A stretch of 55,540 bases of DNA from an uncultured Eubacteriales bacterium (GTDB lineage: Bacteria > Bacillota > Clostridia > Christensenellales > CAG-138), in assembly GCA_902765005.1 (NCBI GenBank), contig CACWYB010000024.1:1-55540 (forward strand), in the 5' to 3' direction. How positions within the stretch are numbered: the stretch's first letter is position 1; every line of letters begins with the position of its first letter. The notes under the pieces were generated by a model. The model was not told the origin of the DNA and searched no databases. It saw nothing but the letters and a program-made list of their open reading frames with translations. Positions 1 to 55,540 of this stretch are shown here, one piece after another. A program made the position numbers and the translations under genes.

Positions 1-441
1 TTCTTTATCGAGTTCTTCGATAGTCGGACTGCAGTCGCGCTCGCCTACGATGCGCCTTCTCGTGCAGTGGCGGCAGTACATTGCGCACTGCGTCGTTACA
101 AGAAGGAGGACCCTGTCTGGGTACCGGTGAACTATGTGCGGCGTTACCGAGGAACCGCCTTCATTTAAGGGGTCATGCATATCACCGGGGCAGAGCTCGA
201 GCTCCTTTGATGATACTATACACTGCTTTCTGATCGGGTCATCGGGATCGTCCGGATCGATCAGAGAAAGAAAGTAAGGAGTGGCAGCCATACGGAAGCG
301 GACCGTGCAGCTTTCTATCTCGCTTCTGAGCTCATCGCTGACTGGTATCCATTTTGACAGCTGCTGTGCATTGAACACCCTGTTTCGCATCTGCCAGTGC
401 CAGTCATTCCATTGAGGATATTCTTCTTCGTAATTTGTCAT
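1..441 (-). CDS. kamA: KamA-family radical SAM aminomutase (lysine/glutamate 2,3-aminomutase-like), 3' end cut by window
   Basis: Only the first 147 codons are in the window; the reading frame is open to base 1. The N-terminus has the WNDWHWQ and NRV pattern of the lysine 2,3-aminomutase family, and residues C119, C123 and C126 form the CxxxCxxC radical-SAM cluster site (CAMYCRHC), followed by the family's TRRR stretch. Known family members use SAM, PLP and a 4Fe-4S cluster to move an alpha-amino group to the beta carbon of lysine or glutamate; which substrate is used here cannot be told. The ATG at 441 is preceded by AGAAGGACAAA, a good ribosome site. It lies 19 bases after the ATP-grasp gene, so the two are probably one operon. 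Confidence 0.88.
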   Translation of the reverse strand, partial: MTNYEEEYPQWNDWHWQMRNRVFNAQQLSKWIPVSDELRSEIESCTVRFRMAATPYFLSLIDPDDPDDPIRKQCIVSSKELELCPGDMHDPLNEGGSSVTPHIVHRYPDRVLLLVTTQCAMYCRHCTRRRIVGERDCSPTIEELDKE

Positions 442-460
442 TTTGTCCTTCTCGAATAGT

Positions 461-1459
461 TTATTTTTCAATACGTGAGAGAGCACTTTCCGCAACGGCT
501 GCTATGAGATCGTCGTAGGAAAGCCCGACCGCCTCGGCTGCCATCGGAAAATCGCTGTAATTCGGAGCAAGCCCGGGCAGCGGGTTTATCTCAAGAAAAC
601 AGGGGCATCCGTCCTTATCCATGCGGAAATCGATCCTTGCGAGGTCACGGCAGCCGAGAGCATTGAAGATCGTTCTTGCCGCTTCAGTCATTTCGGTGAG
701 CGCCTCCGGTATGTCCGACGGACATTCATAATGCACGTGCTTTCTGAATTCTTTTTTTATTTTGTAGCTGTAGACGCAGTAATCGCCCTGCGTGGGATGC
801 TCGTAAACTATCTCCATAGGGGGAAATACCTGAACATCATCGCCCGTTCCCAGGAGACCTACCGTAAATTCACGGCCGGATAAAAATGTTTCCACGAGCA
901 TATCCTGTTTGTAATCGGCGAAAAGTCTCTTCAGCATAGCTGTGAGCTCATCGCGGTCCTGTGCTATGCAGTCCTCGGAGATACCTTTGCCCGAGCCTTC
1001 CGCATTGGGCTTTACGATCACCGGATAGTCCATTTCCGGTATATCGTTCTCGTGTCCGGGGGATACGAGACAGAACGGTGACGTCCTCACCCCGAAGGAC
1101 ATAGCAAAACGCTTACACATGGCCTTATCCAGTGTAAGCGACATAACAAGGGCATCGCTGCCCGAATATGGAATATCAAGTAGTGATAAAAGCGCGGGAA
1201 CCTGAGCCTCGCGGTCACGTCCGCCGCGGCCCTCGGCTATATTGAATACAAAACGGATATCCTCCGCCTTCAGTTTTTCGGGAAGATCGCGTCCGGCCTC
1301 TATGACCGTCACATCAAGCCCGCTCTTTCTCAGGGAAGCAGCTATCGCCTCCACTGTTTCGGGGCTGTCAAATTCAGCCTCTTCGTCTATTACTCCAGTG
1401 CCGTCACCATGATCTATGTTGGCGACAAGAGCCGTTTTTCCTTCAAAAGAAACAGCCAT
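461..1459 (-). CDS. ATP-grasp ligase of the D-alanine--D-alanine ligase type
   Basis: 332 residues, close to the normal size of a Ddl ligase. Visible ATP-grasp landmarks are the IVKPNAEGSGKGI glycine-rich segment (about residues 150-162), ETFLSGREFTVGLL, the acidic ARIDFRMDKDG strand and the metal-binding EINPLPGL near residue 296. Family members join two carboxyl/amine substrates through an acyl phosphate. EINPLPGLAP differs a little from the EINTLPG of true Ddl, and the gene leads into a kamA gene, so it may use a beta-amino acid or other special substrate rather than make cell-wall D-Ala-D-Ala (inference). The ATG at 1459 has AGAAAGGTG about eight bases upstream. Confidence 0.82.
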   Translation of the reverse strand: MAVSFEGKTALVANIDHGDGTGVIDEEAEFDSPETVEAIAASLRKSGLDVTVIEAGRDLPEKLKAEDIRFVFNIAEGRGGRDREAQVPALLSLLDIPYSGSDALVMSLTLDKAMCKRFAMSFGVRTSPFCLVSPGHENDIPEMDYPVIVKPNAEGSGKGISEDCIAQDRDELTAMLKRLFADYKQDMLVETFLSGREFTVGLLGTGDDVQVFPPMEIVYEHPTQGDYCVYSYKIKKEFRKHVHYECPSDIPEALTEMTEAARTIFNALGCRDLARIDFRMDKDGCPCFLEINPLPGLAPNYSDFPMAAEAVGLSYDDLIAAVAESALSRIEK

Positions 1460-1497
1460 TTTCGTACACCTTTCTATCAGAGTCTGTGACCAGAATG

Positions 1498-1526
1498 ATT
1501 ATAGTTTATGGGAGTATAAAGAGCAA
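1498..1526 (-). promoter_or_regulatory. sigma-A type promoter for the ligase-kamA operon
   Basis: Read on the minus strand: TTGCTC, 17-base spacer, TATAAT, ending about 39 bases before the ligase start. The rest of the 1460-1655 gap has no other feature I can support. Confidence 0.6.
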
Positions 1527-1655
1527 TAGATTAAGTTGTAACGGTTTCATTTTCTTTCTCTTGTATACCATTTCTTCGGTTTCGCGTTGGATCATTTCTT
1601 TCGGATTCATTTCGGATATAGAGGAGGAAGTTGATTTTCTTTCCGCCGACTTCCA

Positions 1656-1690
1656 TTCCCCAAAAACAAAAATTATTTGATTTTGGGGAA
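1656..1690. repeat. 35-bp palindrome, copy 1: probable operator
   Basis: A perfect inverted repeat, TTCCCCAAAA - 15 bases - TTTTGGGGAA, 41 bases before the DUF4143 gene. The -35 box TTGATT (1677-1682) lies partly in its right arm, so a protein bound here would block the promoter. A second copy with the same arms and the same 15-base spacing lies at 2930-2964, at the end of the gene. Confidence 0.75.
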
Positions 1691-1705
1691 TGAAAAGGGT
1701 ATAAT
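1677..1705 (+). promoter_or_regulatory. promoter of DUF4143 ATPase gene 1
   Basis: TTGATT, exact 17-base spacer, TATAAT (1700-1705), followed 27 bases later by the ATG and by GGAGG at 1723-1727. It overlaps the palindrome at 1656-1690. Confidence 0.7.
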
Positions 1706-1731
1706 AAAGCTACAATAGGCTCGGAGGGATC

Positions 1732-2943
1732 ATGATGAAGCTTATCGAACGTACTGCATATCTGGAAGAAATGAAGGATCTTCTTCAGACACCGGATATC
1801 AAGGTGATCACAGGTGTCCGCCGATCGGGAAAGTCCAAGCTGCTGGACGCACTGGCTGCATGGCTTCGGGCCAACGACCAGGACGCAAATATCATCCACA
1901 TCAATTTTAATCTTACAGAGTACGAGCACCTCATGGAATACCATGCTCTGGAGGGTTATGTTGAGGAGCATTATCAGGACGGGAAGAACAATTATCTTTT
2001 GGTCGATGAGGTGCAAATGTGCCCAGCCTTTGAGAAAGCAATCAACAGCCTGCACGCAAAGGAGAAATATGACATCTATGTGACCGGTTCAAATGCCTTC
2101 CTGCAAAGCAGTGATCTGGCGACGCTGTTTGTTGGCCGCACCTATGAGATCCATGTGTTTCCGTTTTCCTTCAAGGAATACCTCGCCTATTTCCCCTCGG
2201 AGAATCTATACGGCAGCTTGACAAAATACATCACTGAGGGCGGCATGGCCGGCTCCTATCTATATAAAAACCAGGAGCAGAAATACCGTTACATCAACAG
2301 CGAAGTGTTAAATGCTTTGATCGTCCGTGATATCGTGAAAAAGTATAGGTTGAAGAACGAGCCTCTGCTGCACGAGCTGATCGATTTCCTGATGGACAAC
2401 ATCGGAAACGTCACATCCGTTCGGTCGATAACAGATACTCTCTCCTCCAATAAGACGAAGGTCGATCATAAGACTGTTGGGAAATATATGGACGCTCTGT
2501 GTAAGGCTTTTGCGTTCTATCGAATACGGAGATATGATATCCGAGGGAAGCGATACCTCCGTTCCGAGGATAAGTATTATCTGGCGGATCAGAGCTTCCG
2601 CTTTGCCAGGCTGGGAACAAAGAATATGGATTACGGTCGCGTGCTGGAGAATATCGTTGCCATCGAATTGCTCCGCCGCGGGTATGAGGTATATGTCGGA
2701 GTCCTCTATAACAAGGAGATCGACTTTGTCGCCATGAAACAGGGCGAGAAGCTCTATATCCAGGTAGCGAACGATATCTCCGAGCCGAAGACCTTTGAAA
2801 GGGAAGTCACCCCGCTGTTAAGCACCAAAGACGCATATCCGAAGCTGGTAATTGCACGCACCTATCAGCCGGAATATCAGCATGAAGGCATCCGAGTCAT
2901 CGATGCCGCGGACTGGTTGAATGATCCTGTTCCCCAAAAATGA
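1732..2943 (+). CDS. AAA-type ATPase with DUF4143 C-terminal domain (1)
   Basis: 403 residues. The N-terminal ATPase has a Walker A motif GVRRSGKS (28-35) and Walker B LLVDEVQ (about 90-96), with the TGSNAFL sensor segment after it. The C-terminal half has the DUF4143 arrangement, including GRVLEN and KEIDFVA..YIQVA, which resembles a PD-(D/E)xK nuclease-like fold with Q in place of the usual E. This family is common in gut Firmicutes and archaea; its biological role is not established. The start at 1732 (or the ATG three bases on) follows GGAGG. The last codons (VPQK and stop) lie inside the left arm of a 35-bp palindrome that also occurs upstream, an arrangement suggesting a self-regulated or mobile cassette. 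Confidence 0.85.
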   Translation: MMKLIERTAYLEEMKDLLQTPDIKVITGVRRSGKSKLLDALAAWLRANDQDANIIHINFNLTEYEHLMEYHALEGYVEEHYQDGKNNYLLVDEVQMCPAFEKAINSLHAKEKYDIYVTGSNAFLQSSDLATLFVGRTYEIHVFPFSFKEYLAYFPSENLYGSLTKYITEGGMAGSYLYKNQEQKYRYINSEVLNALIVRDIVKKYRLKNEPLLHELIDFLMDNIGNVTSVRSITDTLSSNKTKVDHKTVGKYMDALCKAFAFYRIRRYDIRGKRYLRSEDKYYLADQSFRFARLGTKNMDYGRVLENIVAIELLRRGYEVYVGVLYNKEIDFVAMKQGEKLYIQVANDISEPKTFEREVTPLLSTKDAYPKLVIARTYQPEYQHEGIRVIDAADWLNDPVPQK

Positions 2944-2964
2944 TTTTTTATTGATTTTGGGGAA
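2930..2964. repeat. 35-bp palindrome, copy 2, over the stop codon of DUF4143 gene 1
   Basis: TTCCCCAAAA - 15 bases - TTTTGGGGAA, with arms identical to those at 1656-1690, same total length, and a similar spacer (TTATTGA against TTATTTGA before the right arm). The left arm encodes the last residues and stop of the ATPase. No -10 box follows at the right distance, so it does not look like a promoter here; it could act as a second protein site, a transcription end or a cassette boundary. Confidence 0.75.
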
Positions 2965-3027
2965 CAGAAGAAAAGGCCGCGAGCTTAAATCTTTTGTCTG
3001 AAGAAACAATATACTAATGTCTCAAAA

Positions 3028-3053
3028 CGCTACTTGACGATTGTCAAGTAGCG
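3028..3053. repeat. perfect 11-bp inverted repeat
   Basis: CGCTACTTGAC - GATT - GTCAAGTAGCG. The stem is perfect with a four-base loop, but the following bases (CCTTTCATT) are a poor U-run, so it may be a weak terminator or a protein site. It lies in the 2965-3207 gap, which has no gene I can support. Confidence 0.55.
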
Positions 3054-3140
3054 CCTTTCATTGATAAGTTACATCACTTTTGAGGCAAGTTCTCAATGGA
3101 AATCAGCAGCAGGCAATTCGACTGAATTATCACTTCTATA

Positions 3141-3209
3141 GGGTGAAAATTCACTTTATTCACCCCGGAGAGCGAATTTTCAGTGAATATTCACTTTACT
3201 GGGTGAATT
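3141..3209. repeat. cluster of GTGAA/TTCAC palindromes
   Basis: Two related dyads: GGGTGAA (3141-3147) pairing with TTCACCC (3159-3165), and the perfect 14-base palindrome AGTGAATATTCACT (3182-3195). Both contain TTCACTTTA, and a further GGGTGAAT follows at 3201. The cluster runs up to the stop of the small Cys-rich gene. It may be an orphan operator of the DUF4143 type left after gene loss (inference). Confidence 0.5.
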
Positions 3210-3423
3210 ATCGCACAAAGGGGGCGCGGTATTCGGCGTTGATCTCGGCGATCTCCTTTTCTCCGTCGATGTAAGGCTGATAGAGGCTGTCGATCCGGCC
3301 GCCGCCCCTGTTGTCGCAGCCGGAGCAGAACTCGCACTCCGCCCCGCAGCCACCCCACAACGCCCGCCGGACGATCTCCTCCCGCTCCTCACGGGTCGTA
3401 TCTTTGATCAAAATAGATTTCAT
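3208..3423 (-). CDS. small Cys-rich protein of a widespread Clostridia family
   Basis: 71 residues beginning MKSILIKDTTREEREEIVRRAL and carrying a CxxxCxxCxxC cluster (CGAECEFCSGC, about residues 26-36) that could bind zinc or an Fe-S cluster. I recognise the N-terminal pattern from many small Firmicutes proteins, often mislabelled as PurH in databases; no function is known. A GGAGG site lies eight bases before the ATG at 3423. Its codon use and GC are higher than those of the flanking spacers. Confidence 0.7.
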   Translation of the reverse strand: MKSILIKDTTREEREEIVRRALWGGCGAECEFCSGCDNRGGGRIDSLYQPYIDGEKEIAEINAEYRAPFVR

Positions 3424-3478
3424 GGCGTACCTCCTCGTTCCGACAATTAGGGAATAGTATCACTCAGTATGAGCGCAA

Positions 3479-3664
3479 TTATTCCCTACTCCGGCCTCGG
3501 CTAACTCTTCCGTCGTTCCCCTCTTCTAGGCGCGCCCGAAGATCGCGGAACGTGTCCTCCATGGGCGCGACACGACCAGCAACCACGTTCGCCTCGCTGT
3601 CTGCAAGAGCCCGCAGCAGCTCCAGCTCCGCCTGCATCTGGCGATGATCTTGCAAATTCAACAT
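3479..3664 (-). CDS. small hypothetical protein, resembles the C-terminal part of a Phd/YefM-type antitoxin
   Basis: 61 residues, mostly helical. The segment LLRALADSEANVVAGRVAPMEDTF is like the C-terminal tail of Phd-family antitoxins (EALAEAEADIAAGR-like), but the DNA-binding N-terminal domain is missing and no toxin gene is next to it. The ATG at 3664 has GGAGGAGA about eight bases upstream, which supports translation. It could be an antitoxin remnant or an unrelated small helix protein. The gap from 3665 to 3772 holds no further gene. Confidence 0.45.
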   Translation of the reverse strand: MLNLQDHRQMQAELELLRALADSEANVVAGRVAPMEDTFRDLRARLEEGNDGRVSRGRSRE

Positions 3665-3772
3665 GTACGTATCTCTCCTCCAGTTGACTATGATGATCGC
3701 AGGTTGATGGGATTCTCTGCAAGTCCTCGATGTTTCAGCACAGCTTATCTATTTGTTTGATCCTATTCGCTG

Positions 3773-4462
3773 TCATACCACAACAAAGTCGTCCATTACA
3801 AAGCGAAAACGATCTATCGTCTTGTCGATATGCCAGTGTCCACAAATCCATTGAGTATAGGTCAAGCGATCCTCTATCGTATCCAACCATTCTTCTGTGC
3901 TTCGATCAACGGCGGTCTGATCTATGCAAGACATAAACGCTTCTACAGGAACATACTTCTGCGGGCATGTATGTGAAAGCACAAGATCAACGGTCCAACC
4001 AACCGAATCAAGTCGTGCTTCCACCCTTGCCTTGATTGCGTTATCCGGCTGTTCGCTGGAAAACCAATTATATCCGTGAGCCAAGCGAAACGGCTTATCG
4101 ACAGAATATGCGCCTCCGATCACGATGGCTTTATGCCCATCTAGATCATAGATTTCTCCATCCTTGGCAAACAGAATGTTGGGATATTCGTCCTCCACAT
4201 AGACCTTGCCGCCACGCCATTCTGTTTCGTGATAATACGGCAGATTATAGGGGCGTTCCTCATGATTCCCATGGATCGAGAATACCGTCACACCCATACG
4301 CTTCAGGAACGACTTGGCCAGAAAATCATGAGATCCCCGATCATAGTTCCACCCGGCATCCCCGAGGATGACGATCGTATCATCCGCCGTAAGAGCAAAC
4401 CGCTCTTTGAACTTAAACAGTTTTTCTACATCTCCGTGCGTGTCGCCGGTATAGTAAATCAA
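3773..4462 (-). CDS. calcineurin-like metallophosphoesterase
   Basis: 229 residues with the full set of metallophosphoesterase motifs: GDTHGD (D7 and H9), GDAGWN (34-39), GNHE (about 65-68), SHTC (about 164-167) and GHWH (about 208-211). These residues bind two metal ions; substrates in the family range from phosphoproteins to nucleotides and RNA ends, and none can be assigned here. The start is a TTG at 4462, chosen because the MIYYTGDTHGD N-terminus matches the family and AGAGAGG lies upstream. It begins 21 bases after the stop of the second DUF4143 gene, so they may share a transcript. Confidence 0.85.
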   Translation of the reverse strand: MIYYTGDTHGDVEKLFKFKERFALTADDTIVILGDAGWNYDRGSHDFLAKSFLKRMGVTVFSIHGNHEERPYNLPYYHETEWRGGKVYVEDEYPNILFAKDGEIYDLDGHKAIVIGGAYSVDKPFRLAHGYNWFSSEQPDNAIKARVEARLDSVGWTVDLVLSHTCPQKYVPVEAFMSCIDQTAVDRSTEEWLDTIEDRLTYTQWICGHWHIDKTIDRFRFVMDDFVVV

Positions 4463-4483
4463 TGCTGTCGAAGCCTCTCTATG

Positions 4484-5710
4484 CTAAATGATGTTCGACG
4501 GGATAAAGCAGTTGTTTTCATCAATGGGAAGTGGAACGTCGGTCATGCAGACAACGCCACCGTTTCCAACACCCTTTTCAGTCGATTTCAGAACAGAAAA
4601 CGCACGGATCAGGCTTCGCTCCGGTGCACTGGCCTTTTTGATCTCTATCGGATGCAGAACGCCGTTCTCCTCCAGGATAAGGTCGATCTCTTTCATGTTC
4701 TTGTCCCGATAAAAGTTGAGATTGACCTTGCTCTTGCCATAGGCAACATTCCGGATGAACTCGCCAACCACGTGGTTCTCATAATAATGCCCAGCAACAG
4801 CTCCGTTCATCAGCACATCCCGGGATGTCCAGGAAGACAGATAGGCGCAGAGGCCGGTATCGCAGAAATACAGCTTGGGAGCCTTGATCAGCCGCTTCAA
4901 TTCGTTGGATGCATAGGGCTCCAGAAGGGTGATGATACCCATGGATTGCAGGACCTTCACCCACTCCTTGGCGGTCGCGCCCGTCACCCCGGCGGAGGTG
5001 GCCAGATCGTTATAGTTTAGCAGCTGCCCGGCGAAGGCCGCACATGCCCGTAAAAACTTGCGGAAGCCCTCGGTGTCGTTGATGCCGTTATCGTCCACGG
5101 CATCGCGCATGAGATAGGTCTCAATGTAGGAGTTGAAATACTCCTGCATCTGCTCCTGATCCAGCGCCTGCACATCCGGCATGCCGCCCCGCCAGATCCG
5201 CTCGAACGTATCGACAATATTGTTTTCCGGGAACAGCCGCTTCCGCTCTGCCCATCCGGAAAAGGAGAAGTCGATCTCATTCTCAGGATAGATGCCCAAA
5301 AGCTCATGCTGGGAAAGGCTGTACATTTTCAGCACGCACAGCCGACCAGCCAGGGAGTCGCCGGCCTTCTTCATCAGTTTTTTGCTCTGGGACCCGGTCA
5401 GCCAGAACAGCCCCTTTTCTTCGCTCTCGTCGCAGAGGATCTTGATTCGCTCGAACAGCTCCGGTGCTTTTTGGACCTCGTCGATCAGGATGGGCGGCCG
5501 ATAGGTCTGCAAAAACAGCTTCGGGTCCGTTTGGGCAAACTGCCGCAGCTGGGTATCGTCCATCGTCACATAGGTTCGGTTCTGATCTTTCGCTAGCTGC
5601 TTGAGCATGGTGGACTTGCCCACCTGCCTTGCGCCAACGACCATCACCGCTTTGAACGCCTCGCTCATCCGTAAAAACTTGCGTTCCAGCTCTCGTCTGA
5701 TATAGACCAT
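4484..5710 (-). CDS. AAA-type ATPase with DUF4143 C-terminal domain (2)
   Basis: 408 residues. Walker A is GARQVGKST (26-34), Walker B is LIDEVQ (75-80), and a TGSQS sensor follows. The DUF4143 half ends in KEIDLIL..PIEIKKA, a more complete PD-(D/E)xK-like signature than in the ATPase at 1732-2943. The two proteins belong to the same superfamily but are different subgroups. A GGGGGGAGG ribosome site precedes the ATG. The promoter has a gene-specific palindrome over its -10 box, which points to self-repression. The metallophosphoesterase gene follows directly. Confidence 0.87.
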   Translation of the reverse strand: MVYIRRELERKFLRMSEAFKAVMVVGARQVGKSTMLKQLAKDQNRTYVTMDDTQLRQFAQTDPKLFLQTYRPPILIDEVQKAPELFERIKILCDESEEKGLFWLTGSQSKKLMKKAGDSLAGRLCVLKMYSLSQHELLGIYPENEIDFSFSGWAERKRLFPENNIVDTFERIWRGGMPDVQALDQEQMQEYFNSYIETYLMRDAVDDNGINDTEGFRKFLRACAAFAGQLLNYNDLATSAGVTGATAKEWVKVLQSMGIITLLEPYASNELKRLIKAPKLYFCDTGLCAYLSSWTSRDVLMNGAVAGHYYENHVVGEFIRNVAYGKSKVNLNFYRDKNMKEIDLILEENGVLHPIEIKKASAPERSLIRAFSVLKSTEKGVGNGGVVCMTDVPLPIDENNCFIPSNII

Positions 5711-5725
5711 GCTTCCTCCCCCCTT

Positions 5726-5778
5726 TTAGGCTAAAATGAAGTCGACTATATTTTAGCCTAACTTTTTCGCGTTGTCAA
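5726..5778 (-). promoter_or_regulatory. promoter with overlapping palindromic operator, DUF4143 gene 2
   Basis: On the minus strand: TTGACA (5773-5778), exact 17-base spacer, TAAAAT (5750-5755). A perfect 12-bp dyad, TTAGGCTAAAAT - 12 bases - ATTTTAGCCTAA (5726-5761), contains the whole -10 box in one arm. This is a near-consensus promoter built to be blocked by a dimeric DNA-binding protein. Confidence 0.8.
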
Positions 5779-5815
5779 CGTTACCGTTCCTGTATTATTT
5801 GCGTTGAATAATACA

Positions 5816-6346
5816 TTAAAATGGGATATCATCCATTTGAAGTTCGACAAAGCTCTCCTTTTTTGATGGAATCCTAGACAAATATTCTTCAACAATATAA
5901 GTGTTCAGCGTGGCACATAGGTTTAAACAAAAATGAGCTAGGGTAGCCGGAATAATAGCTTTCTCCATTCCTGCGCCGTGACCAACATTTAGATTGTTCC
6001 GAAGAAAAGGAAGGCTCATTAAGACTTTATCTTTGAATGCGCTTCCTTTCAATCCCCCAGGAAGAGGAGATACTAAATCTGCAAACAGTTGCGCTAACCT
6101 GTCTGGATTGTTTTGATCCGCCCCACACACTATTTTCATAGCACTCTCATAGCTTTTTTCCGCATAAAAGACACATTCAGAGAATTCTCCCTTTTGATAA
6201 TTCTCCAAAGCTGTCAGATACTCATCGGTTGCATTTTGAAAAGCTGGGACTTCACATTTTGCTTGATTAAGGGCCTGCAACATTTTTTCTTGCAAATCCT
6301 TTTCAAACATTAGCTTGTCAATTTTTATGATCCTTCCATCAATCAA
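5816..6346 (-). CDS. HEPN / Abi-C-like protein, last gene of the type III R-M operon
   Basis: 176 residues, not closely recognised. The layout (helical region with YAEKSYESAMKIVCG, then SLPFLRNNLNVGHGAG at about 111-126) resembles the C-terminal domain of abortive-infection proteins, and R116 to H123 fits the Rx4-6H motif of HEPN ribonucleases. HEPN proteins act as RNases in phage-defence and toxin systems; that role is inferred here from the motif and the location. The start is probably a TTG overlapping the previous stop (TTGA), with no clear ribosome site, so translational coupling is likely; the start is uncertain. Confidence 0.6.
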   Translation of the reverse strand: MIDGRIIKIDKLMFEKDLQEKMLQALNQAKCEVPAFQNATDEYLTALENYQKGEFSECVFYAEKSYESAMKIVCGADQNNPDRLAQLFADLVSPLPGGLKGSAFKDKVLMSLPFLRNNLNVGHGAGMEKAIIPATLAHFCLNLCATLNTYIVEEYLSRIPSKKESFVELQMDDIPF

Positions 6347-6903
6347 TCGTAAAGGACTGTCATATCAATGTATCCGCAGAAATTGTTCGGGAACTGATTG
6401 GGAAAAGTCAACTCTGGAAGTTCTATTTTGTTTCGAATTCTGCTAATTGCATCAGTCCTCTTATTGTAAAACAGAGTTAGTTGGCCTGAATCCTTAACTG
6501 GAAACGAGCCAGAAGATAGGCGTTCATAAATCTGTCCCTTGCTGGTAATATAAGGTGGCATTGGGCCTTCTTCAACCTTTATCACGTAGATGGTAATACC
6601 ATCTGCACGCGTAAGAGTTTTTACATCAAATATAGGTGTCGGAAGAACAGAATCATGGATTGTCGTATGTATCCGCTGCTCATTCCATGCGGTACATCCA
6701 CCAATGCTTTTATTGTCACTTACGCCTAATAGCACATATCCTCCGTAGGTGTTGGAAAAGGCGACTATTTCTTTTGTCAGTTTCTCGTTGGGTTCACGAT
6801 CCTCTTTGAACTCGAAGAACGTGTTTTCTTCGCCGTCAATCAAAAAAGCCTCAACATCAGAGAAACTAAGCTGATCCCAATTCTTGTTATTGATATTGAC
6901 CAT
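6343..6903 (-). CDS. Schlafen AlbA_2-domain protein
   Basis: 186 residues. The pattern FFEFKEDREPNEKLTKEIVAFSNTYGGYVLLGVSD (about 29-63) is the core of the AlbA_2/Schlafen domain, which binds nucleic acid and in some members cleaves RNA. The protein is about the size of the domain alone plus a short tail, without the helicase or winged-helix part many relatives carry. The ATG at 6903 is served by GGAGGAGTG, which lies over the end and stop codon of mod, three bases upstream. It sits between the methyltransferase gene and a HEPN-like gene, suggesting a defence role. Confidence 0.75.
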   Translation of the reverse strand: MVNINNKNWDQLSFSDVEAFLIDGEENTFFEFKEDREPNEKLTKEIVAFSNTYGGYVLLGVSDNKSIGGCTAWNEQRIHTTIHDSVLPTPIFDVKTLTRADGITIYVIKVEEGPMPPYITSKGQIYERLSSGSFPVKDSGQLTLFYNKRTDAISRIRNKIELPELTFPNQFPNNFCGYIDMTVLYD

Positions 6904-6906
6904 GTA

Positions 6907-8844
6907 TCACTCCTCCACCTTCCACTCCGTCTCGTCGCCGCAGATGTTGCGGATCTTCAGGCGGAGGGGCTTTTGCTCGGAGGTGATGCGGCCATCCCAG
7001 AAGGACTTGGATTTGGTGCCGTTCTTGATGACATAGCCCAGCTTGTCGATCTTGATCTCGGAATCGGAATGCCAGGGACCGGAGGCTGCCGTGCAATCCA
7101 GACTGAGATATTCGATCAGCTCCAGGCCCTCGTCGCTGATCTCGATGGGCTTATAGGGCTTCTTGGAAGCGTTCAGAGATGCCTTGAGATTGAATTCTTG
7201 GATCTTCTGCATCACCCGATCGCTGAGGAAACGGCCGATCACCACGGAATACCCGCCGAGCAGCGTGTCCGTGGCCGGCTCAATGTGATACTCCACTTCG
7301 TCCCCGAAGACCACGTCGTCCAGCAGCGGCTTCAGATCCTGCAGGTCGATCTTCACCAGGGTGCTGTCATCCTCGGCGATAAACCGCTCAATCGCCTCTT
7401 TATCCGTGATGTCGATATAATACACGAGCACCTTCTTCACTCCAGCAGGCAGATCGGGGATGGCCTGATGGATGATGCGGTTGATCATTACCTCATCCAG
7501 CAGTTTGGAGGAGCTGTCCATCAGGTTCGGCACATAGACAGGCACCATACCATCCTGAGTCGTCGTGATCGACCCCTCCCAGAAAGAATCCAATCCATCT
7601 TCATTTTTCAGCCCGGGAATGATCTTCCTGATGGCGTCCATGGTCTGCACCGGGTTCCGATACAGGGATACCCCATCCTTGATCTCCAGCACATCGAAGG
7701 CCGCGCCTATGGACACCAGCCGATCCCGCATGGTCTGGATCGAATTGATGCCAATATCGGATGTGATGAATCGGCGTCCTAGCTTCTTAGCCACTGCTGC
7801 CGTCACCCCGCTGCCACCGAAAAAGTCGGCTACAACCATACCAGCATTAGAAGATGCCTTTATTATTCTCTCAAGTAATGGTTCCGGTTTCTGGGTAGCA
7901 TAATCAATCCGCTCATCCGCCTGGGAATTAACGGCATTAATATCTGTCCAAGTATCATCAAGAGCGATTCCTTCTGCTTCATCTAAATAATGCTTTATCC
8001 TCAGGGTTCCGGAGGATGTGACATATATCCTGCCCTCGTTGCGAAGTCGATCAATTGTTTCTTGTGTTGTCGCGGTCCCTATTTTTTCATCCTTAAAATG
8101 CCTTCCGTTTTCATCTACTTTACTAAAACGTTGATCAATGTATTCTTGTGAATATGGAATCATGATAGGATTATAAACGCAGTTTTCCCCTTTGGAATAC
8201 CAAAACAGCATGTCATGGCTGTGTCCGATTCCATACTTTCCCTTAAAACCAGACGGGGTCATACGTCTCCATATTATTTCTGACTGGAAATTGTCTTCCC
8301 CAAATAGCTCATCAAGCAATATTTTTACATAATGACCAATATGCCAATCCAAATGCACATAGATGGAAGCCGTTTCATTCATTACGCTCTTGATTGCTAG
8401 GAGATTCTCATACATCCAGTTGAGATACTTTTCCTTATCCCAAACATCGCCGTACATTTTCTCCTCGAAAGCTTTCAATTCATCGACATCCAGCTCCTGC
8501 TCTGCTTTATCAATCGCTTCCGCAACCTTTGGATTGCGACGGATATAAACCTGTTTTGCATAGTCCGCGCCGCTTGCAAAGGGCGGGTCGATATAGACCA
8601 GGTCCACCTGGATGCCCTTTTCCTTGAGATAGGCGCAGGCCGAAACACATTCGCCACGGATGACCAGATTTCCGTCGGTGTTATTGCCCACCGTCTCCTT
8701 GGTCTCCATTTCATACAAGGGCATACCCCGCTGCAAGGTGGCGTTTATATCGTCCGCCCCCTGATACTTCAGAACCCGATTGAAACTAAGCACCGCTTGA
8801 CCCTTTACCGGCTCCGGCACATAGGGAACGTATTTGATCGGCAT
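6907..8844 (-). CDS. mod: type III restriction-modification system modification subunit (adenine-specific DNA methyltransferase)
   Basis: 645 residues. The beta-class order is clear: motif IV DPPF (86-89) comes before motif X-like YATQKP (315-320) and motif I ADFFGGSG (339-346). Such enzymes transfer methyl from SAM to N6 of adenine on one strand of an asymmetric site and give the Res partner its specificity. The central region between the motifs probably holds target recognition. Its start overlaps the stop of the DUF2513 gene (TGATG). The res gene is three genes upstream rather than adjacent, which is unusual for type III systems. Confidence 0.92.
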   Translation of the reverse strand: MPIKYVPYVPEPVKGQAVLSFNRVLKYQGADDINATLQRGMPLYEMETKETVGNNTDGNLVIRGECVSACAYLKEKGIQVDLVYIDPPFASGADYAKQVYIRRNPKVAEAIDKAEQELDVDELKAFEEKMYGDVWDKEKYLNWMYENLLAIKSVMNETASIYVHLDWHIGHYVKILLDELFGEDNFQSEIIWRRMTPSGFKGKYGIGHSHDMLFWYSKGENCVYNPIMIPYSQEYIDQRFSKVDENGRHFKDEKIGTATTQETIDRLRNEGRIYVTSSGTLRIKHYLDEAEGIALDDTWTDINAVNSQADERIDYATQKPEPLLERIIKASSNAGMVVADFFGGSGVTAAVAKKLGRRFITSDIGINSIQTMRDRLVSIGAAFDVLEIKDGVSLYRNPVQTMDAIRKIIPGLKNEDGLDSFWEGSITTTQDGMVPVYVPNLMDSSSKLLDEVMINRIIHQAIPDLPAGVKKVLVYYIDITDKEAIERFIAEDDSTLVKIDLQDLKPLLDDVVFGDEVEYHIEPATDTLLGGYSVVIGRFLSDRVMQKIQEFNLKASLNASKKPYKPIEISDEGLELIEYLSLDCTAASGPWHSDSEIKIDKLGYVIKNGTKSKSFWDGRITSEQKPLRLKIRNICGDETEWKVEE

Positions 8845-9233
8845 CAGATTTGCCCTCCGTTCTTGATGATGGAATTCGCCACGCCCTCGGCTGCAGCGGT
8901 GATGAAAGCAGAAGAAATAGTTTTGATGGTGTCAAAAATCAGGGGTAGGCCCTTATCCTTGATCGCATCCTTTGTTTTCTTCCAGATGGTGTTATCGCGC
9001 ACTTTGTCCAAATAATCGTAGCCGTCCCAGGTTATACTCCGAATCCACACATGACCATCCATATCATGATGCACATCATCGACCATCCCTGCGTTTTTCA
9101 ACAGTTTCACATGCTCTCGGATTTCTCCAGCGGAATAGCCATCTATGGCAATGCTTTCATATGACGAACTGTTGGGATCTTGTTCTTCAACTCTCAACAG
9201 AATCAGGCGAACTAAATCCATATCCCGCTTCAT
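8844..9233 (-). CDS. DUF2513 protein
   Basis: 129 residues starting MKRDMDLVRLILLRVEE, with the DUF2513 pattern GYSAGEIREHVKLLKNAGMV, a winged-helix-like part, and ITWDGYDYLDKVRDNTIWKK later. DUF2513 proteins are common on prophages and mobile elements; their function is unknown. The C-terminal 30 residues (ISSAFITAAAEGVANSII) may form an amphipathic or membrane-associated helix. It overlaps the previous gene by ATGA and the mod gene by one base, so it is part of one operon. Confidence 0.8.
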   Translation of the reverse strand: MKRDMDLVRLILLRVEEQDPNSSSYESIAIDGYSAGEIREHVKLLKNAGMVDDVHHDMDGHVWIRSITWDGYDYLDKVRDNTIWKKTKDAIKDKGLPLIFDTIKTISSAFITAAAEGVANSIIKNGGQI

Positions 9234-10063
9234 TCCGCTTCCCCTTCTTTCAGCATAATAACCAGCCGAATGATATTGCCCGTCTGGTACATCAGATATT
9301 CCTGAACATTCAATTTCGCCTTATCAGTGTGTTTTGCGTAATTGTTCATATAATTCGTATAGGCCTGCAAAAGAGTTTCAAGGTTGTTGGAGACCTCCCC
9401 AGGTACACCATTGTCCTTAAGGTACTTGCCATAGTCCGATTTGCTTTTTTCCAACGTGCGACCATCGCCAGTATTGAAAAACTCTTGAAAGAAGGTTTCA
9501 AGCGACTTCCGAAATAGATCAGCGACATCATTTGCATTTTTGGGTGTAACCTCAGAATATGCGCGAAGGGCCTTGCTCCAAGCCTTTTCTGTGCGAGGGT
9601 AGTCTTTCAACCAATCGAGCGGAGCAGAAACCAGGGCATCATCGAATTCCGGGACACCTTTTGGGAAGATGAAGATGCCGTCATCGTCAGTAGCCATAGT
9701 ATAAGGGATGTTTAGCCTTTCCAAAAAGCTCAACAAAAGCATCTTATAACATTCGCCTACAACCGGATCATGGAATATCTTTTTTGATGTATTTATCAAA
9801 GCAATATGTTTACTAATTACATCAAAAACATCATCCCCATCAAGAATACTATTCTCTACTCCTTCAGCACTAAAATAATCGTATCTTGCGTGAGGGTGTT
9901 CTCCTACCATCTGATAGTACAGAATGAACCCAAGGCCAGAGAACATATCCTTAGTTAATTCTATCTGATCAAACTCAGTCATTATTAGATACTTCAGTGC
10001 CTGGAATTTTTGTGGGTCACTAAACCCTATACCCAATTTCTCTCGATAATCTACCCACTTCAT
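9230..10063 (-). CDS. hypothetical protein between res and mod (Abi-like C-terminal region)
   Basis: 277 residues from the ATG at 10063, chosen over an upstream ATG at 10099 because GGGGGG lies eight bases before it, just at the res stop. I do not recognise the N-terminal 180 residues. The C-terminal part (FRKSLETFFQEFF ... LETLLQAYTNYMNNYAKHTD ... YLMYQTGNIIRLVIML) resembles the C-terminal domain seen in some abortive-infection proteins, with a possible degenerate HEPN-type NNYAKH motif. It overlaps the DUF2513 gene by four bases and res by none, so it is co-translated with the R-M genes. Confidence 0.65.
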   Translation of the reverse strand: MKWVDYREKLGIGFSDPQKFQALKYLIMTEFDQIELTKDMFSGLGFILYYQMVGEHPHARYDYFSAEGVENSILDGDDVFDVISKHIALINTSKKIFHDPVVGECYKMLLLSFLERLNIPYTMATDDDGIFIFPKGVPEFDDALVSAPLDWLKDYPRTEKAWSKALRAYSEVTPKNANDVADLFRKSLETFFQEFFNTGDGRTLEKSKSDYGKYLKDNGVPGEVSNNLETLLQAYTNYMNNYAKHTDKAKLNVQEYLMYQTGNIIRLVIMLKEGEAE

Positions 10064-10064
10064 A

Positions 10065-12917
10065 TCATGTCCCCCCAAAGAACTCGCACAGCCTGTCATG
10101 AATCAACATTTGGCGCTGAGCATCGCTCATAGAATCCTCCAAATACAGATAATCGAACCGCTTATAGCCAAACAGATCGTTGTTAAAGGGGATAAACTTA
10201 TTCTCCACAAAATGGCGCTTTTCCAGGAAACGCTCTTCTTTGGCAAAAATAGTGCCCTTCGTTTCAGTAATGATGGCTTTATGAATGGCCCCATTCTTGC
10301 GTTGGATGATGAGAAAGTCGGGCGTGTACTTGCCGATGTAGTGCCAGGCCCCGCCGGAGGACTGGTAGCAAGCGATTTTGAACTCCGTGAGGCCGCGGTC
10401 GCCGTTGTAATAGACCTCCAAACCAAGAGACTCCAGACGGTCCTCAGCCAGCAGGTCCTTGAGCACTTTTATCTCAAAATCGCTGTCGGTATGGTAAGGC
10501 AGATAGTGGAAGGAACGGTCCTTCTGGGGGTGGGACATATTGCGGGCACGGACCTGTTCGGCTGCGTCCGTCATGCCCATTTCCAACAGGTTTCGGATCG
10601 TTGCCTCCACCTCGGGATTGACCTTGAACTTGCCGCGATCATCGTCGATGATGTTCTTCACGGTCTGTTGTTCCGGATAGTAGTCCTCCGGATGATTCGT
10701 CTGGACCGTGGTCTTGAAATTCTCGACCCGAAGGAGACTGGCCTGCTGAGAAATCTTCTCCTCAATGGTTTCAAAACGGCGTTCATCGCAAAAGGCCTTG
10801 CGAATATTTGCCTCTACCACGGAGCGGTCAAAATGGGAGCTGAAATAGCGCTCCCCATCCCGCTCGTAGGTGATGGCATCAAACAGTTTGCGGAGCGCCG
10901 CTTCATGAGGTTTCAACTGCTCCGCGGTTAATGTGCCCAGGCTGTCACGGCGAATGGAATACAACCAGGCGTGGAAGGAGGCGTGCTCCATGCCATGCTC
11001 CGCTTTGTCGAACTCTCGGTGCAGAACTTCCATAGAAAAATCGGTGGAAGCTACGGAAGCGCGATCCAGCTCACTGCCGGTCGTCGCCTGGAGCAAGGCT
11101 TTTGCCGGATTCGCCGGTTCGACGATCTTCGTCTCATAGCGGACCCTCAGTTGATAGAAATCTACCTTGGGCAGCTTCAGATACTTCGTTCGGTCATAGC
11201 GTTTTAACTCGATGAATCGGTCCGATCCGGTCTGGAACTCCTGCAAGGAAATATGTTGTTGCTGTTCCAGCTGCGCGTTCAAAACTTCAGCGTTCTCTTT
11301 GTTCAGCCAGATCAAAGCCGTTTCATAGTGGTCTTTCTCCACCTGGCGCAGACACCGGCAGGATGTTTGCAGAACATTATTGCGTGGGCAGGCACTTTCC
11401 TGAGAGAGGATAACTCCGGTCAGGCTGCGACAATCCCAGCCCTCTTTGCCGATCTGAACGAGAAGCACGATGCGCTTCTTGGAAATGGACTTGTCCAGGA
11501 TGTCGAACTCCATCTGCCCGTCCGTAGGCGCAGGAAATTCCTTGTTGCCATCATGATATTTGAGCACCGCTGTCTCCGGCAGGCCATATTCCCTCACAAT
11601 GGAAGTTACCAGCGGATACACCAACTTCTCGCATTTGGGGATCGTGCCACAGTAGATGCCAAGTTTCGCCGTCAGCCCACCCTCATAGACCGTATTCAGG
11701 TGCGTATCCAGAAAGTCACGGACGCCCTTTTCGATGATCTGCAGGCTGGTCATGTTCTCTGCGATCCTGACAACGGGGCGCTTTAAGAAATTACCGATGC
11801 CCTCGATAAGCGGGTAGTAGCAAACGATGGTCGGGATCTCCACGAAGCCGATGGTAAGCGTTGGTGTAATGGCCACTTTGGACGAGCGATAGGGCGTACC
11901 GGAAAAGCCTATGACGGAATTAGTATGATCTCCTTCTTTCATCCAGCGGGTGATGACCTGGCGCAGCTTGATTTCATCGCTGGTCGCATGGTGGACCTCA
12001 TCCACAAAAACGGACAGGCGAGGTATCCGACTGATATAATACCGCAGCTCGTTGGCCTTTTTGTCCTGCATCTCCGCATCGTCGAAAAGCGTCAATTCCG
12101 CTTTCTGCTTTTCGCTGTCCAGGATGACCTTTTCGGCGTTGACAACGGCAATCAAACCGAACAGATCGGAAAGCGGCTGATGACGGGCGAGCTTTTGAAC
12201 ATTCGGATTGTTGACCTTGTTCGATTTCTTACTCGTCTTCTGTGCGTCCAGCACCTCAAACAGCAATCTGCGCTTGATCTGCGATGCGGCGGGCTCAGGC
12301 AGTACCCAGGTAGGATCGAAATTCTGAATGGTCTTCAGGCTGGGAACCACGGAGGATTTCAACCCAGATGGGGCGAAGATGATGAAATTATGGGCAAAGG
12401 CTGGATTGGCCGGCTCATTCTGCGCAAAATACAGATCGAGATAGATGAAAGCCGCCATTAGGTATGTCTTTCCGGCACCCATGGGAAGGCTGAATAGATA
12501 GTCCGTGTAGGATACGTTTGAAAAGATGTCACGGAATACCCGGGCATAGTCAATGCTGTGCGGGTTTTCCTTTATTGCCGTTGCCAGTTTCTCCGAGGTG
12601 AACTGTCCCTTGTCATCCTTCATCAAAGCATATTCATAAAGGGCAGCGGCAGCCGGTGTGCTGGACAAGAAGCTTCTGGTAGAAACAGACAGCTCCTGCT
12701 CCTCCAGATTCATCGAATTGAACGCGCCACGGCAAAAGAGATCTACCAGGGGCTTGCACCCACAAGCTATTTTCAGATATAGATAGGTTTTGATCGCGTC
12801 AATCTGGGCATCGCGAAGATGGCCATTCGCCTCCATATAACTGATCAGCCCTGCAATGGTGCAGTCAGGCGAAGCAAACCATTCGTCCCGCTTTTGGCTG
12901 ATCATTCGATAAAACAT
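10065..12917 (-). CDS. res: type III restriction endonuclease subunit Res (DEAD/DEAH helicase plus nuclease)
   Basis: 950 residues. Superfamily 2 helicase motifs are visible: Walker A MGAGKT (146-151), DEVH box (306-309), FSGTPYR (about 335-341) and the motif VI region QTSCRCLRQ (about 525-533). The C-terminus has YTPDFLII and ITETKG, the PD...ExK nuclease signature. With Mod it should cut DNA after ATP-driven sliding between two unmodified sites. Start at 12917 with AGGAGA eight bases upstream and a strong promoter. It heads an operon of six overlapping or closely spaced minus-strand genes. Confidence 0.9.
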   Translation of the reverse strand: MFYRMISQKRDEWFASPDCTIAGLISYMEANGHLRDAQIDAIKTYLYLKIACGCKPLVDLFCRGAFNSMNLEEQELSVSTRSFLSSTPAAAALYEYALMKDDKGQFTSEKLATAIKENPHSIDYARVFRDIFSNVSYTDYLFSLPMGAGKTYLMAAFIYLDLYFAQNEPANPAFAHNFIIFAPSGLKSSVVPSLKTIQNFDPTWVLPEPAASQIKRRLLFEVLDAQKTSKKSNKVNNPNVQKLARHQPLSDLFGLIAVVNAEKVILDSEKQKAELTLFDDAEMQDKKANELRYYISRIPRLSVFVDEVHHATSDEIKLRQVITRWMKEGDHTNSVIGFSGTPYRSSKVAITPTLTIGFVEIPTIVCYYPLIEGIGNFLKRPVVRIAENMTSLQIIEKGVRDFLDTHLNTVYEGGLTAKLGIYCGTIPKCEKLVYPLVTSIVREYGLPETAVLKYHDGNKEFPAPTDGQMEFDILDKSISKKRIVLLVQIGKEGWDCRSLTGVILSQESACPRNNVLQTSCRCLRQVEKDHYETALIWLNKENAEVLNAQLEQQQHISLQEFQTGSDRFIELKRYDRTKYLKLPKVDFYQLRVRYETKIVEPANPAKALLQATTGSELDRASVASTDFSMEVLHREFDKAEHGMEHASFHAWLYSIRRDSLGTLTAEQLKPHEAALRKLFDAITYERDGERYFSSHFDRSVVEANIRKAFCDERRFETIEEKISQQASLLRVENFKTTVQTNHPEDYYPEQQTVKNIIDDDRGKFKVNPEVEATIRNLLEMGMTDAAEQVRARNMSHPQKDRSFHYLPYHTDSDFEIKVLKDLLAEDRLESLGLEVYYNGDRGLTEFKIACYQSSGGAWHYIGKYTPDFLIIQRKNGAIHKAIITETKGTIFAKEERFLEKRHFVENKFIPFNNDLFGYKRFDYLYLEDSMSDAQRQMLIHDRLCEFFGGT

Positions 12918-12952
12918 GGCAATCTCCTACATGTGTATATTAAATCAAAATA

Positions 12953-12981
12953 ATTATAGCGGAAAAGGGTGTTTTTTTCAA
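12953..12981 (-). promoter_or_regulatory. promoter of the res operon
   Basis: Minus strand TTGAAA, exact 17-base spacer, TATAAT, ending 36 bases before the res start. It places the promoter in the short gap after the DUF6076 gene, so the R-M operon can be transcribed on its own. Confidence 0.7.
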
Positions 12982-12997
12982 GATGAACGAAAGCTGC

Positions 12998-14161
12998 TCA
13001 TCCCTTCTTGTACATCAGATCCTTCGTCAGCTCTGCTTCCAGTTCCTCCAGGGTGATTTTGCCGTCCAGGCAGGCGTCGCGGAGATCCATGGCTCGGGCA
13101 GACCAAATGGCGAAGGATTCTTTGGTCATGTGGCCGCTGCGGATGCGGGCATGGTGGGTCTTGTAGGCCCGTTGGAAGACCTGCAGGGCGGGGCTGTCCT
13201 TGACCCGGCGGGCAAAGGTGTTGCGAGCACCCACCTCTTTACAGGTCTTGTCCGTTTCTCCGGGAGCAGGATTGTCGCAGTATTCCACGTCGTACCCGCC
13301 ACGGGGCATAAAGAATCTGCCGCAATTGGCGCAGCAACGGGGCACCCGATCCTCCTGCAGACAGGTCATAAGTTCCGTGTAGAGGAACGATCCAAGAGAG
13401 CTGTATTCTGTCTCCCGATAGATTTTGCCGTCCTCTCCCAGCGTGTAGATCGCTTTCACCTGCGCGCCGGAATTCAATTGGTATCTATCCTTGACAAACA
13501 GATCTCGGCTAAAAAGCTTTTTGAGTGCCGCCTCCTTGTCTCCTGCTTGATACTCTTTTAAGAACGGCAGGTACACCTCTTTGACACGCAGGAGATCGTC
13601 CAGCATCGATTCAAAATGAGCTGTATTGGCACGAATGGCATCATTGAAAGCATAGAGCCTGTCGTGATTCTTAAACTGATATTTAGGCTCAAAAATAGCT
13701 TCCGACATCTCAAAGTAGGGAGAGGGATCCGAATCTGCTGGCTGAGGACTTTCATCGTCTTCTTCTTCCTCGATCGGCTCGTCATACCCGCGAAGAAGCT
13801 CTTCGTATTGCGCATATATTCCATGCAATTCATCCTGAACATCAGCGAACCTATCCTCTGGTATACCCTCCCAAATGTATTTCTTTTTCAACTGGGCATA
13901 CACAGGCTGTTCCTTAAAAAAAGAGATGATCTTTTTCTGCACACGAAATACAGCTTCCATGTGCTTTGCATACTTGCCCAGATGCTGCGGATTGACCAAA
14001 AGGAAAGCACTGGCATATGAAAGATTGCTGCTCCATTTTTCCAGTTTCGACATATCCATGTTCAAATAGTATGTCAATAACTCTCCTCGCTCAAAGGGTG
14101 GAGCATCCGAATCGCACAGCCAGATCTGCTGATCCCGCTCCCGAACTGTAAAAGGCACCAT
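12998..14161 (-). CDS. DUF6076 family protein
   Basis: 387 residues from the ATG at 14161. An ATG 15 bases upstream lies within the ribosome site (GGAGGTAATACAT) of this start, so the shorter form is chosen. The C-terminal third carries the recognisable CANCGRFFMP ... YCDNP ... TCKEVGARNTFARRV pattern with four conserved cysteines, a zinc-ribbon-like segment seen in DUF6076 proteins of gut Clostridia. Residues 185-205 or so are acidic (EEEEDDE). Function is unknown; it lies next to defence genes on accessory DNA. Confidence 0.75.
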   Translation of the reverse strand: MVPFTVRERDQQIWLCDSDAPPFERGELLTYYLNMDMSKLEKWSSNLSYASAFLLVNPQHLGKYAKHMEAVFRVQKKIISFFKEQPVYAQLKKKYIWEGIPEDRFADVQDELHGIYAQYEELLRGYDEPIEEEEDDESPQPADSDPSPYFEMSEAIFEPKYQFKNHDRLYAFNDAIRANTAHFESMLDDLLRVKEVYLPFLKEYQAGDKEAALKKLFSRDLFVKDRYQLNSGAQVKAIYTLGEDGKIYRETEYSSLGSFLYTELMTCLQEDRVPRCCANCGRFFMPRGGYDVEYCDNPAPGETDKTCKEVGARNTFARRVKDSPALQVFQRAYKTHHARIRSGHMTKESFAIWSARAMDLRDACLDGKITLEELEAELTKDLMYKKG

Positions 14162-14219
14162 ATGTATTACCTCCATGAATTAGAAGATCGATTTTTACAT
14201 TTTAGATAATGTTTATTAC

Positions 14220-14248
14220 ATTATAAATTACCTATTGCAAAAAGTCAA
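14220..14248 (-). promoter_or_regulatory. promoter of the DUF6076 gene
   Basis: Minus strand TTGACT, exact 17-base spacer, TATAAT, 59 bases before the start codon. Near-consensus. Confidence 0.7.
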
Positions 14249-14547
14249 GTGGCCTGCTATAGTCTATTTAGAAAATCGAATCACGAATCTAAATTACCGA
14301 ATTTAGAGACGGATGAGATTTTTTACAGGATCGGGCACCTTGACAACTTCATACCGTTCTACCGCCCAGGATACGGCAGGCAACCGGGCCGAGAAGCCAG
14401 GTCGCGGGCACAGCCCGCTGCGACAACGTGGTGCAAAGCAGCACAGGAACACAGGCGGTCATGAGAACGGGCCAGCAAGAACCATGGGGAGGCGTTCTTC
14501 AGAAACGGGTTTGCCTTCCCGAAAGAAAAACAGAAGGAGAAAGAATC
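14249..14547. other. gap between the defence region and the mobilizable element
   Basis: No convincing gene. A short dyad CTAAATT - ACCG - AATTTAG lies at 14289-14306. From about 14340 the base composition rises to that of the mobilization genes. No copy of the tRNA-Leu 3' end was found, so the left end of the element could not be placed here. Confidence 0.4.
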
Positions 14548-14754
14548 ATGCACAACAAGAACAAAAACCAGAACAAGGGAAGCCTGACCATCGTCAACTA
14601 TGCCGATGTATGTCGGTACATGGAACAGGCGAAGGCTGACGCCGGTGACGACGTACAGATGTTTTACGTTTTCTCGCGGAAGGACGCAGCACCCGATCCC
14701 GCATGGGAGGAAGCCCTGGCCTCCATGGGTACGTTTATCAAGCTTGTACCCTGA
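14548..14754 (+). CDS. small hypothetical protein of the mobilizable element
   Basis: 68 residues beginning MHNKNKNQNKGSLTIVNYADVCRYMEQAKADAG. The ATG at 14548 follows AGAAGGAGAAAGAATC, a strong ribosome site, which decides the start over longer upstream frames. No family recognised. It ends five bases before the RepA-like gene and is probably co-translated with it. Confidence 0.6.
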   Translation: MHNKNKNQNKGSLTIVNYADVCRYMEQAKADAGDDVQMFYVFSRKDAAPDPAWEEALASMGTFIKLVP

Positions 14755-14759
14755 TCGCC

Positions 14760-15863
14760 ATGAGCCAACTGGAACTCATCAACATGGGCGAGGTGGCCCG
14801 GCAGGAGGTGGACTGGCTCTACTACCCCTATCTGCCCTTCGGGAAAATCTCCATCATCCAGGGGGACCCGGGCGAGGGGAAGACCCTGCTCATGATGGCC
14901 ATCATCGCCCGGCTGTCCCGAGGCGAGCCTTTGTTCAGCGAGGCGTTCGGCCGGGAGCCCATGGCCTGCATCTACCAGACGGCGGAGGACGGCCTGGGGG
15001 ACACCATTAAGCCCCGGCTGGAGGACGCGGGAGCCGATTGCAGCCGGGTGTTTGTGGTGAACGAGGACAAGGCGGCGTTGACCTTCACCGACGCCCGGAT
15101 CGAGGACGCCATCACAGCTACCGGCGCGCGGCTCCTGATCCTGGACCCGTTGCAGGCCTATCTCGGGGCCCAGGTGGACATGCACCGGGCCAACGAGGTC
15201 CGCCCCGCCTTCCACGCCCTGGCGGGCATCGCCCAGCGGACCGGATGTGCCATCGTGCTGGTGGGGCACATGAACAAGACCAAGGGCCAGGGCGGGCTCT
15301 ACCGGGGCCTTGGGTCCATCGACATCGCCGGGGCAGCCCGGAGCATCCTGCTGGTGCGCCGGGAGAAGGACGAGCCAAGCGTGCTGCACCTGGCTCACAT
15401 CAAATCGAACCTGGCTCCTTTGGGCCAGACTCTGTCCTTCGAGGTGGCCGACGGGCAGGTGTCGTTCCTGGGGGCCAGCGACATCACGGCGGAGGAGCTG
15501 CTCCGGGGCGGGGAGAGCGAGGGCGATCAGGTGCCCACCAAGGTCATGCAGGCGGAGGAGGTATTTGAGGAGCTGGCCGCCCGGCAGGAGGAGGTGCCCT
15601 CCAACGAGGCCTTCGCCCTGTTCGCCCAGCGGGGCTTCAAGCGCAAGACGGTGGAGAACGCCAAGCAGGAGCTAGTGGGGCTCCTGCGGCCTTCCTGCAC
15701 CCCACCGTGGCGGCAGAAACGGGGTCCTGTGCCTTGGCGCAGGTTCCCGCTGCCGACATCCCCGCGGGCACGGTCGCCCGCCTGCCCCCTGCAAGGACAC
15801 ACCACTTGTGGAACAAGTGTAGTGTGTTATACGGCTTGGCTGGCCCGCCGTGGGTCCTCATGA
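14760..15863 (+). CDS. RepA-like / AAA_25 ATPase of a mobilizable element
   Basis: 367 residues in the open frame. Walker A is GDPGEGKTLL (about 37-46), Walker B LLILDPLQAY (about 125-134), and GHMNKTKGQGG matches the L2-like loop of hexameric RepA/RecA-fold helicases used in element replication. Start at 14760, five bases after the previous stop; coupled translation is likely as no strong ribosome site is present. The family pattern is good to about residue 305 (RKTVENAKQEL). The last 60 residues look random and the frame runs through the oriT nick region, so the true C-terminus has probably been lost by a frameshift or deletion near 15670. Confidence 0.75.
   Translation: MSQLELINMGEVARQEVDWLYYPYLPFGKISIIQGDPGEGKTLLMMAIIARLSRGEPLFSEAFGREPMACIYQTAEDGLGDTIKPRLEDAGADCSRVFVVNEDKAALTFTDARIEDAITATGARLLILDPLQAYLGAQVDMHRANEVRPAFHALAGIAQRTGCAIVLVGHMNKTKGQGGLYRGLGSIDIAGAARSILLVRREKDEPSVLHLAHIKSNLAPLGQTLSFEVADGQVSFLGASDITAEELLRGGESEGDQVPTKVMQAEEVFEELAARQEEVPSNEAFALFAQRGFKRKTVENAKQELVGLLRPSCTPPWRQKRGPVPWRRFPLPTSPRARSPACPLQGHTTCGTSVVCYTAWLARRGSS
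15797..15832 (+). other. oriT: origin of transfer (oriT) of MobV/pMV158 type
   Basis: TAGTGTG/TTA at 15820-15829 matches the nick site known for MobV relaxases (pMV158 family), with the nick expected between 15826 and 15827. Directly upstream is a perfect 7-bp dyad CACTTGT - GGA - ACAAGTG (15803-15819), extended outward by ACACAC and GTGTGT with a two-base offset. A MobV relaxase gene starts 253 bases downstream, in the usual arrangement. Confidence 0.82.
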
Positions 15864-16026
15864 GGGGCCTGCGGCAGGAGCGCCGGAGGCGATCCAAAGG
15901 GGCACCCTGGGCAGCCAAACCGTGTTCTTGTGGATCTACTTTGGCAAGGAAGCCCGCAAAAACCGAATAGACACGAGGCGGCGTTCTTCCTTGCCCACAC
16001 AACCAAACCATAGAAAGGAAAATGCT

Positions 16027-16155
16027 ATGAAAAACATGATCCAATTCACAACCAAACTTATATCACGAACGAGAAGGAGGTGGCATGATCCATATGCCAT
16101 TGTACGCGATCCTGCGCTTTCAGAAGCGCAAAGCCGGCGGCATCGCCTGCTGTGA
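16027..16155 (+). CDS. possible leader peptide overlapping mobV
   Basis: 42 codons starting MKNMIQFTTKLISRTRRRW with AGAAAGGAAAATGCT upstream. It ends 70 bases inside the relaxase gene in another frame. The ribosome site of mobV lies within it, so its translation would affect access to the mobV start. Real expression is uncertain. Confidence 0.35.
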   Translation: MKNMIQFTTKLISRTRRRWHDPYAIVRDPALSEAQSRRHRLL

Positions 16156-17077
16156 CCGGCACAACGAACGAAAGAAGACGGAATACAAAAGCAATCCCAA
16201 CATCGACCTCACCCGGACCCACTTGAACTATCATCTGGTGGTCCCCAAGGGCCGATACAAGGACGTCTGCACGGATATGATCGACCGGGCGGGCTGCAAG
16301 GTCCGCTCCAACAGCACCCTCATGGTGGAGACCCTGGTCACAGCCTCTCCGGAGCTGCTGGATGGGATGACGCGGACGGAGCAGCAGCGGTTCTTCGAGC
16401 GGGCCGCTGAGTTCCTCTACGGGCGGATCGGCAAAGGGAACGTGATCTCCGCCGTGGTCCACATGGACGAGAAAACGCCCCACATGCACCTGAGCTTCTG
16501 CCCCATCACCAGGGACGGGCGGCTCTCCGCCAAGGACATCCTGGGCAACAAACAGGCCTTATCCAAATGGCAGGATGATTTCTTTGCCTGGATGGCCCAG
16601 GCCTATCCGGCCCTGTCCCGGGGCATCCCCAGCTACATCACCCACCGCAAGCACATCCCGCCCTACCAGTTCCGCATGGCGAAGGAGCTGAGCGAGAGCT
16701 ACGGTCGGCTGGAGGAGGCATTGCAGGCGGTGACGGTATTCAACGCCGGGAAGAAGCGGGAGGAAGCCCTGGGGATCATCGGGCGGATGCTCCCCACCTG
16801 CTACAAGCTGGCCGGGCAGATGCAGAGCACGGAGACCTACATTCGGGAGCTGGAGGAAGCCCGGAAGAAGCTGGAGGCGGAGACCCAACAGCAGGCCGAC
16901 GCCCTGGTGGAGCGGGGGCTGGATCAGACGATCCTTCAGGCTCAGCTGGAGGAGGCCCAGGAGCAGATCGAGGACCTGCTGGAGTGGCAGCAGCGGGCCA
17001 GGGAGATCCTGGATCGGGTGCCGCCGGAGATGTTGGACAAGCTGGACAGGAGGACGCGGTATGAACAAGACCGATGA
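16085..17077 (+). CDS. mobV: MobV (Pre/Mob) family relaxase
   Basis: 330 residues. The N-terminus has YAILRFQKRK and the HNER motif (26-29), then NIDLTRTHLNYHL (about 39-51), and the metal-binding signature HMDEKTPHMH (126-135) that defines the MobV family. It nicks oriT and starts conjugal transfer using the machinery of a helper element; no type IV secretion genes are present here. The C-terminal half is coiled-coil-like (RELEEARKKLEAETQQQ). Start at 16085 with AAGGAGG upstream; an ATG nine bases later is possible. It overlaps the parB-like pseudogene by 17 bases. Confidence 0.9.
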   Translation: MIHMPLYAILRFQKRKAGGIACCDRHNERKKTEYKSNPNIDLTRTHLNYHLVVPKGRYKDVCTDMIDRAGCKVRSNSTLMVETLVTASPELLDGMTRTEQQRFFERAAEFLYGRIGKGNVISAVVHMDEKTPHMHLSFCPITRDGRLSAKDILGNKQALSKWQDDFFAWMAQAYPALSRGIPSYITHRKHIPPYQFRMAKELSESYGRLEEALQAVTVFNAGKKREEALGIIGRMLPTCYKLAGQMQSTETYIRELEEARKKLEAETQQQADALVERGLDQTILQAQLEEAQEQIEDLLEWQQRAREILDRVPPEMLDKLDRRTRYEQDR

Positions 17078-17811
17078 GATCCGGCCCGTGGCCCTGCCCA
17101 TCCGAATGCTGCGGCCCTTTCCCAACCACCCCTACCAGGTCAGGGAGCCATGCGGCCAAGGCCGTGGGGCTCAGCTATGTCCCGGCCATCGTCTGCGACC
17201 TGAGCCGGGACGAGGCGGCTATCCTGCTGGTGGACAGCAATCTGCATCGGGAGCATCTGCTCCCCAGCGAGAAGGCCTTCGCCTATAAGATGAAGATGGA
17301 CGCCCTGAAGCACCAGGGGAAAGCGCCAACTTCGTGCCAAGATGGCGCGAAGCTGCGGAGCGACGAGCAGGTGGCCCAGGACGCCGGGGAGAGCGCCCGC
17401 ACCGTCCAACGCTATATCCGCCTGACCCACCTGGTCCCGGAGCTGTTGGCGTACATGGACCGGGGCGCGATGGCTTTGTCGGTGGGGGTGGAGCTGTCGT
17501 ACCTGGACGATGAAGCCCAATACGCCCTGCTGGACGCCATGGCGGCGGAGGACTGCACCCCCTCCTATTCCCAGGCGGTCCGGATGCGGAACCTGTTCCG
17601 CTGCGGTGATCTGGATGAAAAGACCATTGGGAAGATCATGGCCGAGCCCAAAGCCAACCAGCGAGAGCGGGTCAGCCTGTCCGCCCGGGACCTCAGGCGC
17701 TTCTTTCCCCCGGCGTACACGGCTCAGGACATGGAACAGTCCATTCTGCGGATGCTGGAGGAGCGCACCGAAGCCAAGCAGGAGCGTCCGACCCACGAGG
17801 CGGAAAGGTGA
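17061..17811 (+). pseudogene. ParB-like partition/nuclease-fold protein, internal deletion and frameshift
   Basis: Two pieces in different frames join near 17147. The first reads MNKTDEIRPVALPIRMLRPFPNHPYQVRE, a normal ParB N-terminus. The second reads AAKAVGLSYVPAIVCDLSRDEAAILLVDSNLHREHLLPSEKAFAYKMKMDALKHQG and continues into the helix-turn-helix part to 17811. Compared with the ParB pattern, about 40-45 residues including the GHRR box are absent and the frame is shifted by one. Either the gene is dead or the sequence has lost a segment. The C-terminal part, with DEQVAQDAGESARTVQRYIRLTHL, is intact. Confidence 0.75.
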
Positions 17812-17821
17812 GGTGAGGCCC

Positions 17822-18049
17822 ATGCGAAAGCGGGAATTGCAGGAATACTACAAGGTGATGTTCACGGAGTACCCCGACGTGGTCAACGTGGAGCAGCTCT
17901 GTGAGATGCTGGGCGGACCCAGCTCCAAGAGCGTGTATCGTCTGCTGAAGGAGGGCGCGATACAGAGCTACTGGATCGGGAAGCGGTATCGGATACCCAA
18001 GGTGTCGGTGATCGAATATCTGACTGGCCTCCAAAAATCCGTTTCGTAG
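17822..18049 (+). CDS. xis: helix-turn-helix excisionase-like protein
   Basis: 75 residues. The middle (VVNVEQLCEMLGGPSSKSVYRLLKEGAIQSYWIGKRYRIPKVSVIEYL) is the MerR-type winged helix of small excisionases that bind near att sites and control direction of integrase action. AGGTGAGG precedes the ATG. It lies 90 bases before the integrase gene, as expected for an int/xis pair. Confidence 0.75.
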   Translation: MRKRELQEYYKVMFTEYPDVVNVEQLCEMLGGPSSKSVYRLLKEGAIQSYWIGKRYRIPKVSVIEYLTGLQKSVS

Positions 18050-18061
18050 GCTCCCGTACAT

Positions 18062-18103
18062 TTGTCATTGGCACGGGCGGGTGGTATCCTGTCCGTGTCA
18101 ATG
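18062..18103 (+). promoter_or_regulatory. integrase promoter with overlapping dyad
   Basis: TTGTCA (18062-18067), exact 17-base spacer, TATCCT (18085-18090). An 11-bp dyad with one mismatch, CATTGGCACGG (18066-18076) and CCGTGTCAATG (18093-18103), covers the whole core promoter. A regulator or the excisionase may bind here (inference). Confidence 0.55.
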
Positions 18104-18138
18104 GCAGATGAATACACGCTACAAAGAAAGGAGAAGAA

Positions 18139-19518
18139 ATGGTAGCAGGACATCTGAGAGAAAAGGGCGGTATCTACTATATCGTTCTGAGCTATACGGA
18201 CGAGTACGGGATAAGAAGGACCCCGTCTCAGTCCACGGGACTGCCCGTCAAGGGCAACAAGAAACGGGCCGAGGACCTGTTGCTGCGGGCTCGGCAGGAG
18301 AAGGAGGATGAGCTGAACGAACGTAAGCAGGCAACATCCAGCGGAGCGACCGTCGCTCCCAACAATATTCGGTTTACGGCTTTTCTAAAGGATTGGTTAA
18401 AGATGATGCGTCCCAGCATAGAAGCAACGACCTATGCCGCGTATGAGAAGGCGGTCCTGAACAAGATCATTCCGTACTTTGACAAACGGCACCCGAAGAT
18501 CCTGCTGGGAGAGGTGACGCCGAAGCATATCCAGGACTACTACACCTATGAACTGGACGTGTGCGGCGTCAGTGCCAATACGGTCATTCATCGCCACGCC
18601 AACCTACGCAAGGCGCTCCAATATGCGTATCAGACTGGTCTCATCGAAAGCAATCCGGCTGACAAGGTGCAAAAGCCACGGAAGGATCGGTTCGAGGCCG
18701 ATCCGTACAAGAAATCCGAGCTGGACGCTTTGTTCAAGGCGGTAAAGGGGAGCAATCTGGAGCTGGGCGTGATCCTGGCGGCGTTCTACGGACTCCGGCG
18801 CAGCGAGATATGCGGGCTGAAATGGGACGCCATAGATTTTCACCGCAAGACCATCACCATACGGCACACGGTGACTCAGGTCAAGGTGGGCGATGAAATG
18901 AAGCTGATCCAGAAGGACCGAACGAAAACAAAGTCGTCCCATCGGACGCTGCCTCTGGTAAAGCCCTTTGAAAACCTGTTGCTGGCCATACGGGACAAGC
19001 AGGACGCCAATCGGCGGATCTGCGGGAACTGCTATTGCAGGGACTATCTGGACTATGTGTACGTGAACGAGATGGGCGAGCTGATCAAGCCGAACTATCT
19101 CACACAGGCATTTCCGGACTTTTTGGAACGGCACGGACTGCGGCGCATCCGATTTCACGACCTTCGGCACAGCTGTGCCAGTTTGCTCTATGCCAACGGC
19201 GTGGCCCTCAAGGACATCCAGGAGTGGTTGGGGCACAGCGATATTTCCACCACCAGCAACATCTATACCCACCTGGATTATTCCTCCAAAGTCGCATCCG
19301 CAAAGGCGATCATGGGCTTTTTTCCCGGGTATGAAGGCAAACGTGATCGGGCGCAACGGATTCCGGTGGCCTCCGAAATGGCCTCCGAAAGTCTGGAAAA
19401 CCCCGAAATTGCTGAAGAAATCGAGTCTCAAAAATTCCAAAAAACCGTGGAGGACAGTAGCGGGCGCAACGGATCAAGGCCTCGGGGTCGAGCCCCAAAA
19501 AGCTCGAAACCCCAGTAA
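18139..19518 (+). CDS. int: tyrosine recombinase / integrase (Tn916-type phage integrase family)
   Basis: 459 residues. An N-terminal AP2-like DNA-binding part (about 5-55) and core-binding domain (about 78-175) are followed by the catalytic domain. The catalytic set is visible: R220 in GLRRSEICGL, H340 and R343 in HDLRH, H366 in LGHSD and the nucleophile Y376 in NIYTHLD. It carries the mobilizable element into and out of the chromosome. AAAGGAG lies seven bases before the ATG. The gene ends 15 bases from the tRNA-Leu CCA end, the common arrangement for tRNA-targeting integrases. The C-terminal 60 residues overlap a GGCCTCC repeat that may be its own arm-type binding site. Confidence 0.92.
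   Translation: MVAGHLREKGGIYYIVLSYTDEYGIRRTPSQSTGLPVKGNKKRAEDLLLRARQEKEDELNERKQATSSGATVAPNNIRFTAFLKDWLKMMRPSIEATTYAAYEKAVLNKIIPYFDKRHPKILLGEVTPKHIQDYYTYELDVCGVSANTVIHRHANLRKALQYAYQTGLIESNPADKVQKPRKDRFEADPYKKSELDALFKAVKGSNLELGVILAAFYGLRRSEICGLKWDAIDFHRKTITIRHTVTQVKVGDEMKLIQKDRTKTKSSHRTLPLVKPFENLLLAIRDKQDANRRICGNCYCRDYLDYVYVNEMGELIKPNYLTQAFPDFLERHGLRRIRFHDLRHSCASLLYANGVALKDIQEWLGHSDISTTSNIYTHLDYSSKVASAKAIMGFFPGYEGKRDRAQRIPVASEMASESLENPEIAEEIESQKFQKTVEDSSGRNGSRPRGRAPKSSKPQ
19368..19391 (+). repeat. tandem GGCCTCC repeats, left pair (possible integrase arm sites)
   Basis: GGCCTCCGAAAT and GGCCTCCGAAAG, two direct units with a 12-base period near the end of int. A pair with the same core and the same 12-base period lies in opposite orientation at 19667-19685. 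Confidence 0.5.
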
Positions 19519-19532
19519 ATACTGGGGTTTCG
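19505..19532. terminator. perfect 12-bp hairpin between int and tRNA-Leu
   Basis: CGAAACCCCAGT - AAAT - ACTGGGGTTTCG, abutting the encoded CCA of the tRNA. It contains the int stop codon. On the minus strand it is followed by AGCTTTTT, which suits a terminator for the tRNA. Confidence 0.7.
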
Positions 19533-19619
19533 TGGTGCCGGTGGTGGGACTCGAACCCACACGCTGTCGCCAGCAAAGGATTTTGAGTCCTCCTCGTCTG
19601 CCAATTCCAACACACCGGC
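19533..19619 (-). tRNA. tRNA-Leu (anticodon CAA)
   Basis: On the minus strand it starts GCCGGTG and ends CACCGGC-A-CCA, giving a perfect 7-bp acceptor stem with CCA encoded. The D-loop has GGCAGAC, the anticodon loop is CTCAAAA (anticodon CAA, reads UUG), the long class II variable arm is GCTGGCGACAGC, and the T arm is GTGGG-TTCGAGT-CCCAC. Its 3' end faces the integrase gene. Confidence 0.95.
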
Positions 19620-19666
19620 AAGGTTTTTATCAGCTTTGGGGTCCCTTTGGAAAAATCCTGGAAATC

Positions 19667-19685
19667 GGAGGCCAATCAGGAGGCC
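19667..19685 (-). repeat. tandem GGCCTCC repeats, right pair (inverted to the left pair)
   Basis: On the minus strand GGCCTCC occurs twice with a 12-base period, as in the pair at 19368-19391 but pointing the other way. The two pairs flank the tRNA-Leu gene. Confidence 0.5.
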
Positions 19686-19722
19686 AAAGCGGGTAAACTG
19701 TGGTTATTCGGTTTTCAAATTT

Positions 19723-19745
19723 CCCTAAAATAGGGGATTTTTGAC
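19723..19745 (+). terminator. weak hairpin with U-run
   Basis: CCCTA - AAA - TAGGG followed by GATTTTT. It may end plus-strand transcription coming from the element before pckA. Confidence 0.4.
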
Positions 19746-19756
19746 GCCTTCAACGG

Positions 19757-19792
19757 TGAGTCCCGCACGTCTGCCAATTCCATCATTCCGGC
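19757..19792 (-). pseudogene. truncated 5' half of a second tRNA-Leu
   Basis: On the minus strand the first 36 bases of a tRNA-Leu are present: GCCGGAATGATGG, AATTGGCAGACG, then GCGGGACTCA, stopping after the second anticodon base. What follows (CCGTTGAAGG...) is not tRNA. Its own promoter is intact just upstream (19802-19830). The break inside the anticodon loop is where some tRNA-targeting integrases cross over, so this may be the island junction; a plain deletion is the alternative. Confidence 0.7.
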
Positions 19793-19801
19793 GCAAGTGG
19801 T

Positions 19802-19830
19802 ATTGTATCACAGGGCGGGGCGATTGGCAA
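19802..19830 (-). promoter_or_regulatory. promoter of the truncated tRNA-Leu
   Basis: Minus strand TTGCCA, exact 17-base spacer, TACAAT, ending nine bases before the tRNA 5' end. It could now drive transcription through the half-tRNA into the intact tRNA-Leu at 19533-19619. Confidence 0.65.
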
Positions 19831-19885
19831 GGTTTTTCTTTGGGGACGGGCGGCTTTTTGCCGGGGGAGGACGGCAGGTCACCGG

Positions 19886-19914
19886 TTGACAGGAAGGATG
19901 GTGAATGATATTAT
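19886..19914 (+). promoter_or_regulatory. pckA promoter
   Basis: TTGACA, exact 17-base spacer, TATTAT. It leaves a leader of about 70 bases before the pckA ATG. Confidence 0.65.
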
Positions 19915-19990
19915 ATATACTGAATAGGGATTGGCTTTTTGGCCGATCCGCGGCACTAAAAATCCATTATAAGAGAAAGAGGTTTGCGCT

Positions 19991-21604
19991 ATGAAGAAGC
20001 TGGATTTGACCCGGTATGGCATCACAGGCACCAAGGAGATCGTGTACAATCCCTCCTACGAGCTGTTGTTCCACGACGAAATGGACCCCACGCTGACCGG
20101 CTATGAGAAGGGGCAGCTCTCCGAGCTGGACGCCGTGAACGTGATGACCGGCGTGTACACCGGCCGCTCCCCCAAGGACAAGTTCATCGTCATGGATGAG
20201 AATTCCAAGGACACCGTGTGGTGGACCACTGAGGGCTACAAGAACGACAACCACCCCGCCTCGGAAGAGACCTGGGCTGCCGTGAAGAAGATCGCCCTGG
20301 AGGAGCTCTCCAATAAGAAGCTGTACGTGGTGGACGCCTTCTGCGGCGCCAACAAGGACACCCGCATGGCCGTCCGGTTCTTCATGGAGGTGGCCTGGCA
20401 AGCTCACTTCGTCCGCAACATGTTCATCCAGCCCACCCCCGAGGAGGAGGAGACCTTCGAGCCCAACTTCGTGGTCTATACCGCCTCCAAGGCCAAGGTG
20501 GAGAACTTCAAGGAGCTGGGCCTCAACTCCGAGACCGCCGTGGTCTTCAACATCACCAGCCGGGAGCAGGTCATCCTGAACACCTGGTACGGCGGAGAGA
20601 TGAAGAAGGGCATGTTCTCCATGATGAACTACTACCTGCCGCTGCAGGGCATCGCCTCCATGCACTGCTCCGCCAACACCGACATGAAGGGTGAGAACAC
20701 CGCCATCTTCTTCGGCCTGTCCGGCACGGGCAAGACCACCCTTTCCACCGACCCCAAGCGGCTTTTGATCGGCGACGACGAGCACGGCTGGGACGACAAC
20801 GGCGTGTTCAACTTTGAGGGCGGCTGCTATGCCAAGGTCATCAACCTGGACAAGGACTCCGAGCCCGACATCTACAACGCCATCCGCCGGAACGCCCTGC
20901 TGGAGAACGTGACCTTGGACGAGAACGGCAAGATCGACTTTGCCGACAAGTCCGTCACCGAGAACACCCGGGTTTCCTACCCCATTGAGCACATCGAGAA
21001 CATCGTGAAGAAGGTGCGCCCCATCTCCGCCGGTCCTGATGCGAAAAACGTGATCTTCCTGTCCGCCGACGCCTTCGGCGTGCTGCCCCCCGTGTCCGTG
21101 CTGACCCCGGATCAGACCAAGTACTACTTCCTCTCCGGCTTCACGGCCAAGCTGGCCGGCACGGAGCGGGGCATCACCGAGCCCACCCCCACCTTCTCCG
21201 CCTGCTTCGGCCAGGCCTTCCTGGAGCTGCATCCCACCAAGTACGGTGAGGAGCTGGTGAAGAAGATGGAGAAGAGCGGCGCCAAGGCGTACCTGGTGAA
21301 CACCGGCTGGAACGGCACCGGCAAGCGGATCTCCATCAAGGACACCCGCGGCATCATCGACGCCATCCTCAACGGCGATATCCTGAACGCCCCCACCAAG
21401 ACCATCCCCTACTTCAACCTGGAGGTGCCCACGGCCCTGCCCGGCGTGGACCCCAAGATCCTGGATCCTCGGGACACCTACGCCGATCCCACCGTCTGGG
21501 AGGAGAAGGCCAAGGATCTGGCCGGCCGGTTCATCAAGAACTTCAAGAAGTACGAGACCAACGAAGCCGGCAAGGCCCTGGTGCCCGCCGGTCCCCAGCT
21601 GTAA
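19991..21604 (+). CDS. pckA: ATP-dependent phosphoenolpyruvate carboxykinase
   Basis: 537 residues, the usual length for the ATP-type enzyme. Visible signatures are [10 protein letters not shown] (about 56-65), the P-loop GLSGTGKTT (about 239-247) and the metal-site stretch LIGDDEHGW (about 256-264). The reaction interconverts oxaloacetate plus ATP with PEP plus CO2 plus ADP; in gut anaerobes it often runs toward oxaloacetate to feed succinate formation. AAGAGG lies upstream of the ATG at 19991. It is a single-gene unit with its own promoter and a terminator hairpin pair downstream. This is the first clearly host-type gene after the island. Confidence 0.97.
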
Positions 21605-21624
21605 GGGCGTTTGATCCTGTGCTT

Positions 21625-21715
21625 GCCGCTTTTTCCTTTCGGTGAAAAGCAAAAGCGGCGGAAAAAGAAAAGCTGAGAAGAAAAGAGGGAGGCGGTTTGA
21701 CCCCTCCTTCTTTTT
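21625..21715. repeat. bipartite intergenic repeat, module A only (copy 1), with terminator
   Basis: Hairpin A spans 21625-21659 (arms GCCGCTTTT and AAAAGCGGC). It is followed by a second stem AAAAGAGGGAGG / CCTCCTTCTTTT with a T-run at 21681-21715 that should terminate pckA. Confidence 0.65.
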
Positions 21716-21752
21716 CCGTTTTTTGGGCGGCCTTCCTTCCGACTGGGTGGTA

Positions 21753-21781
21753 TTGCGCGGGGGAAGGGTTTATGGTATACT
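21753..21781 (+). promoter_or_regulatory. promoter of the MBOAT operon
   Basis: TTGCGC, exact 17-base spacer, TATACT, 45 bases before the first ATG. Confidence 0.55.
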
Positions 21782-21826
21782 AACCTGTCGCAATATAGCG
21801 GAAAATACGCCTAAAGGGGCGAAACG

Positions 21827-23245
21827 ATGGTCTTTTCCTCCACAACCTTTTTGTTTCTGTTTTTGCCGGCCCTGCTGCTGCTCTACTTCTGCCGCAGGGA
21901 CATTCGCTGGCGCAATGGGGTGCTGCTCCTCTTCTCCCTGATCTTCTACAGCTTCGGGGAGCCCGTGTGGGTGTTGGGCATGATCGGCGTCACGCTGATC
22001 AACTATTTCGTGGCCCTGAGGATCCATAGGACCAAGAAGAAGCGGCCCCGCAAGCTCCTGCTGGCGGCGGGGGTGATCTGCTCCCTGGCGCTGCTGGTCT
22101 ACTTCAAGTATTCCTCCTTCTTCCTGAACACGGTCTATGCCCTCCTGGGCCTTGACCGGGTGGCCCCGGAGCGGCATCTGCCCATCGGCATCTCCTTCTA
22201 CACCTTTCAGGTGCTGACCTACACCGTGGACGTGTACCGGAAGAAGGCCAAGCCCCAGACCAACCCCCTCAGGACCCTGCTCTATATCTCCTGCTTCCCC
22301 CAGCTCATCGCCGGGCCCATCGTTCAGTATACGGACGTGGCGGAGGCCCTCTCCCAGCGCAAAACCACGCCCACGGACTTCTTCCGGGGCATGCAGCGGT
22401 TCGTGCTGGGCCTGGGGAAGAAGGTGCTGCTGGCAAACCTGTGCGGGGAGATGCTGGAGGCCACGGCCCTGGGGGGCACGGGGGCGCCGCTTTCCCTCCT
22501 GGGCAGCTGGCTTTCCGCGGCCCTGTACACCATGCAGCTATACTTCGATTTCTCCGCCTACTCCGACATGGCCATCGGCCTGGGGCGGGTGTTCGGCTTT
22601 GCCTATAAGGAGAACTTCGACCATCCCTATCTCTCCGCCAGCATCACCGAGTTCTGGCGGCGGTGGCACATCAGCCTTTCCTCCTTCTTCCGGGACTATG
22701 TCTACATCCCCCTGGGCGGCAACCGGCGGGGCACCGGGCGAACGATTCTGAACCTGGCCATCGTGTGGAGCCTGACGGGCCTCTGGCACGGGGCCAGCTG
22801 GAACTTTGTGCTCTGGGGGGTCTACTACTTTGCCCTGCTGGTGCTGGAGCGGTTCGTGCTGGAGGGGGCGCTGAACCGGGTGCCCGTGGCCCTGCGCCAT
22901 ATCCTCACGCTCCTGCTGGTGACCGTGGGCTGGGTGATCTTCTACTACACGGATTTTGCCGCCATGACCGAGCACCTGAAGGCCCTCATCGGCTTGGGGG
23001 GCGGGGGCCTGGTGGACGAAAAGCTCCTGGCGGTGTTGAAGCAGTACACGGCCCTGCCGCTGATCATGGCCCTCTGCTGCCTGCCCCTGCAGCGGTGGCT
23101 CAAGGGGCTGTTCTCCCGGGGGCAAAAGGGGCTCTCCCTGTGGGGGGAGGTCCTGGGGGCGGCGGCCCTCACCGGGATCTTCCTGCTCTCCCTGCTGTTT
23201 TTGATGGGGCAGACCTACAACCCCTTCATCTACTTTAGATTCTGA
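21827..23245 (+). CDS. MBOAT-family membrane O-acyltransferase (AlgI/DltB/PatA-like)
   Basis: 472 residues, a multi-spanning membrane protein (about 9-11 hydrophobic segments from residue 5 on). MBOAT landmarks are YTVDVYR, QFPQ-like CFPQLIAGPIVQY, FDFSAYSDMAIG, EFWRRWHISLSSFFRDYVYIPLGG and the catalytic histidine in SLTGLWHGASWNFVLWG. Members move acetyl or acyl groups across the membrane onto polysaccharide or teichoic acid. The next gene is a DHHW/AlgX-like partner, so surface polysaccharide acetylation is likely. ATG with AAAGGGG upstream; the next gene starts eight bases after the stop. Confidence 0.92.
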   Translation: MVFSSTTFLFLFLPALLLLYFCRRDIRWRNGVLLLFSLIFYSFGEPVWVLGMIGVTLINYFVALRIHRTKKKRPRKLLLAAGVICSLALLVYFKYSSFFLNTVYALLGLDRVAPERHLPIGISFYTFQVLTYTVDVYRKKAKPQTNPLRTLLYISCFPQLIAGPIVQYTDVAEALSQRKTTPTDFFRGMQRFVLGLGKKVLLANLCGEMLEATALGGTGAPLSLLGSWLSAALYTMQLYFDFSAYSDMAIGLGRVFGFAYKENFDHPYLSASITEFWRRWHISLSSFFRDYVYIPLGGNRRGTGRTILNLAIVWSLTGLWHGASWNFVLWGVYYFALLVLERFVLEGALNRVPVALRHILTLLLVTVGWVIFYYTDFAAMTEHLKALIGLGGGGLVDEKLLAVLKQYTALPLIMALCCLPLQRWLKGLFSRGQKGLSLWGEVLGAAALTGIFLLSLLFLMGQTYNPFIYFRF

Positions 23246-23253
23246 GGCGGCCT

Positions 23254-24702
23254 ATGAAGAAAAAGATTCCCTTCGTAACCGCATACTGGTGGTGCATGAT
23301 CCTGTTCCTGCTGGGGATGCTGTCCCTGTTCCTGGGCAACAGGGAGGGGGGCGTGTCCGAAACGGAGAACAGGACCCTCCAGGCGCTGCCCAGGTTTTCA
23401 CTTTCCGCCTGGCTGGACGGCTCCTTTGCCGAAGGCCTGGAAGGGTACCTGTCCGACCAGATGCCCGGCCGGGACACCATCCTGCAAGGGTCTGCCCGTA
23501 TTCTGGGCCTCTTTGACGCGGCCACGGACCAAGAGCTAATTTTGGACACGGGCATGATCGAGGAGCTGGACGAGATGGCCGGCGGCACGGAGGAGGAAGA
23601 GCTCCTGCCCGAAGCGACGCAGACGGCCCCTCCCGCCACCTTCACCCCGGCGCCCCTGGGCTTAACCATCGAAGCCAGGGTCGAGGCCACTCCGGCCCCC
23701 GGGGCCACCCTGCCCCCCGAGATGAAAGCCACCGCCACGCCTTTGCCCACGGCCACCCCCCGGGAGGTGGACCCCCAGGTGGCGGACACCTCCATCGTGC
23801 GTAGGTTCGCCCTCATTCGGGCGGACGGCTCCCTTTCCACCCAGTTCCAGTTCGGAAAGAGCGCCATCGAAAACACGGCCAAGGCCCTGAACCTGTATCG
23901 GGACGCGGTGCCGGCGGACGGCAGCGTGGTGTTCACCTACATCCCCTACTCCCAGGACGCCAACATCTGGCTGCTGAACCCGGAGAAGTATACGGGCTGG
24001 ATCAGCGACGTGGAGCCCACCCTCCAGGCCAACGTGAAGGACGGGGTGTATGTGTTCTCCACGGTGAACGAGCTGTGCGCCCACATGCAGGCAGGGGAGG
24101 CCTGCTACTTTAAGACCGACCACCACTGGGCGGGCCTGGGGGCCTTCTATGTCCAGCGGCTCATGATGCGGACCTTCGGCGTGCCCTCCGCCGCCTATGA
24201 GGACTTCGCCTACACGGTCCATGAAGATTTTGCCGGGTCCATCACCGCGGAGGCCCGGTCCCTGGCGGGGAAGAAGAGCCTGGTGGACCGGCTGGAGGTG
24301 CCCACGCCCCTGGCGCCGGCCCGGGCCTTTGTGTATCGGAATCTGAACCAGCTGGTGAAGGAGGTCCGGTACATGGAGCCGGAGCGGAAGGTCTACGCCG
24401 CCTTCCTGGGCGGCACCCATTCCCCCTTCTATGTGGCCCAGACGGGCTTTCACACCGGGCGCAACGCCCTGGTGATCTGCGACTCCTTCGGCCTGGCCTT
24501 CGTGGCCTACGCCGCCCCCTACTATGATCACATCTGCCTGGCGGATCTGAGGGAGACCAACAGCTTTGTCACCGGCGGCGGGGCGAGCCTGAGGGAGTAT
24601 ATCCAGGAGTACGACATCGACGACGTGTATTTCATCGTGTCCCGGGGCTGCGGCATCAACTCGGCCTACATGCAGCGGACCGTGGTGAAGTATTTGGGGT
24701 GA
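23254..24702 (+). CDS. DHHW / AlgX-AlgJ-like SGNH-type protein, partner of MBOAT
   Basis: 482 residues with an N-terminal membrane anchor (about 8-27) and a Thr/Pro-rich stretch at about 110-175 that looks like a flexible linker. The signature FKTDHHWAGLGAF (about 288-300) is the DHHW motif, and ICDSFGLAF (about 409-417) gives the SGNH serine. Related proteins accept the acyl group exported by MBOAT and place it on extracellular glycan. It sits eight bases after the MBOAT gene and four before the RCC1-repeat gene, in one operon. Confidence 0.85.
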   Translation: MKKKIPFVTAYWWCMILFLLGMLSLFLGNREGGVSETENRTLQALPRFSLSAWLDGSFAEGLEGYLSDQMPGRDTILQGSARILGLFDAATDQELILDTGMIEELDEMAGGTEEEELLPEATQTAPPATFTPAPLGLTIEARVEATPAPGATLPPEMKATATPLPTATPREVDPQVADTSIVRRFALIRADGSLSTQFQFGKSAIENTAKALNLYRDAVPADGSVVFTYIPYSQDANIWLLNPEKYTGWISDVEPTLQANVKDGVYVFSTVNELCAHMQAGEACYFKTDHHWAGLGAFYVQRLMMRTFGVPSAAYEDFAYTVHEDFAGSITAEARSLAGKKSLVDRLEVPTPLAPARAFVYRNLNQLVKEVRYMEPERKVYAAFLGGTHSPFYVAQTGFHTGRNALVICDSFGLAFVAYAAPYYDHICLADLRETNSFVTGGGASLREYIQEYDIDDVYFIVSRGCGINSAYMQRTVVKYLG

Positions 24703-24706
24703 GCCT

Positions 24707-26170
24707 ATGAGCAGGAAGAAAAAACGTCCCTTCGGAAAGGCCTTCGCCCGCCGGGCCATCTTCTTTTCCACGGTGATCATGGCGGTGCTGGTGGCGGCGG
24801 GGCTGATCCTCTACGGCCAGCGGGAGCGCATCCTCTCCAAGCGGGCGGAGCGGGCTGCGGCCCGGGGGGATTATGAAAAGGCCATCTCCAGCCTGGAGGC
24901 CCTGGAAACGGGCACGGAGGGGGAGCAGGCGCTCCTTGCCTACCGCTATGCCCTGGCGGAGCAGGCCCTGGCGGCGGGGGACGCGGCCCGGGCCGAAACC
25001 CTGTTCACCCAGCTGGGAGACTATGCTGACAGCCGCACCAAGATCCTGGCCTGCCGGTACCTGGCGGCGGAGCAGGCCCTGGAAGCCGGGCGGCTGGAGG
25101 AGGCCAAGGACGCCTTCTATGCCCTCTCAGGCTATGCCGACGCCCTGGAACGGTACGACGGCTGCCGCTACGCCATCGCGGAACAGACAGCGCTGACCGA
25201 TCCGGCGGCAGGTTTTGAGCTCTTCTGGGCCCTGGGCGGGTATTCCGATGCCAAGGACAGGGCCGTGGCCCTGGCCAAACAGGTCACCGGGGAGGCGGAC
25301 GAGACCTTCGCCGTGAACCGGATGCTGGGGGTGTCGGAGGAGCAGGTGGAGCAGATGAAAACCCTCCAATCCATTCGGGCGGGGCTGCCCCAGGGGAAGC
25401 TGGCCGTGGGGTTCTACCACACCGTGGGCCTGAAGGCGGACGGCACCGTTCTGGCTGTGGGCCGGAACGAGGAGGGGCAGTGCAGCGTGGACGGCTGGAC
25501 CGGCATCCGGGCGGTGGCCTGCGGGGCCTACCACACCGTGGGTCTGAGGGGCGATGGCACGGTGGTGGCCGTGGGCCGGAACGAGGAAGGCCAATGCGAA
25601 GTTAGCGGCTGGACCGGCGTGGTGGCCGTGGCCTGTTCGGATTATAACACCCTGGCCCTGCTCAGCGACGGCACCGTGATCAGCGCCGGATATCAGCCCT
25701 ACGCGGAGCTGGCCGGCTGGCGGGACATCGTGAGCATCGAGGGCGGCAGTTACGGGGCCGTGGGCATCGGCGCCGACGGCCGGGTCTATTGCTCCCATGC
25801 CTCCCTGCGCAGCGAGAGCCTGGCGGGGGCGGTGGCCGCGGATGTGTCCACCGGCTACTGCGTGGCTTTGAAGGAGGACGGGACCGTGGTCCACACCGCG
25901 CTGGAGCTCCCCTGGGAGAACGTGGTGGCCCTGTCCGCTTCCAGCACAGGGGTCCTGGCGCTGAACGATCAGGGGCAGGTCCTGTGCCACTGGTTCCGCA
26001 GCCGGGACGCGGTGGACTTTTCGGACGTGACCGGGGCGGTGGCCCTGGCGGCGGGGGGCACCCATTCGGCGGTGCTGCTCTCTGACGGGACCGTGATCGC
26101 CCGGGGCAGCGGCGAAGCCGGGGAATGCGACACCGGCGGCTGGAAGCTGGGCGAAACGAAAGGGGAATAA
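24707..26170 (+). CDS. membrane-anchored protein with helical repeats and RCC1 repeats
   Basis: 487 residues. A transmembrane helix (about 18-38) is followed by three TPR-like helical repeats, each ending in a GDYADSR / SGYADALER / GGYSDAKDR type turn (about 60-185). The C-terminal half is a beta-propeller-like set of RCC1 repeats: units such as HTVGLKADGTVLAVGRNEEGQC recur about every 40 residues up to the end. RCC1 repeats bind proteins or surfaces; the role here is unknown. TTGGGGTGAG serves as ribosome site. Being third in the MBOAT-DHHW operon suggests a part in cell-surface assembly or adhesion. Confidence 0.8.
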   Translation: MSRKKKRPFGKAFARRAIFFSTVIMAVLVAAGLILYGQRERILSKRAERAAARGDYEKAISSLEALETGTEGEQALLAYRYALAEQALAAGDAARAETLFTQLGDYADSRTKILACRYLAAEQALEAGRLEEAKDAFYALSGYADALERYDGCRYAIAEQTALTDPAAGFELFWALGGYSDAKDRAVALAKQVTGEADETFAVNRMLGVSEEQVEQMKTLQSIRAGLPQGKLAVGFYHTVGLKADGTVLAVGRNEEGQCSVDGWTGIRAVACGAYHTVGLRGDGTVVAVGRNEEGQCEVSGWTGVVAVACSDYNTLALLSDGTVISAGYQPYAELAGWRDIVSIEGGSYGAVGIGADGRVYCSHASLRSESLAGAVAADVSTGYCVALKEDGTVVHTALELPWENVVALSASSTGVLALNDQGQVLCHWFRSRDAVDFSDVTGAVALAAGGTHSAVLLSDGTVIARGSGEAGECDTGGWKLGETKGE

Positions 26171-26182
26171 GGGAAATACACA

Positions 26183-26226
26183 AAAGGGCCCTGCGCCGTG
26201 CGCGCGGGGCTCTTTGTTATTTTTGG
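26183..26226 (+). terminator. terminator after the MBOAT operon
   Basis: Imperfect GC-rich stem AAAGGGCCCTGCGC - CGT - GCGCGCGGGGCTCTTT followed by GTTATTTTT. Confidence 0.65.
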
Positions 26227-26297
26227 CAGAATGCATAAATAATGTATAGAAACAATTAAAACAACGAATTTACTGAAAATAAATTTATAAAAATACG

Positions 26298-26326
26298 TTG
26301 ACAAGGAATAGAAATTCGTGTATACT
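26298..26326 (+). promoter_or_regulatory. promoter of the amino-acid ABC transporter
   Basis: TTGACA, exact 17-base spacer, TATACT; near-consensus. The leader is about 28 bases. The AT-rich stretch at 26228-26297 may act as an UP element. Confidence 0.8.
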
Positions 26327-26359
26327 ACGGGGCAACGAACAAAAACGGAGGAACAAAAC

Positions 26360-27205
26360 ATGAAAAAACTGATCGTTTGGGTGTTGGCGGCGGCCATGGT
26401 GCTGTGTGGGGTCGCCTGCCAGAAGAAGGAGGAAAAGAAGGTGCTGACCGTGGCCATGTCGCCGGACTTTGCGCCCATGGAGTTTGTGGACACCAGCAAG
26501 ACCGGGCAGGACCAGTTTGTGGGGTTCGACGTGACCTTGGCCAACTATCTGGCCCAGGAGCTGGGCATGGAGCTGGAACTGAAGCCCATGAGCTTTGACG
26601 CCTGCCAGACGGCGGTGCAGCTGGGGTCCGTGGATATGTCCATCTCCGGCTTCTCCTGGAAGGCGGACCGGGCGGAGAACTTCCTGCTGTCCGACTACTA
26701 TATCGCCGGCGACAATGAAACGGAGCAGTCCGTCATCACCACCAAGGCCAAGGAGAACACCATCACGGAGGCCAAGGGCTTTTCGGGCATGAAGGTGGGC
26801 GCCCAGGCCGCCTCCCTGCAGGAGCAGCTGGTGAAGGAGGCCCTGGTGCCTGAAGGGGCGGAGCTGGTGGTGTACAAGAGCATCGACGATGCGGTGCTGG
26901 CCCTGCAGACCGGGAAGATCGACGCCCTGGCCGTGGCCCATGGGAATGGGGAGGCCATCATCAGCAACAACCCGGATATCGCCTTCACGGGCTACGATTT
27001 TGACGTGGACCCCAAGTATGAGAACAACGTGATCCTGCTGAACAAGAACAGCACCGAGCTGCTGGAGAAGGTGAACGCGGCCTTGGCCAAGGCCCTGGCG
27101 GCGAACCTGTACGACGGCTGGTATGAGGACGCCAAGGCCCTGGCAGGCATCGAGACCGCCGAGGAAGTGAGCTACGACGACGAGGGCCAGGCGCCCACGG
27201 AGTGA
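26360..27205 (+). CDS. polar amino-acid ABC transporter, substrate-binding lipoprotein
   Basis: 281 residues from the ATG at 26360, chosen for GGAGG eight bases upstream and a proper signal: MKKLIVWVLAAAMVLCGVAC with lipobox cysteine C20. The mature part follows the family 3 binding-protein plan (VAMSPDFAPMEFVD ... GFDVTLANYLAQELGMELELKPM ... IDALAVAHGNGEAI). It captures a polar amino acid outside the membrane and hands it to the permease at 27390. The 184-base gap to the permease is filled with a repeat element, which is unusual inside such an operon. Confidence 0.92.
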   Translation: MKKLIVWVLAAAMVLCGVACQKKEEKKVLTVAMSPDFAPMEFVDTSKTGQDQFVGFDVTLANYLAQELGMELELKPMSFDACQTAVQLGSVDMSISGFSWKADRAENFLLSDYYIAGDNETEQSVITTKAKENTITEAKGFSGMKVGAQAASLQEQLVKEALVPEGAELVVYKSIDDAVLALQTGKIDALAVAHGNGEAIISNNPDIAFTGYDFDVDPKYENNVILLNKNSTELLEKVNAALAKALAANLYDGWYEDAKALAGIETAEEVSYDDEGQAPTE

Positions 27206-27225
27206 TTGGATAGTATTCATAGCAC

Positions 27226-27363
27226 GCACCCTTTCTTGAAAGAAAGGGTGCATCCCCAAAGAACTTTACCTGATCGGCGGCGCCTTCGCTGCGGTCCATG
27301 ACATCTTTGTCAAGTTTCTCTTTTTCCGCCGCTTTTTCTCTTTGTAGAAAGAGAAAAAGCGGC
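27226..27363 (-). repeat. bipartite intergenic hairpin repeat, copy 2 (B then A)
   Basis: Hairpin B is perfect: GCACCCTTTCTT - GA - AAGAAAGGGTGC (27226-27251). Then the box CCCCAAAGAACTTTACC (reverse of GGTAAAGTTCTTTGGGG). Hairpin A is a perfect 16-bp stem GCCGCTTTTTCTCTTT - GTAG - AAAGAGAAAAAGCGGC (27328-27363). It lies between the binding-protein and permease genes. Confidence 0.8.
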
Positions 27364-27389
27364 AATAAAAACCCAAAGAAAGCATACTC

Positions 27390-28073
27390 ATGACACTAAC
27401 CACAGTCATCCAAAACATCATCAAGATCATGTCCCGCTACTGGGACGTGTTCCTCATCAAGGGCGTGAGCATCACCTTGGCCCTGTCCGCCATCACGGTG
27501 GCCTTCGGGGCGGTGTTCGGCTCGCTGCTGGCGCTGATGAAGATGTCCCGGTTCAAGGTGCTCCGGGGGCTGGTCACGGCCTTCGTGGAGTTCATCCGGG
27601 GCACGCCCATGCTGCTGCAGCTGTATGTGGGCTACTTCATCGTGCCGCTCCTGTTTCCGGCCCTGGGCCTGGGCACCTTCGCCAGCATCGCCGTGGCCCT
27701 GGTCATCAACAGCTCCGCCTACGTTTCGGAGATCATCCGCTCTGGCATCCAGGCGGTGGACGCGGGCCAGGGGGAGGCCGCCCGGAGCCTTGGCCTCTCA
27801 AAGGCCCAGACCATGGGAAAGGTAATCCTGCCCCAGGCGGTGAAAAACATTCTGCCCGCCTTGGGCAACGAGTTCGTCACCATCATCAAGGAAACGAGCC
27901 TGGCCTCCACCTTCTTCGTGGGGGACCTGATGACCGCGTACCTCACCGTGAAGGGGGTCACCTATCTGGCCTTTGAGAGCCTCATCATCGTGGGCGTGAT
28001 CTATTTCGTGCTCACCTTCTGCCTGAGCAAGCTCATCGGCGTGTACGAAAGGAGGCTGAAGCAAAGTGACTGA
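27390..28073 (+). CDS. amino-acid ABC transporter permease (HisM/GlnP type)
   Basis: 227 residues with about five membrane segments. The EAA loop is visible as [45 protein letters not shown] (about 115-160), and the N-terminal ..[16 protein letters not shown] and [12 protein letters not shown] signatures identify the HisM/GlnP family. It forms the membrane channel with the binding protein and ATPase around it. The ribosome site (AAAGAAAG) is weak. It overlaps the ATPase gene by eight bases. Confidence 0.92.
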
Positions 28074-28803
28074 CACCGTTTTGATCGAAACGAAAGCCCT
28101 CACCAAGAGCTTCGGCTCCGTGAACGTGCTCAAGGGCGTGGACGTGCAGGTGCACCAAGGGGAGGCCCTGGCCATCATCGGCCCCTCCGGCGGCGGAAAG
28201 AGTACCTTCCTCCGGTGCCTCAACCTGCTGGAGCAGCCCGACGGTGGGGAGGTGATCTTCGAGGGGCAGAAGATCAACCAGAAGGGCGTGGACGTGGACG
28301 CCTACCGGCAGAAGATGGGCATGGTGTTCCAGCATTTCAACGTCTTCCCCCATATGACCGTTCAGGAGAACATCACCATGGCCCCGGTGCTTTTGAAGAA
28401 GAAGACCAAGGCCGAGGCGGAGAAGCAGGCCGTTTCCCTGCTGAGTCGGGTGGGGCTCCTGGACAAAAAGGACGAGTACCCCCGCAAGCTCTCCGGCGGG
28501 CAGAAGCAGCGGCTGGCCATCGTGCGGGCCCTGGCCATGGAGCCGGACGTGATGCTCTTTGACGAGCCCACCTCCGCCCTGGACCCGGAGATGGTGGGGG
28601 AGGTGCTCTCCGTTATCCGCTCCCTGGTGAAGCAGGGCATGACCACCGTCATCGTCACCCACGAGATGGGGTTCGCCCGGGAGGTCAGCGATCGCATCCT
28701 CTTCATGGCCGACGGGACCATCGTGGAGCAGGGCGCCCCCGGGGCGCTCCTGGATCACCCCAAGGAGAAGCGCACCGTTGAGTTTTTGAGTAAAGTGTTA
28801 TAA
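28066..28803 (+). CDS. amino-acid ABC transporter ATP-binding protein (GlnQ type)
   Basis: 245 residues. Walker A is GPSGGGKST (about 40-48), the Q-loop [10 protein letters not shown], the ABC signature [17 protein letters not shown] and Walker [13 protein letters not shown] (about 161-172) are complete, with the H-loop in [10 protein letters not shown]. The start is GTG at 28066 with GGAGG upstream, overlapping the permease end. It powers uptake by the binding protein and permease. Confidence 0.95.
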
Positions 28804-28820
28804 GAAATGATTTATATTTT

Positions 28821-28952
28821 GCGCCCTTTCTTGTAAGAAAGGGCGCCCCCAAAGAACTTTAGGAATACTAATGGGCTTAGGCTGGGATATCTTGATCCCC
28901 TCCTGAGCTTTTTTTCCGTCGCTTTTTCTTTTCACTGAAAAGAAAAAGCGGC
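28821..28952 (-). repeat. bipartite intergenic hairpin repeat, copy 3 (B then A)
   Basis: Hairpin B: GCGCCCTTTCTT - GT - AAGAAAGGGCGC (28821-28846), perfect. The AAAGAACTTTA box follows. TCCTGAGCTTTTTTT at about 28901 is the middle part, and hairpin A (28918-28952) has arms GTCGCTTTTTCTTTTC and GAAAAGAAAAAGCGGC with one G-T pair. Confidence 0.8.
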
Positions 28953-28992
28953 AACAAAAAACAACCTAAAAAAGTATATTCTTCCCCCTGCG

Positions 28993-29022
28993 TTGACAGG
29001 GATATTGGGGCCTTGCTACAAT
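28993..29022 (+). promoter_or_regulatory. promoter of the tryptophanase-family gene
   Basis: TTGACA, 18-base spacer, TACAAT, 85 bases before the chosen ATG. No tna-type leader peptide with a Trp codon could be supported in the leader. Confidence 0.65.
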
Positions 29023-29107
29023 TTATTTAGTCCGATGCTGTCCGCCAGCCGAGCTTTCGGTGACCGGGGTATCTCTGAATCTATCTGAATTGGAGGCACA
29101 AAACAGT

Positions 29108-30730
29108 ATGGAATATCCCCTCAACGTACCCGCGCCCCGTTCCTTCGCCTATGTGAAGCGGAACATCCCCCAGGTGACCGTGGAGCAGCGGGAAAGAGCC
29201 CTGAAAAGCACCCACTACAACGAATTCGCCTTCCCCGCGGGCATGCTCACCGTGGACATGCTCTCCGACTCCGGCACCACCGCCATGACCGACCTGCAGT
29301 GGAGCGCCCTCATGCTGGGCGACGAGAGCTACGGCCGGAACAAGGGCTACTACGTGCTGCTGGACGCCATGCGGGACGTGTTCGAGCGGGGCGATGACCA
29401 GAAGCGGGCCATCGACCTGGTCCGCACGGGCTGCGAAGACATCGAAAAGCTCATGGACGAGCTGTACCTGGTGGAGCAGGAGGGCGGCCTCTTCAACGGC
29501 GGCGCGGCCCAGATGGAGCGGCCCAACACCTTCCTGGTGCCCCAGGGCCGGTGCGCGGAGAGCCTGCTGTTCTCCATCGTGTCGAAGATTTTGAACGACC
29601 GTCACCCGGGCAAGAGCTTCACCATCCCCAGCAACGGCCATTTCGACACCACCGAGGGCAACATCAAGCAGATGGGCTCCATCCCCCGGAACCTGTACGA
29701 TAAGGACCTTTTGTGGGAGGTGCCCCAGGGCGGCAAATATGAAAAGAACCCCTTCAAGGGCAACATGGACCTGGAGAAGCTCCAGCAGATGATCGACGAG
29801 CTGGGGCCGGAGAACATCCCCATGGTCTACACCACCATCACCAACAACACGGTTTGCGGCCAGCCCGTATCCATGGCCAACATCCGTGAGGTGAGCAGGA
29901 TCGCCCACAAGTACGAGATCCCCTACATGCTGGACGCGGCCCGCTGGGCGGAAAACTGCTACTTCATCAAGATGAACGAGGAGGGCTACGCCGACAAGTC
30001 CATCTTCGAGATCGCCAAAGAGCTCTTCTCCTACTGCGACGGCTTCACCGCCTCCCTCAAGAAGGACGGCCACGCCAACATGGGCGGCGTGTGCGCCTTT
30101 AGGGACAAGGGCTACTTCTGGAAGAAGTTCTCCGATTTCAACGCCGACGGCACCGTGAAGACGGACGTGGGCATCCTCTTGAAGGTGAAGCAGATCTCCT
30201 CCTACGGCAACGACTCCTACGGCGGCATGTCCGGCCGGGACATCATGGCTCTGGCCGCCGGGCTCTACGAGTGCGGCCGGTTCGAGTATCTGGATGAGCG
30301 GGTGAAGCAGTGCGAGTACCTGGCCCAGGGCTTCTACAAGGCGGGTCTGCCCGTGGTGCTGCCCGCCGGCGGCCACGGGGTGTATCTCAACATGGACAGG
30401 TTCTTCGACGGCAAGCGGGGCCACGACAGCTTCGCCGGCGAGGGCTTCTCCCTGGAGCTCATCCGCCGCTACGGCATCCGGGTCTCCGAGCTGGGCGACT
30501 ACTCCATGGAATATGACCTGAAGACCCCCGAGCAGCAGGCGGAGGTGTGCAACGTGGTCCGCTTCGCCATCAACCGGAGCCAGCTCTCTCAGGAGCACCT
30601 GGACTACGTGATCGCCGCCGTGACCGCCCTCTACCAGGATCGGGATTCCATCCCCAACATGCGCATCACCATGGGCCACAACCTGCCCATGCGCCATTTC
30701 CACGCGTTCCTGGAGCCGTATTACGTGTGA
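29108..30730 (+). CDS. PLP-dependent beta-eliminating lyase, tryptophanase / tyrosine phenol-lyase family
   Basis: 540 residues from the ATG at 29108 (GGAGG 11 bases upstream). Family marks include DSGTTAMTDLQWSALMLGDESY (about 57-78), TITNNTVCGQPVSMANIREVS, YMLDAARWAENCYF (PLP aspartate) and SLKKDGHANMGG, where K318 or K319 should bind PLP. Family enzymes split L-tryptophan to indole, or tyrosine to phenol, with pyruvate and ammonia. At 540 residues it is about 70 longer than classic TnaA or Tpl, placing it in a longer clade whose substrate is less certain. It is a single-gene unit flanked by hairpin repeats on both sides. Confidence 0.85.
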   Translation: MEYPLNVPAPRSFAYVKRNIPQVTVEQRERALKSTHYNEFAFPAGMLTVDMLSDSGTTAMTDLQWSALMLGDESYGRNKGYYVLLDAMRDVFERGDDQKRAIDLVRTGCEDIEKLMDELYLVEQEGGLFNGGAAQMERPNTFLVPQGRCAESLLFSIVSKILNDRHPGKSFTIPSNGHFDTTEGNIKQMGSIPRNLYDKDLLWEVPQGGKYEKNPFKGNMDLEKLQQMIDELGPENIPMVYTTITNNTVCGQPVSMANIREVSRIAHKYEIPYMLDAARWAENCYFIKMNEEGYADKSIFEIAKELFSYCDGFTASLKKDGHANMGGVCAFRDKGYFWKKFSDFNADGTVKTDVGILLKVKQISSYGNDSYGGMSGRDIMALAAGLYECGRFEYLDERVKQCEYLAQGFYKAGLPVVLPAGGHGVYLNMDRFFDGKRGHDSFAGEGFSLELIRRYGIRVSELGDYSMEYDLKTPEQQAEVCNVVRFAINRSQLSQEHLDYVIAAVTALYQDRDSIPNMRITMGHNLPMRHFHAFLEPYYV

Positions 30731-30750
30731 GGTATCGTCATCTTAATCTT

Positions 30751-30888
30751 GCCGCTTTTTCTTTTCGGTGAAAAAGAAAAAGTGGCGCAAAAAGAAAAGC
30801 TCAGGAAGTCTAACGGGATAGATTTCCTGAGCTTTTTATATGGTTAAGTTCTTTTTGGGCGCCTTTTTCTTGTCTAAGAAAAAGGTGC
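30751..30888 (+). repeat. bipartite intergenic hairpin repeat, copy 4 (A, terminator, B)
   Basis: Hairpin A 30751-30786 (GCCGCTTTTTCTTTTC arm); a perfect terminator GCTCAGGAA ... TTCCTGAGC then TTTTT (30799-30837); the TTAAGTTCTTTTTGGG box; hairpin B 30859-30888 (GCGCCTTTTTCTT / AAGAAAAAGGTGC). It separates two convergent genes. Confidence 0.8.
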
Positions 30889-30909
30889 GAAGCTTCCAAT
30901 ATGTTCCAC

Positions 30910-31641
30910 TTAAATGCTTCTTAGCCAGGCCTCGATGAACCGGCTCTCGTACGCGTGGGCCAGGGCGTTGGGGTGGGTGTTCCGAGGCGGGTCCACGGCG
31001 AAGGTGCGGGTGCGGAAGTCACGGACGGACTTTTCGATGGCCGGGTTGGTGGAGCGGCCCATGACCGGGCAGCGCTCGTCCCCGTTCAGGTCCAGGTAGG
31101 GGATGCCCCACTTGCGGGCCAGAGCGATCTGGGCCTGCCGGTATTCGTCCGTTTCGCAGCCGTTGGAGATGAGCATGCCTATATGGGCAAAGGGATGGTG
31201 CTCCATGAGATAGGGGAGGACCATGTTCCAGGCGCCGCAGAAGGTGTCGATGGACGTGTCGTCCAAAGCGCCCAGGCGGATGACCCCCTTCTTCACCTCT
31301 CCGTCGTCTCCGGAGGAACGGGGGCGGTGGTGGCTGTCGTTGATGCCAAAGTAGAGGGTGATGTAGTCCGCCGCCGGGTCGATGGTCCTGTAGAGGCCGC
31401 CGGAGAAGGTGTTGAGGAACACCTCGTCGGAGGGGGTAGCCATGGTCATGCCGCCCACGGCCAGATGCTGGATGCGCATGCCGTTGCGGTCCGCGATCAG
31501 GTAATCGTAGGTGCGGCGCTTGCCCGCAAAGGGACCCTCTGTGAACAGGGGCTCGCCCTCCGGGGCGCCGGAGAAGTTGCCGTCGGTGAAGCTGTCGCCG
31601 CAGACGGCCCAGAGTTTGCCGGTGAGGATGTTTTCGGTCAT
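30910..31641 (-). CDS. SGNH/GDSL-family hydrolase
   Basis: 243 residues from the ATG at 31641, chosen because AAAGGGG lies upstream and MTENILTGKLWAVCGDSFTDG gives the normal domain start. Block I is GDSFTDG (serine nucleophile), block III is FGINDSHH, and block V is THPNALAH near the end (catalytic His). There is no signal peptide, so it should be cytoplasmic. Family members remove acyl groups from sugars, lipids or peptides; the substrate is unknown. Confidence 0.82.
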   Translation of the reverse strand: MTENILTGKLWAVCGDSFTDGNFSGAPEGEPLFTEGPFAGKRRTYDYLIADRNGMRIQHLAVGGMTMATPSDEVFLNTFSGGLYRTIDPAADYITLYFGINDSHHRPRSSGDDGEVKKGVIRLGALDDTSIDTFCGAWNMVLPYLMEHHPFAHIGMLISNGCETDEYRQAQIALARKWGIPYLDLNGDERCPVMGRSTNPAIEKSVRDFRTRTFAVDPPRNTHPNALAHAYESRFIEAWLRSI

Positions 31642-31670
31642 AGGTGGTCCCCTTTCCGTGGGCTGAGGAC

Positions 31671-31699
31671 AGTATACGCCCATTTGACCGATCTGTCCA
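31671..31699 (-). promoter_or_regulatory. promoter of the SGNH hydrolase gene
   Basis: Minus strand TGGACA, exact 17-base spacer, TATACT, 30 bases before the ATG. Confidence 0.55.
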
Positions 31700-31722
31700 T
31701 GGGGTCGCGGCCGGGAAATCTA

Positions 31723-31751
31723 TTGTGCAATCGGAATAAACATGGTATGAT
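31723..31751 (+). promoter_or_regulatory. promoter of the FAD oxidoreductase gene
   Basis: TTGTGC, exact 17-base spacer, TATGAT. It is divergent from, and 24 bases away from, the SGNH hydrolase promoter. Confidence 0.6.
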
Positions 31752-31785
31752 TATTTGTTAAGTCCACCCACAGGAGGTGCATTCC

Positions 31786-33137
31786 ATGGAAAAACAATAT
31801 GACGTGATCATCATCGGCGGCGGCCCCGGCGGCATCTATTCCGCCTACGAGCTCAAGAAGCTGGCGCCCGAAAAGCGGGTGGCCGTGTTCGAGGAGGGAC
31901 ACCCGCTGGAGAAGCGGCGCTGCCCCATCGACGGGGAGAAGATCAAGGCCTGCATCCGCTGCAAGACCTGCTCCATCATGTCCGGCTTCGGCGGCGCGGG
32001 GGCCTTCTCCGACGGCAAGTACAACATCACCAACGACTTCGGCGGCACCCTCTATGAGCACATCGGCAAGCGGGAAGCCCTGGAGCTGATGAAATATGTG
32101 GATTCCGTCAACATGGCCTACGGCGGGGAAGGGACCAAGCTCTATTCCACCGCCGGGACCCGGTTCAAGAAGCTGTGCATCGAGAACAAACTGAACCTGC
32201 TGGACGCCTCCGTCCGGCACCTGGGCACGGACATCAACTATGTGGTGCTGGAGAACCTGTTCGCCTACCTGAAGGATTCGGTGGACTTCTTCTTTGACAC
32301 GCCGGTGGCGGAGGTGACCGTGGAGGCGGGCGGCTACGCCGTGCACACCGGCCGGGGCGACTACGGCTGCGACAGGCTCATCATCTCCGTGGGCCGCAGC
32401 GGCAGCAAGTGGATGGAGGGGATCTGCAAGAAGCTTGACATCCCCACCCACAGCAACCGGGTGGATCTGGGGGTCCGGGTGGAGCTGCCGGCGGTGGTCT
32501 TTTCCCACCTGACCGACGAGCTCTATGAGAGCAAGATCGTGTACCGGACGGAGAAGTTTGAGGACAACGTGCGCACCTTCTGCATGAACCCCAACGGCAT
32601 CGTGGTCACGGAGAACACCAACGGCATCGTCACCGTCAACGGCCACAGCTACGAGCGGGAGGACATGCACACCTGGTGAGCAAGCACTTCACCGAGCCCT
32701 TCAACGACAGCAACCTCTACGGCGAGAGCATCGCCCGGCTCTCCAACATGCTGGCCGGCGGCGTCATGGTCCAGCGATTCGGGGACCTGGTCCGGGGCCG
32801 CAGGAGCACCGTGAAGCGGATCGAGAAGGGGCTGGTGACGCCCACCCTGGCGGCCACCCCCGGGGACCTTTCCCTGGTGCTGCCCAAGCGGATTTTGGAC
32901 GGGATCATCGAGATGATCTACGCCCTGGACAAGATCGCGCCGGGCACCGCCAACGACGACACCCTGCTCTACGGCGTGGAGGTGAAGTTCTACAACATGG
33001 AGGTGGACCTGGACGAAAACCTCATGACTCGGTATCCGGGCCTGTACATCATCGGCGACGGCAGCGGCATCACCCACAGCCTGTCCCACGCCTCCGCGTC
33101 CGGGGTATTCGTGGCCAGAAGGATAGCCGAAGAATAA
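31786..33137 (+). pseudogene. FAD-dependent NAD(P)-type oxidoreductase, frame broken by a short deletion
   Basis: The gene starts at 31786 (AGGAGG eight bases upstream) with a clear FAD-binding Rossmann motif GGGPGGIYSAYELKKL. Frame 1 runs to 32679 and ends VNGHSYEREDMHTW-stop. From about 32676 the protein goes on in another frame as LVSKHFTEPFNDSNLYGESIARLSNMLAGG and ends with the second FAD motif GLYIIGDGSGITHSLSHASASG. In the family the two pieces are joined by a TxNTNFALLVS segment; the NTNFAL part is missing, which fits a deletion of about 22 bases at 32675. The full protein would be about 458 residues. Either a pseudogene or a sequence error. Confidence 0.8.
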
Positions 33138-33148
33138 CGGCTTTTCTT

Positions 33149-33287
33149 GCGACTTTTTTCTCTTCGGTGAAGAGAAAAAAGTCGCCCAAAAAAGAGAAGC
33201 TCAGGAAGAGAAATGGGGTTAGATGAAGAAAAAACGATTCTCTTCCTAAAGTTCTTTGGGTCTCACCTTTTCTTTCAAAAAGGTGAG
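33149..33287 (+). repeat. bipartite intergenic hairpin repeat, copy 5 (A then B)
   Basis: Hairpin A is a perfect 17-bp stem GCGACTTTTTTCTCTTC - GGT - GAAGAGAAAAAAGTCGC (33149-33185). The CTAAAGTTCTTTGGG box follows at 33246. Hairpin B is CTCACCTTTT / AAAAGGTGAG (33262-33287). The GAAGCTTTCAAT tail comes next. Confidence 0.8.
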
Positions 33288-33317
33288 GAAGCTTTCAATC
33301 TTTCCTTTAAAAGAAAC

Positions 33318-34277
33318 ATGAAAAAGGTAGCTATTCTGGCGAGAAATTATACGGATCAGCCGTCCCGGCGGCTGCTGACGGAGGCCGGCTTTCAGATCCT
33401 GCCCCAGCCCGCCGCGGAGCTGGGCGTCGGCGCAGGGGGCGAGCAGCTGCTACCCTTTGTTCAGGACGCGGACGCGGTCATCGCGGGCCTGGAGAGCTAC
33501 TCGGCGGACCTGCTGGAAAGGTGCCCCAACCTGAAGCTGATCTCCCGCCGGGGCATCGGCTACGATTCCGTGGACGTGGCGGCCTGCCGTCGGCTGGGCA
33601 TCGCCGTGGCGCGGACCGTGGGCCAGGTGGAAGGGGCCGTGGCGGAGCATCTGATGGCCTTGCTCCTCCATTTTGCCCGCAGCATCCAGCGGGAAAACGA
33701 GCAGATGCACCGGGGCATCTGGGATCGAAAGATGAGCCTGGGCGCCAAGAACCGGACCTTGGGCCTGGTGGGCTTCGGCGGCATCGGCAAGGAGCTGGCC
33801 CGCCGCGCCCGGGCCTTCGATATGCGCATCCTCTACACCTGCCGCCATCCCGATCCCAAGTGGGCGGACGCGTACGGCGTGCAGTATGCGCCCCTGGACG
33901 AGCTGCTCCGGGAGAGCGATTTTGTTTCCGTGTGCGTGCCCCTGACGGCGGAAACGGAGAATATGTTCGACGGGGCCACCTTTCAAAAGATGAAGCCGGG
34001 GAGCTACTTTCTCAACGCGGCCCGCAGCCCCATCATGGACGTCATGGCCCTGAAGGCGGCGGTGGAGAGCGGCCATCTGGGCGGCGCCGCTGTGGACGTG
34101 TTTCCCTACGAGCCCTGCACGGATTCCCCTCTTGTGGGCGTGAAAAACATCGTGCTGACGCCTCACACGGCCCCCTTCACCACGGAAAACTTCCTGCAGA
34201 TGAACCGGGCCGCCGCCCAGAACGTGATCGATCACTTTTCCGGCACCCTGCCGCCCCGCTGCTACATAACCGGCTAA
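33318..34277 (+). CDS. D-isomer-specific 2-hydroxyacid dehydrogenase (phosphoglycerate dehydrogenase-like)
   Basis: 319 residues from the ATG at 33318 (MKKVAILARNYTD); an earlier in-frame ATG lies in repeat DNA and is rejected. The NAD-binding motif is GLVGFGGIGKELARRA (about 149-164), the substrate-binding region is SRRGIGYDSVD (about 76-86), and the catalytic histidine lies in LTPHTAPFT (about 281-289). It reduces a 2-keto acid or oxidises a D-2-hydroxy acid with NAD. Without an ACT domain it is shorter than SerA, so serine synthesis is only one option. The ribosome site is weak (AAAAGAAAC). Confidence 0.85.
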   Translation: MKKVAILARNYTDQPSRRLLTEAGFQILPQPAAELGVGAGGEQLLPFVQDADAVIAGLESYSADLLERCPNLKLISRRGIGYDSVDVAACRRLGIAVARTVGQVEGAVAEHLMALLLHFARSIQRENEQMHRGIWDRKMSLGAKNRTLGLVGFGGIGKELARRARAFDMRILYTCRHPDPKWADAYGVQYAPLDELLRESDFVSVCVPLTAETENMFDGATFQKMKPGSYFLNAARSPIMDVMALKAAVESGHLGGAAVDVFPYEPCTDSPLVGVKNIVLTPHTAPFTTENFLQMNRAAAQNVIDHFSGTLPPRCYITG

Positions 34278-34332
34278 CCGCCGGAGCATCGATGCTTGGG
34301 CAGGGTTGGCTGCGTCGGTAAAGTTCTTTTGG

Positions 34333-34360
34333 GTCCCTTTTCTTGCAGAAGAAAAGGGAC
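34333..34360 (+). repeat. intergenic hairpin repeat, module B only (copy 6)
   Basis: Perfect stem GTCCCTTTTCTT - GCAG - AAGAAAAGGGAC. It is preceded by GGTAAAGTTCTTTTGGG and followed by GAGGCTTTCAATA, the conserved outer boxes of module B. It ends 39 bases before the galactanase ATG. Confidence 0.75.
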
Positions 34361-34399
34361 GAGGCTTTCAATAAAATCCTTGTAAGGCGGAGGAAAAAC

Positions 34400-36337
34400 A
34401 TGAAACGCATTGTGACCGTTGTGCTTGCCCTGGCCCTGCTGGTGGGCTGTGCCGCAGGCGGCAAGGTCGAAAGCAAGAAGGAGGCTCAGTCCGTGACAAG
34501 CGACACCCTATATGTACAGAAGGTGGAGGGCCTTCGGGACGATTTCATCCTGGGGGCGGATGTGTCCAGCCTTCTGGCCCAGGAAAACAGCGGCGTGGTC
34601 TACAGGGGCTTCGACGGCACGGAGCAGGACATGCTCAAAGTCCTGGCGGACAACGGCGTGAACTACATCCGGGTCCGGGTGTGGGTGGACCCCTTCGACA
34701 AGGACGGCCACGGCTACGGCGGCGGCAACTGCACCGCCCAGACCGCCGGCATCCTGGGCGCACGGGCGGCCCAATACGGCATGAAGCTGCTGGTGGATTT
34801 CCACTACTCCGATTTCTGGGCAGACCCGGCCAAGCAGCAGACCCCCAAGGCCTGGCAGGGGCTTTCCATCGACGAGAAGGCCCAGAAGGTGCAGGCCTAT
34901 ACCGCCGAGAGCCTGCAAACCATCCGGGACGCCGGGGCGGATATCGGCATGGTGCAGATCGGGAACGAGACCACCAAGGGCATCTGCGGAGAGATCGCCG
35001 TGCCCAAGATGTGCGCCATCTACCGGGCGGGGGCGGAGGCCGTTCGCGCCTTCGATGCCAGCATCCTCATCGCCGTCCACTTCACCAATCCGGAGGCGGG
35101 AAACTACTCGAAGCTGGCCTATATGCTCTCCAGCAACCAGGTGGACTACGATGTGTTCGCCACCTCCTACTACCCCTACTGGCACGGCACCCTGGAGAAT
35201 CTGAAGGAGCAGCTATCCACCGTGGCGGAGAAGTATGATAAAAAAGTTATGGTGGCGGAGACCCAGTGGGCCTACACCGCGGAGGATGGGGACAACAGCG
35301 CCAACTCCATCGGCGAGGAGCTCAAGTACGAAAAGCCCTACCCCTTCACCGTTCAGGGTCAGAGCCGGGAGCTGCGGGACGTGATCGACACCGTGGCCTC
35401 CCTGGAAAAGGGCGTGGGCGTGTTCTATTGGGAAGCGGGCTGGATCCCCGTGCCCGGCGCCGCCTATGAGGACCGGTTCCCCCTGTGGGAGGAGCACGGC
35501 AGCGGCTGGGCCAGCAGCTTTGCGGCGGAATATGACCCGGACGATGCGGGCAAGTATTACGGCGGCAGCGCCTGCGACAACCAGGCCCTTTTCGATTTTG
35601 AGGGGAACCCGCTGGAATCCCTGAAGACCTTTGCCCTGGTGAGGACCGGGAACGAGATCGCCCCCCATGCGGACGCCCTGGACAGCGCGGTGGTCACCGT
35701 GCGGGTGGGGGAGAGCTTTGCCCTGCCCGAAACCGTGTCCGCCATCTTCACCGACGGGTCCCGGGCCGAGGCCGCCGTCACGTGGGACGCGGCCGAAGAG
35801 GCCCAGGTGAGCACGGACGCGGTGGGCAAGTTTGTGGTCCATGGCCAGGGGGATGGGCAGGCGGCCCTGTGCTATGTGAACGTGGTGGAGGCCAACTACC
35901 TGGAGAACTACAGCTTTGAGGGCGAGGATCGGTCCATGTGGCAGATCATCCCCCTTGCCGACGGGGAGCAGGCTGATTTTCAGATCAAGGCCACCGACGC
36001 TTTCTCCGGGGAGGCATCTCTCCACTTCTGGAACGGCACCGCCGTGGAATTCAAATGCGAGCAGACCGTGAAGGACCTGCCCGAGGGCACCTGGCGCGTC
36101 AGCGTGCAGGGGCAGGGCGGCGACGTGGGGGACGACGCGGACATCCAGCTCTACGTTATCTCCGACGGCCAAACCTACACCGCGCCCATGACCTTCCATG
36201 GCTGGGTCAACTGGCAGGAGGCCCTCATCGAAAACATCCCCTGCCAGAGCCGTGAGATCACCGTGGGCGTCTACGTCCGCTGCCAGGGCGGCGGCTGGGG
36301 CACCTTCGACGATTTCCTGTTGAATCCGGAGAAATAA
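34400..36337 (+). CDS. ganB: secreted GH53 endo-beta-1,4-galactanase with Ig-like and C-terminal beta-sandwich (CBM61-like) domains
   Basis: 645 residues. Lipoprotein signal MKRIVTVVLALALLVGC (C17). The GH53 domain (about 45-385) has DVSSLLAQE, DNGVNYIRVRVWVDP, LVDFHYSDFWADP, the acid/base E190 in QIGNET and nucleophile E287 in MVAETQW. Residues about 430-500 form a bacterial Ig-like (Big_4) domain. The last 140 residues (NYSFEGEDRSMW ... GWGTFDDFLL) resemble a galactan-binding CBM61. It should cut pectic galactan outside the cell. GGAGG precedes the ATG. The GH2 beta-galactosidase at 47441-49810 could finish the products. Confidence 0.9.
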   Translation: MKRIVTVVLALALLVGCAAGGKVESKKEAQSVTSDTLYVQKVEGLRDDFILGADVSSLLAQENSGVVYRGFDGTEQDMLKVLADNGVNYIRVRVWVDPFDKDGHGYGGGNCTAQTAGILGARAAQYGMKLLVDFHYSDFWADPAKQQTPKAWQGLSIDEKAQKVQAYTAESLQTIRDAGADIGMVQIGNETTKGICGEIAVPKMCAIYRAGAEAVRAFDASILIAVHFTNPEAGNYSKLAYMLSSNQVDYDVFATSYYPYWHGTLENLKEQLSTVAEKYDKKVMVAETQWAYTAEDGDNSANSIGEELKYEKPYPFTVQGQSRELRDVIDTVASLEKGVGVFYWEAGWIPVPGAAYEDRFPLWEEHGSGWASSFAAEYDPDDAGKYYGGSACDNQALFDFEGNPLESLKTFALVRTGNEIAPHADALDSAVVTVRVGESFALPETVSAIFTDGSRAEAAVTWDAAEEAQVSTDAVGKFVVHGQGDGQAALCYVNVVEANYLENYSFEGEDRSMWQIIPLADGEQADFQIKATDAFSGEASLHFWNGTAVEFKCEQTVKDLPEGTWRVSVQGQGGDVGDDADIQLYVISDGQTYTAPMTFHGWVNWQEALIENIPCQSREITVGVYVRCQGGGWGTFDDFLLNPEK

Positions 36338-36352
36338 AAAAGGCTTTCCTTT

Positions 36353-36440
36353 GCCGCTTTTTCTCTTTGGGCTAAAGAGAAAAAACGGCGGAAAAAGAGA
36401 AATGCAGGAAGGGATAGAGGGGATCCCTTCCTGTGTTTTT
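36353..36440 (+). repeat. intergenic repeat module A (copy 7) plus terminator
   Basis: Hairpin A at 36353-36389 (GCCGCTTTTTCTCTTT / AAAGAGAAAAAACGGC). It is followed by a perfect 11-bp terminator stem CAGGAAGGGAT ... ATCCCTTCCTG and GTTTTT (36405-36440). Confidence 0.75.
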
Positions 36441-36514
36441 GGGTTCGTAAGATTTTGGGTGGGCTTTCCTTTGGATGGGTGCGGGGTAGACATGAAAAAA
36501 TGAGAAAATACCCC

Positions 36515-36546
36515 TTGACACATGATACTATGCGTAGTATAGTATC
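36515..36546 (+). promoter_or_regulatory. padR promoter with overlapping dyad operator
   Basis: TTGACA (36515-36520), exact 17-base spacer, TATAGT (36538-36543). The dyads ATACTA - TGCG - TAGTAT (36525-36540) and GATACTA...TAGTATC (36524-36546) fill the spacer and -10 box. PadR-family repressors commonly bind such sites at their own promoter. Confidence 0.75.
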
Positions 36547-36569
36547 ACGCGAAGGGAGGCATGTGACGT

Positions 36570-36884
36570 ATGGATGTTCAAATGAAGCGCGGGATGCTGG
36601 ACGTGTGCGTCCTGGCCGCCATACAGTCGGAGGATTCCTATGGGTATCAGATCATCAAGGATGTGAAGCCCTATGTGGAGATCTCCGAATCCACCCTCTA
36701 CCCCATTTTGCGGCGGCTGGAGGAGGGGCGGCTGCTGACGGTCCGCTCCGTGGAGCACAACGGGCGGCTGCGAAAGTATTACCACATCACCGATGCCGGC
36801 CGGGCCCGGATCGAAGAATTCAAGGGGGACTGGAAGGAGATGGAATCCATCTACCGGTTCATAATTAGGGAGGGAGACAAATGA
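36570..36884 (+). CDS. padR: PadR-family transcriptional regulator
   Basis: 104 residues. The pattern KRGMLDVCVLAAIQSEDSYGYQIIKDVKPYVEISESTLYPILRRLEEGRLL is the PadR winged-helix domain; RKYYHITDAGRARIEEF is the wing. With no long C-terminal domain it belongs to the short subfamily 2. GAAGGGAGG lies 10 bases before the ATG. It overlaps the DUF1700 gene by ATGA and should repress its own operon through the dyad over the promoter. Confidence 0.93.
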   Translation: MDVQMKRGMLDVCVLAAIQSEDSYGYQIIKDVKPYVEISESTLYPILRRLEEGRLLTVRSVEHNGRLRKYYHITDAGRARIEEFKGDWKEMESIYRFIIREGDK

Positions 36885-37492
36885 GCAGGGACGCATTCAT
36901 CGGGGAGCTGCGCCACAGGATGGCGGGCCTGCCCCAGCAGACCGTGGAGCGCACGGTGGAGTATTACAGCGAGCTGATCGCCGATTCCGTGGAGGATGGG
37001 CTCAGCGAGGAGGAGGCCGTTGCCCGGCTGGGTTCCCTGGACGAGATCGTGGCCAATGTGGTCAAGGATACGCCCCTCACCCAGATCGTGCAAACCCGGG
37101 TCCAGGAGAAGAAGGCCAAGGGCGTGTCCGGCTGGGTGATCCTGCTGCTGGTGCTGGGGGCGCCGGTGTGGCTGCCGCTGCTCATCGCGGTGCTGGCGGT
37201 CATCTTCGCTTTGTACATCGCCCTGTGGGCGGTGGTCGTCAGCCTGTGGGCGGCGGTGGCGGCGGTGATCCTCGCCGGTATCGCGGCCATCGTGGGCGGC
37301 ATCGTGGAGCTGTGCCGGCTGCACCTTGCGCAAGGGCTGGTGCTGCTGGGCGGCGGGCTCATGTGCCTGGGGCTGTGCGTGGTGGCGTTTCTGCTGATGA
37401 AGCTCATCACCCTGGGCACGGTGAAGCTGTGCAAGCTCCTGTGGACGGGAGTCAAATCACTGTTTGTGGGTAAAGGGGGAAAGAAGGCATGA
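36881..37492 (+). CDS. DUF1700 membrane protein
   Basis: 203 residues. The N-terminal 70 residues (FIGELRHRMAGLPQQTVERTVEYYSELIADSVEDGLSEEEAVARLG) are the DUF1700 HAAS-type helical domain; four to five hydrophobic segments follow (about 78-185). The PadR-DUF1700-DUF4097 trio is a common Firmicutes operon thought to sense envelope stress; the exact job is not known. It overlaps both neighbours by four bases. Confidence 0.88.
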   Translation: MSRDAFIGELRHRMAGLPQQTVERTVEYYSELIADSVEDGLSEEEAVARLGSLDEIVANVVKDTPLTQIVQTRVQEKKAKGVSGWVILLLVLGAPVWLPLLIAVLAVIFALYIALWAVVVSLWAAVAAVILAGIAAIVGGIVELCRLHLAQGLVLLGGGLMCLGLCVVAFLLMKLITLGTVKLCKLLWTGVKSLFVGKGGKKA

Positions 37493-38337
37493 AAAAAACT
37501 ATGATCGCCCTGCTTATCGCCGTGCTGGTGGTGGCCATTGGCGCGGGGCTGTGCTTCGCAGGGCTCAGCACCGTGGGATTCAAATTCAGGAACCTGGACA
37601 GGACGGAGTATAGGAAGCACACCTACACCCTGGCGGAGCCGTTTGATCGGATCGACATCAAGGGCTACACCGCGGATGTAGACATCGTGGCGGCCCAGGG
37701 GGACACAAGGGAAGTGGTCGTCTTTGAGAGCGAGCGGGAGAAGTACACCGTCAGCGTGGAGGACGGCTGTCTCACCATCCGGCCCGTGGACGAGGGGAAG
37801 AGCCGCTGGTTCCTCTTCGGCTTCCACTTCAAGGGCCCTCGGATCACCCTGACCGTGCCCCAGGGAGTCTATGAGCTGCTGCAGGTGGTGCTGGACACCG
37901 GGGATCTGGCGGTGAGCGACCTGGCTGTGGAAACGGTGTTGGTGAATCTGGACACGGGCCGGGCCGAGATCAACGGCCTTCAAACGACGAGCATCGCGGC
38001 CCACAGCGACACCGGTGACCTGCGCCTTAGCGACATGACCCCCGCTCAGGTGGAACTGAGCGTGGACACGGGCAAGATCGAGCTGGTGAACCTGATCTGC
38101 TCCGGGGACATCCGCTGCGAAAGCTCCACCGGCGATATCCGGCTCACGGACGTGGACGGGGCGAACCTCTATCTTTCCGCCTCCACCGGGGACATCACCG
38201 GCACCGTTCGGACGCAGAAGGTGTTTTCTGCCGAGAGCTCCACGGGGAAGGTGTCCGTGCCTGACACCGCCGCCGGCGGCCGCTGCGAGGCCGAGACCAG
38301 CACGGGGGACATTCGGCTGAGCATCAGCGGAGAGTAA
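37489..38337 (+). CDS. DUF4097 beta-helix-like envelope protein
   Basis: 282 residues with an N-terminal membrane anchor (about 4-24) and then a run of short beta repeats: VVLDTGDLAVSDL, NLDTGRAEINGL, HSDTGDLRLSDM, SVDTGKIELVNL, ESSTGDIRLTDV, SASTGDITGTV. The recurring (D/S)TGxx(x)(L/I) unit every 18-22 residues is typical of DUF4097 (putative adhesin/LiaG-like) proteins. It is last in the PadR operon and is likely displayed outside the membrane. Confidence 0.88.
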   Translation: MKKTMIALLIAVLVVAIGAGLCFAGLSTVGFKFRNLDRTEYRKHTYTLAEPFDRIDIKGYTADVDIVAAQGDTREVVVFESEREKYTVSVEDGCLTIRPVDEGKSRWFLFGFHFKGPRITLTVPQGVYELLQVVLDTGDLAVSDLAVETVLVNLDTGRAEINGLQTTSIAAHSDTGDLRLSDMTPAQVELSVDTGKIELVNLICSGDIRCESSTGDIRLTDVDGANLYLSASTGDITGTVRTQKVFSAESSTGKVSVPDTAAGGRCEAETSTGDIRLSISGE

Positions 38338-38351
38338 GTAACCTTTGTTTT

Positions 38352-38488
38352 GCCGCTTTTTCTTTTCAGAAGAAAAGAAAAAGCGGCGGAAAAAGAAAAG
38401 CTTAGGAAGGGGGCATAGCCCTGTTTCCTAAGCTTTTTTGTATGGGTAAAGTTCTTTTGGGTGCACCTTTTCTTTCAAGAAAAGGTGC
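38352..38488 (+). repeat. bipartite intergenic hairpin repeat, copy 8 (A, terminator, B)
   Basis: Hairpin A is a perfect 16-bp stem GCCGCTTTTTCTTTTC - AGAA - GAAAAGAAAAAGCGGC. Terminator AAGCTTAGGAA ... TTCCTAAGCTT with T-run (38398-38439). Then GGTAAAGTTCTTTTGGG and hairpin B GCACCTTTTCTT - TC - AAGAAAAGGTGC (38463-38488). It separates convergent genes. Confidence 0.8.
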
Positions 38489-38498
38489 GGACTTTCTG

Positions 38499-40169
38499 TT
38501 AATTCCCTATCACTACGCTGGTTTGCCCGTCGAGTTCCAGGGTCGTTCCGTCGAGGGCGGCGGCGCCCAGACCGATGACGGCCCGGAGCGTGGAAAAGTC
38601 GCCGATTGCGGCCAGGTCGATGGTCTGGAGGCTGCGGCTGGGGTTATGGAGCACCAGCACGGACACCCCATCCAGGGTGGAAATAAAGCCGCCCACCTTC
38701 TTTCCTTCAATGGAAACGCTCGTATACTCGCCCCGGGCAATGGCCGGGTTCGCCTTGCGGATCATGATGAGCTTCTTGTAGTAGGTGTAGAGGCTGTTCG
38801 GGTCCTCGATCTGCTGCTTGACGCCTTCCTGGACCTGCTTATCCTTTCCGTAATCGGCGCCGGTGGGGTCCTTCACCGTGTTGCCGTCCCCCCAGAGCAT
38901 GGCGAGCCGCCGGTTGGCGTCGGTGTTGGCGCCGCCCCGGGAGCCCCGCATGCCCAGCTCCTCCCCGTAGTAGAGGAAGGGGGAGCCGGGGCCCAGAATA
39001 TACAGGTTGGCGGCCATCTGCATGTTTCCGGAAGCCACGGTCAGGGAGCCCGCGATCCGGTCCATGTCGTGGTTGGTGAGGAAGGGAACGTACATGGCGT
39101 CCGGGTTCTTGCCGCCCACGGCGTTCAGATATTTCTCCACATACTTGGCGTATTCCCCGGCGTTGCCCTGCTTGGCGGTCTCGGCGATGAGCCCCTCCAC
39201 CTGGGCCGCCGAGAAGTTGAAGCAATTGGTGGCCGGGTAGTAGAGGTTCGTGATCCCGTCCCCGTCCCAGACCTCCGCCACGGTGTACAATCCCGGGTAT
39301 TCAGCCCGCAGGGTGCTCAGATACTCGTCCCAATAGGCCACGCTCTGCTTGTGGTCCCCGTAGTAGATATACTTGGCGGCGTCGAACCGAAAGCCGTCCA
39401 CCCGGCGATCCAGGTAGTAGCGGGAGAGCTTTAAGATCTCCTCCCGCACGGCGGGATTGTCGTAGTTCAACTCGGGCATGCCGTCGTAGAAGTTGCACTC
39501 ATAATAGATGTTGGTGCCGCTCAAGGGGGAGAAGGCCCGGCCGGCGGGAGCGGCTTCGCCCTTGGTGTAATAGGAATAAAAATCGTAATAGGGGTCCGAG
39601 GGGTTGTTGTCCTTGTGGGCCTGGGTGAAGGATTTGAACCAGGGGCAGTCCTTGGCGGTGTGGTTGATGACCAGGTCCAGGATGATCTTCACGTCCCGGC
39701 TGTGGCAGAGGGAGATAAGGTCATCCAAATCCTTCTGACTGCCGAATTTGGGATCGATGGTATAATAGTCCGTCACATCATATTTGTGGTAAGAGGGGGA
39801 CTTGAAGATGGGGGAGAGCCAGATGCCCTCGATGCCCAGGGACTTGCCGGAGTTGGGGTCCCCGTCGTTGAGATAGTCAAACTTGTTGATGATGCCCCGC
39901 AGGTCCCCGATGCCGTCCCCGTCGGAATCGGCAAAGGAGCCAACGAAGATTTCGTAGAACACCCGGGCATTGTCCTTGGCGGCGCCGGCGCTCATGAGCA
40001 GGGGGTCGGAAACGATGTACTCCCCTTCGGGCCGGGCTGTGGCGGCGGGGGCCTCGGTGACGGTATCCTCGGCGGCAGGCGCCTGGCTCGTGCCCGCGCT
40101 CTGGACGCGAACACAGCCGGTGAGCAGCAGCAGGGCGGCCAAAAGGGAAACAAGGATGCGTTTGGTCAT
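38499..40169 (-). CDS. secreted GH13 alpha-amylase / neopullulanase-like lipoprotein
   Basis: 556 residues from the ATG at 40169 (AGGGGGATGAACCC upstream); signal MTKRILVSLLAALLLLTGC with lipobox C19. GH13 regions are visible: region I DLVINHT, region II GFRFDAAKY with nucleophile D263, region III AEVWDG with acid/base E299, region IV FLTNHDMDR with D368. A linker of about 40 residues precedes the catalytic domain and a short beta-sandwich C domain ends the protein. It should cleave alpha-1,4-glucans at the cell surface and feed the maltodextrin importer encoded at 41478-47343. Confidence 0.9.
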   Translation of the reverse strand: MTKRILVSLLAALLLLTGCVRVQSAGTSQAPAAEDTVTEAPAATARPEGEYIVSDPLLMSAGAAKDNARVFYEIFVGSFADSDGDGIGDLRGIINKFDYLNDGDPNSGKSLGIEGIWLSPIFKSPSYHKYDVTDYYTIDPKFGSQKDLDDLISLCHSRDVKIILDLVINHTAKDCPWFKSFTQAHKDNNPSDPYYDFYSYYTKGEAAPAGRAFSPLSGTNIYYECNFYDGMPELNYDNPAVREEILKLSRYYLDRRVDGFRFDAAKYIYYGDHKQSVAYWDEYLSTLRAEYPGLYTVAEVWDGDGITNLYYPATNCFNFSAAQVEGLIAETAKQGNAGEYAKYVEKYLNAVGGKNPDAMYVPFLTNHDMDRIAGSLTVASGNMQMAANLYILGPGSPFLYYGEELGMRGSRGGANTDANRRLAMLWGDGNTVKDPTGADYGKDKQVQEGVKQQIEDPNSLYTYYKKLIMIRKANPAIARGEYTSVSIEGKKVGGFISTLDGVSVLVLHNPSRSLQTIDLAAIGDFSTLRAVIGLGAAALDGTTLELDGQTSVVIGN

Positions 40170-40205
40170 GGGTTCATCCCCCTTTGCGGAAGGTTTTCTA
40201 CTTAT

Positions 40206-40234
40206 TGTATAGCCTTTGGGCAGGGGTTTGTCAA
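40206..40234 (-). promoter_or_regulatory. promoter of the GH13 gene
   Basis: Minus strand TTGACA, exact 17-base spacer, TATACA, 37 bases before the ATG. Confidence 0.75.
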
Positions 40235-40278
40235 GATGGGCCCTTTTCATCCGGGATAAAATGTGCTATATATGGAGC

Positions 40279-40770
40279 ATGGATAGGCAGGAACTGTATC
40301 GGCAAGAGGAACTGAAAACGGCGGTGGCGGCCCAAAAGCGGGTCCGCCTGGCCATGCGTATCGCGGGGGGCGCGGGGCTGCTGCTCTGCGTGGCGCTGTG
40401 CTGTTTTGCCACCCGGGATAACCAGCGGATCACCCTGCCGCTCACCGTGGGGGCGTCCGTCCTGTCCGGCTGGATCGTGGTCTTTCTCTCCCACAGCCGC
40501 TATGAGCTGGCCCGAGCCCGGGTCCGGCACACCGAAACCATGCTCACCGGTCCCCGGGAAACCTACACCGGCCGCTTTTCTCAGCAGGCCGGGGCCTACC
40601 GGGTGAAGGGCGGTGTGAGCATCCGCCGGGTGCGCCTTATGGAGGCGTATCATGAAACCGTGCTCACCGTCAGCGAGGAGAAGGCATCCCGGCTGCCGAA
40701 AGAATTCCAGGGGACGGTGGAAACGGTGTATGACTGCATCGTGGCCTTCCAAGAGGAGGGCGCAGCATGA
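40279..40770 (+). CDS. small membrane protein, function unknown
   Basis: 163 residues with two hydrophobic segments (about 27-43 and 54-71) and a soluble C-terminal half (ETYTGRFSQQAGAYRVKGGVSIRRVRLMEAYHETVLTVSEEKA). The start MDRQELYRQEELKTAV is chosen for its normal soluble N-terminus although only GGAGC lies close upstream. It overlaps the next gene by ATGA, so they are co-translated. No family recognised. It is divergent from the GH13 gene. Confidence 0.65.
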   Translation: MDRQELYRQEELKTAVAAQKRVRLAMRIAGGAGLLLCVALCCFATRDNQRITLPLTVGASVLSGWIVVFLSHSRYELARARVRHTETMLTGPRETYTGRFSQQAGAYRVKGGVSIRRVRLMEAYHETVLTVSEEKASRLPKEFQGTVETVYDCIVAFQEEGAA

Positions 40771-41315
40771 AAGGTGTGTTGAAAAACCTGCATCGGTACG
40801 TGACTTGGGCCCTGGTGAGCCTGTTCTTCTGGGCCTGGATCTTCACCCTGATCACCGACGCGCCGGCGGGCAAGAAGCTGATTCTATACGCGGAGGTGCC
40901 TGCCCTGGAGCGGCAGACCCTGTCGGAAGCCCTGGAGGAGGCCATGCCCGATCATATCCGCTTTGTGGAGGCCAGGCCCTTCTCCGACGAGCTCTTTCAG
41001 CCCGGGAATTTGCTGGCGGGAGACCTGTTCATCGTGCCTGAATCCAAGGCGGCGGGGTATAGGGACACCTTTACGCCCATCGATCCGCAGGCCTTTGCGG
41101 GAGAGGAACTGCTATACCTGGATGGGGTGCCCTACGGGGTGTATGTATTCGATGAGGCGGCGGGCATTCGCCGGGGCACGGGCTTCGTGTCCTATGAGCC
41201 GGGGCAGAAATACGGCTTGTTTTTCCAGGCAAAATCCAAGCATCTGGGGGACTGGAACGGCTCCGATGACGACGCCGCTATCCGCGCCGCCCGGCGGTTT
41301 TTACGCCTTCCCTGA
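40767..41315 (+). CDS. membrane-anchored protein of unknown function
   Basis: 182 residues: one N-terminal transmembrane helix (about 12-30), then an extracellular-looking domain (KKLILYAEVPALERQTLSEALEEAMPDHIRFVEARPFSDEL ... GDLFIVPESKAAGYRDTF). The alternation of strands and helices hints at a small solute-binding-like fold (weak inference). ATGA overlap with the gene before it. Its location between the amylase and importer genes may be chance. Confidence 0.65.
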   Translation: MKGVLKNLHRYVTWALVSLFFWAWIFTLITDAPAGKKLILYAEVPALERQTLSEALEEAMPDHIRFVEARPFSDELFQPGNLLAGDLFIVPESKAAGYRDTFTPIDPQAFAGEELLYLDGVPYGVYVFDEAAGIRRGTGFVSYEPGQKYGLFFQAKSKHLGDWNGSDDDAAIRAARRFLRLP

Positions 41316-41372
41316 GGGAATATTATATCTTCAAATCATATTTCTATAATATATAAATCGGCCAAATATGGA

Positions 41373-41401
41373 TTGACTTTTTTTCGGAACAGGTGTAAAT
41401 T
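41373..41401 (+). promoter_or_regulatory. promoter of the maltodextrin importer operon
   Basis: TTGACT, exact 17-base spacer, TAAATT. The leader is about 70 bases with no clear operator dyad; AGGAGG lies before the ATG. The AT-rich stretch at 41330-41372 may help promoter strength. Confidence 0.6.
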
Positions 41402-41477
41402 TTAAATGCATCGTGGGGGGATATCTCCCTAGATGATATTTTAGGCATCAAAATGCACATTCATAGGAGGAAAGAGC

Positions 41478-43667
41478 ATGAAAAAAACGTTAGCTTTCGT
41501 ACTCGCGCTCGTCATGATCCTGGGTGTGGCTGCGTGCACGCCCAAGAGCGCCACGACGACCGCGACTCAGCCTGAGGGTGGCTCCGCCACCGAGCAGCAG
41601 TCCGGCGCCGCTGCATCCAGCGAGCTGGCTGGTGAGTACACCATCACCGTTTGGGCCGCCGAGAAGGTTGTCGATCTGACCAAGAAGCAGATCGAGGACT
41701 TCAACAGCTCCAACGAGTACGGCATCAAGTTCAACGCCACCGTGGAACCGGTTGGTGAAGGCGATGCCGCCACCAAGATGATCACCGACGTGGAAGCCGG
41801 CGGCGACATCTTCTTCTTCGCGCAGGATCAGTTCAACCGCCTGGTGCAGGCGGGTGCTCTGGGCGCCCTGGGCAAGAAGGCTGCTGAGTTTGTGCAGACC
41901 AGCAACGTGGAAGCGGCCGTGACCGCGGCCACCACCGGCGACACCTTCTATGCCTACCCCGTGACTGCCGACAACACCTTCTTCGTGTTCTATGACAAGA
42001 GCGTGGTGAAGGAAGACTCCCTGGACGATATCGCTAAGATGATCGCCGACTGCGAAGCCGCCGGCAAGACCTTCTGCTTCGATCTGAAGAACGGCTGGTA
42101 TCTGCCCGCCTTCTTCTTCGGCACCGGCTGCAAGTCCGTGTGGGAAGCTGACAGCGACGGCAAGTTCCTGGCCGTTGTGGACAACTTCAACTCCGACAAG
42201 GGCCTCATCGCTGCCCGCGCCCTCAACGAGGTCATGAGTTCCGATAAGTTCATCAGCTCCAGCGAGACCTCCGAGTTCGACAATGGCGCCGGCTTCGTGG
42301 TCAGCGGCACCTGGAACACCGAGAACGCCAAGAGCATCCTGGGCGACAACTTCGGCGCGGCGCCCCTGCCCAAGTTCACCGTGGACGGCAACAGCTATCA
42401 GCTGAGCCCCTACACCGGCTCCAAGCTGGTGGGTGTCAAGCCCCACACCGATGCCAAGCTCAACGCGGCCCTGCATCAGCTGGCCCAGTATCTGACCGGC
42501 GAAAAGGCCCAGGTCGAGCGCTTTGAGGCCGCCGGCTGGGGTCCCTCCAACATCGCTGCCGCCCAGAGCGAAGCGGTGCTGGCCGATGCCGTGCTGGGTT
42601 CCGTTGCGCAGCAGGCGCCCTACTCCGTGTACCAGGGCAACATCCCCGGCAACTGGTGGGGCAACAGCGCCCAGGTTCTGGGCGAGGCCCTGCAGAAGGC
42701 CGCCAATGTGGACGAAATCAAGGCCGCTCTCGTGGCCTATGAGGAGTCCCTGGGCGACTACCTGAAGAAGGAAGGCGAAGAGGAGCTTCCCGATTCCTGG
42801 GGCGTCATCGGCAGCATCTGCGGCACCTCCTGGAACGAGGACTTCCCCATGACCGAGAAGGAAGCCGGTGTGTGGGTGTCTGAGCCCCTGGAGCTGAAGG
42901 CCGGCGAAGAGTTCAAAGTCCGTCTCAACAAGGATTGGACCACCAACTACGGCGTGAACTGCGAGGCCAACGGCGCCAACATCGTGGTGCCCGCGGACGA
43001 TACCTACACCGTCACCCTGAACCTGAACGACTACACGTTGACCTTCGTCAATCAGGAGGGCATCCTGCCCGAGGCCGCTCCCGCCGAGGAGCCCGCTGAG
43101 GGCGAGGCCGTGGCCGACACCTGGGGCGTGGTGGGCAGCTTCGAAGCCAGCGGCTGGGCCGATGGCAACGACATCGCCATGACCGAGAAGGAGCCCGGGC
43201 TGTGGGTTTCCGCCCCCGTTGAGCTGAAGGCCGGCGACGAGTTCAAAGTCCGCGCCAACGGCAAGTGGGACAAGAACTACGGTGCTGAGTGCGCCGAGGG
43301 CGGCGACAACATCAAGGTCGAGGCCGACGGCACCTACATCGTCACCCTGAACCTGAACGACATGACGTTGACCTTCGCCGAGAAGGAGCCCGATGTGTGG
43401 ACCGTTATCGGCGGCATCTGCGGCAGCAACTGGGATAAGGACTTCCCCATGACCGAGGTCGAGCCTGGCATCTGGAAGTCTGAGGCTCTGGAGCTGAAGG
43501 CCGGTGAAGAGTTCAAGTGCCGTGCCAACGCCGACTGGGCGGTGAACATGGGCGTGACCGACGGCGTGGCTGTGCAGGACGGCGGCAACCTGAAGGTGGA
43601 GGCTGACGGCACCTACGTCATCACCCTCGATCTGAACGAGAACACCCTGACCTTCGCGGCGGAATAA
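41478..43667 (+). CDS. maltodextrin-type ABC substrate-binding lipoprotein fused to three starch-binding-like modules
   Basis: 729 residues, far longer than the usual 400-430 of MalE. Lipoprotein signal MKKTLAFVLALVMILGVAAC (C20). The MalE-like family 1 binding domain spans about 45-430. It is followed by three related beta-sandwich modules at about 434-525, 546-635 and 636-729. Each begins (D)xWxVxG and contains MTExEPGxW, LKAGxEFKxRxN and ends TLNLND-xTLTF, like the SusE/SusF starch-binding modules. The fusion should hold starch chains near the transporter. A strong hairpin after the gene probably raises its mRNA over that of the permeases. Confidence 0.85.
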   Translation: MKKTLAFVLALVMILGVAACTPKSATTTATQPEGGSATEQQSGAAASSELAGEYTITVWAAEKVVDLTKKQIEDFNSSNEYGIKFNATVEPVGEGDAATKMITDVEAGGDIFFFAQDQFNRLVQAGALGALGKKAAEFVQTSNVEAAVTAATTGDTFYAYPVTADNTFFVFYDKSVVKEDSLDDIAKMIADCEAAGKTFCFDLKNGWYLPAFFFGTGCKSVWEADSDGKFLAVVDNFNSDKGLIAARALNEVMSSDKFISSSETSEFDNGAGFVVSGTWNTENAKSILGDNFGAAPLPKFTVDGNSYQLSPYTGSKLVGVKPHTDAKLNAALHQLAQYLTGEKAQVERFEAAGWGPSNIAAAQSEAVLADAVLGSVAQQAPYSVYQGNIPGNWWGNSAQVLGEALQKAANVDEIKAALVAYEESLGDYLKKEGEEELPDSWGVIGSICGTSWNEDFPMTEKEAGVWVSEPLELKAGEEFKVRLNKDWTTNYGVNCEANGANIVVPADDTYTVTLNLNDYTLTFVNQEGILPEAAPAEEPAEGEAVADTWGVVGSFEASGWADGNDIAMTEKEPGLWVSAPVELKAGDEFKVRANGKWDKNYGAECAEGGDNIKVEADGTYIVTLNLNDMTLTFAEKEPDVWTVIGGICGSNWDKDFPMTEVEPGIWKSEALELKAGEEFKCRANADWAVNMGVTDGVAVQDGGNLKVEADGTYVITLDLNENTLTFAAE

Positions 43668-43739
43668 GTTACAGGCATGAGGTTTGATCCTTTTCGTTAA
43701 AGCGCTGTCGCTTTGACTGGGTCTGATTTCATCGGATTT

Positions 43740-43776
43740 CGGTTGGAGCCGAGCAAACGGCTCCAACCGATTTTTT
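43740..43776 (+). terminator. strong hairpin between binding protein and permease genes
   Basis: Perfect 12-bp stem CGGTTGGAGCCG - AGCAAA - CGGCTCCAACCG followed by ATTTTTT. It should end or attenuate most transcripts after the binding-protein gene; the malF ATG is 16 bases downstream of the T-run. Confidence 0.85.
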
Positions 43777-43791
43777 AGTAGAGGGGGACAT

Positions 43792-45324
43792 ATGAAGAAA
43801 TACAGTGATTTGGAGTATCTGCGGCTTTCCAAATGGAATAAGTTCACCTACAGATTCCTCAGCTTCTTTGCCTCTATCCCCACTGCCATATGGAATGGCA
43901 TCAAGAGCATCGGCCTCTGGTTCAAGAAGGCCGGCTTGGCCATTGCGGGGGAGGCAAAGGACATCGTCCAAACCTTCATCGAGGGCGATTGGAAAACCAA
44001 GCTTTCCTATCTTGTCATGGGCTTTGGCAACATCGCCAGGGGACAGGTCCTCAGGGGATTGCTGTTCCTGCTGTTTGAGGTGGTGTTCATAGGCTACATG
44101 ATCCTGGCCGGCATATACTGGATGAGCATGCTGCCCTCTTTGGGCGTGGTGGGGCCCCATCGGGAATACAATGAGCTGCTGGACACCTACGTGACGGTCT
44201 ACGGCGACAACTCCTTTAAGATTCTGCTCTACGGCGTGCTGACCATGTTCTTTATCGTGGCGTTCATCTACACCTGGCGTCTGAACGTGAAGCAAAACAA
44301 GATCGCCGAGGGCATCCTCAAGTCCGGCAAAAAGCTCAAGAGCGGCAAGGACGACCTCAGGTCCCTGGTGGACGATCAGTTCCACAAGACCCTGCTGGCC
44401 CTGCCTCTCACCGGCATCCTCATCTTCACGGTGATGCCCCTGGTGTTCATGATCCTGGTGGCCTTCACCAATTACGACGGCACCCACGACGGCTTCTCCA
44501 ACAACCTGTTCACCTGGGTGGGCCTGGAGAACTTCAACACCATGCTTCACTGGACCGGCGGCGGCAGCACCAACTACTCCGCCACCTTCGGCGAGGTGCT
44601 CAGCTGGACGCTGATGTGGGCCTTCTTCGCCACGTTCACCAACTACTTCCTGGGCATGGCCGTGGCCATGATGATCAACAAGAAGGGCATCCGCCTCAAG
44701 AAGGTTTGGCGGACCATCCTGGTCATGACCATCGCCATTCCCCAGTACATCTCCCTGCTGTATGTGAGCAAGATGTTCGCCAAGAACGGCATCATCAACG
44801 GTCTGCTACTGGATTGGGGCTGGATATCCAAGGCCCTGCCCTTCTGGGAGGACCCCACCTGGGCTCGGTGCACGGTCATCGGCATCAACATCTGGATCGG
44901 TATTCCCTACCTCATGCTGATCGCCACCGGTATTTTGATGAACATCCCCGCGGACCTGTACGAATCCGCCAAGATCGACGGTGCCAGCGGCTGGCAGCAG
45001 TATTCTAAGATCACCCTGCCCTACATGCTCTTCGTCACCGGGCCGTATCTGCTCACCAGCTTCACCAGCAACATCAACAACTTCAACGTTATCTTCCTGC
45101 TCACCGGCGGCGCACCCATCAACACCAGCGCTTCCGGCGCGGCGGGCAGCGTGGGGTATACGGACTTGCTCATCACATGGCTGTTTAAGATAACCACCGG
45201 CGCGGAATCCAAGTATTATCTGGCGTCCGTCATCGGTATTTTGGTCTTCGTGATCATGGCCATCATCACGCTGGTCGTCTACGGCGTCCTGCCATCCATC
45301 AAGAATGAGGAGGACTTCCAATAA
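43792..45324 (+). CDS. malF: maltodextrin-type ABC transporter permease (MalF)
   Basis: 510 residues with a long N-terminal extension (about 1-200, with three membrane segments and a loop) before the normal permease core, as in MalF proteins. The EAA loop is DLYESAKIDGASGWQQYSKITLPYM (about 388-412). It pairs with the MalG-type permease, whose ATG overlaps its stop codon (TAATG). GAGGGGG serves as ribosome site. Together with the binding protein and MsmX-type ATPase it forms a class I sugar importer. Confidence 0.92.
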   Translation: MKKYSDLEYLRLSKWNKFTYRFLSFFASIPTAIWNGIKSIGLWFKKAGLAIAGEAKDIVQTFIEGDWKTKLSYLVMGFGNIARGQVLRGLLFLLFEVVFIGYMILAGIYWMSMLPSLGVVGPHREYNELLDTYVTVYGDNSFKILLYGVLTMFFIVAFIYTWRLNVKQNKIAEGILKSGKKLKSGKDDLRSLVDDQFHKTLLALPLTGILIFTVMPLVFMILVAFTNYDGTHDGFSNNLFTWVGLENFNTMLHWTGGGSTNYSATFGEVLSWTLMWAFFATFTNYFLGMAVAMMINKKGIRLKKVWRTILVMTIAIPQYISLLYVSKMFAKNGIINGLLLDWGWISKALPFWEDPTWARCTVIGINIWIGIPYLMLIATGILMNIPADLYESAKIDGASGWQQYSKITLPYMLFVTGPYLLTSFTSNINNFNVIFLLTGGAPINTSASGAAGSVGYTDLLITWLFKITTGAESKYYLASVIGILVFVIMAIITLVVYGVLPSIKNEEDFQ

Positions 45325-46193
45325 TGGAAACGAAATCTATGAAACAGCACATGGGCATACGGGCGGCCAACACCATCTCCAACACGATCATCCATGTCCT
45401 GCTCATCATCATCAGCGTGATCTGGCTGATCCCCTTCGTCTGCATCGTGCTCCAGTCCCTGCGGGTGGAGTCCACCTGGCAGGTGGGCTACATCATTCCC
45501 CAGAAGTGGGGCCTGGATAACTATCGGAACCTGCTGAACACCAACTTCCCCAAGTGGTATCTCAACACCCTCATCACGGCCCTGGTCACGGCTGCCTTGC
45601 AGACCATCATCGTGCTGTGCATGAGCTACACCCTGTCCCGCTTCCGTTTCAAGCTCCGCAAGCCCCTGATGAAGTTCATGCTCATCCTGGGCCTGTTCCC
45701 GGGCATGCTCACCATGATCATCCTGTACCGGGTTTTGAAGGATCTGGGGCTCACCCAGGCCAACGCGGTCCCCGGCCTGATCCTGGTGTATATCGCTTCC
45801 TCCGGCATGGGCTACTATGTGTCCAAGGGCTTCTTCGACACCATACCCAAGTCCCTGGATGAGGCGGCCCGCATCGACGGCGCCACCAGGGCTCAGGTGC
45901 TCGTCAAGATCATCCTGCCTCTGGCCGGCTCCATCGTCATCTACACGCTCCTCACCGCCTTCATGGGCCCCTGGGGCGACTACGTGTTCGCCAGCTACAT
46001 CTCCTTCGGCAACTCCTCCGGCATGAACGTGGCCGTAGGTATGTACAACTGGCTGACGCCTGACCAGATCAACAACAACTACACCATGTTCTGCGCGGGC
46101 GGCGTGGTGGTGGCGATCCCCGTGGTCATCCTGTTCATGTGCCTGCAGAAGTACTATGTTGAGGGCGTCACCGGCGGCGCGGTCAAGGGTTAA
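45324..46193 (+). CDS. malG: maltodextrin-type ABC transporter permease (MalG)
   Basis: 289 residues, six membrane segments. The EAA loop reads KSLDEAARIDGATRAQVLVKIILPLAGS (about 175-202), and the GLFPGMLTMIILYRVLKDLGLTQ stretch is typical of MalG. Start overlaps the malF stop. It is followed 25 bases later by the ATPase gene. Confidence 0.93.
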   Translation: METKSMKQHMGIRAANTISNTIIHVLLIIISVIWLIPFVCIVLQSLRVESTWQVGYIIPQKWGLDNYRNLLNTNFPKWYLNTLITALVTAALQTIIVLCMSYTLSRFRFKLRKPLMKFMLILGLFPGMLTMIILYRVLKDLGLTQANAVPGLILVYIASSGMGYYVSKGFFDTIPKSLDEAARIDGATRAQVLVKIILPLAGSIVIYTLLTAFMGPWGDYVFASYISFGNSSGMNVAVGMYNWLTPDQINNNYTMFCAGGVVVAIPVVILFMCLQKYYVEGVTGGAVKG

Positions 46194-46218
46194 TAGCGAT
46201 AAGAAAAGGAGCAATCAT

Positions 46219-47343
46219 ATGGCAAGCGTAAAACTGACCAACGTAAAGAAGATATACGATAACAATGTGGTCGCTGTCCATGATTTCAATCTGGATATCA
46301 AGGATAAGGAGTTCGTGGTGTTCGTAGGCCCCTCCGGCTGCGGCAAATCCACCACGCTGCGCATGGTGGCGGGCCTGGAGGAGATCAGTGAGGGCACCGT
46401 GGAGATCGACGGCCAGGTGGTCAACGATCTGCAGCCCAAGGACAGGAACATCGCCATGGTCTTCCAGAACTATGCCCTCTATCCCCACATGACGGTGTAT
46501 GACAACATCGCCTTCTCCCTCCGGCTGCAGAAGCTCCCTGAGGACGTGATCTACTCCAAGGTCACCAACGCGGCGGAGATCCTGGGCATCACCGACTACC
46601 TCATGCGCAAGCCCCGGGCCCTGTCCGGCGGCCAGCGGCAGCGTGTGGCCATCGGCCGGGCCATGGTTCGGGATTCCAAGGTGTTCCTCATGGACGAGCC
46701 CCTTTCCAACCTGGACGCCAAGCTTCGCAACCAGATGCGGGCCGAGATCATCCTGCTCCGGCAGAAGCTGAACACCACCTTCATCTACGTGACCCACGAC
46801 CAGACCGAAGCCATGACCCTGGGCGATCGGATCGTCATCATGAAGGACGGCTTTATCCAGCAGGTGGGCACCCCCGCGGAGGTGTTCGAGACCCCCACCA
46901 ACCTGTTCGTGGCGGAGTTCATCGGCGCGCCGAAGATGAACATTGTGCACACCCAGCTGGTCAAGGAGAACGGCAAGTACTTCGTCACCCCCTGCGGCGC
47001 CAAGATCGAGGTCACCGGGGAGAAGGGCGAACTGCTGGCGGAGAAGAACATCGCCGCCGGCGAGGTGCTCCTGGGCGTGCGGCCGGAGCACATGCTGCTG
47101 GCCTTCGAGCCCAAGGCGGATGCCATGGCCGCCCGGCTGGAGGTGAACGAGATGATGGGCAGCGAGCTGCACCTGCACGTGTACACCGAGGACGGCGCCC
47201 GCTGGATCGTCCGTGTGCCCACCATCGATCTGACGGCGGAGCAGCGCAAGTCCCTGGTCAACGGGGCCCAGCTCTACATCACCTTCGAGGGCAAGGTCAT
47301 GCACTTCTTCGACCCCAAGACGGAGAAGAACCTGCTCTATTGA
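46219..47343 (+). CDS. msmX: sugar ABC transporter ATP-binding protein (MsmX/UgpC/MalK family)
   Basis: 374 residues from the ATG at 46219 (AAAGGAG upstream). Walker A GPSGCGKST (about 38-46), ABC signature LSGGQRQRVAIGRAM, Walker B VFLMDEPLSNLDAKL and the H-loop in VTHDQTEAM are complete. The C-terminal TOBE regulatory domain (about 240-374) is present. MsmX-type ATPases in Firmicutes can serve several sugar importers; here it is the fourth gene of the maltodextrin operon. Confidence 0.95.
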   Translation: MASVKLTNVKKIYDNNVVAVHDFNLDIKDKEFVVFVGPSGCGKSTTLRMVAGLEEISEGTVEIDGQVVNDLQPKDRNIAMVFQNYALYPHMTVYDNIAFSLRLQKLPEDVIYSKVTNAAEILGITDYLMRKPRALSGGQRQRVAIGRAMVRDSKVFLMDEPLSNLDAKLRNQMRAEIILLRQKLNTTFIYVTHDQTEAMTLGDRIVIMKDGFIQQVGTPAEVFETPTNLFVAEFIGAPKMNIVHTQLVKENGKYFVTPCGAKIEVTGEKGELLAEKNIAAGEVLLGVRPEHMLLAFEPKADAMAARLEVNEMMGSELHLHVYTEDGARWIVRVPTIDLTAEQRKSLVNGAQLYITFEGKVMHFFDPKTEKNLLY

Positions 47344-47360
47344 TCGAAGCAAAGAAAAAA

Positions 47361-47385
47361 GCCTGGTCGCTTGACCAGGCTTTTT
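47361..47385 (+). terminator. terminator of the maltodextrin operon
   Basis: GCCTGGTC - GCTT - GACCAGGC followed by TTTTT, with AAAAAA on the other side, so it can also serve the convergent GH2 gene. Confidence 0.85.
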
Positions 47386-47440
47386 CCTTTAAAAAGCGTT
47401 TCCTAAGCAGTTTGTCTCTTTGCTTACTTGCGCTATATCC

Positions 47441-49810
47441 TTATACCTCCGGGATGACGGTGAACACCAGCTTGCAGGTGCCCAGGGTGGGGGAGGTGAG
47501 GGTCAGGACGCCCTCGCCGGTCTCTCCCGTGGTCCGCACATAGGTGCCGAAGGCGCCGCCCTCCAGGGACACGGCCCTGGGCCCCACCACCTGGATGGGC
47601 CCTTCCGTGGTGAGCAGGATGGGGTCGCTGGCCGTGGGAATTCTATTCCCCCGCTCGTCCTTGCACTCCAGGTGGATGAGCGTCATGTCGTAGGCGCTGC
47701 CCTCGGTGAGCAGAGCCCGCTCCGCCCGGGCCACCAGCCGGGGCTTGGTGTAGGCCCCCTTCTCCACATACTCGGCGGCCTCTCCGTTGCGGATGGCGGT
47801 AAAGCGCCACTGGCCGCTCTCCTGGCCCCAACCGCCCATATACCGGTTGAACAGGTCGATGCCCTGCTCCATGGTGAACTTATACTTGACCTTCAGCTCC
47901 AACAGCGTCAGCTTGATGGACAGCGGCAGCTTATCCATGCCATACTTCTGGGCGGCGAACAGGCACTTCTTCACCTTGGCCGCCACCTCGTCGGAGAACC
48001 CTTCCTCCGTTTTGAGCAGTTCGCCCACGAAGTCGTCGATGTGCACCGGCGGATGGGGGAGCCCCGGGTAGCTGGCTTTGTCCGGCGCAAAGTCCGCGAT
48101 GAACTTGCCGCCCTTCGACAGCCGCACCTTCTCCGCGTTGGTGAACACATAGGCGTCGTCCAGCAGGCTCCCGGCCCGCTCGCCCTTGTTCATGTCCGTG
48201 GCCACCATGAGCACCGGGTCGGCGTCCTGCTGGCTGGCGTAGACCCACCCCGCCAGCTTGTTGTTCCGGAACCCGTCGGCCACACCGTGGTAGCAGATGG
48301 CGTCCCCGGAGCCGAAGTCCGGGTGGGTGTTGTAGTCCGCCATGCACCAGCCGATGCACCCGGACACCCCCTCCCGCACGGCCCCGTCGCTCTGGACCCG
48401 GGCGTGACGCAGGGCGTGGGTGAGCCGATGCTGCTCATCGTCCTGGTTCTTGGTGGGGTACATGTGCCCGTTGCACTCGGAGACCAGATACCCTTTCCCC
48501 AGCTCCTTGGTCACGTTCCCCTTCTCCAGGAGCCCGTAGCCCGTGCCGTCCTTGGTGAAGTCGTTGTAGGCGTACACGTCCTCCAAAAGGTGGCTTTGCT
48601 GCAGATACCGGACGCCGCTGGTCTGCCGGCTGGGGTCCAGCTTCCGGCAGAGGGCGTTGGCCTCGGTGTAGAGGGCGTCGTTATCCTGGCTCTCGTTGAT
48701 CCGCACGCCCCACAGCACGATGCTGGGATGGTGCCGGTATTGGAGGACCATCTGCCGCACGTTTTCCAGGGCCCGGGCCTTCCAGGCCTCGTCGCCGATG
48801 TGCTGCCAGCCGGGGATCTCCGTGAACACCAGCAGGCCCACCTCGTCGCACCGGTCGATAAAATGCTGGCTCTGGGGGTAGTGGCTGGTGCGGACGATGT
48901 TAAGGCCCAGAGTAAACTTCAGGTAGTTGGCCTCGTCCCGCTGCATGCCCGCCGGGGCGGCGTACCCGATGTAGGGGTAGCTCTGGTGCCGGTTCAGGCC
49001 CCGCAGGTGGATCAGCTTCCCGTTGAGGTAGAAGCCGTCCGCCCGGAATTCCGCGTCCCGGAACCCCACCTTCAGGGTGCGCTTGTCTGTTTCCTGCCCC
49101 TGGTGGCGCAGGGTCACGGTCATCTCGTAGAGCCGGGGCTGCTCAAGATCCCAGGGCACCGGGTTCTGGGCCTGGAAGGAAAACTCGTTTTCTTTTTCCG
49201 CCGCCATGGACAGCCGGATGTTCAGCTCCGGGATGGCCAGCTCCAGGCTGTCCCCGGCGACCGGCGCCTGGCTCAAGGCCACCTGCACCCGTGCGTTGCC
49301 GTCGGCGTGGGCCACGGGGAAGACCTGAGCCATATGGCAGGGCTCGGTGATCTGCAGCCGGGCCTCCCGGTAGAGGCCGCCGTAGCAAAGGTAGTCGATG
49401 AGGAAGCCGAAGGGAGGCTGGTTCAGGCTTTCCCGGGTGTCCAGGCGGATGGACAGCCGGTTCTCCGCCCCATAGTTCAGCCTGTTCAGCAGGAAGCTCT
49501 GGGCCACGTAGCCGCAATGGGGGTCGTGGTCCGGAATCACAGGCTGGCCGTTCAGGAACACCTCCGGGTAGTGGGCCGCCCCGTCCAGAATGAGGCGGAC
49601 CTCCTTGCCCTCCCAGGCAGGGTCCGCAAAGACCGTCCGGGTGTAGCCGCAGACGGTTTCATACATCTCCTTCTCGGCGCACTTCCAGGGCAGGAGCCTG
49701 GCGGTGTGGGGCAGGCGCACGGGCTCCCCGGGAACCTGGCCCCGGAGAAATTCATCGGTGCAGGTGAAGGCAAACTGCCAGTCGTTGTTCAGCGGAAGGT
49801 TACTGCGCAT
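47441..49810 (-). CDS. GH2 family glycoside hydrolase (beta-galactosidase-like)
   Basis: 789 residues without a signal peptide, so cytoplasmic. The GH2 order is clear: sugar-binding domain (about 1-170), Ig-like domain, then a TIM barrel (about 275-560) with LNRHQSYP, the acid/base E373 in VRINES and the nucleophile E445 in VSECNGHM. Beta-galactosidase is the most likely activity; beta-glucuronidase or beta-mannosidase cannot be excluded by eye. The start overlaps the end of the PrsW-like gene by 11 bases. With the secreted GH53 galactanase it would allow use of galactan fragments. Confidence 0.87.
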   Translation of the reverse strand: MRSNLPLNNDWQFAFTCTDEFLRGQVPGEPVRLPHTARLLPWKCAEKEMYETVCGYTRTVFADPAWEGKEVRLILDGAAHYPEVFLNGQPVIPDHDPHCGYVAQSFLLNRLNYGAENRLSIRLDTRESLNQPPFGFLIDYLCYGGLYREARLQITEPCHMAQVFPVAHADGNARVQVALSQAPVAGDSLELAIPELNIRLSMAAEKENEFSFQAQNPVPWDLEQPRLYEMTVTLRHQGQETDKRTLKVGFRDAEFRADGFYLNGKLIHLRGLNRHQSYPYIGYAAPAGMQRDEANYLKFTLGLNIVRTSHYPQSQHFIDRCDEVGLLVFTEIPGWQHIGDEAWKARALENVRQMVLQYRHHPSIVLWGVRINESQDNDALYTEANALCRKLDPSRQTSGVRYLQQSHLLEDVYAYNDFTKDGTGYGLLEKGNVTKELGKGYLVSECNGHMYPTKNQDDEQHRLTHALRHARVQSDGAVREGVSGCIGWCMADYNTHPDFGSGDAICYHGVADGFRNNKLAGWVYASQQDADPVLMVATDMNKGERAGSLLDDAYVFTNAEKVRLSKGGKFIADFAPDKASYPGLPHPPVHIDDFVGELLKTEEGFSDEVAAKVKKCLFAAQKYGMDKLPLSIKLTLLELKVKYKFTMEQGIDLFNRYMGGWGQESGQWRFTAIRNGEAAEYVEKGAYTKPRLVARAERALLTEGSAYDMTLIHLECKDERGNRIPTASDPILLTTEGPIQVVGPRAVSLEGGAFGTYVRTTGETGEGVLTLTSPTLGTCKLVFTVIPEV

Positions 49811-50510
49811 CGATCACGACCTCCTCCACCGGCCCGTCCTCCCGAGAGGCCTTCTTGAGCTGCCTGAGGGTGATGATAAACACCAGCGCAACGAAAACGA
49901 TGAACACGATGGTGAACACCCAGGTCTGCATAAAGGCGCAGAAATCATAGAAGCCGTGGATGAGCACCGGGGTGATGAGGCAGGCCCGGGCCACGGAACC
50001 GAAGGAGGCGGGCTTATACAGGCTGTTGACCTTCTGCTGGCCATAGGCGATGCCCATGTATACTCCGCAGGCGGCGTGGAGGGGCAGAGCCAGCAGCGCC
50101 CTGGTGACGGCTACGCCCAGGCCACCCTGGAACACATAGAGGATGTTTTCCAAAATGGCGAAGCCCATGGACACGAACACGGAATACACCACCCCGTCGA
50201 ACCGGTAGTTGAAGGCGGGGCTCCTGAAGGTGAATTTATATAGAAAAAGGAACTTGAAGCTCTCCTCCACCAGGGCCGCCACCACAAACCCGAAAACCAG
50301 GTTGTAGACCAGCGTGCCCTCGGTGAGATAGTTTTGCAGCACGCCCGTGAGCAGGCTTTCCACCAGGGCGGCGGGAATGCCGGAAAGGGCGCCCCAAAGA
50401 AGGAGCTTGCGGAGCAGGGACCAGGGCTCCTTTTCGATGGTGTCCATCTTGTAGACCTGGGAGAGCAGATATACGGCCGGCAGCACGGCGACGGCAAGCA
50501 GGATGATCAT
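49800..50510 (-). CDS. PrsW-like intramembrane metalloprotease (CPBP/PrsW superfamily)
   Basis: 236 residues from the ATG at 50510 (GGAGG 11 bases upstream). About eight hydrophobic segments. The PrsW marks are VAALVEESFKFLFLY (EE.xK motif, about 85-98), FAILENILYV and LITPVLIHGFYDFCAF with the conserved H and D. PrsW of Bacillus cuts an anti-sigma factor at site 1; the target here is unknown as no sigma/anti-sigma pair is nearby. It is first in a two-gene unit with the GH2 gene. Confidence 0.85.
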   Translation of the reverse strand: MIILLAVAVLPAVYLLSQVYKMDTIEKEPWSLLRKLLLWGALSGIPAALVESLLTGVLQNYLTEGTLVYNLVFGFVVAALVEESFKFLFLYKFTFRSPAFNYRFDGVVYSVFVSMGFAILENILYVFQGGLGVAVTRALLALPLHAACGVYMGIAYGQQKVNSLYKPASFGSVARACLITPVLIHGFYDFCAFMQTWVFTIVFIVFVALVFIITLRQLKKASREDGPVEEVVIDAQ

Positions 50511-50609
50511 ACGGGGGTGTCCTCCTAAACCATATGTTTGTCTCACTATATCACACTCCGCCGTTTTTTCCTATATGTATTCCAAAAATAATGCATCGCA
50601 GGCAAATCA

Positions 50610-50697
50610 TGCGCCAACGGCGCAACGCGCCCCATCCTTTGGCCGCCCTGCGGCCATACATCGCTTGCCATAAGGCATACATCGCCGCCCGCAGGGC
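50610..50697. repeat. array of four short hairpins separated by TACATCGC
   Basis: In order: TGCGCC-AAC-GGCGCA, TGGCCGC-CCT-GCGGCCA, TGCC-ATAA-GGCA and GCCC-GCA-GGGC. The last three are separated by TACATCGC. Three of the hairpins recur in another order downstream of the surface protein gene (53168-53240). The rest of the 50511-50822 gap holds only the promoter listed next. Confidence 0.7.
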
Positions 50698-50707
50698 ATT
50701 TTCCCTC

Positions 50708-50736
50708 TTGCCTTTTCTCCCCTTTTTCACTATACT
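50708..50736 (+). promoter_or_regulatory. promoter of the surface protein gene
   Basis: TTGCCT, exact 17-base spacer, TATACT, about 87 bases before the ATG. A GC-rich stem (GCCCG...CGGGC) with GTTTTT lies in the leader at 50761-50796. Confidence 0.5.
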
Positions 50737-50822
50737 ATAAATGGAAATATATATAATCCTGCCCGTCCTCCGGGCGGCCCGTTTTTGCAGCTCAACGAAC
50801 GATCGAGAAGGGAGAAATGGAT

Positions 50823-52981
50823 ATGAAAAAGATTTTTGCGGCTCTGCTGGTCCTGGCCCTGGCCCTGGTCCTGCTGCCCGCTCCCACCGCACGTGCGGAG
50901 GAGTATACTGATTACGAGGTTCGAGATCCAGGCTGGCCAAGCGACATTGTGCCAGTAGAAGGAAGCCCCATAGCTGTAGCGATTTTCGGTCTCAGCGCTG
51001 AAAGCCATGATGGGGTATATATAAAACATGTAGAGTTTCGAGTGACAAGCGTTGGGGCAGACACCGCCACATGCACGTCTCCTGGGGAAATAGTATGCAC
51101 GGCAACAGGAGTGTATGAAGGACATACGCTCTCTGTTTCACATACATATGTGACTCCCGCCCTGGGCCACGACCTGGTCCACCATGATGCCCGGCCCGCC
51201 ACCTGCACAACGTCGGGCACCGAGGCCTATTGGAAGTGCACCCGGGATGGCTGCGGCAAGCTGTTCAGCGACGCCGACGGCGAGAACGAAACCAGCCTGG
51301 AAGCGCTGACGATCCCTGTCGACACGAACGCCCACAGCTGGAGCACCGATTGGACCTGGGATGATAAAGAGCACTGGTATCCCTGCACAAACGAAGGCTG
51401 CGAAGCAAAGCAAGGCGCGGCCGCCCACGAACCCGAGATCGAACCGGGCAAGCCCGCTACCTGCACCGAAGAGGGCATGACCGACGCGACGTTTTGTTCC
51501 GTCTGCGGAGCGCCCATATCGGAGCAGGAGATCATTGAGCCCCTGGGGCACCAGCTCACCCCCGTGGCGAAGGTGGAGGCCACCTGCACCGCGCCGGGCA
51601 CCGAGGCCTATTGGAAGTGCACCCGGGACGGCTGCGGCAAGCTGTTCAGCGACGCCGACGGCAAGAACGAGATCACCGCGCCGGTGGCCATCGAAGCCCT
51701 GGGCCACGACTGGGCCACCGAGCTGACCAAGGGCGAGACCACCCACTATTACGCCTGCTCCCGGTGCGACGAAAGGAAGGACGAGGCGGCCCATACCGGC
51801 GGCACCGCCACCTGCAAGGCCAAGGCCAAATGCAGCGTGAAAACGAGCATTGGCACGTCTGCAACGTCTGCGATCAGCCCTCCGCCCACGAGGCCCATTC
51901 CGGCGGCACGCCCACTTGCACGGAAAAGGGGATGTGTGAAATATGCGGAAGTCGGTACGTCAACGCTCTGGGCCACGAGATCGTGTTCACGGAGCCGGTG
52001 TACCCCACCTGCACCGCGCCGGGCACCGAGGCCTATTGGCAGTGCACCCGCTGCGACAAGCTGTTCAGCGACGCCGAGGGCAAGAACGAAACCAGCCTGG
52101 AAGCGCTGACGATCCCCGCCCTGGGCCACGACTGGGCCACCGAGTTGACCAAGGGCGAGGCCACCCACTATTACGCCTGCTCCCGGTGCGACGAAAGGAA
52201 GGACGAGGCGGCCCATACCGGCGGCACCGCCACCTGCAAGGCCAAGGCCAAATGCAGCGTATGGTGGGGGGATGAAAACGAGCATTGGCACGTCTGCAAC
52301 GTCTGCGGTCAGGATTCCCCCCACGAGGCCCATGCCGGCGGCACGGCCACCTGCACGGAACCGGCAAGATGTGACGCATGCGGCAATCTATACGGCGAAC
52401 CCCTGGGCCATGACTACGATGTGGTGGCACGAGTAGACGGAGCCGAGATCTATGAATGCCCCCGGTGCAAGTACCGGTACACGAAGAAGATAGCCAACAA
52501 CACGTCCGAACCGTTGGATGATCTGGTGCAGGATCAGGCCGGCCAGGCTGTGCCCTACCGCATGGAGGCCGTGGACACCCCCGCCGGGAAGGCCGTGGTG
52601 GTGACCCCGTATGTGGACCAGAGCGGCCAAATGGCCAATCAGTACGCCCAGCAGATCGCCTCGGGGCCCACCCTCTGCCTCACCCAGGAGGTGGTGAAGA
52701 AGTGGCTCACGGAGGGCTTCAAATTCACCTGGTTCGTGAACGGTGAGGCGACGCTGGAGATCGAACTGGACAAGCTCAGCAATTTCTTTGATAGTGATGA
52801 ACGCTTTTTGTTTACCATATGGTCCAACGGCAAGGAGCTCGACCTGCTTGTGCACGCCCTGATGGCCACCGCGAGCGTCCCCGTCACCGATCTGAACGGC
52901 CTCACCCTCCGCATCGGCGACACCACCGTGGACATGACCCTCGACGCCGAAGGCAAGTTTACCTACACCCTGGTCAGTTAA
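50823..52981 (+). pseudogene. secreted Cys-rich repeat surface protein, frame broken inside a repeat
   Basis: Start at 50823 (GGGAG eight bases upstream) with signal peptide MKKIFAALLVLALALVLLPAPTARA. The body is built of repeats of two kinds: ATCT..GTEAYWKCTRDGCGKLFSDADG and LGHDWATELTKGETTHYYACSRCDERKDEAAHTGGTATC, each with CxxC or CxxxxC pairs that could bind metal. At 51838/51839 thirteen bases are missing compared with the near-identical repeat at 52247-52290, so the frame shifts; the protein resumes in the other frame as ENEHWHVCNVCDQPSAHEAHSGGTPTC and continues to 52981. The last 160 residues form a separate beta-rich domain. No LPxTG anchor. Restoring the 13 bases gives one protein of about 723 residues. 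Confidence 0.8.
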
Positions 52982-53000
52982 GTTTCCCTTCGCCCCTCCT

Positions 53001-53097
53001 TGTCATCCTGAGGCGCAGCCGAAGGATCTCTGAACGGCAAAGCTTATATACAGTAGGGGACGGGCTTGCCCGTCCCGTTTTTTGCGTCAGGATGACA
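53001..53097. repeat. small intergenic element with TGTCATCCTG / CAGGATGACA ends, containing a terminator
   Basis: TGTCATCCTG at 53001-53010 is inverted as CAGGATGACA at 53088-53097, and another copy of that end lies at 53114-53123. The start (TGTCATCCTGAGGCGCAGCC) resembles a repeat common in many bacterial genomes. Inside is a strong terminator GGGACGGG - CTTG - CCCGTCCC - GTTTTTT (53057-53083) suited to the surface protein gene. Confidence 0.65.
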
Positions 53098-53135
53098 CCG
53101 GAGGAGGGCGGCCCAGGATGACATCGGGGGAGTAG

Positions 53136-53240
53136 GGGCCATTCACGAATGGCCCGCGCCCTATCCCTTGGCCGCCTCGCGGCCAAACATCGTTTGCGCC
53201 TTTCGGCGCATACGTCGCTTGCCGCAAGGCAAACATCGCT
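53136..53240. repeat. hairpin array, second copy with shuffled order
   Basis: GGGCCATTC-AC-GAATGGCCC (53136-53155), then TTGGCCGC-CTC-GCGGCCAA (53168-53186), TGCGCC-TTTC-GGCGCA (53195-53210) and TTGCC-GCAA-GGCAA (53219-53232), separated by ACATCGTT and TACGTCGC. The last three match hairpins of the array at 50610-50697 in another order. Nothing else is seen up to 53369 apart from a T/C-rich stretch. Confidence 0.7.
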
Positions 53241-53369
53241 CCTCGCTTCTCATTCCCCCTCTGGGGGGACCTGGGGGCCCCATAATTTCTTCATTCCTTC
53301 ATTTCTTCATTCCTTCATTCCCTGTCCGCCCTCCGCCCATTTTTTTTCCTCAAACCGCGTATTTTTTCA

Positions 53370-53398
53370 TTGACAAACGCCCCTCCCTGTGGTAACCT
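53370..53398 (+). promoter_or_regulatory. promoter of the rpmG-secE-nusG-rplK-rplA cluster
   Basis: TTGACA, exact 17-base spacer, TAACCT, 62 bases before the rpmG ATG. Confidence 0.7.
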
Positions 53399-53460
53399 AC
53401 ACAAGGTGCCCCCATAGGGGGGCTTGTTTTTGATGGAATACCTACAGAAGGAGAAATACC

Positions 53461-53610
53461 ATGCGCGTTAAGATCACGTTGGCCTGCACCGAGTGCAAGC
53501 AGAGGAACTACAATACCTTCAAGAACAAGAAGAACGACCCCGATCGTTTGGAGTTCAACAAGTATTGCCGTTTCTGCCGCAAGCAGACCCTCCATCGGGA
53601 AGCGAAGTAA
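53461..53610 (+). CDS. rpmG: 50S ribosomal protein L33
   Basis: 49 residues: [25 protein letters not shown]...[20 protein letters not shown]. The two CxxC pairs bind zinc (zinc-containing C+ form). AAGGAG lies nine bases before the ATG. It heads the secE-nusG-rplK-rplA cluster, as in many Firmicutes. Confidence 0.96.
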
Positions 53611-53622
53611 GAGGGTTTTCCC

Positions 53623-53907
53623 ATGGCGAAAGAAGTGGAAAAGAAAGCCAATACGGCTGCAAAGCCCGCTAAGAAGAACAAGCTGAACCTGAAGCAGTAT
53701 CTCAAGGAGATGATGGGCGAGGTCAAGAAGCTGACCTGGCTGTCCTTCGGCGATCTCGTGAAGCATACCGCCATGGTGTTTGTGTTCGTGCTGGCCATGT
53801 CCGCCGTGATTTGGCTCCTCGACCTTGGCTTTTCCGCAGGCGTGAAGGGCCTTGCCACGCTGACCGGCGCCGGCAGCAGCGCCTCCACCAGCCAGACGGC
53901 GGAGTAA
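53623..53907 (+). CDS. secE: preprotein translocase subunit SecE
   Basis: 94 residues. The conserved core is YLKEMMGEVKKLTWLSFGDLVKHTAMVFVFVLAMSAVIWLLDLG, with a single transmembrane helix (about 48-68), the normal plan for Gram-positive SecE, here with a charged N-terminal tail rich in Lys/Ala. It holds SecY together in the membrane. It starts 12 bases after rpmG. Confidence 0.95.
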   Translation: MAKEVEKKANTAAKPAKKNKLNLKQYLKEMMGEVKKLTWLSFGDLVKHTAMVFVFVLAMSAVIWLLDLGFSAGVKGLATLTGAGSSASTSQTAE

Positions 53908-53911
53908 ACCC

Positions 53912-54496
53912 ATGAGCCAGGAAGCCAAATGGTATGTGGTACATACTTATTCCGGGTACGAGAATAAGGTAAAAGAGGATCTGGAAAAGTCCGTGGACAA
54001 CGCGGGCCTCTCGGACATCATCCTGGAGGTCAAGTATCCCACGGAGGAGACCATCGAGATCCTGCCCACCGGCAAGCGCAAGACCACGACCCGCAAGGTC
54101 TTCCCCGGCTATGTGATGGTGAAGATGCTGGTGGACGTGGTGGAGAAGGAGCGTCCGGCGGAGCGGGGCGGCGGCATCAGCCGCGAGCTGGTCATGAACC
54201 CCCGGGCCTGGTACGTGATCCGGAACACCCGGGGCGTCACCGGCTTCGTGGGCCCCGGCAGCAAGCCCGTGCCCCTCACCGACGAAGAGGTCACGGCCAT
54301 GGGCGTGGAGCGGATCCCCATCATCCTCAACATCGAGGTGGGGGAGAACGTGCGCGTGGTCTCCGGTCCCCTGGAAAACTTCATCGGCCGGGTGGAGAAG
54401 CTGGACCCGGAGCGCCAGAAGGTCAAGCTCACCGTGTCCATGTTCGGCCGGGACACCCCTGTGGAGCTGGATTTCATCCAGGTCCAAAAACTCTGA
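53912..54496 (+). CDS. nusG: transcription termination/antitermination factor NusG
   Basis: 194 residues. N-terminal NGN domain (KWYVVHTYSGYENKVKEDLEKSV ... RKVFPGYVMVKM ... WYVIRNTRGVTGFVGPGSKPVPL) and C-terminal KOW motif (VGENVRVVSGPLENFIGRVEKLDPERQKVKLTVSMFGRDTPVELDF). It travels with RNA polymerase and couples it to ribosome or Rho. It begins four bases after secE. Confidence 0.97.
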   Translation: MSQEAKWYVVHTYSGYENKVKEDLEKSVDNAGLSDIILEVKYPTEETIEILPTGKRKTTTRKVFPGYVMVKMLVDVVEKERPAERGGGISRELVMNPRAWYVIRNTRGVTGFVGPGSKPVPLTDEEVTAMGVERIPIILNIEVGENVRVVSGPLENFIGRVEKLDPERQKVKLTVSMFGRDTPVELDFIQVQKL

Positions 54497-54501
54497 TCAA
54501 C

Positions 54502-54568
54502 ACGGGCTTGGCCCGTTTTGATAGGCAGCAATCTGCCTAAGGTGGGAGGGGAGGCACCCCGCACCACC
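54502..54568 (+). promoter_or_regulatory. structured rplK leader, candidate L1-binding autoregulatory site
   Basis: Three stems in a row: ACGGGC-TTG-GCCCGT (54502-54516), TAGGCAG-CAAT-CTGCCTA (54522-54539) and GGTGG...GGGG...CCCC...CCACC (54541-54568). In other bacteria ribosomal protein L1 represses the rplK-rplA mRNA by binding its leader; the GGTGGGAGGGG motif fits that role (inference). Confidence 0.5.
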
Positions 54569-54603
54569 GACTAACTAAAAAATCTTAGATAGGAGAAACA
54601 GCA

Positions 54604-54991
54604 ATGGCAAAGAAGATCACCGGTTATGTCAAACTGCAGATCAATGCCGGCAAGGCCACTCCGGCCCCCCCGGTAGGCCCCGCAGGAATTCAATGAGCGC
54701 ACCAAGAACCAGGTCGGCCTGGTCATCCCCGTGGTCATCACGGTGTATGCGGACCGTTCCTTCACCTTCATCACCAAGACCCCTCCCGCCGCCGTCCTCA
54801 TCAAGAAGGCCTGCAACCTGGAGCACGCTTCCGGCGTCCCCAACAAGCAGAAGGTGGCCAGCATGACCAAGGCCCAGGTCAAGGAGATCGCCGAGCTCAA
54901 GATGCCCGATCTCAATGCCGCTTCCCTGGAAGCTGCCATGAGCATGGTCGAGGGCACCGCCCGCAGCATGGGCGTCACCATCGTGGACTAA
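54604..54991 (+). pseudogene. rplK: 50S ribosomal protein L11, frame broken by a short deletion
   Basis: Starts at 54604 (ATAGGAG upstream) as [28 protein letters not shown], then stops after two more codons. From about 54687 the protein continues in another frame as [42 protein letters not shown] and ends normally at 54991. The highly conserved LGQHGVNIM-type segment between them is missing: about 13 residues, or some 38 bases. L11 binds the GTPase centre of 23S rRNA and is rarely lost, so a sequence or assembly error is as likely as a true mutation. Confidence 0.85.
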
Positions 54992-55006
54992 TAGGAGGAC
55001 AGCAAC

Positions 55007-55540
55007 ATGAAGCACGGAAAGAAATACGTTGAAAGCGCTGCCCTCGTCGATCGGCTCAAGCAGTACGATCCCATGGAGAGCATGGAGCTGGTCTGCAAGA
55101 CCGCCAAGGCCAAGTTTGATGAGACCGTGGAAGTTTCCGTCCGTCTGGGCGTCGACTCCCGTCACGCTGACCAGCAGGTCCGTGGCGCGGTGGTCCTGCC
55201 TCACGGCACCGGCAAGACCGTCCGCGTGTTGGTTTTCGCTAAGGGCGACAAGGCCCACGAGGCTGAGGAAGCCGGCGCGGATTACATCGGCGACGAAGCC
55301 ACCGTTCAGAAGATCCAGAAGGAGAACTGGTTCGACTTCGACGTGTGCGTGGCGACCCCTGACATGATGGGTGTTGTCGGCCGCATCGGTCGTATCCTGG
55401 GCCCCAAGGGCTTGATGCCCAACCCCAAGTCCGGTACCGTGACCATGGACGTGGCCAAGGCCATCAAGGACATCAAAGCCGGTAAGGTGGAGTATCGTGT
55501 GGACAAGACCAACATCTGCCACTGCCCCATCGGCAAGGTT
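55007..55540 (+). CDS. rplA: 50S ribosomal protein L1, 3' end cut by window
   Basis: 178 codons, in frame to the last base. [59 protein letters not shown] and [18 protein letters not shown] are hallmark L1 sequences. It binds 23S rRNA in the L1 stalk and can repress its own mRNA. AGGAGG precedes the ATG; it follows rplK by 15 bases. Confidence 0.97.

Follow-up and report, generated by a model that had tools for sequence, protein, structure and literature searches.

A REP/BIME-like extragenic element of Clostridia with mirror-boxed, possibly triplex-capable hairpins around a length-fixed core

A dispersed extragenic element in the genome of an uncultured clostridial gut bacterium usually consists of two inward-facing units, each being a hairpin with a pyrimidine arm (Y2) and a purine arm (R2) next to a putative third-strand box that mirrors Y2. 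On one strand, such a unit would read as Hoogsteen segment, Y and R (class IV), and on the other as Y, R and reverse-Hoogsteen segment (class II). The boxes enclose a core of ~50 nt, often a hairpin preceded by an A-tract and followed by a U-tract. The element most likely acts at transcript 3' ends, where the core might serve as a two-way terminator and the triplex-capable hairpins might halt polymerase or exonuclease, while in-register exchange of ends and cores between elements would drive the evolution of the copies. The sequences themselves show the architecture, the coupling of box and stem, the fixed spacing, the location and the replacement of whole cores, whereas triplex formation, a terminating or protecting role and gene conversion as the route of exchange are inferred. 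We regard this reading, in which a REP/BIME-like element at 3' ends combines triplex-capable ends with a terminator-like core and evolves by between-copy exchange, as an even bet.

The window (the whole analysed stretch of 55,540 nt) holds eight copies (Table 1). An earlier note on this DNA had described their hairpins as a bipartite family of modules A and B, and all eight loci were confirmed from sequence and inverted repeats and recovered by a covariance model on the window contig. The module-A seed TTGCCGCTTTTTCTTT has 7 matches with up to 2 mismatches (0.03 expected); the module-B box is weak by itself: where 2.5 matches are expected at this tolerance of 2 mismatches, 8 occur, a count reached in 1 of 100 shuffles. 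Two features go beyond the earlier description, namely a central hairpin in many copies and a covarying box beside each hairpin. When the window was scanned with Rfam 15, tRNA alone scored above the gathering threshold and the element fitted no family, the best sub-threshold match being Phe_leader (37.8 bits vs 55 needed).

Table 1. Copies of the element in the window and their parts.
Feature	Position	Strand	Description	Model score (bits)
Copy 1	21607..21791	+	A hairpin from 21625, purine box, central hairpin; degenerate B half	68.9
Copy 2, full A-B	27203..27381	-	A hairpin 27328-27363, core, B box 27252-27268, B hairpin 27226-27251	128.6
Copy 2, B unit	27226-27268	-	T3 box with T3 stem	
Copy 3, full A-B	28798..28970	-	A hairpin ~28918-28952 imperfect, box altered; B hairpin 28821-28846	139.6
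Copy 4, full A-B	30733..30912	+	A hairpin 30751-30786; B hairpin 30859-30888 (T5 box, T5 stem)	134.6
Copy 4, central hairpin	30795-30836	+	Terminator-like	
Copy 5, full A-B	33131..33311	+	A hairpin 33149-33185 (GCGAC, T6 type, exact mirror box)	132.7
Copy 5, B hairpin	33262-33287	+	T3 box, T4 stem; exception to mirror rule	
Copy 6, B unit alone	34319..34365	+	Box and hairpin 34333-34360	35.8
Copy 7	36335..36519	+	A hairpin 36353-36389, one arm mismatch; box not exact mirror of scored arm	70.1
Copy 7, inner parts	36335..36519	+	Central hairpin 36400-36438; degenerate B half	
Copy 8, full A-B	38334..38511	+	A hairpin 38352-38387, core, B hairpin 38462-38488 (T4 box, T4 stem)	157.3

The paired arm changes reported earlier are real. 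In 25 copies (3 from the window and 22 from elsewhere), 97.2% of cells pair and changes on both sides occur in 14 of 27 stem pairs; the covariation score of 0.287 compares with 0.120 in shuffles (reached by 0 of 500) and a slid maximum of 0.064, relatedness remaining in these controls. Unit pairing, spacing and covariation support both the view that selection keeps the stem as a structure and the interpretation of A-B order on one strand and B-A order on the other as one element in two orientations. Arm-to-arm conversion, also suggested, is insufficient as the sole cause: the mirror boxes beside the hairpins ruled it out in that role, as it cannot turn an adjoining box into the mirror image of an arm.

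The box beside each hairpin is the mirror image of the pyrimidine arm, i.e., the parallel (Hoogsteen) match of the purine arm. An exact mirror box over 9-13 nt is present in 151 of 170 A units (shuffled mean ~70.5, maximum 86), the T-run of the box equals that of the stem in 91 of 95 B units (shuffled 45.5, maximum 63), and triplet agreement across 42 distinct box/arm combinations reaches 0.944 (0.765 shuffled, maximum 0.847), all in permutation tests that count related copies and ignore relatedness, so that the values overstate independence. Exceptions to the rule are 19 A units and 4 B units, one of them within the window (33262). In 16 cells with disagreeing arms, the box tracks the purine arm 13 times, the pyrimidine arm twice and neither once. 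About ten block types exist, and all obey the mirror rule. Where the A units at the two ends of an element differ in type (five elements), 10/10 boxes match their own hairpin and 0/10 that of the other end, which rejects matching across the element. The stem type differs between species at eight orthologous sites; with a single exception, which has one T extra, every member there has a box that exactly matches its own purine arm. A direct-repeat (Watson-Crick competition) model of the box was rejected as well, with an exact direct repeat in 0/170 A units.

Hairpin and mirror box together have the layout of a potential intrastrand triplex (PIT) of class II/IV, and the first loop measures 3-4 nt in 164/170 A units. 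That box and hairpin change in concert hints that evolution has kept three-stranded structures. What counts against a triplex is that protonated-C triples are weak close to neutral pH and that basal stem pairs compete with the third strand. RNA triple helices of the MALAT1/ENE type occur in eukaryotic and viral RNAs, where a U-rich strand lies parallel to an A-rich strand and runs of U.A-U are interrupted by a C+.G-C triple. The element would share the parallel U-rich strand and the C+.G-C triple that breaks the U.A-U runs, whereas its strand topology differs and it is known here as DNA sequence.

A bacterial counterpart is TMECO/BoxC of enterobacteria, which, as described in PMC4666352, likewise shows Y-R-R along one strand with H-Y-R along its complement, a first loop of 3-4 nt, palindromic pairs and hypervariable loci. 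The 3-nt turn of TMECO is also matched if two linker bases are counted as third strand; otherwise the second loop of our element is 7 nt long and beyond the limits of the PIT search definition given there (consecutive H-Y-R or Y-R-RH, stem 6-15 nt, loops 1-6 nt; PMC4666352). In contrast to TMECO, which is G/C-rich with a 9 nt consensus stem and is reported in that source from proteobacteria, the element is A/T-rich, has stems of 11-13 nt, belongs to a Clostridia family and combines box-stem covariation with always-inward pairs around a length-fixed core. TMECO, which has the PIT layout, forms a triplex in vitro, but neither an in vivo footprint nor terminator activity was seen in the experiments described in PMC4666352.

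The elements lie ~11 or ~19 nt downstream of stop codons, and 95 of 103 are flanked by a gene 3' end on one side or both, with gene ends taken from a simple ORF caller. This location agrees with the earlier suggestion of a structured regulatory or processing element, which thus stays a candidate. Cores are more structured than shuffles (median -12.3 vs -6.3 kcal/mol; the reversed-sequence control is uninformative because reversal keeps helices). Terminator-like cores make up 47% and 51% of 112 in the two directions, compared with 26% and 30% of shuffles, and about half of the cores are not terminator-like. In folding, the A-tract of the core can base-pair to the U-tract. A canonical terminator precedes at least two elements (L155:4462 and L030:11565), as judged by eye.

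Might the elements be plain bidirectional intrinsic terminators, in which the core hairpin with its A- and U-tracts does the work, the outer hairpins are extra stems and the mirror pattern arises from a need for tracts of matched strength? The location after stops and between convergent genes would fit, as would the richness of the boxes in U (their first 8 nt contain 5-7 T in 112/112 elements from A to B and 5-6 T in 112/112 from B to A) and a relative that, by eye, holds a plain GC hairpin with a T-run in place of the element at site L010. Tract strength, however, needs neither C positions nor T-run lengths that mirror the local stem and does not demand a core of 49-52 nt; boxes of mixed elements match their own hairpin rather than the opposite box, and merely about half of the cores qualify. 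We therefore hold this explanation to be unlikely. Bidirectional terminators as treated in PMC1852404 do resemble the element in their A-tract/T-tract-flanked hairpin after stop codons and, for paired uptake signals, in the building of terminator hairpins from dispersed repeated units, whereas two extra outer hairpins with mirror boxes and a strict core length set the element apart.

In 96 of 97 A-B elements, the inward-facing boxes are separated by a core of 49-52 nt, and despite this near-constant length the core sequences are only 44% alike. Inward orientation also holds for 68 of 72 adjacent strand-assigned unit pairs (64 further pairs include a strand-unassigned unit), and spacing is 59-80 nt in 123 of 126 pairs. 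The element thus shows the extragenic palindromic units, alternating in orientation at regular spacing, that define a BIME. Binding of gyrase or IHF is a further trait of BIMEs.

At orthologous sites, replacement of the whole core is frequent and inversion never occurs, the element having the same orientation in 77 cases and the reverse in 0. Core identity was scored on 22 orthologous pairs of equal length, setting aside 23 further pairs that differ by 1-2 nt. Nine of the 22 reach an identity of 0.94 or more, another nine do not exceed 0.58, and the other four range over 0.66-0.73. This split favours replacement over the gradual change of a hypermutating core, if not for every pair. Gene conversion may be the route of exchange. 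Donors of most replaced cores were not found, and homogenisation within genomes was set aside as not significant, as cores are no more alike within than between genomes (p = 0.19; 102 of 112 elements genome-labelled), although one core family has 10 of its 13 members in the own genome.

Replacement of whole cores in register, like a fixed length with free sequence, could also reflect a DNA-level structure, with extruded cruciforms or H-DNA as a site of protein binding or recombination and the ~73 nt between hairpins, about seven helical turns, set by a protein complex. A second repeat has 14 of its 19 copies situated inside the hairpins, and triplex-motif loci are described as hypervariable in E. 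coli (PMC4666352), both in keeping with such a structure. The binding protein is only putative, though; helical phase alone would also tolerate a core that is shorter or longer by one turn, yet hardly any such cores exist; and the location after stop codons points to RNA. Of the explanations weighed here, this one appears the least probable, and it is improbable in absolute terms.

Copies confined to the window would have refuted the earlier note. Instead, the best 150 covariance-model matches scored fall at at least 125 distinct places in the MAG. Such high-copy extragenic palindromes, often in opposite-facing pairs and mostly after genes, between convergent or tandem ORFs, recall the GTAG and CGTC families of REP/BIME sequences as portrayed in PMC3733652 and PMC2817692, which differ from the element in that it has no GTAG/CGTC tag and no RAYT was found, and in its third-strand box and fixed-length core of free sequence. 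Near the stem base of 170 units, GTAG occurs 0 times, CGTC once and the reverse complements CTAC and GACG twice each. CGTC REPs are likewise reported without a RAYT (PMC3733652).

Copy number and inverted paired units would also be expected of a selfish element of REP/BIME or MITE type, whose hairpins and boxes are sites for a trans-acting transposase and whose box-stem coupling stems from co-inherited subfamilies recognised blockwise by the protein. The extragenic position, as in REPs (PMC3733652), two core families that recur in 33 and 13 of 102 elements, and sites without the element in relatives (18 of 165 comparisons) speak for it too. No mover emerged, however. A Pfam scan of ten window proteins gave no transposase family, and the Y1 transposase (PF01797) has 0 matches in the 77%-complete own genome and one copy each in 2 of 12 genus genomes (control genomes match in 5 of 14), which led us to reject a RAYT. 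Among the 35 own-genome elements compared, identity between copies at unrelated sites never exceeds 88%, so that movement in trans, as once suggested, gained no support. Moreover, orientation is never reversed among the 77 refilled or kept sites, and co-inheritance fails to explain why about ten block types all mirror or why mirrors in other letters exist in a second genus. A MITE would have terminal inverted repeats, a target-site duplication and a related transposon that mobilises it; here the element ends are inverted units, the element-less sites gave no definable target duplication, and one long element is a candidate at most. The selfish explanation thus seems unlikely to us.

An exact-pattern census finds the element in 12/12 genomes of its genus and in 0/29 outside it, which understates the range because, of 89 family genomes from other genera, the covariance model matches weakly in 19, five of which were inspected. 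A generic scan places a mirror box at 2 of 32 hairpins in 80 kb of unselected genus sequence and at 0 of 56 in 159 kb from the starts of contigs of 13 other genomes in the family; the element is therefore neither family-universal nor dense everywhere. Stretches L081-L175 were picked by an exact pattern of the A hairpin and are therefore biased towards the commonest type and towards element-holding sites. Our search of the open-access literature, with subscription papers and preprints outside its scope, found no paper on this element.

A wider claim, for which we see a chance slightly short of even, is that a class of bacterial 3'-end elements is set by a three-strand rule rather than by sequence: a hairpin with its mirror third strand, maintained by covariation of whole triplets both inside a genus and across genera, with inward pairs and an exchangeable core of fixed length. 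It would provide comparative-genomic evidence that bacteria are under selection for intrastrand triplexes, be they DNA or RNA, and would amount to a natural cassette system that swaps cores in register. TMECO is the one motif studied in detail in PMC4666352, and as it left no in vivo footprint there, a role of such motifs in living bacteria is still hypothetical. Since third strand and hairpin change together across about ten types, between species at orthologous sites and again in a second genus, the in vivo role of triplex motifs can now be addressed with sequence data and simple mutants; the fixed-length yet freely replaced core is a second puzzle that is clearly testable. Beyond the genus, stretches of G019 and G071 were chosen around model matches. 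A mirror box is present in 43 of 95 cases in G019, about half with a 1-2 nt linker and resembling low-complexity artefacts, and we relied on G071 instead. In the second genus, where the mirror rule holds with other letters, an exact mirror box accompanies 31 of 36 pyrimidine-arm hairpins, some with GG/CC in their cores, and 6/6 adjacent units face inward.

Each hairpin listed in the earlier note was found at its place when the region was read directly, and the main claim made there, that the arms differ between copies and stay paired, is upheld by an alignment of 25 copies, in which 97.2% of the cells pair and 14 of 27 pairs are doubly changed. The covariation score of these aligned copies is 0.287, compared with 0.120 after shuffling and at most 0.064 with slid partners. 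Read from A to B, the full element opens with a T-rich flank and the A hairpin (16-17 bp), followed after two bases by a purine box R1 (AAAAAGAAAAGC or a variant of it). Then come a core that is often a hairpin itself, a pyrimidine box (TTCTTTTGG or a variant of it), the B hairpin (11-13 bp in most cases) and a tail resembling GAAGCTTTCAATnnTTCC. The copies at 27226 and 28821 have the identical layout on the minus strand, in line with the previous reading of one element in two orientations.

Viewed on the strand that gives it a pyrimidine first arm, every hairpin has a pyrimidine box in front of it, and this box is the arm in reverse order (examples among further pairs are TTTTTCTTTTC with CTTTTCTTTTT, TTTTTCTCTTT with TTTCTCTTTTT, TTTTTTCTCTTC with CTTCTCTTTTTT and TTTTCTCTTC with CTTCTCTTTT). 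The mirror is exact in 151 of 170 A units, which were chosen because a pyrimidine box ending in a T-run lies two bases ahead of the stem, not for the mirror; randomly dealt boxes give a mean of 70.5 and a maximum of 86. None of the 170 carries the box as an exact direct repeat of the arm. In B units, the T-run of the box equals that of the stem in 91/95 (45.5 on average and 63 at most after shuffling). Four of the six A units scored in the window have an exact box; the A unit at 21625 was missed by the window box scan and is not among these six.

This overlap of a mirror repeat with its own inverted repeat is how an intrastrand triplex is arranged: the box would run parallel to the purine arm, placing T over A and either C or G over G. 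Several observations agree with the triplex reading. First, in cells where the arms disagree, the box sides 13 times with the purine arm, twice with the pyrimidine arm and once with neither, although these cells are partly orthologues and represent fewer independent events. Second, the mirror rule runs on through the two linker bases into the stem. With box and linker counted together, T lies over A in 1514/1525 cells, C or G over G in 536/551, G over T in 24/33 and C or T over C in 120/120, the linker counts resting on seven stem types. Of these, G is a tolerated third base over T-A, as are C and T over C-G. Third, in five elements with unlike A units at their ends, all 10 boxes fit their own hairpin and none fits the partner's. 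Finally, eight orthologous sites have unlike stem types in different species, and the box exactly fits its own purine arm in each member except L032:3997, which has a surplus T; in five other orthologue clusters compared, the only difference is one mutated or shortened arm.

Adjacent units up to 260 nt apart with both strands assigned (n = 72) face inward in 68 cases, are tandem in four and never face outward; 64 more pairs containing an unassigned unit lie outside this count. The hairpins are spaced 59-80 nt apart in 123/126 distinct two-hairpin elements. Of 97 A-B elements, 96 have a box-to-box core of 49-52 nt and one has a core of 48 nt; of 15 A-A' elements, 14 have 47-50 nt and one has 30 nt. 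The median identity of equal-length cores is 44%. From A to B, the median core folding energy is -12.3 kcal/mol versus -6.3 kcal/mol for shuffled cores, and 47% and 51% of cores are terminator-like in the two directions versus 26% and 30% of shuffles. A sole inward-facing pair 300-4500 nt apart in the scanned loci is possibly a long element, or a product of chance.

Coordinates of individual features (L numbers denote sequence stretches, G numbers genomes)
Feature	Location	Observation
A unit	window, 27328	exact box
A unit	window, 30786	exact box
A unit	window, 33185	exact box
A unit	window, 38387	exact box
A unit	window, 36389	no exact box
A unit	window, 28920	no exact box
Solute-binding protein gene	window, 26360-27202	
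FAD-dependent oxidoreductase	window, 31777-33137	two overlapping ORFs (300 and 153 aa)
Distant inward-facing pair	L075:10370-13831	3.4 kb
Extra sequence at lyase site	L076 (G002:C173)	about 1.8 kb
Copy in another genus	L198 (G101:C3:79479-79647)	109.5 bits
Second repeat (others exist)	L009:3907	
Second repeat	L010:2758	
Second repeat	L013:4033	
Second repeat	L044:5420	
Second repeat	L045:7320	
Second repeat	L074:14137	
Second repeat	L077:5336	
Second repeat	L077:5557	

A second repeat, some 120 bp long (GGGTGCGGAGCCGAGCGCTGCC...), lies inside hairpins in 14 of 19 copies, as judged by an upstream-context expression, and elsewhere in five. It may target extruded hairpins. Six of its loci gave no Rfam match at gathering.

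The family extends beyond the window, which forms contig 24 of a MAG of 2.38 Mb and 77% completeness. A covariance model of the 25 copies marks at least 125 distinct places in this genome, merged from the best 150 matches, and matches at E<=0.001 occur in 19/89 same-family genomes outside the genus, most of them weak. With up to two mismatches, the hairpin pattern is present in 12/12 genomes of the genus, counting this one, and in 0/29 other genomes tried. Among 84,980 species, the exact hairpin retrieves 95 stretches from 11 assemblies whose titles read uncultured Clostridiales, Clostridia or Oscillospiraceae, with goat rumen or sheep jejunum in two titles; RUG stands for rumen uncultured genome. 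One genus-type copy lies in a genome assigned to another genus (L198) and may reflect transfer or a misplaced contig.

Outside the genus, genome G071, which represents a second genus, has hairpins of other letters, e.g. GAAAAGAAAGAAG, and right ends with AAAAGGAAAG. Nevertheless, an exact mirror box with a linker of 5-6 nt accompanies 31 of its 36 pyrimidine-arm hairpins, among them two cases of TTTTCCTTT over AAAAGGAAA and one of CTTTCCTTT over GAAAGGAAA, and thus the rule outlives the sequence. Its adjacent units face inward in 6/6 cases, with a hairpin distance of 70 nt in one pair and 144-183 nt (about 144-151 or 181-183) in five. The wide pairs (L239, L242, L243, L247, L249) contain one or two added core hairpins like GCCATTTTGCCACGGACAGGTGGCAAAATGGC. 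Single mirrors, 16 and 17 nt long, occur in G019, where a different hairpin family (L222, L224, L225, L228, L229), with a CCCTTTT box, an 8-nt linker and a TTTTCCC arm, likewise obeys a mirror rule. The stretches from both genomes were chosen around model matches.

Orthologous sites reveal turnover. After the solute-binding protein gene, the window's element is kept in G001 and G006, different elements occur in G003 and G005, a B half in G004 and no element in G009. At the site preceding the beta-eliminating lyase gene, elements unlike the window's occur in G001, G005 and G006, and none occurs in G003, G004, G009 or G002. At this site, G002 has extra sequence where relatives have an element or a short gap, containing an ORF with repeated cysteine motifs and a helix-turn-helix-like gene. 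Across 165 non-redundant comparisons in the genus, the orthologous site holds two parsed units in 73, at least one in 74 and none in 18. Orientation is the same in 77 of 116 comparisons, reversed in none, partial in 32 and empty in seven. Core length differs by at most 2 nt in 61/61 parsed orthologous pairs. Among 22 equal-length core pairs, nine are >=0.94 identical, even with flanks 7-13% apart, nine are <=0.58 identical and four fall between. In L167 versus L014, the relative has one site's A end and core at the neighbouring site, fused to the latter's own B end. This turnover pattern is best explained by in-register exchange between copies; donors of most replaced cores were not found.

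Placement with a simple ORF caller in the own and genus loci left 103 of 117 elements outside predicted ORFs with genes within 400 nt on both sides. They lie between two 3' ends in 47 cases, a 3' and a 5' end in 48 and two 5' ends in eight, versus 118, 278 and 100 of 496 background gaps. Beside gene 3' ends, the median distance from hairpin start to stop codon is 11 nt for A (n = 74) and 19 nt for B (n = 80). We think that the element works at 3' ends, where the core would end transcription in both directions and the outer units, as triplex-capable hairpins, might stop polymerase or shield the RNA end. When an inward pair is transcribed either way, the last unit met is always in the pyrimidine sense, and PMC4666352 describes the pyrimidine class of intrastrand triplex, not the purine class, as possible in RNA. 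Against a role at 3' ends, the same paper gives TMECO, the enterobacterial potential intrastrand triplex motif, neither an in vivo footprint nor terminator activity; moreover, canonical terminators, judged by eye, precede two elements, and half of the cores are not terminator-like.

The element is arranged like a potential intrastrand triplex and like a BIME-type pair. It gave negative results for the REP tag and for RAYT, the REP-linked Y1 transposase, and no Rfam family matches it. Beside these elements, the FAD-dependent oxidoreductase in the window is seemingly split, which may reflect a frameshift, an assembly error or a real split.
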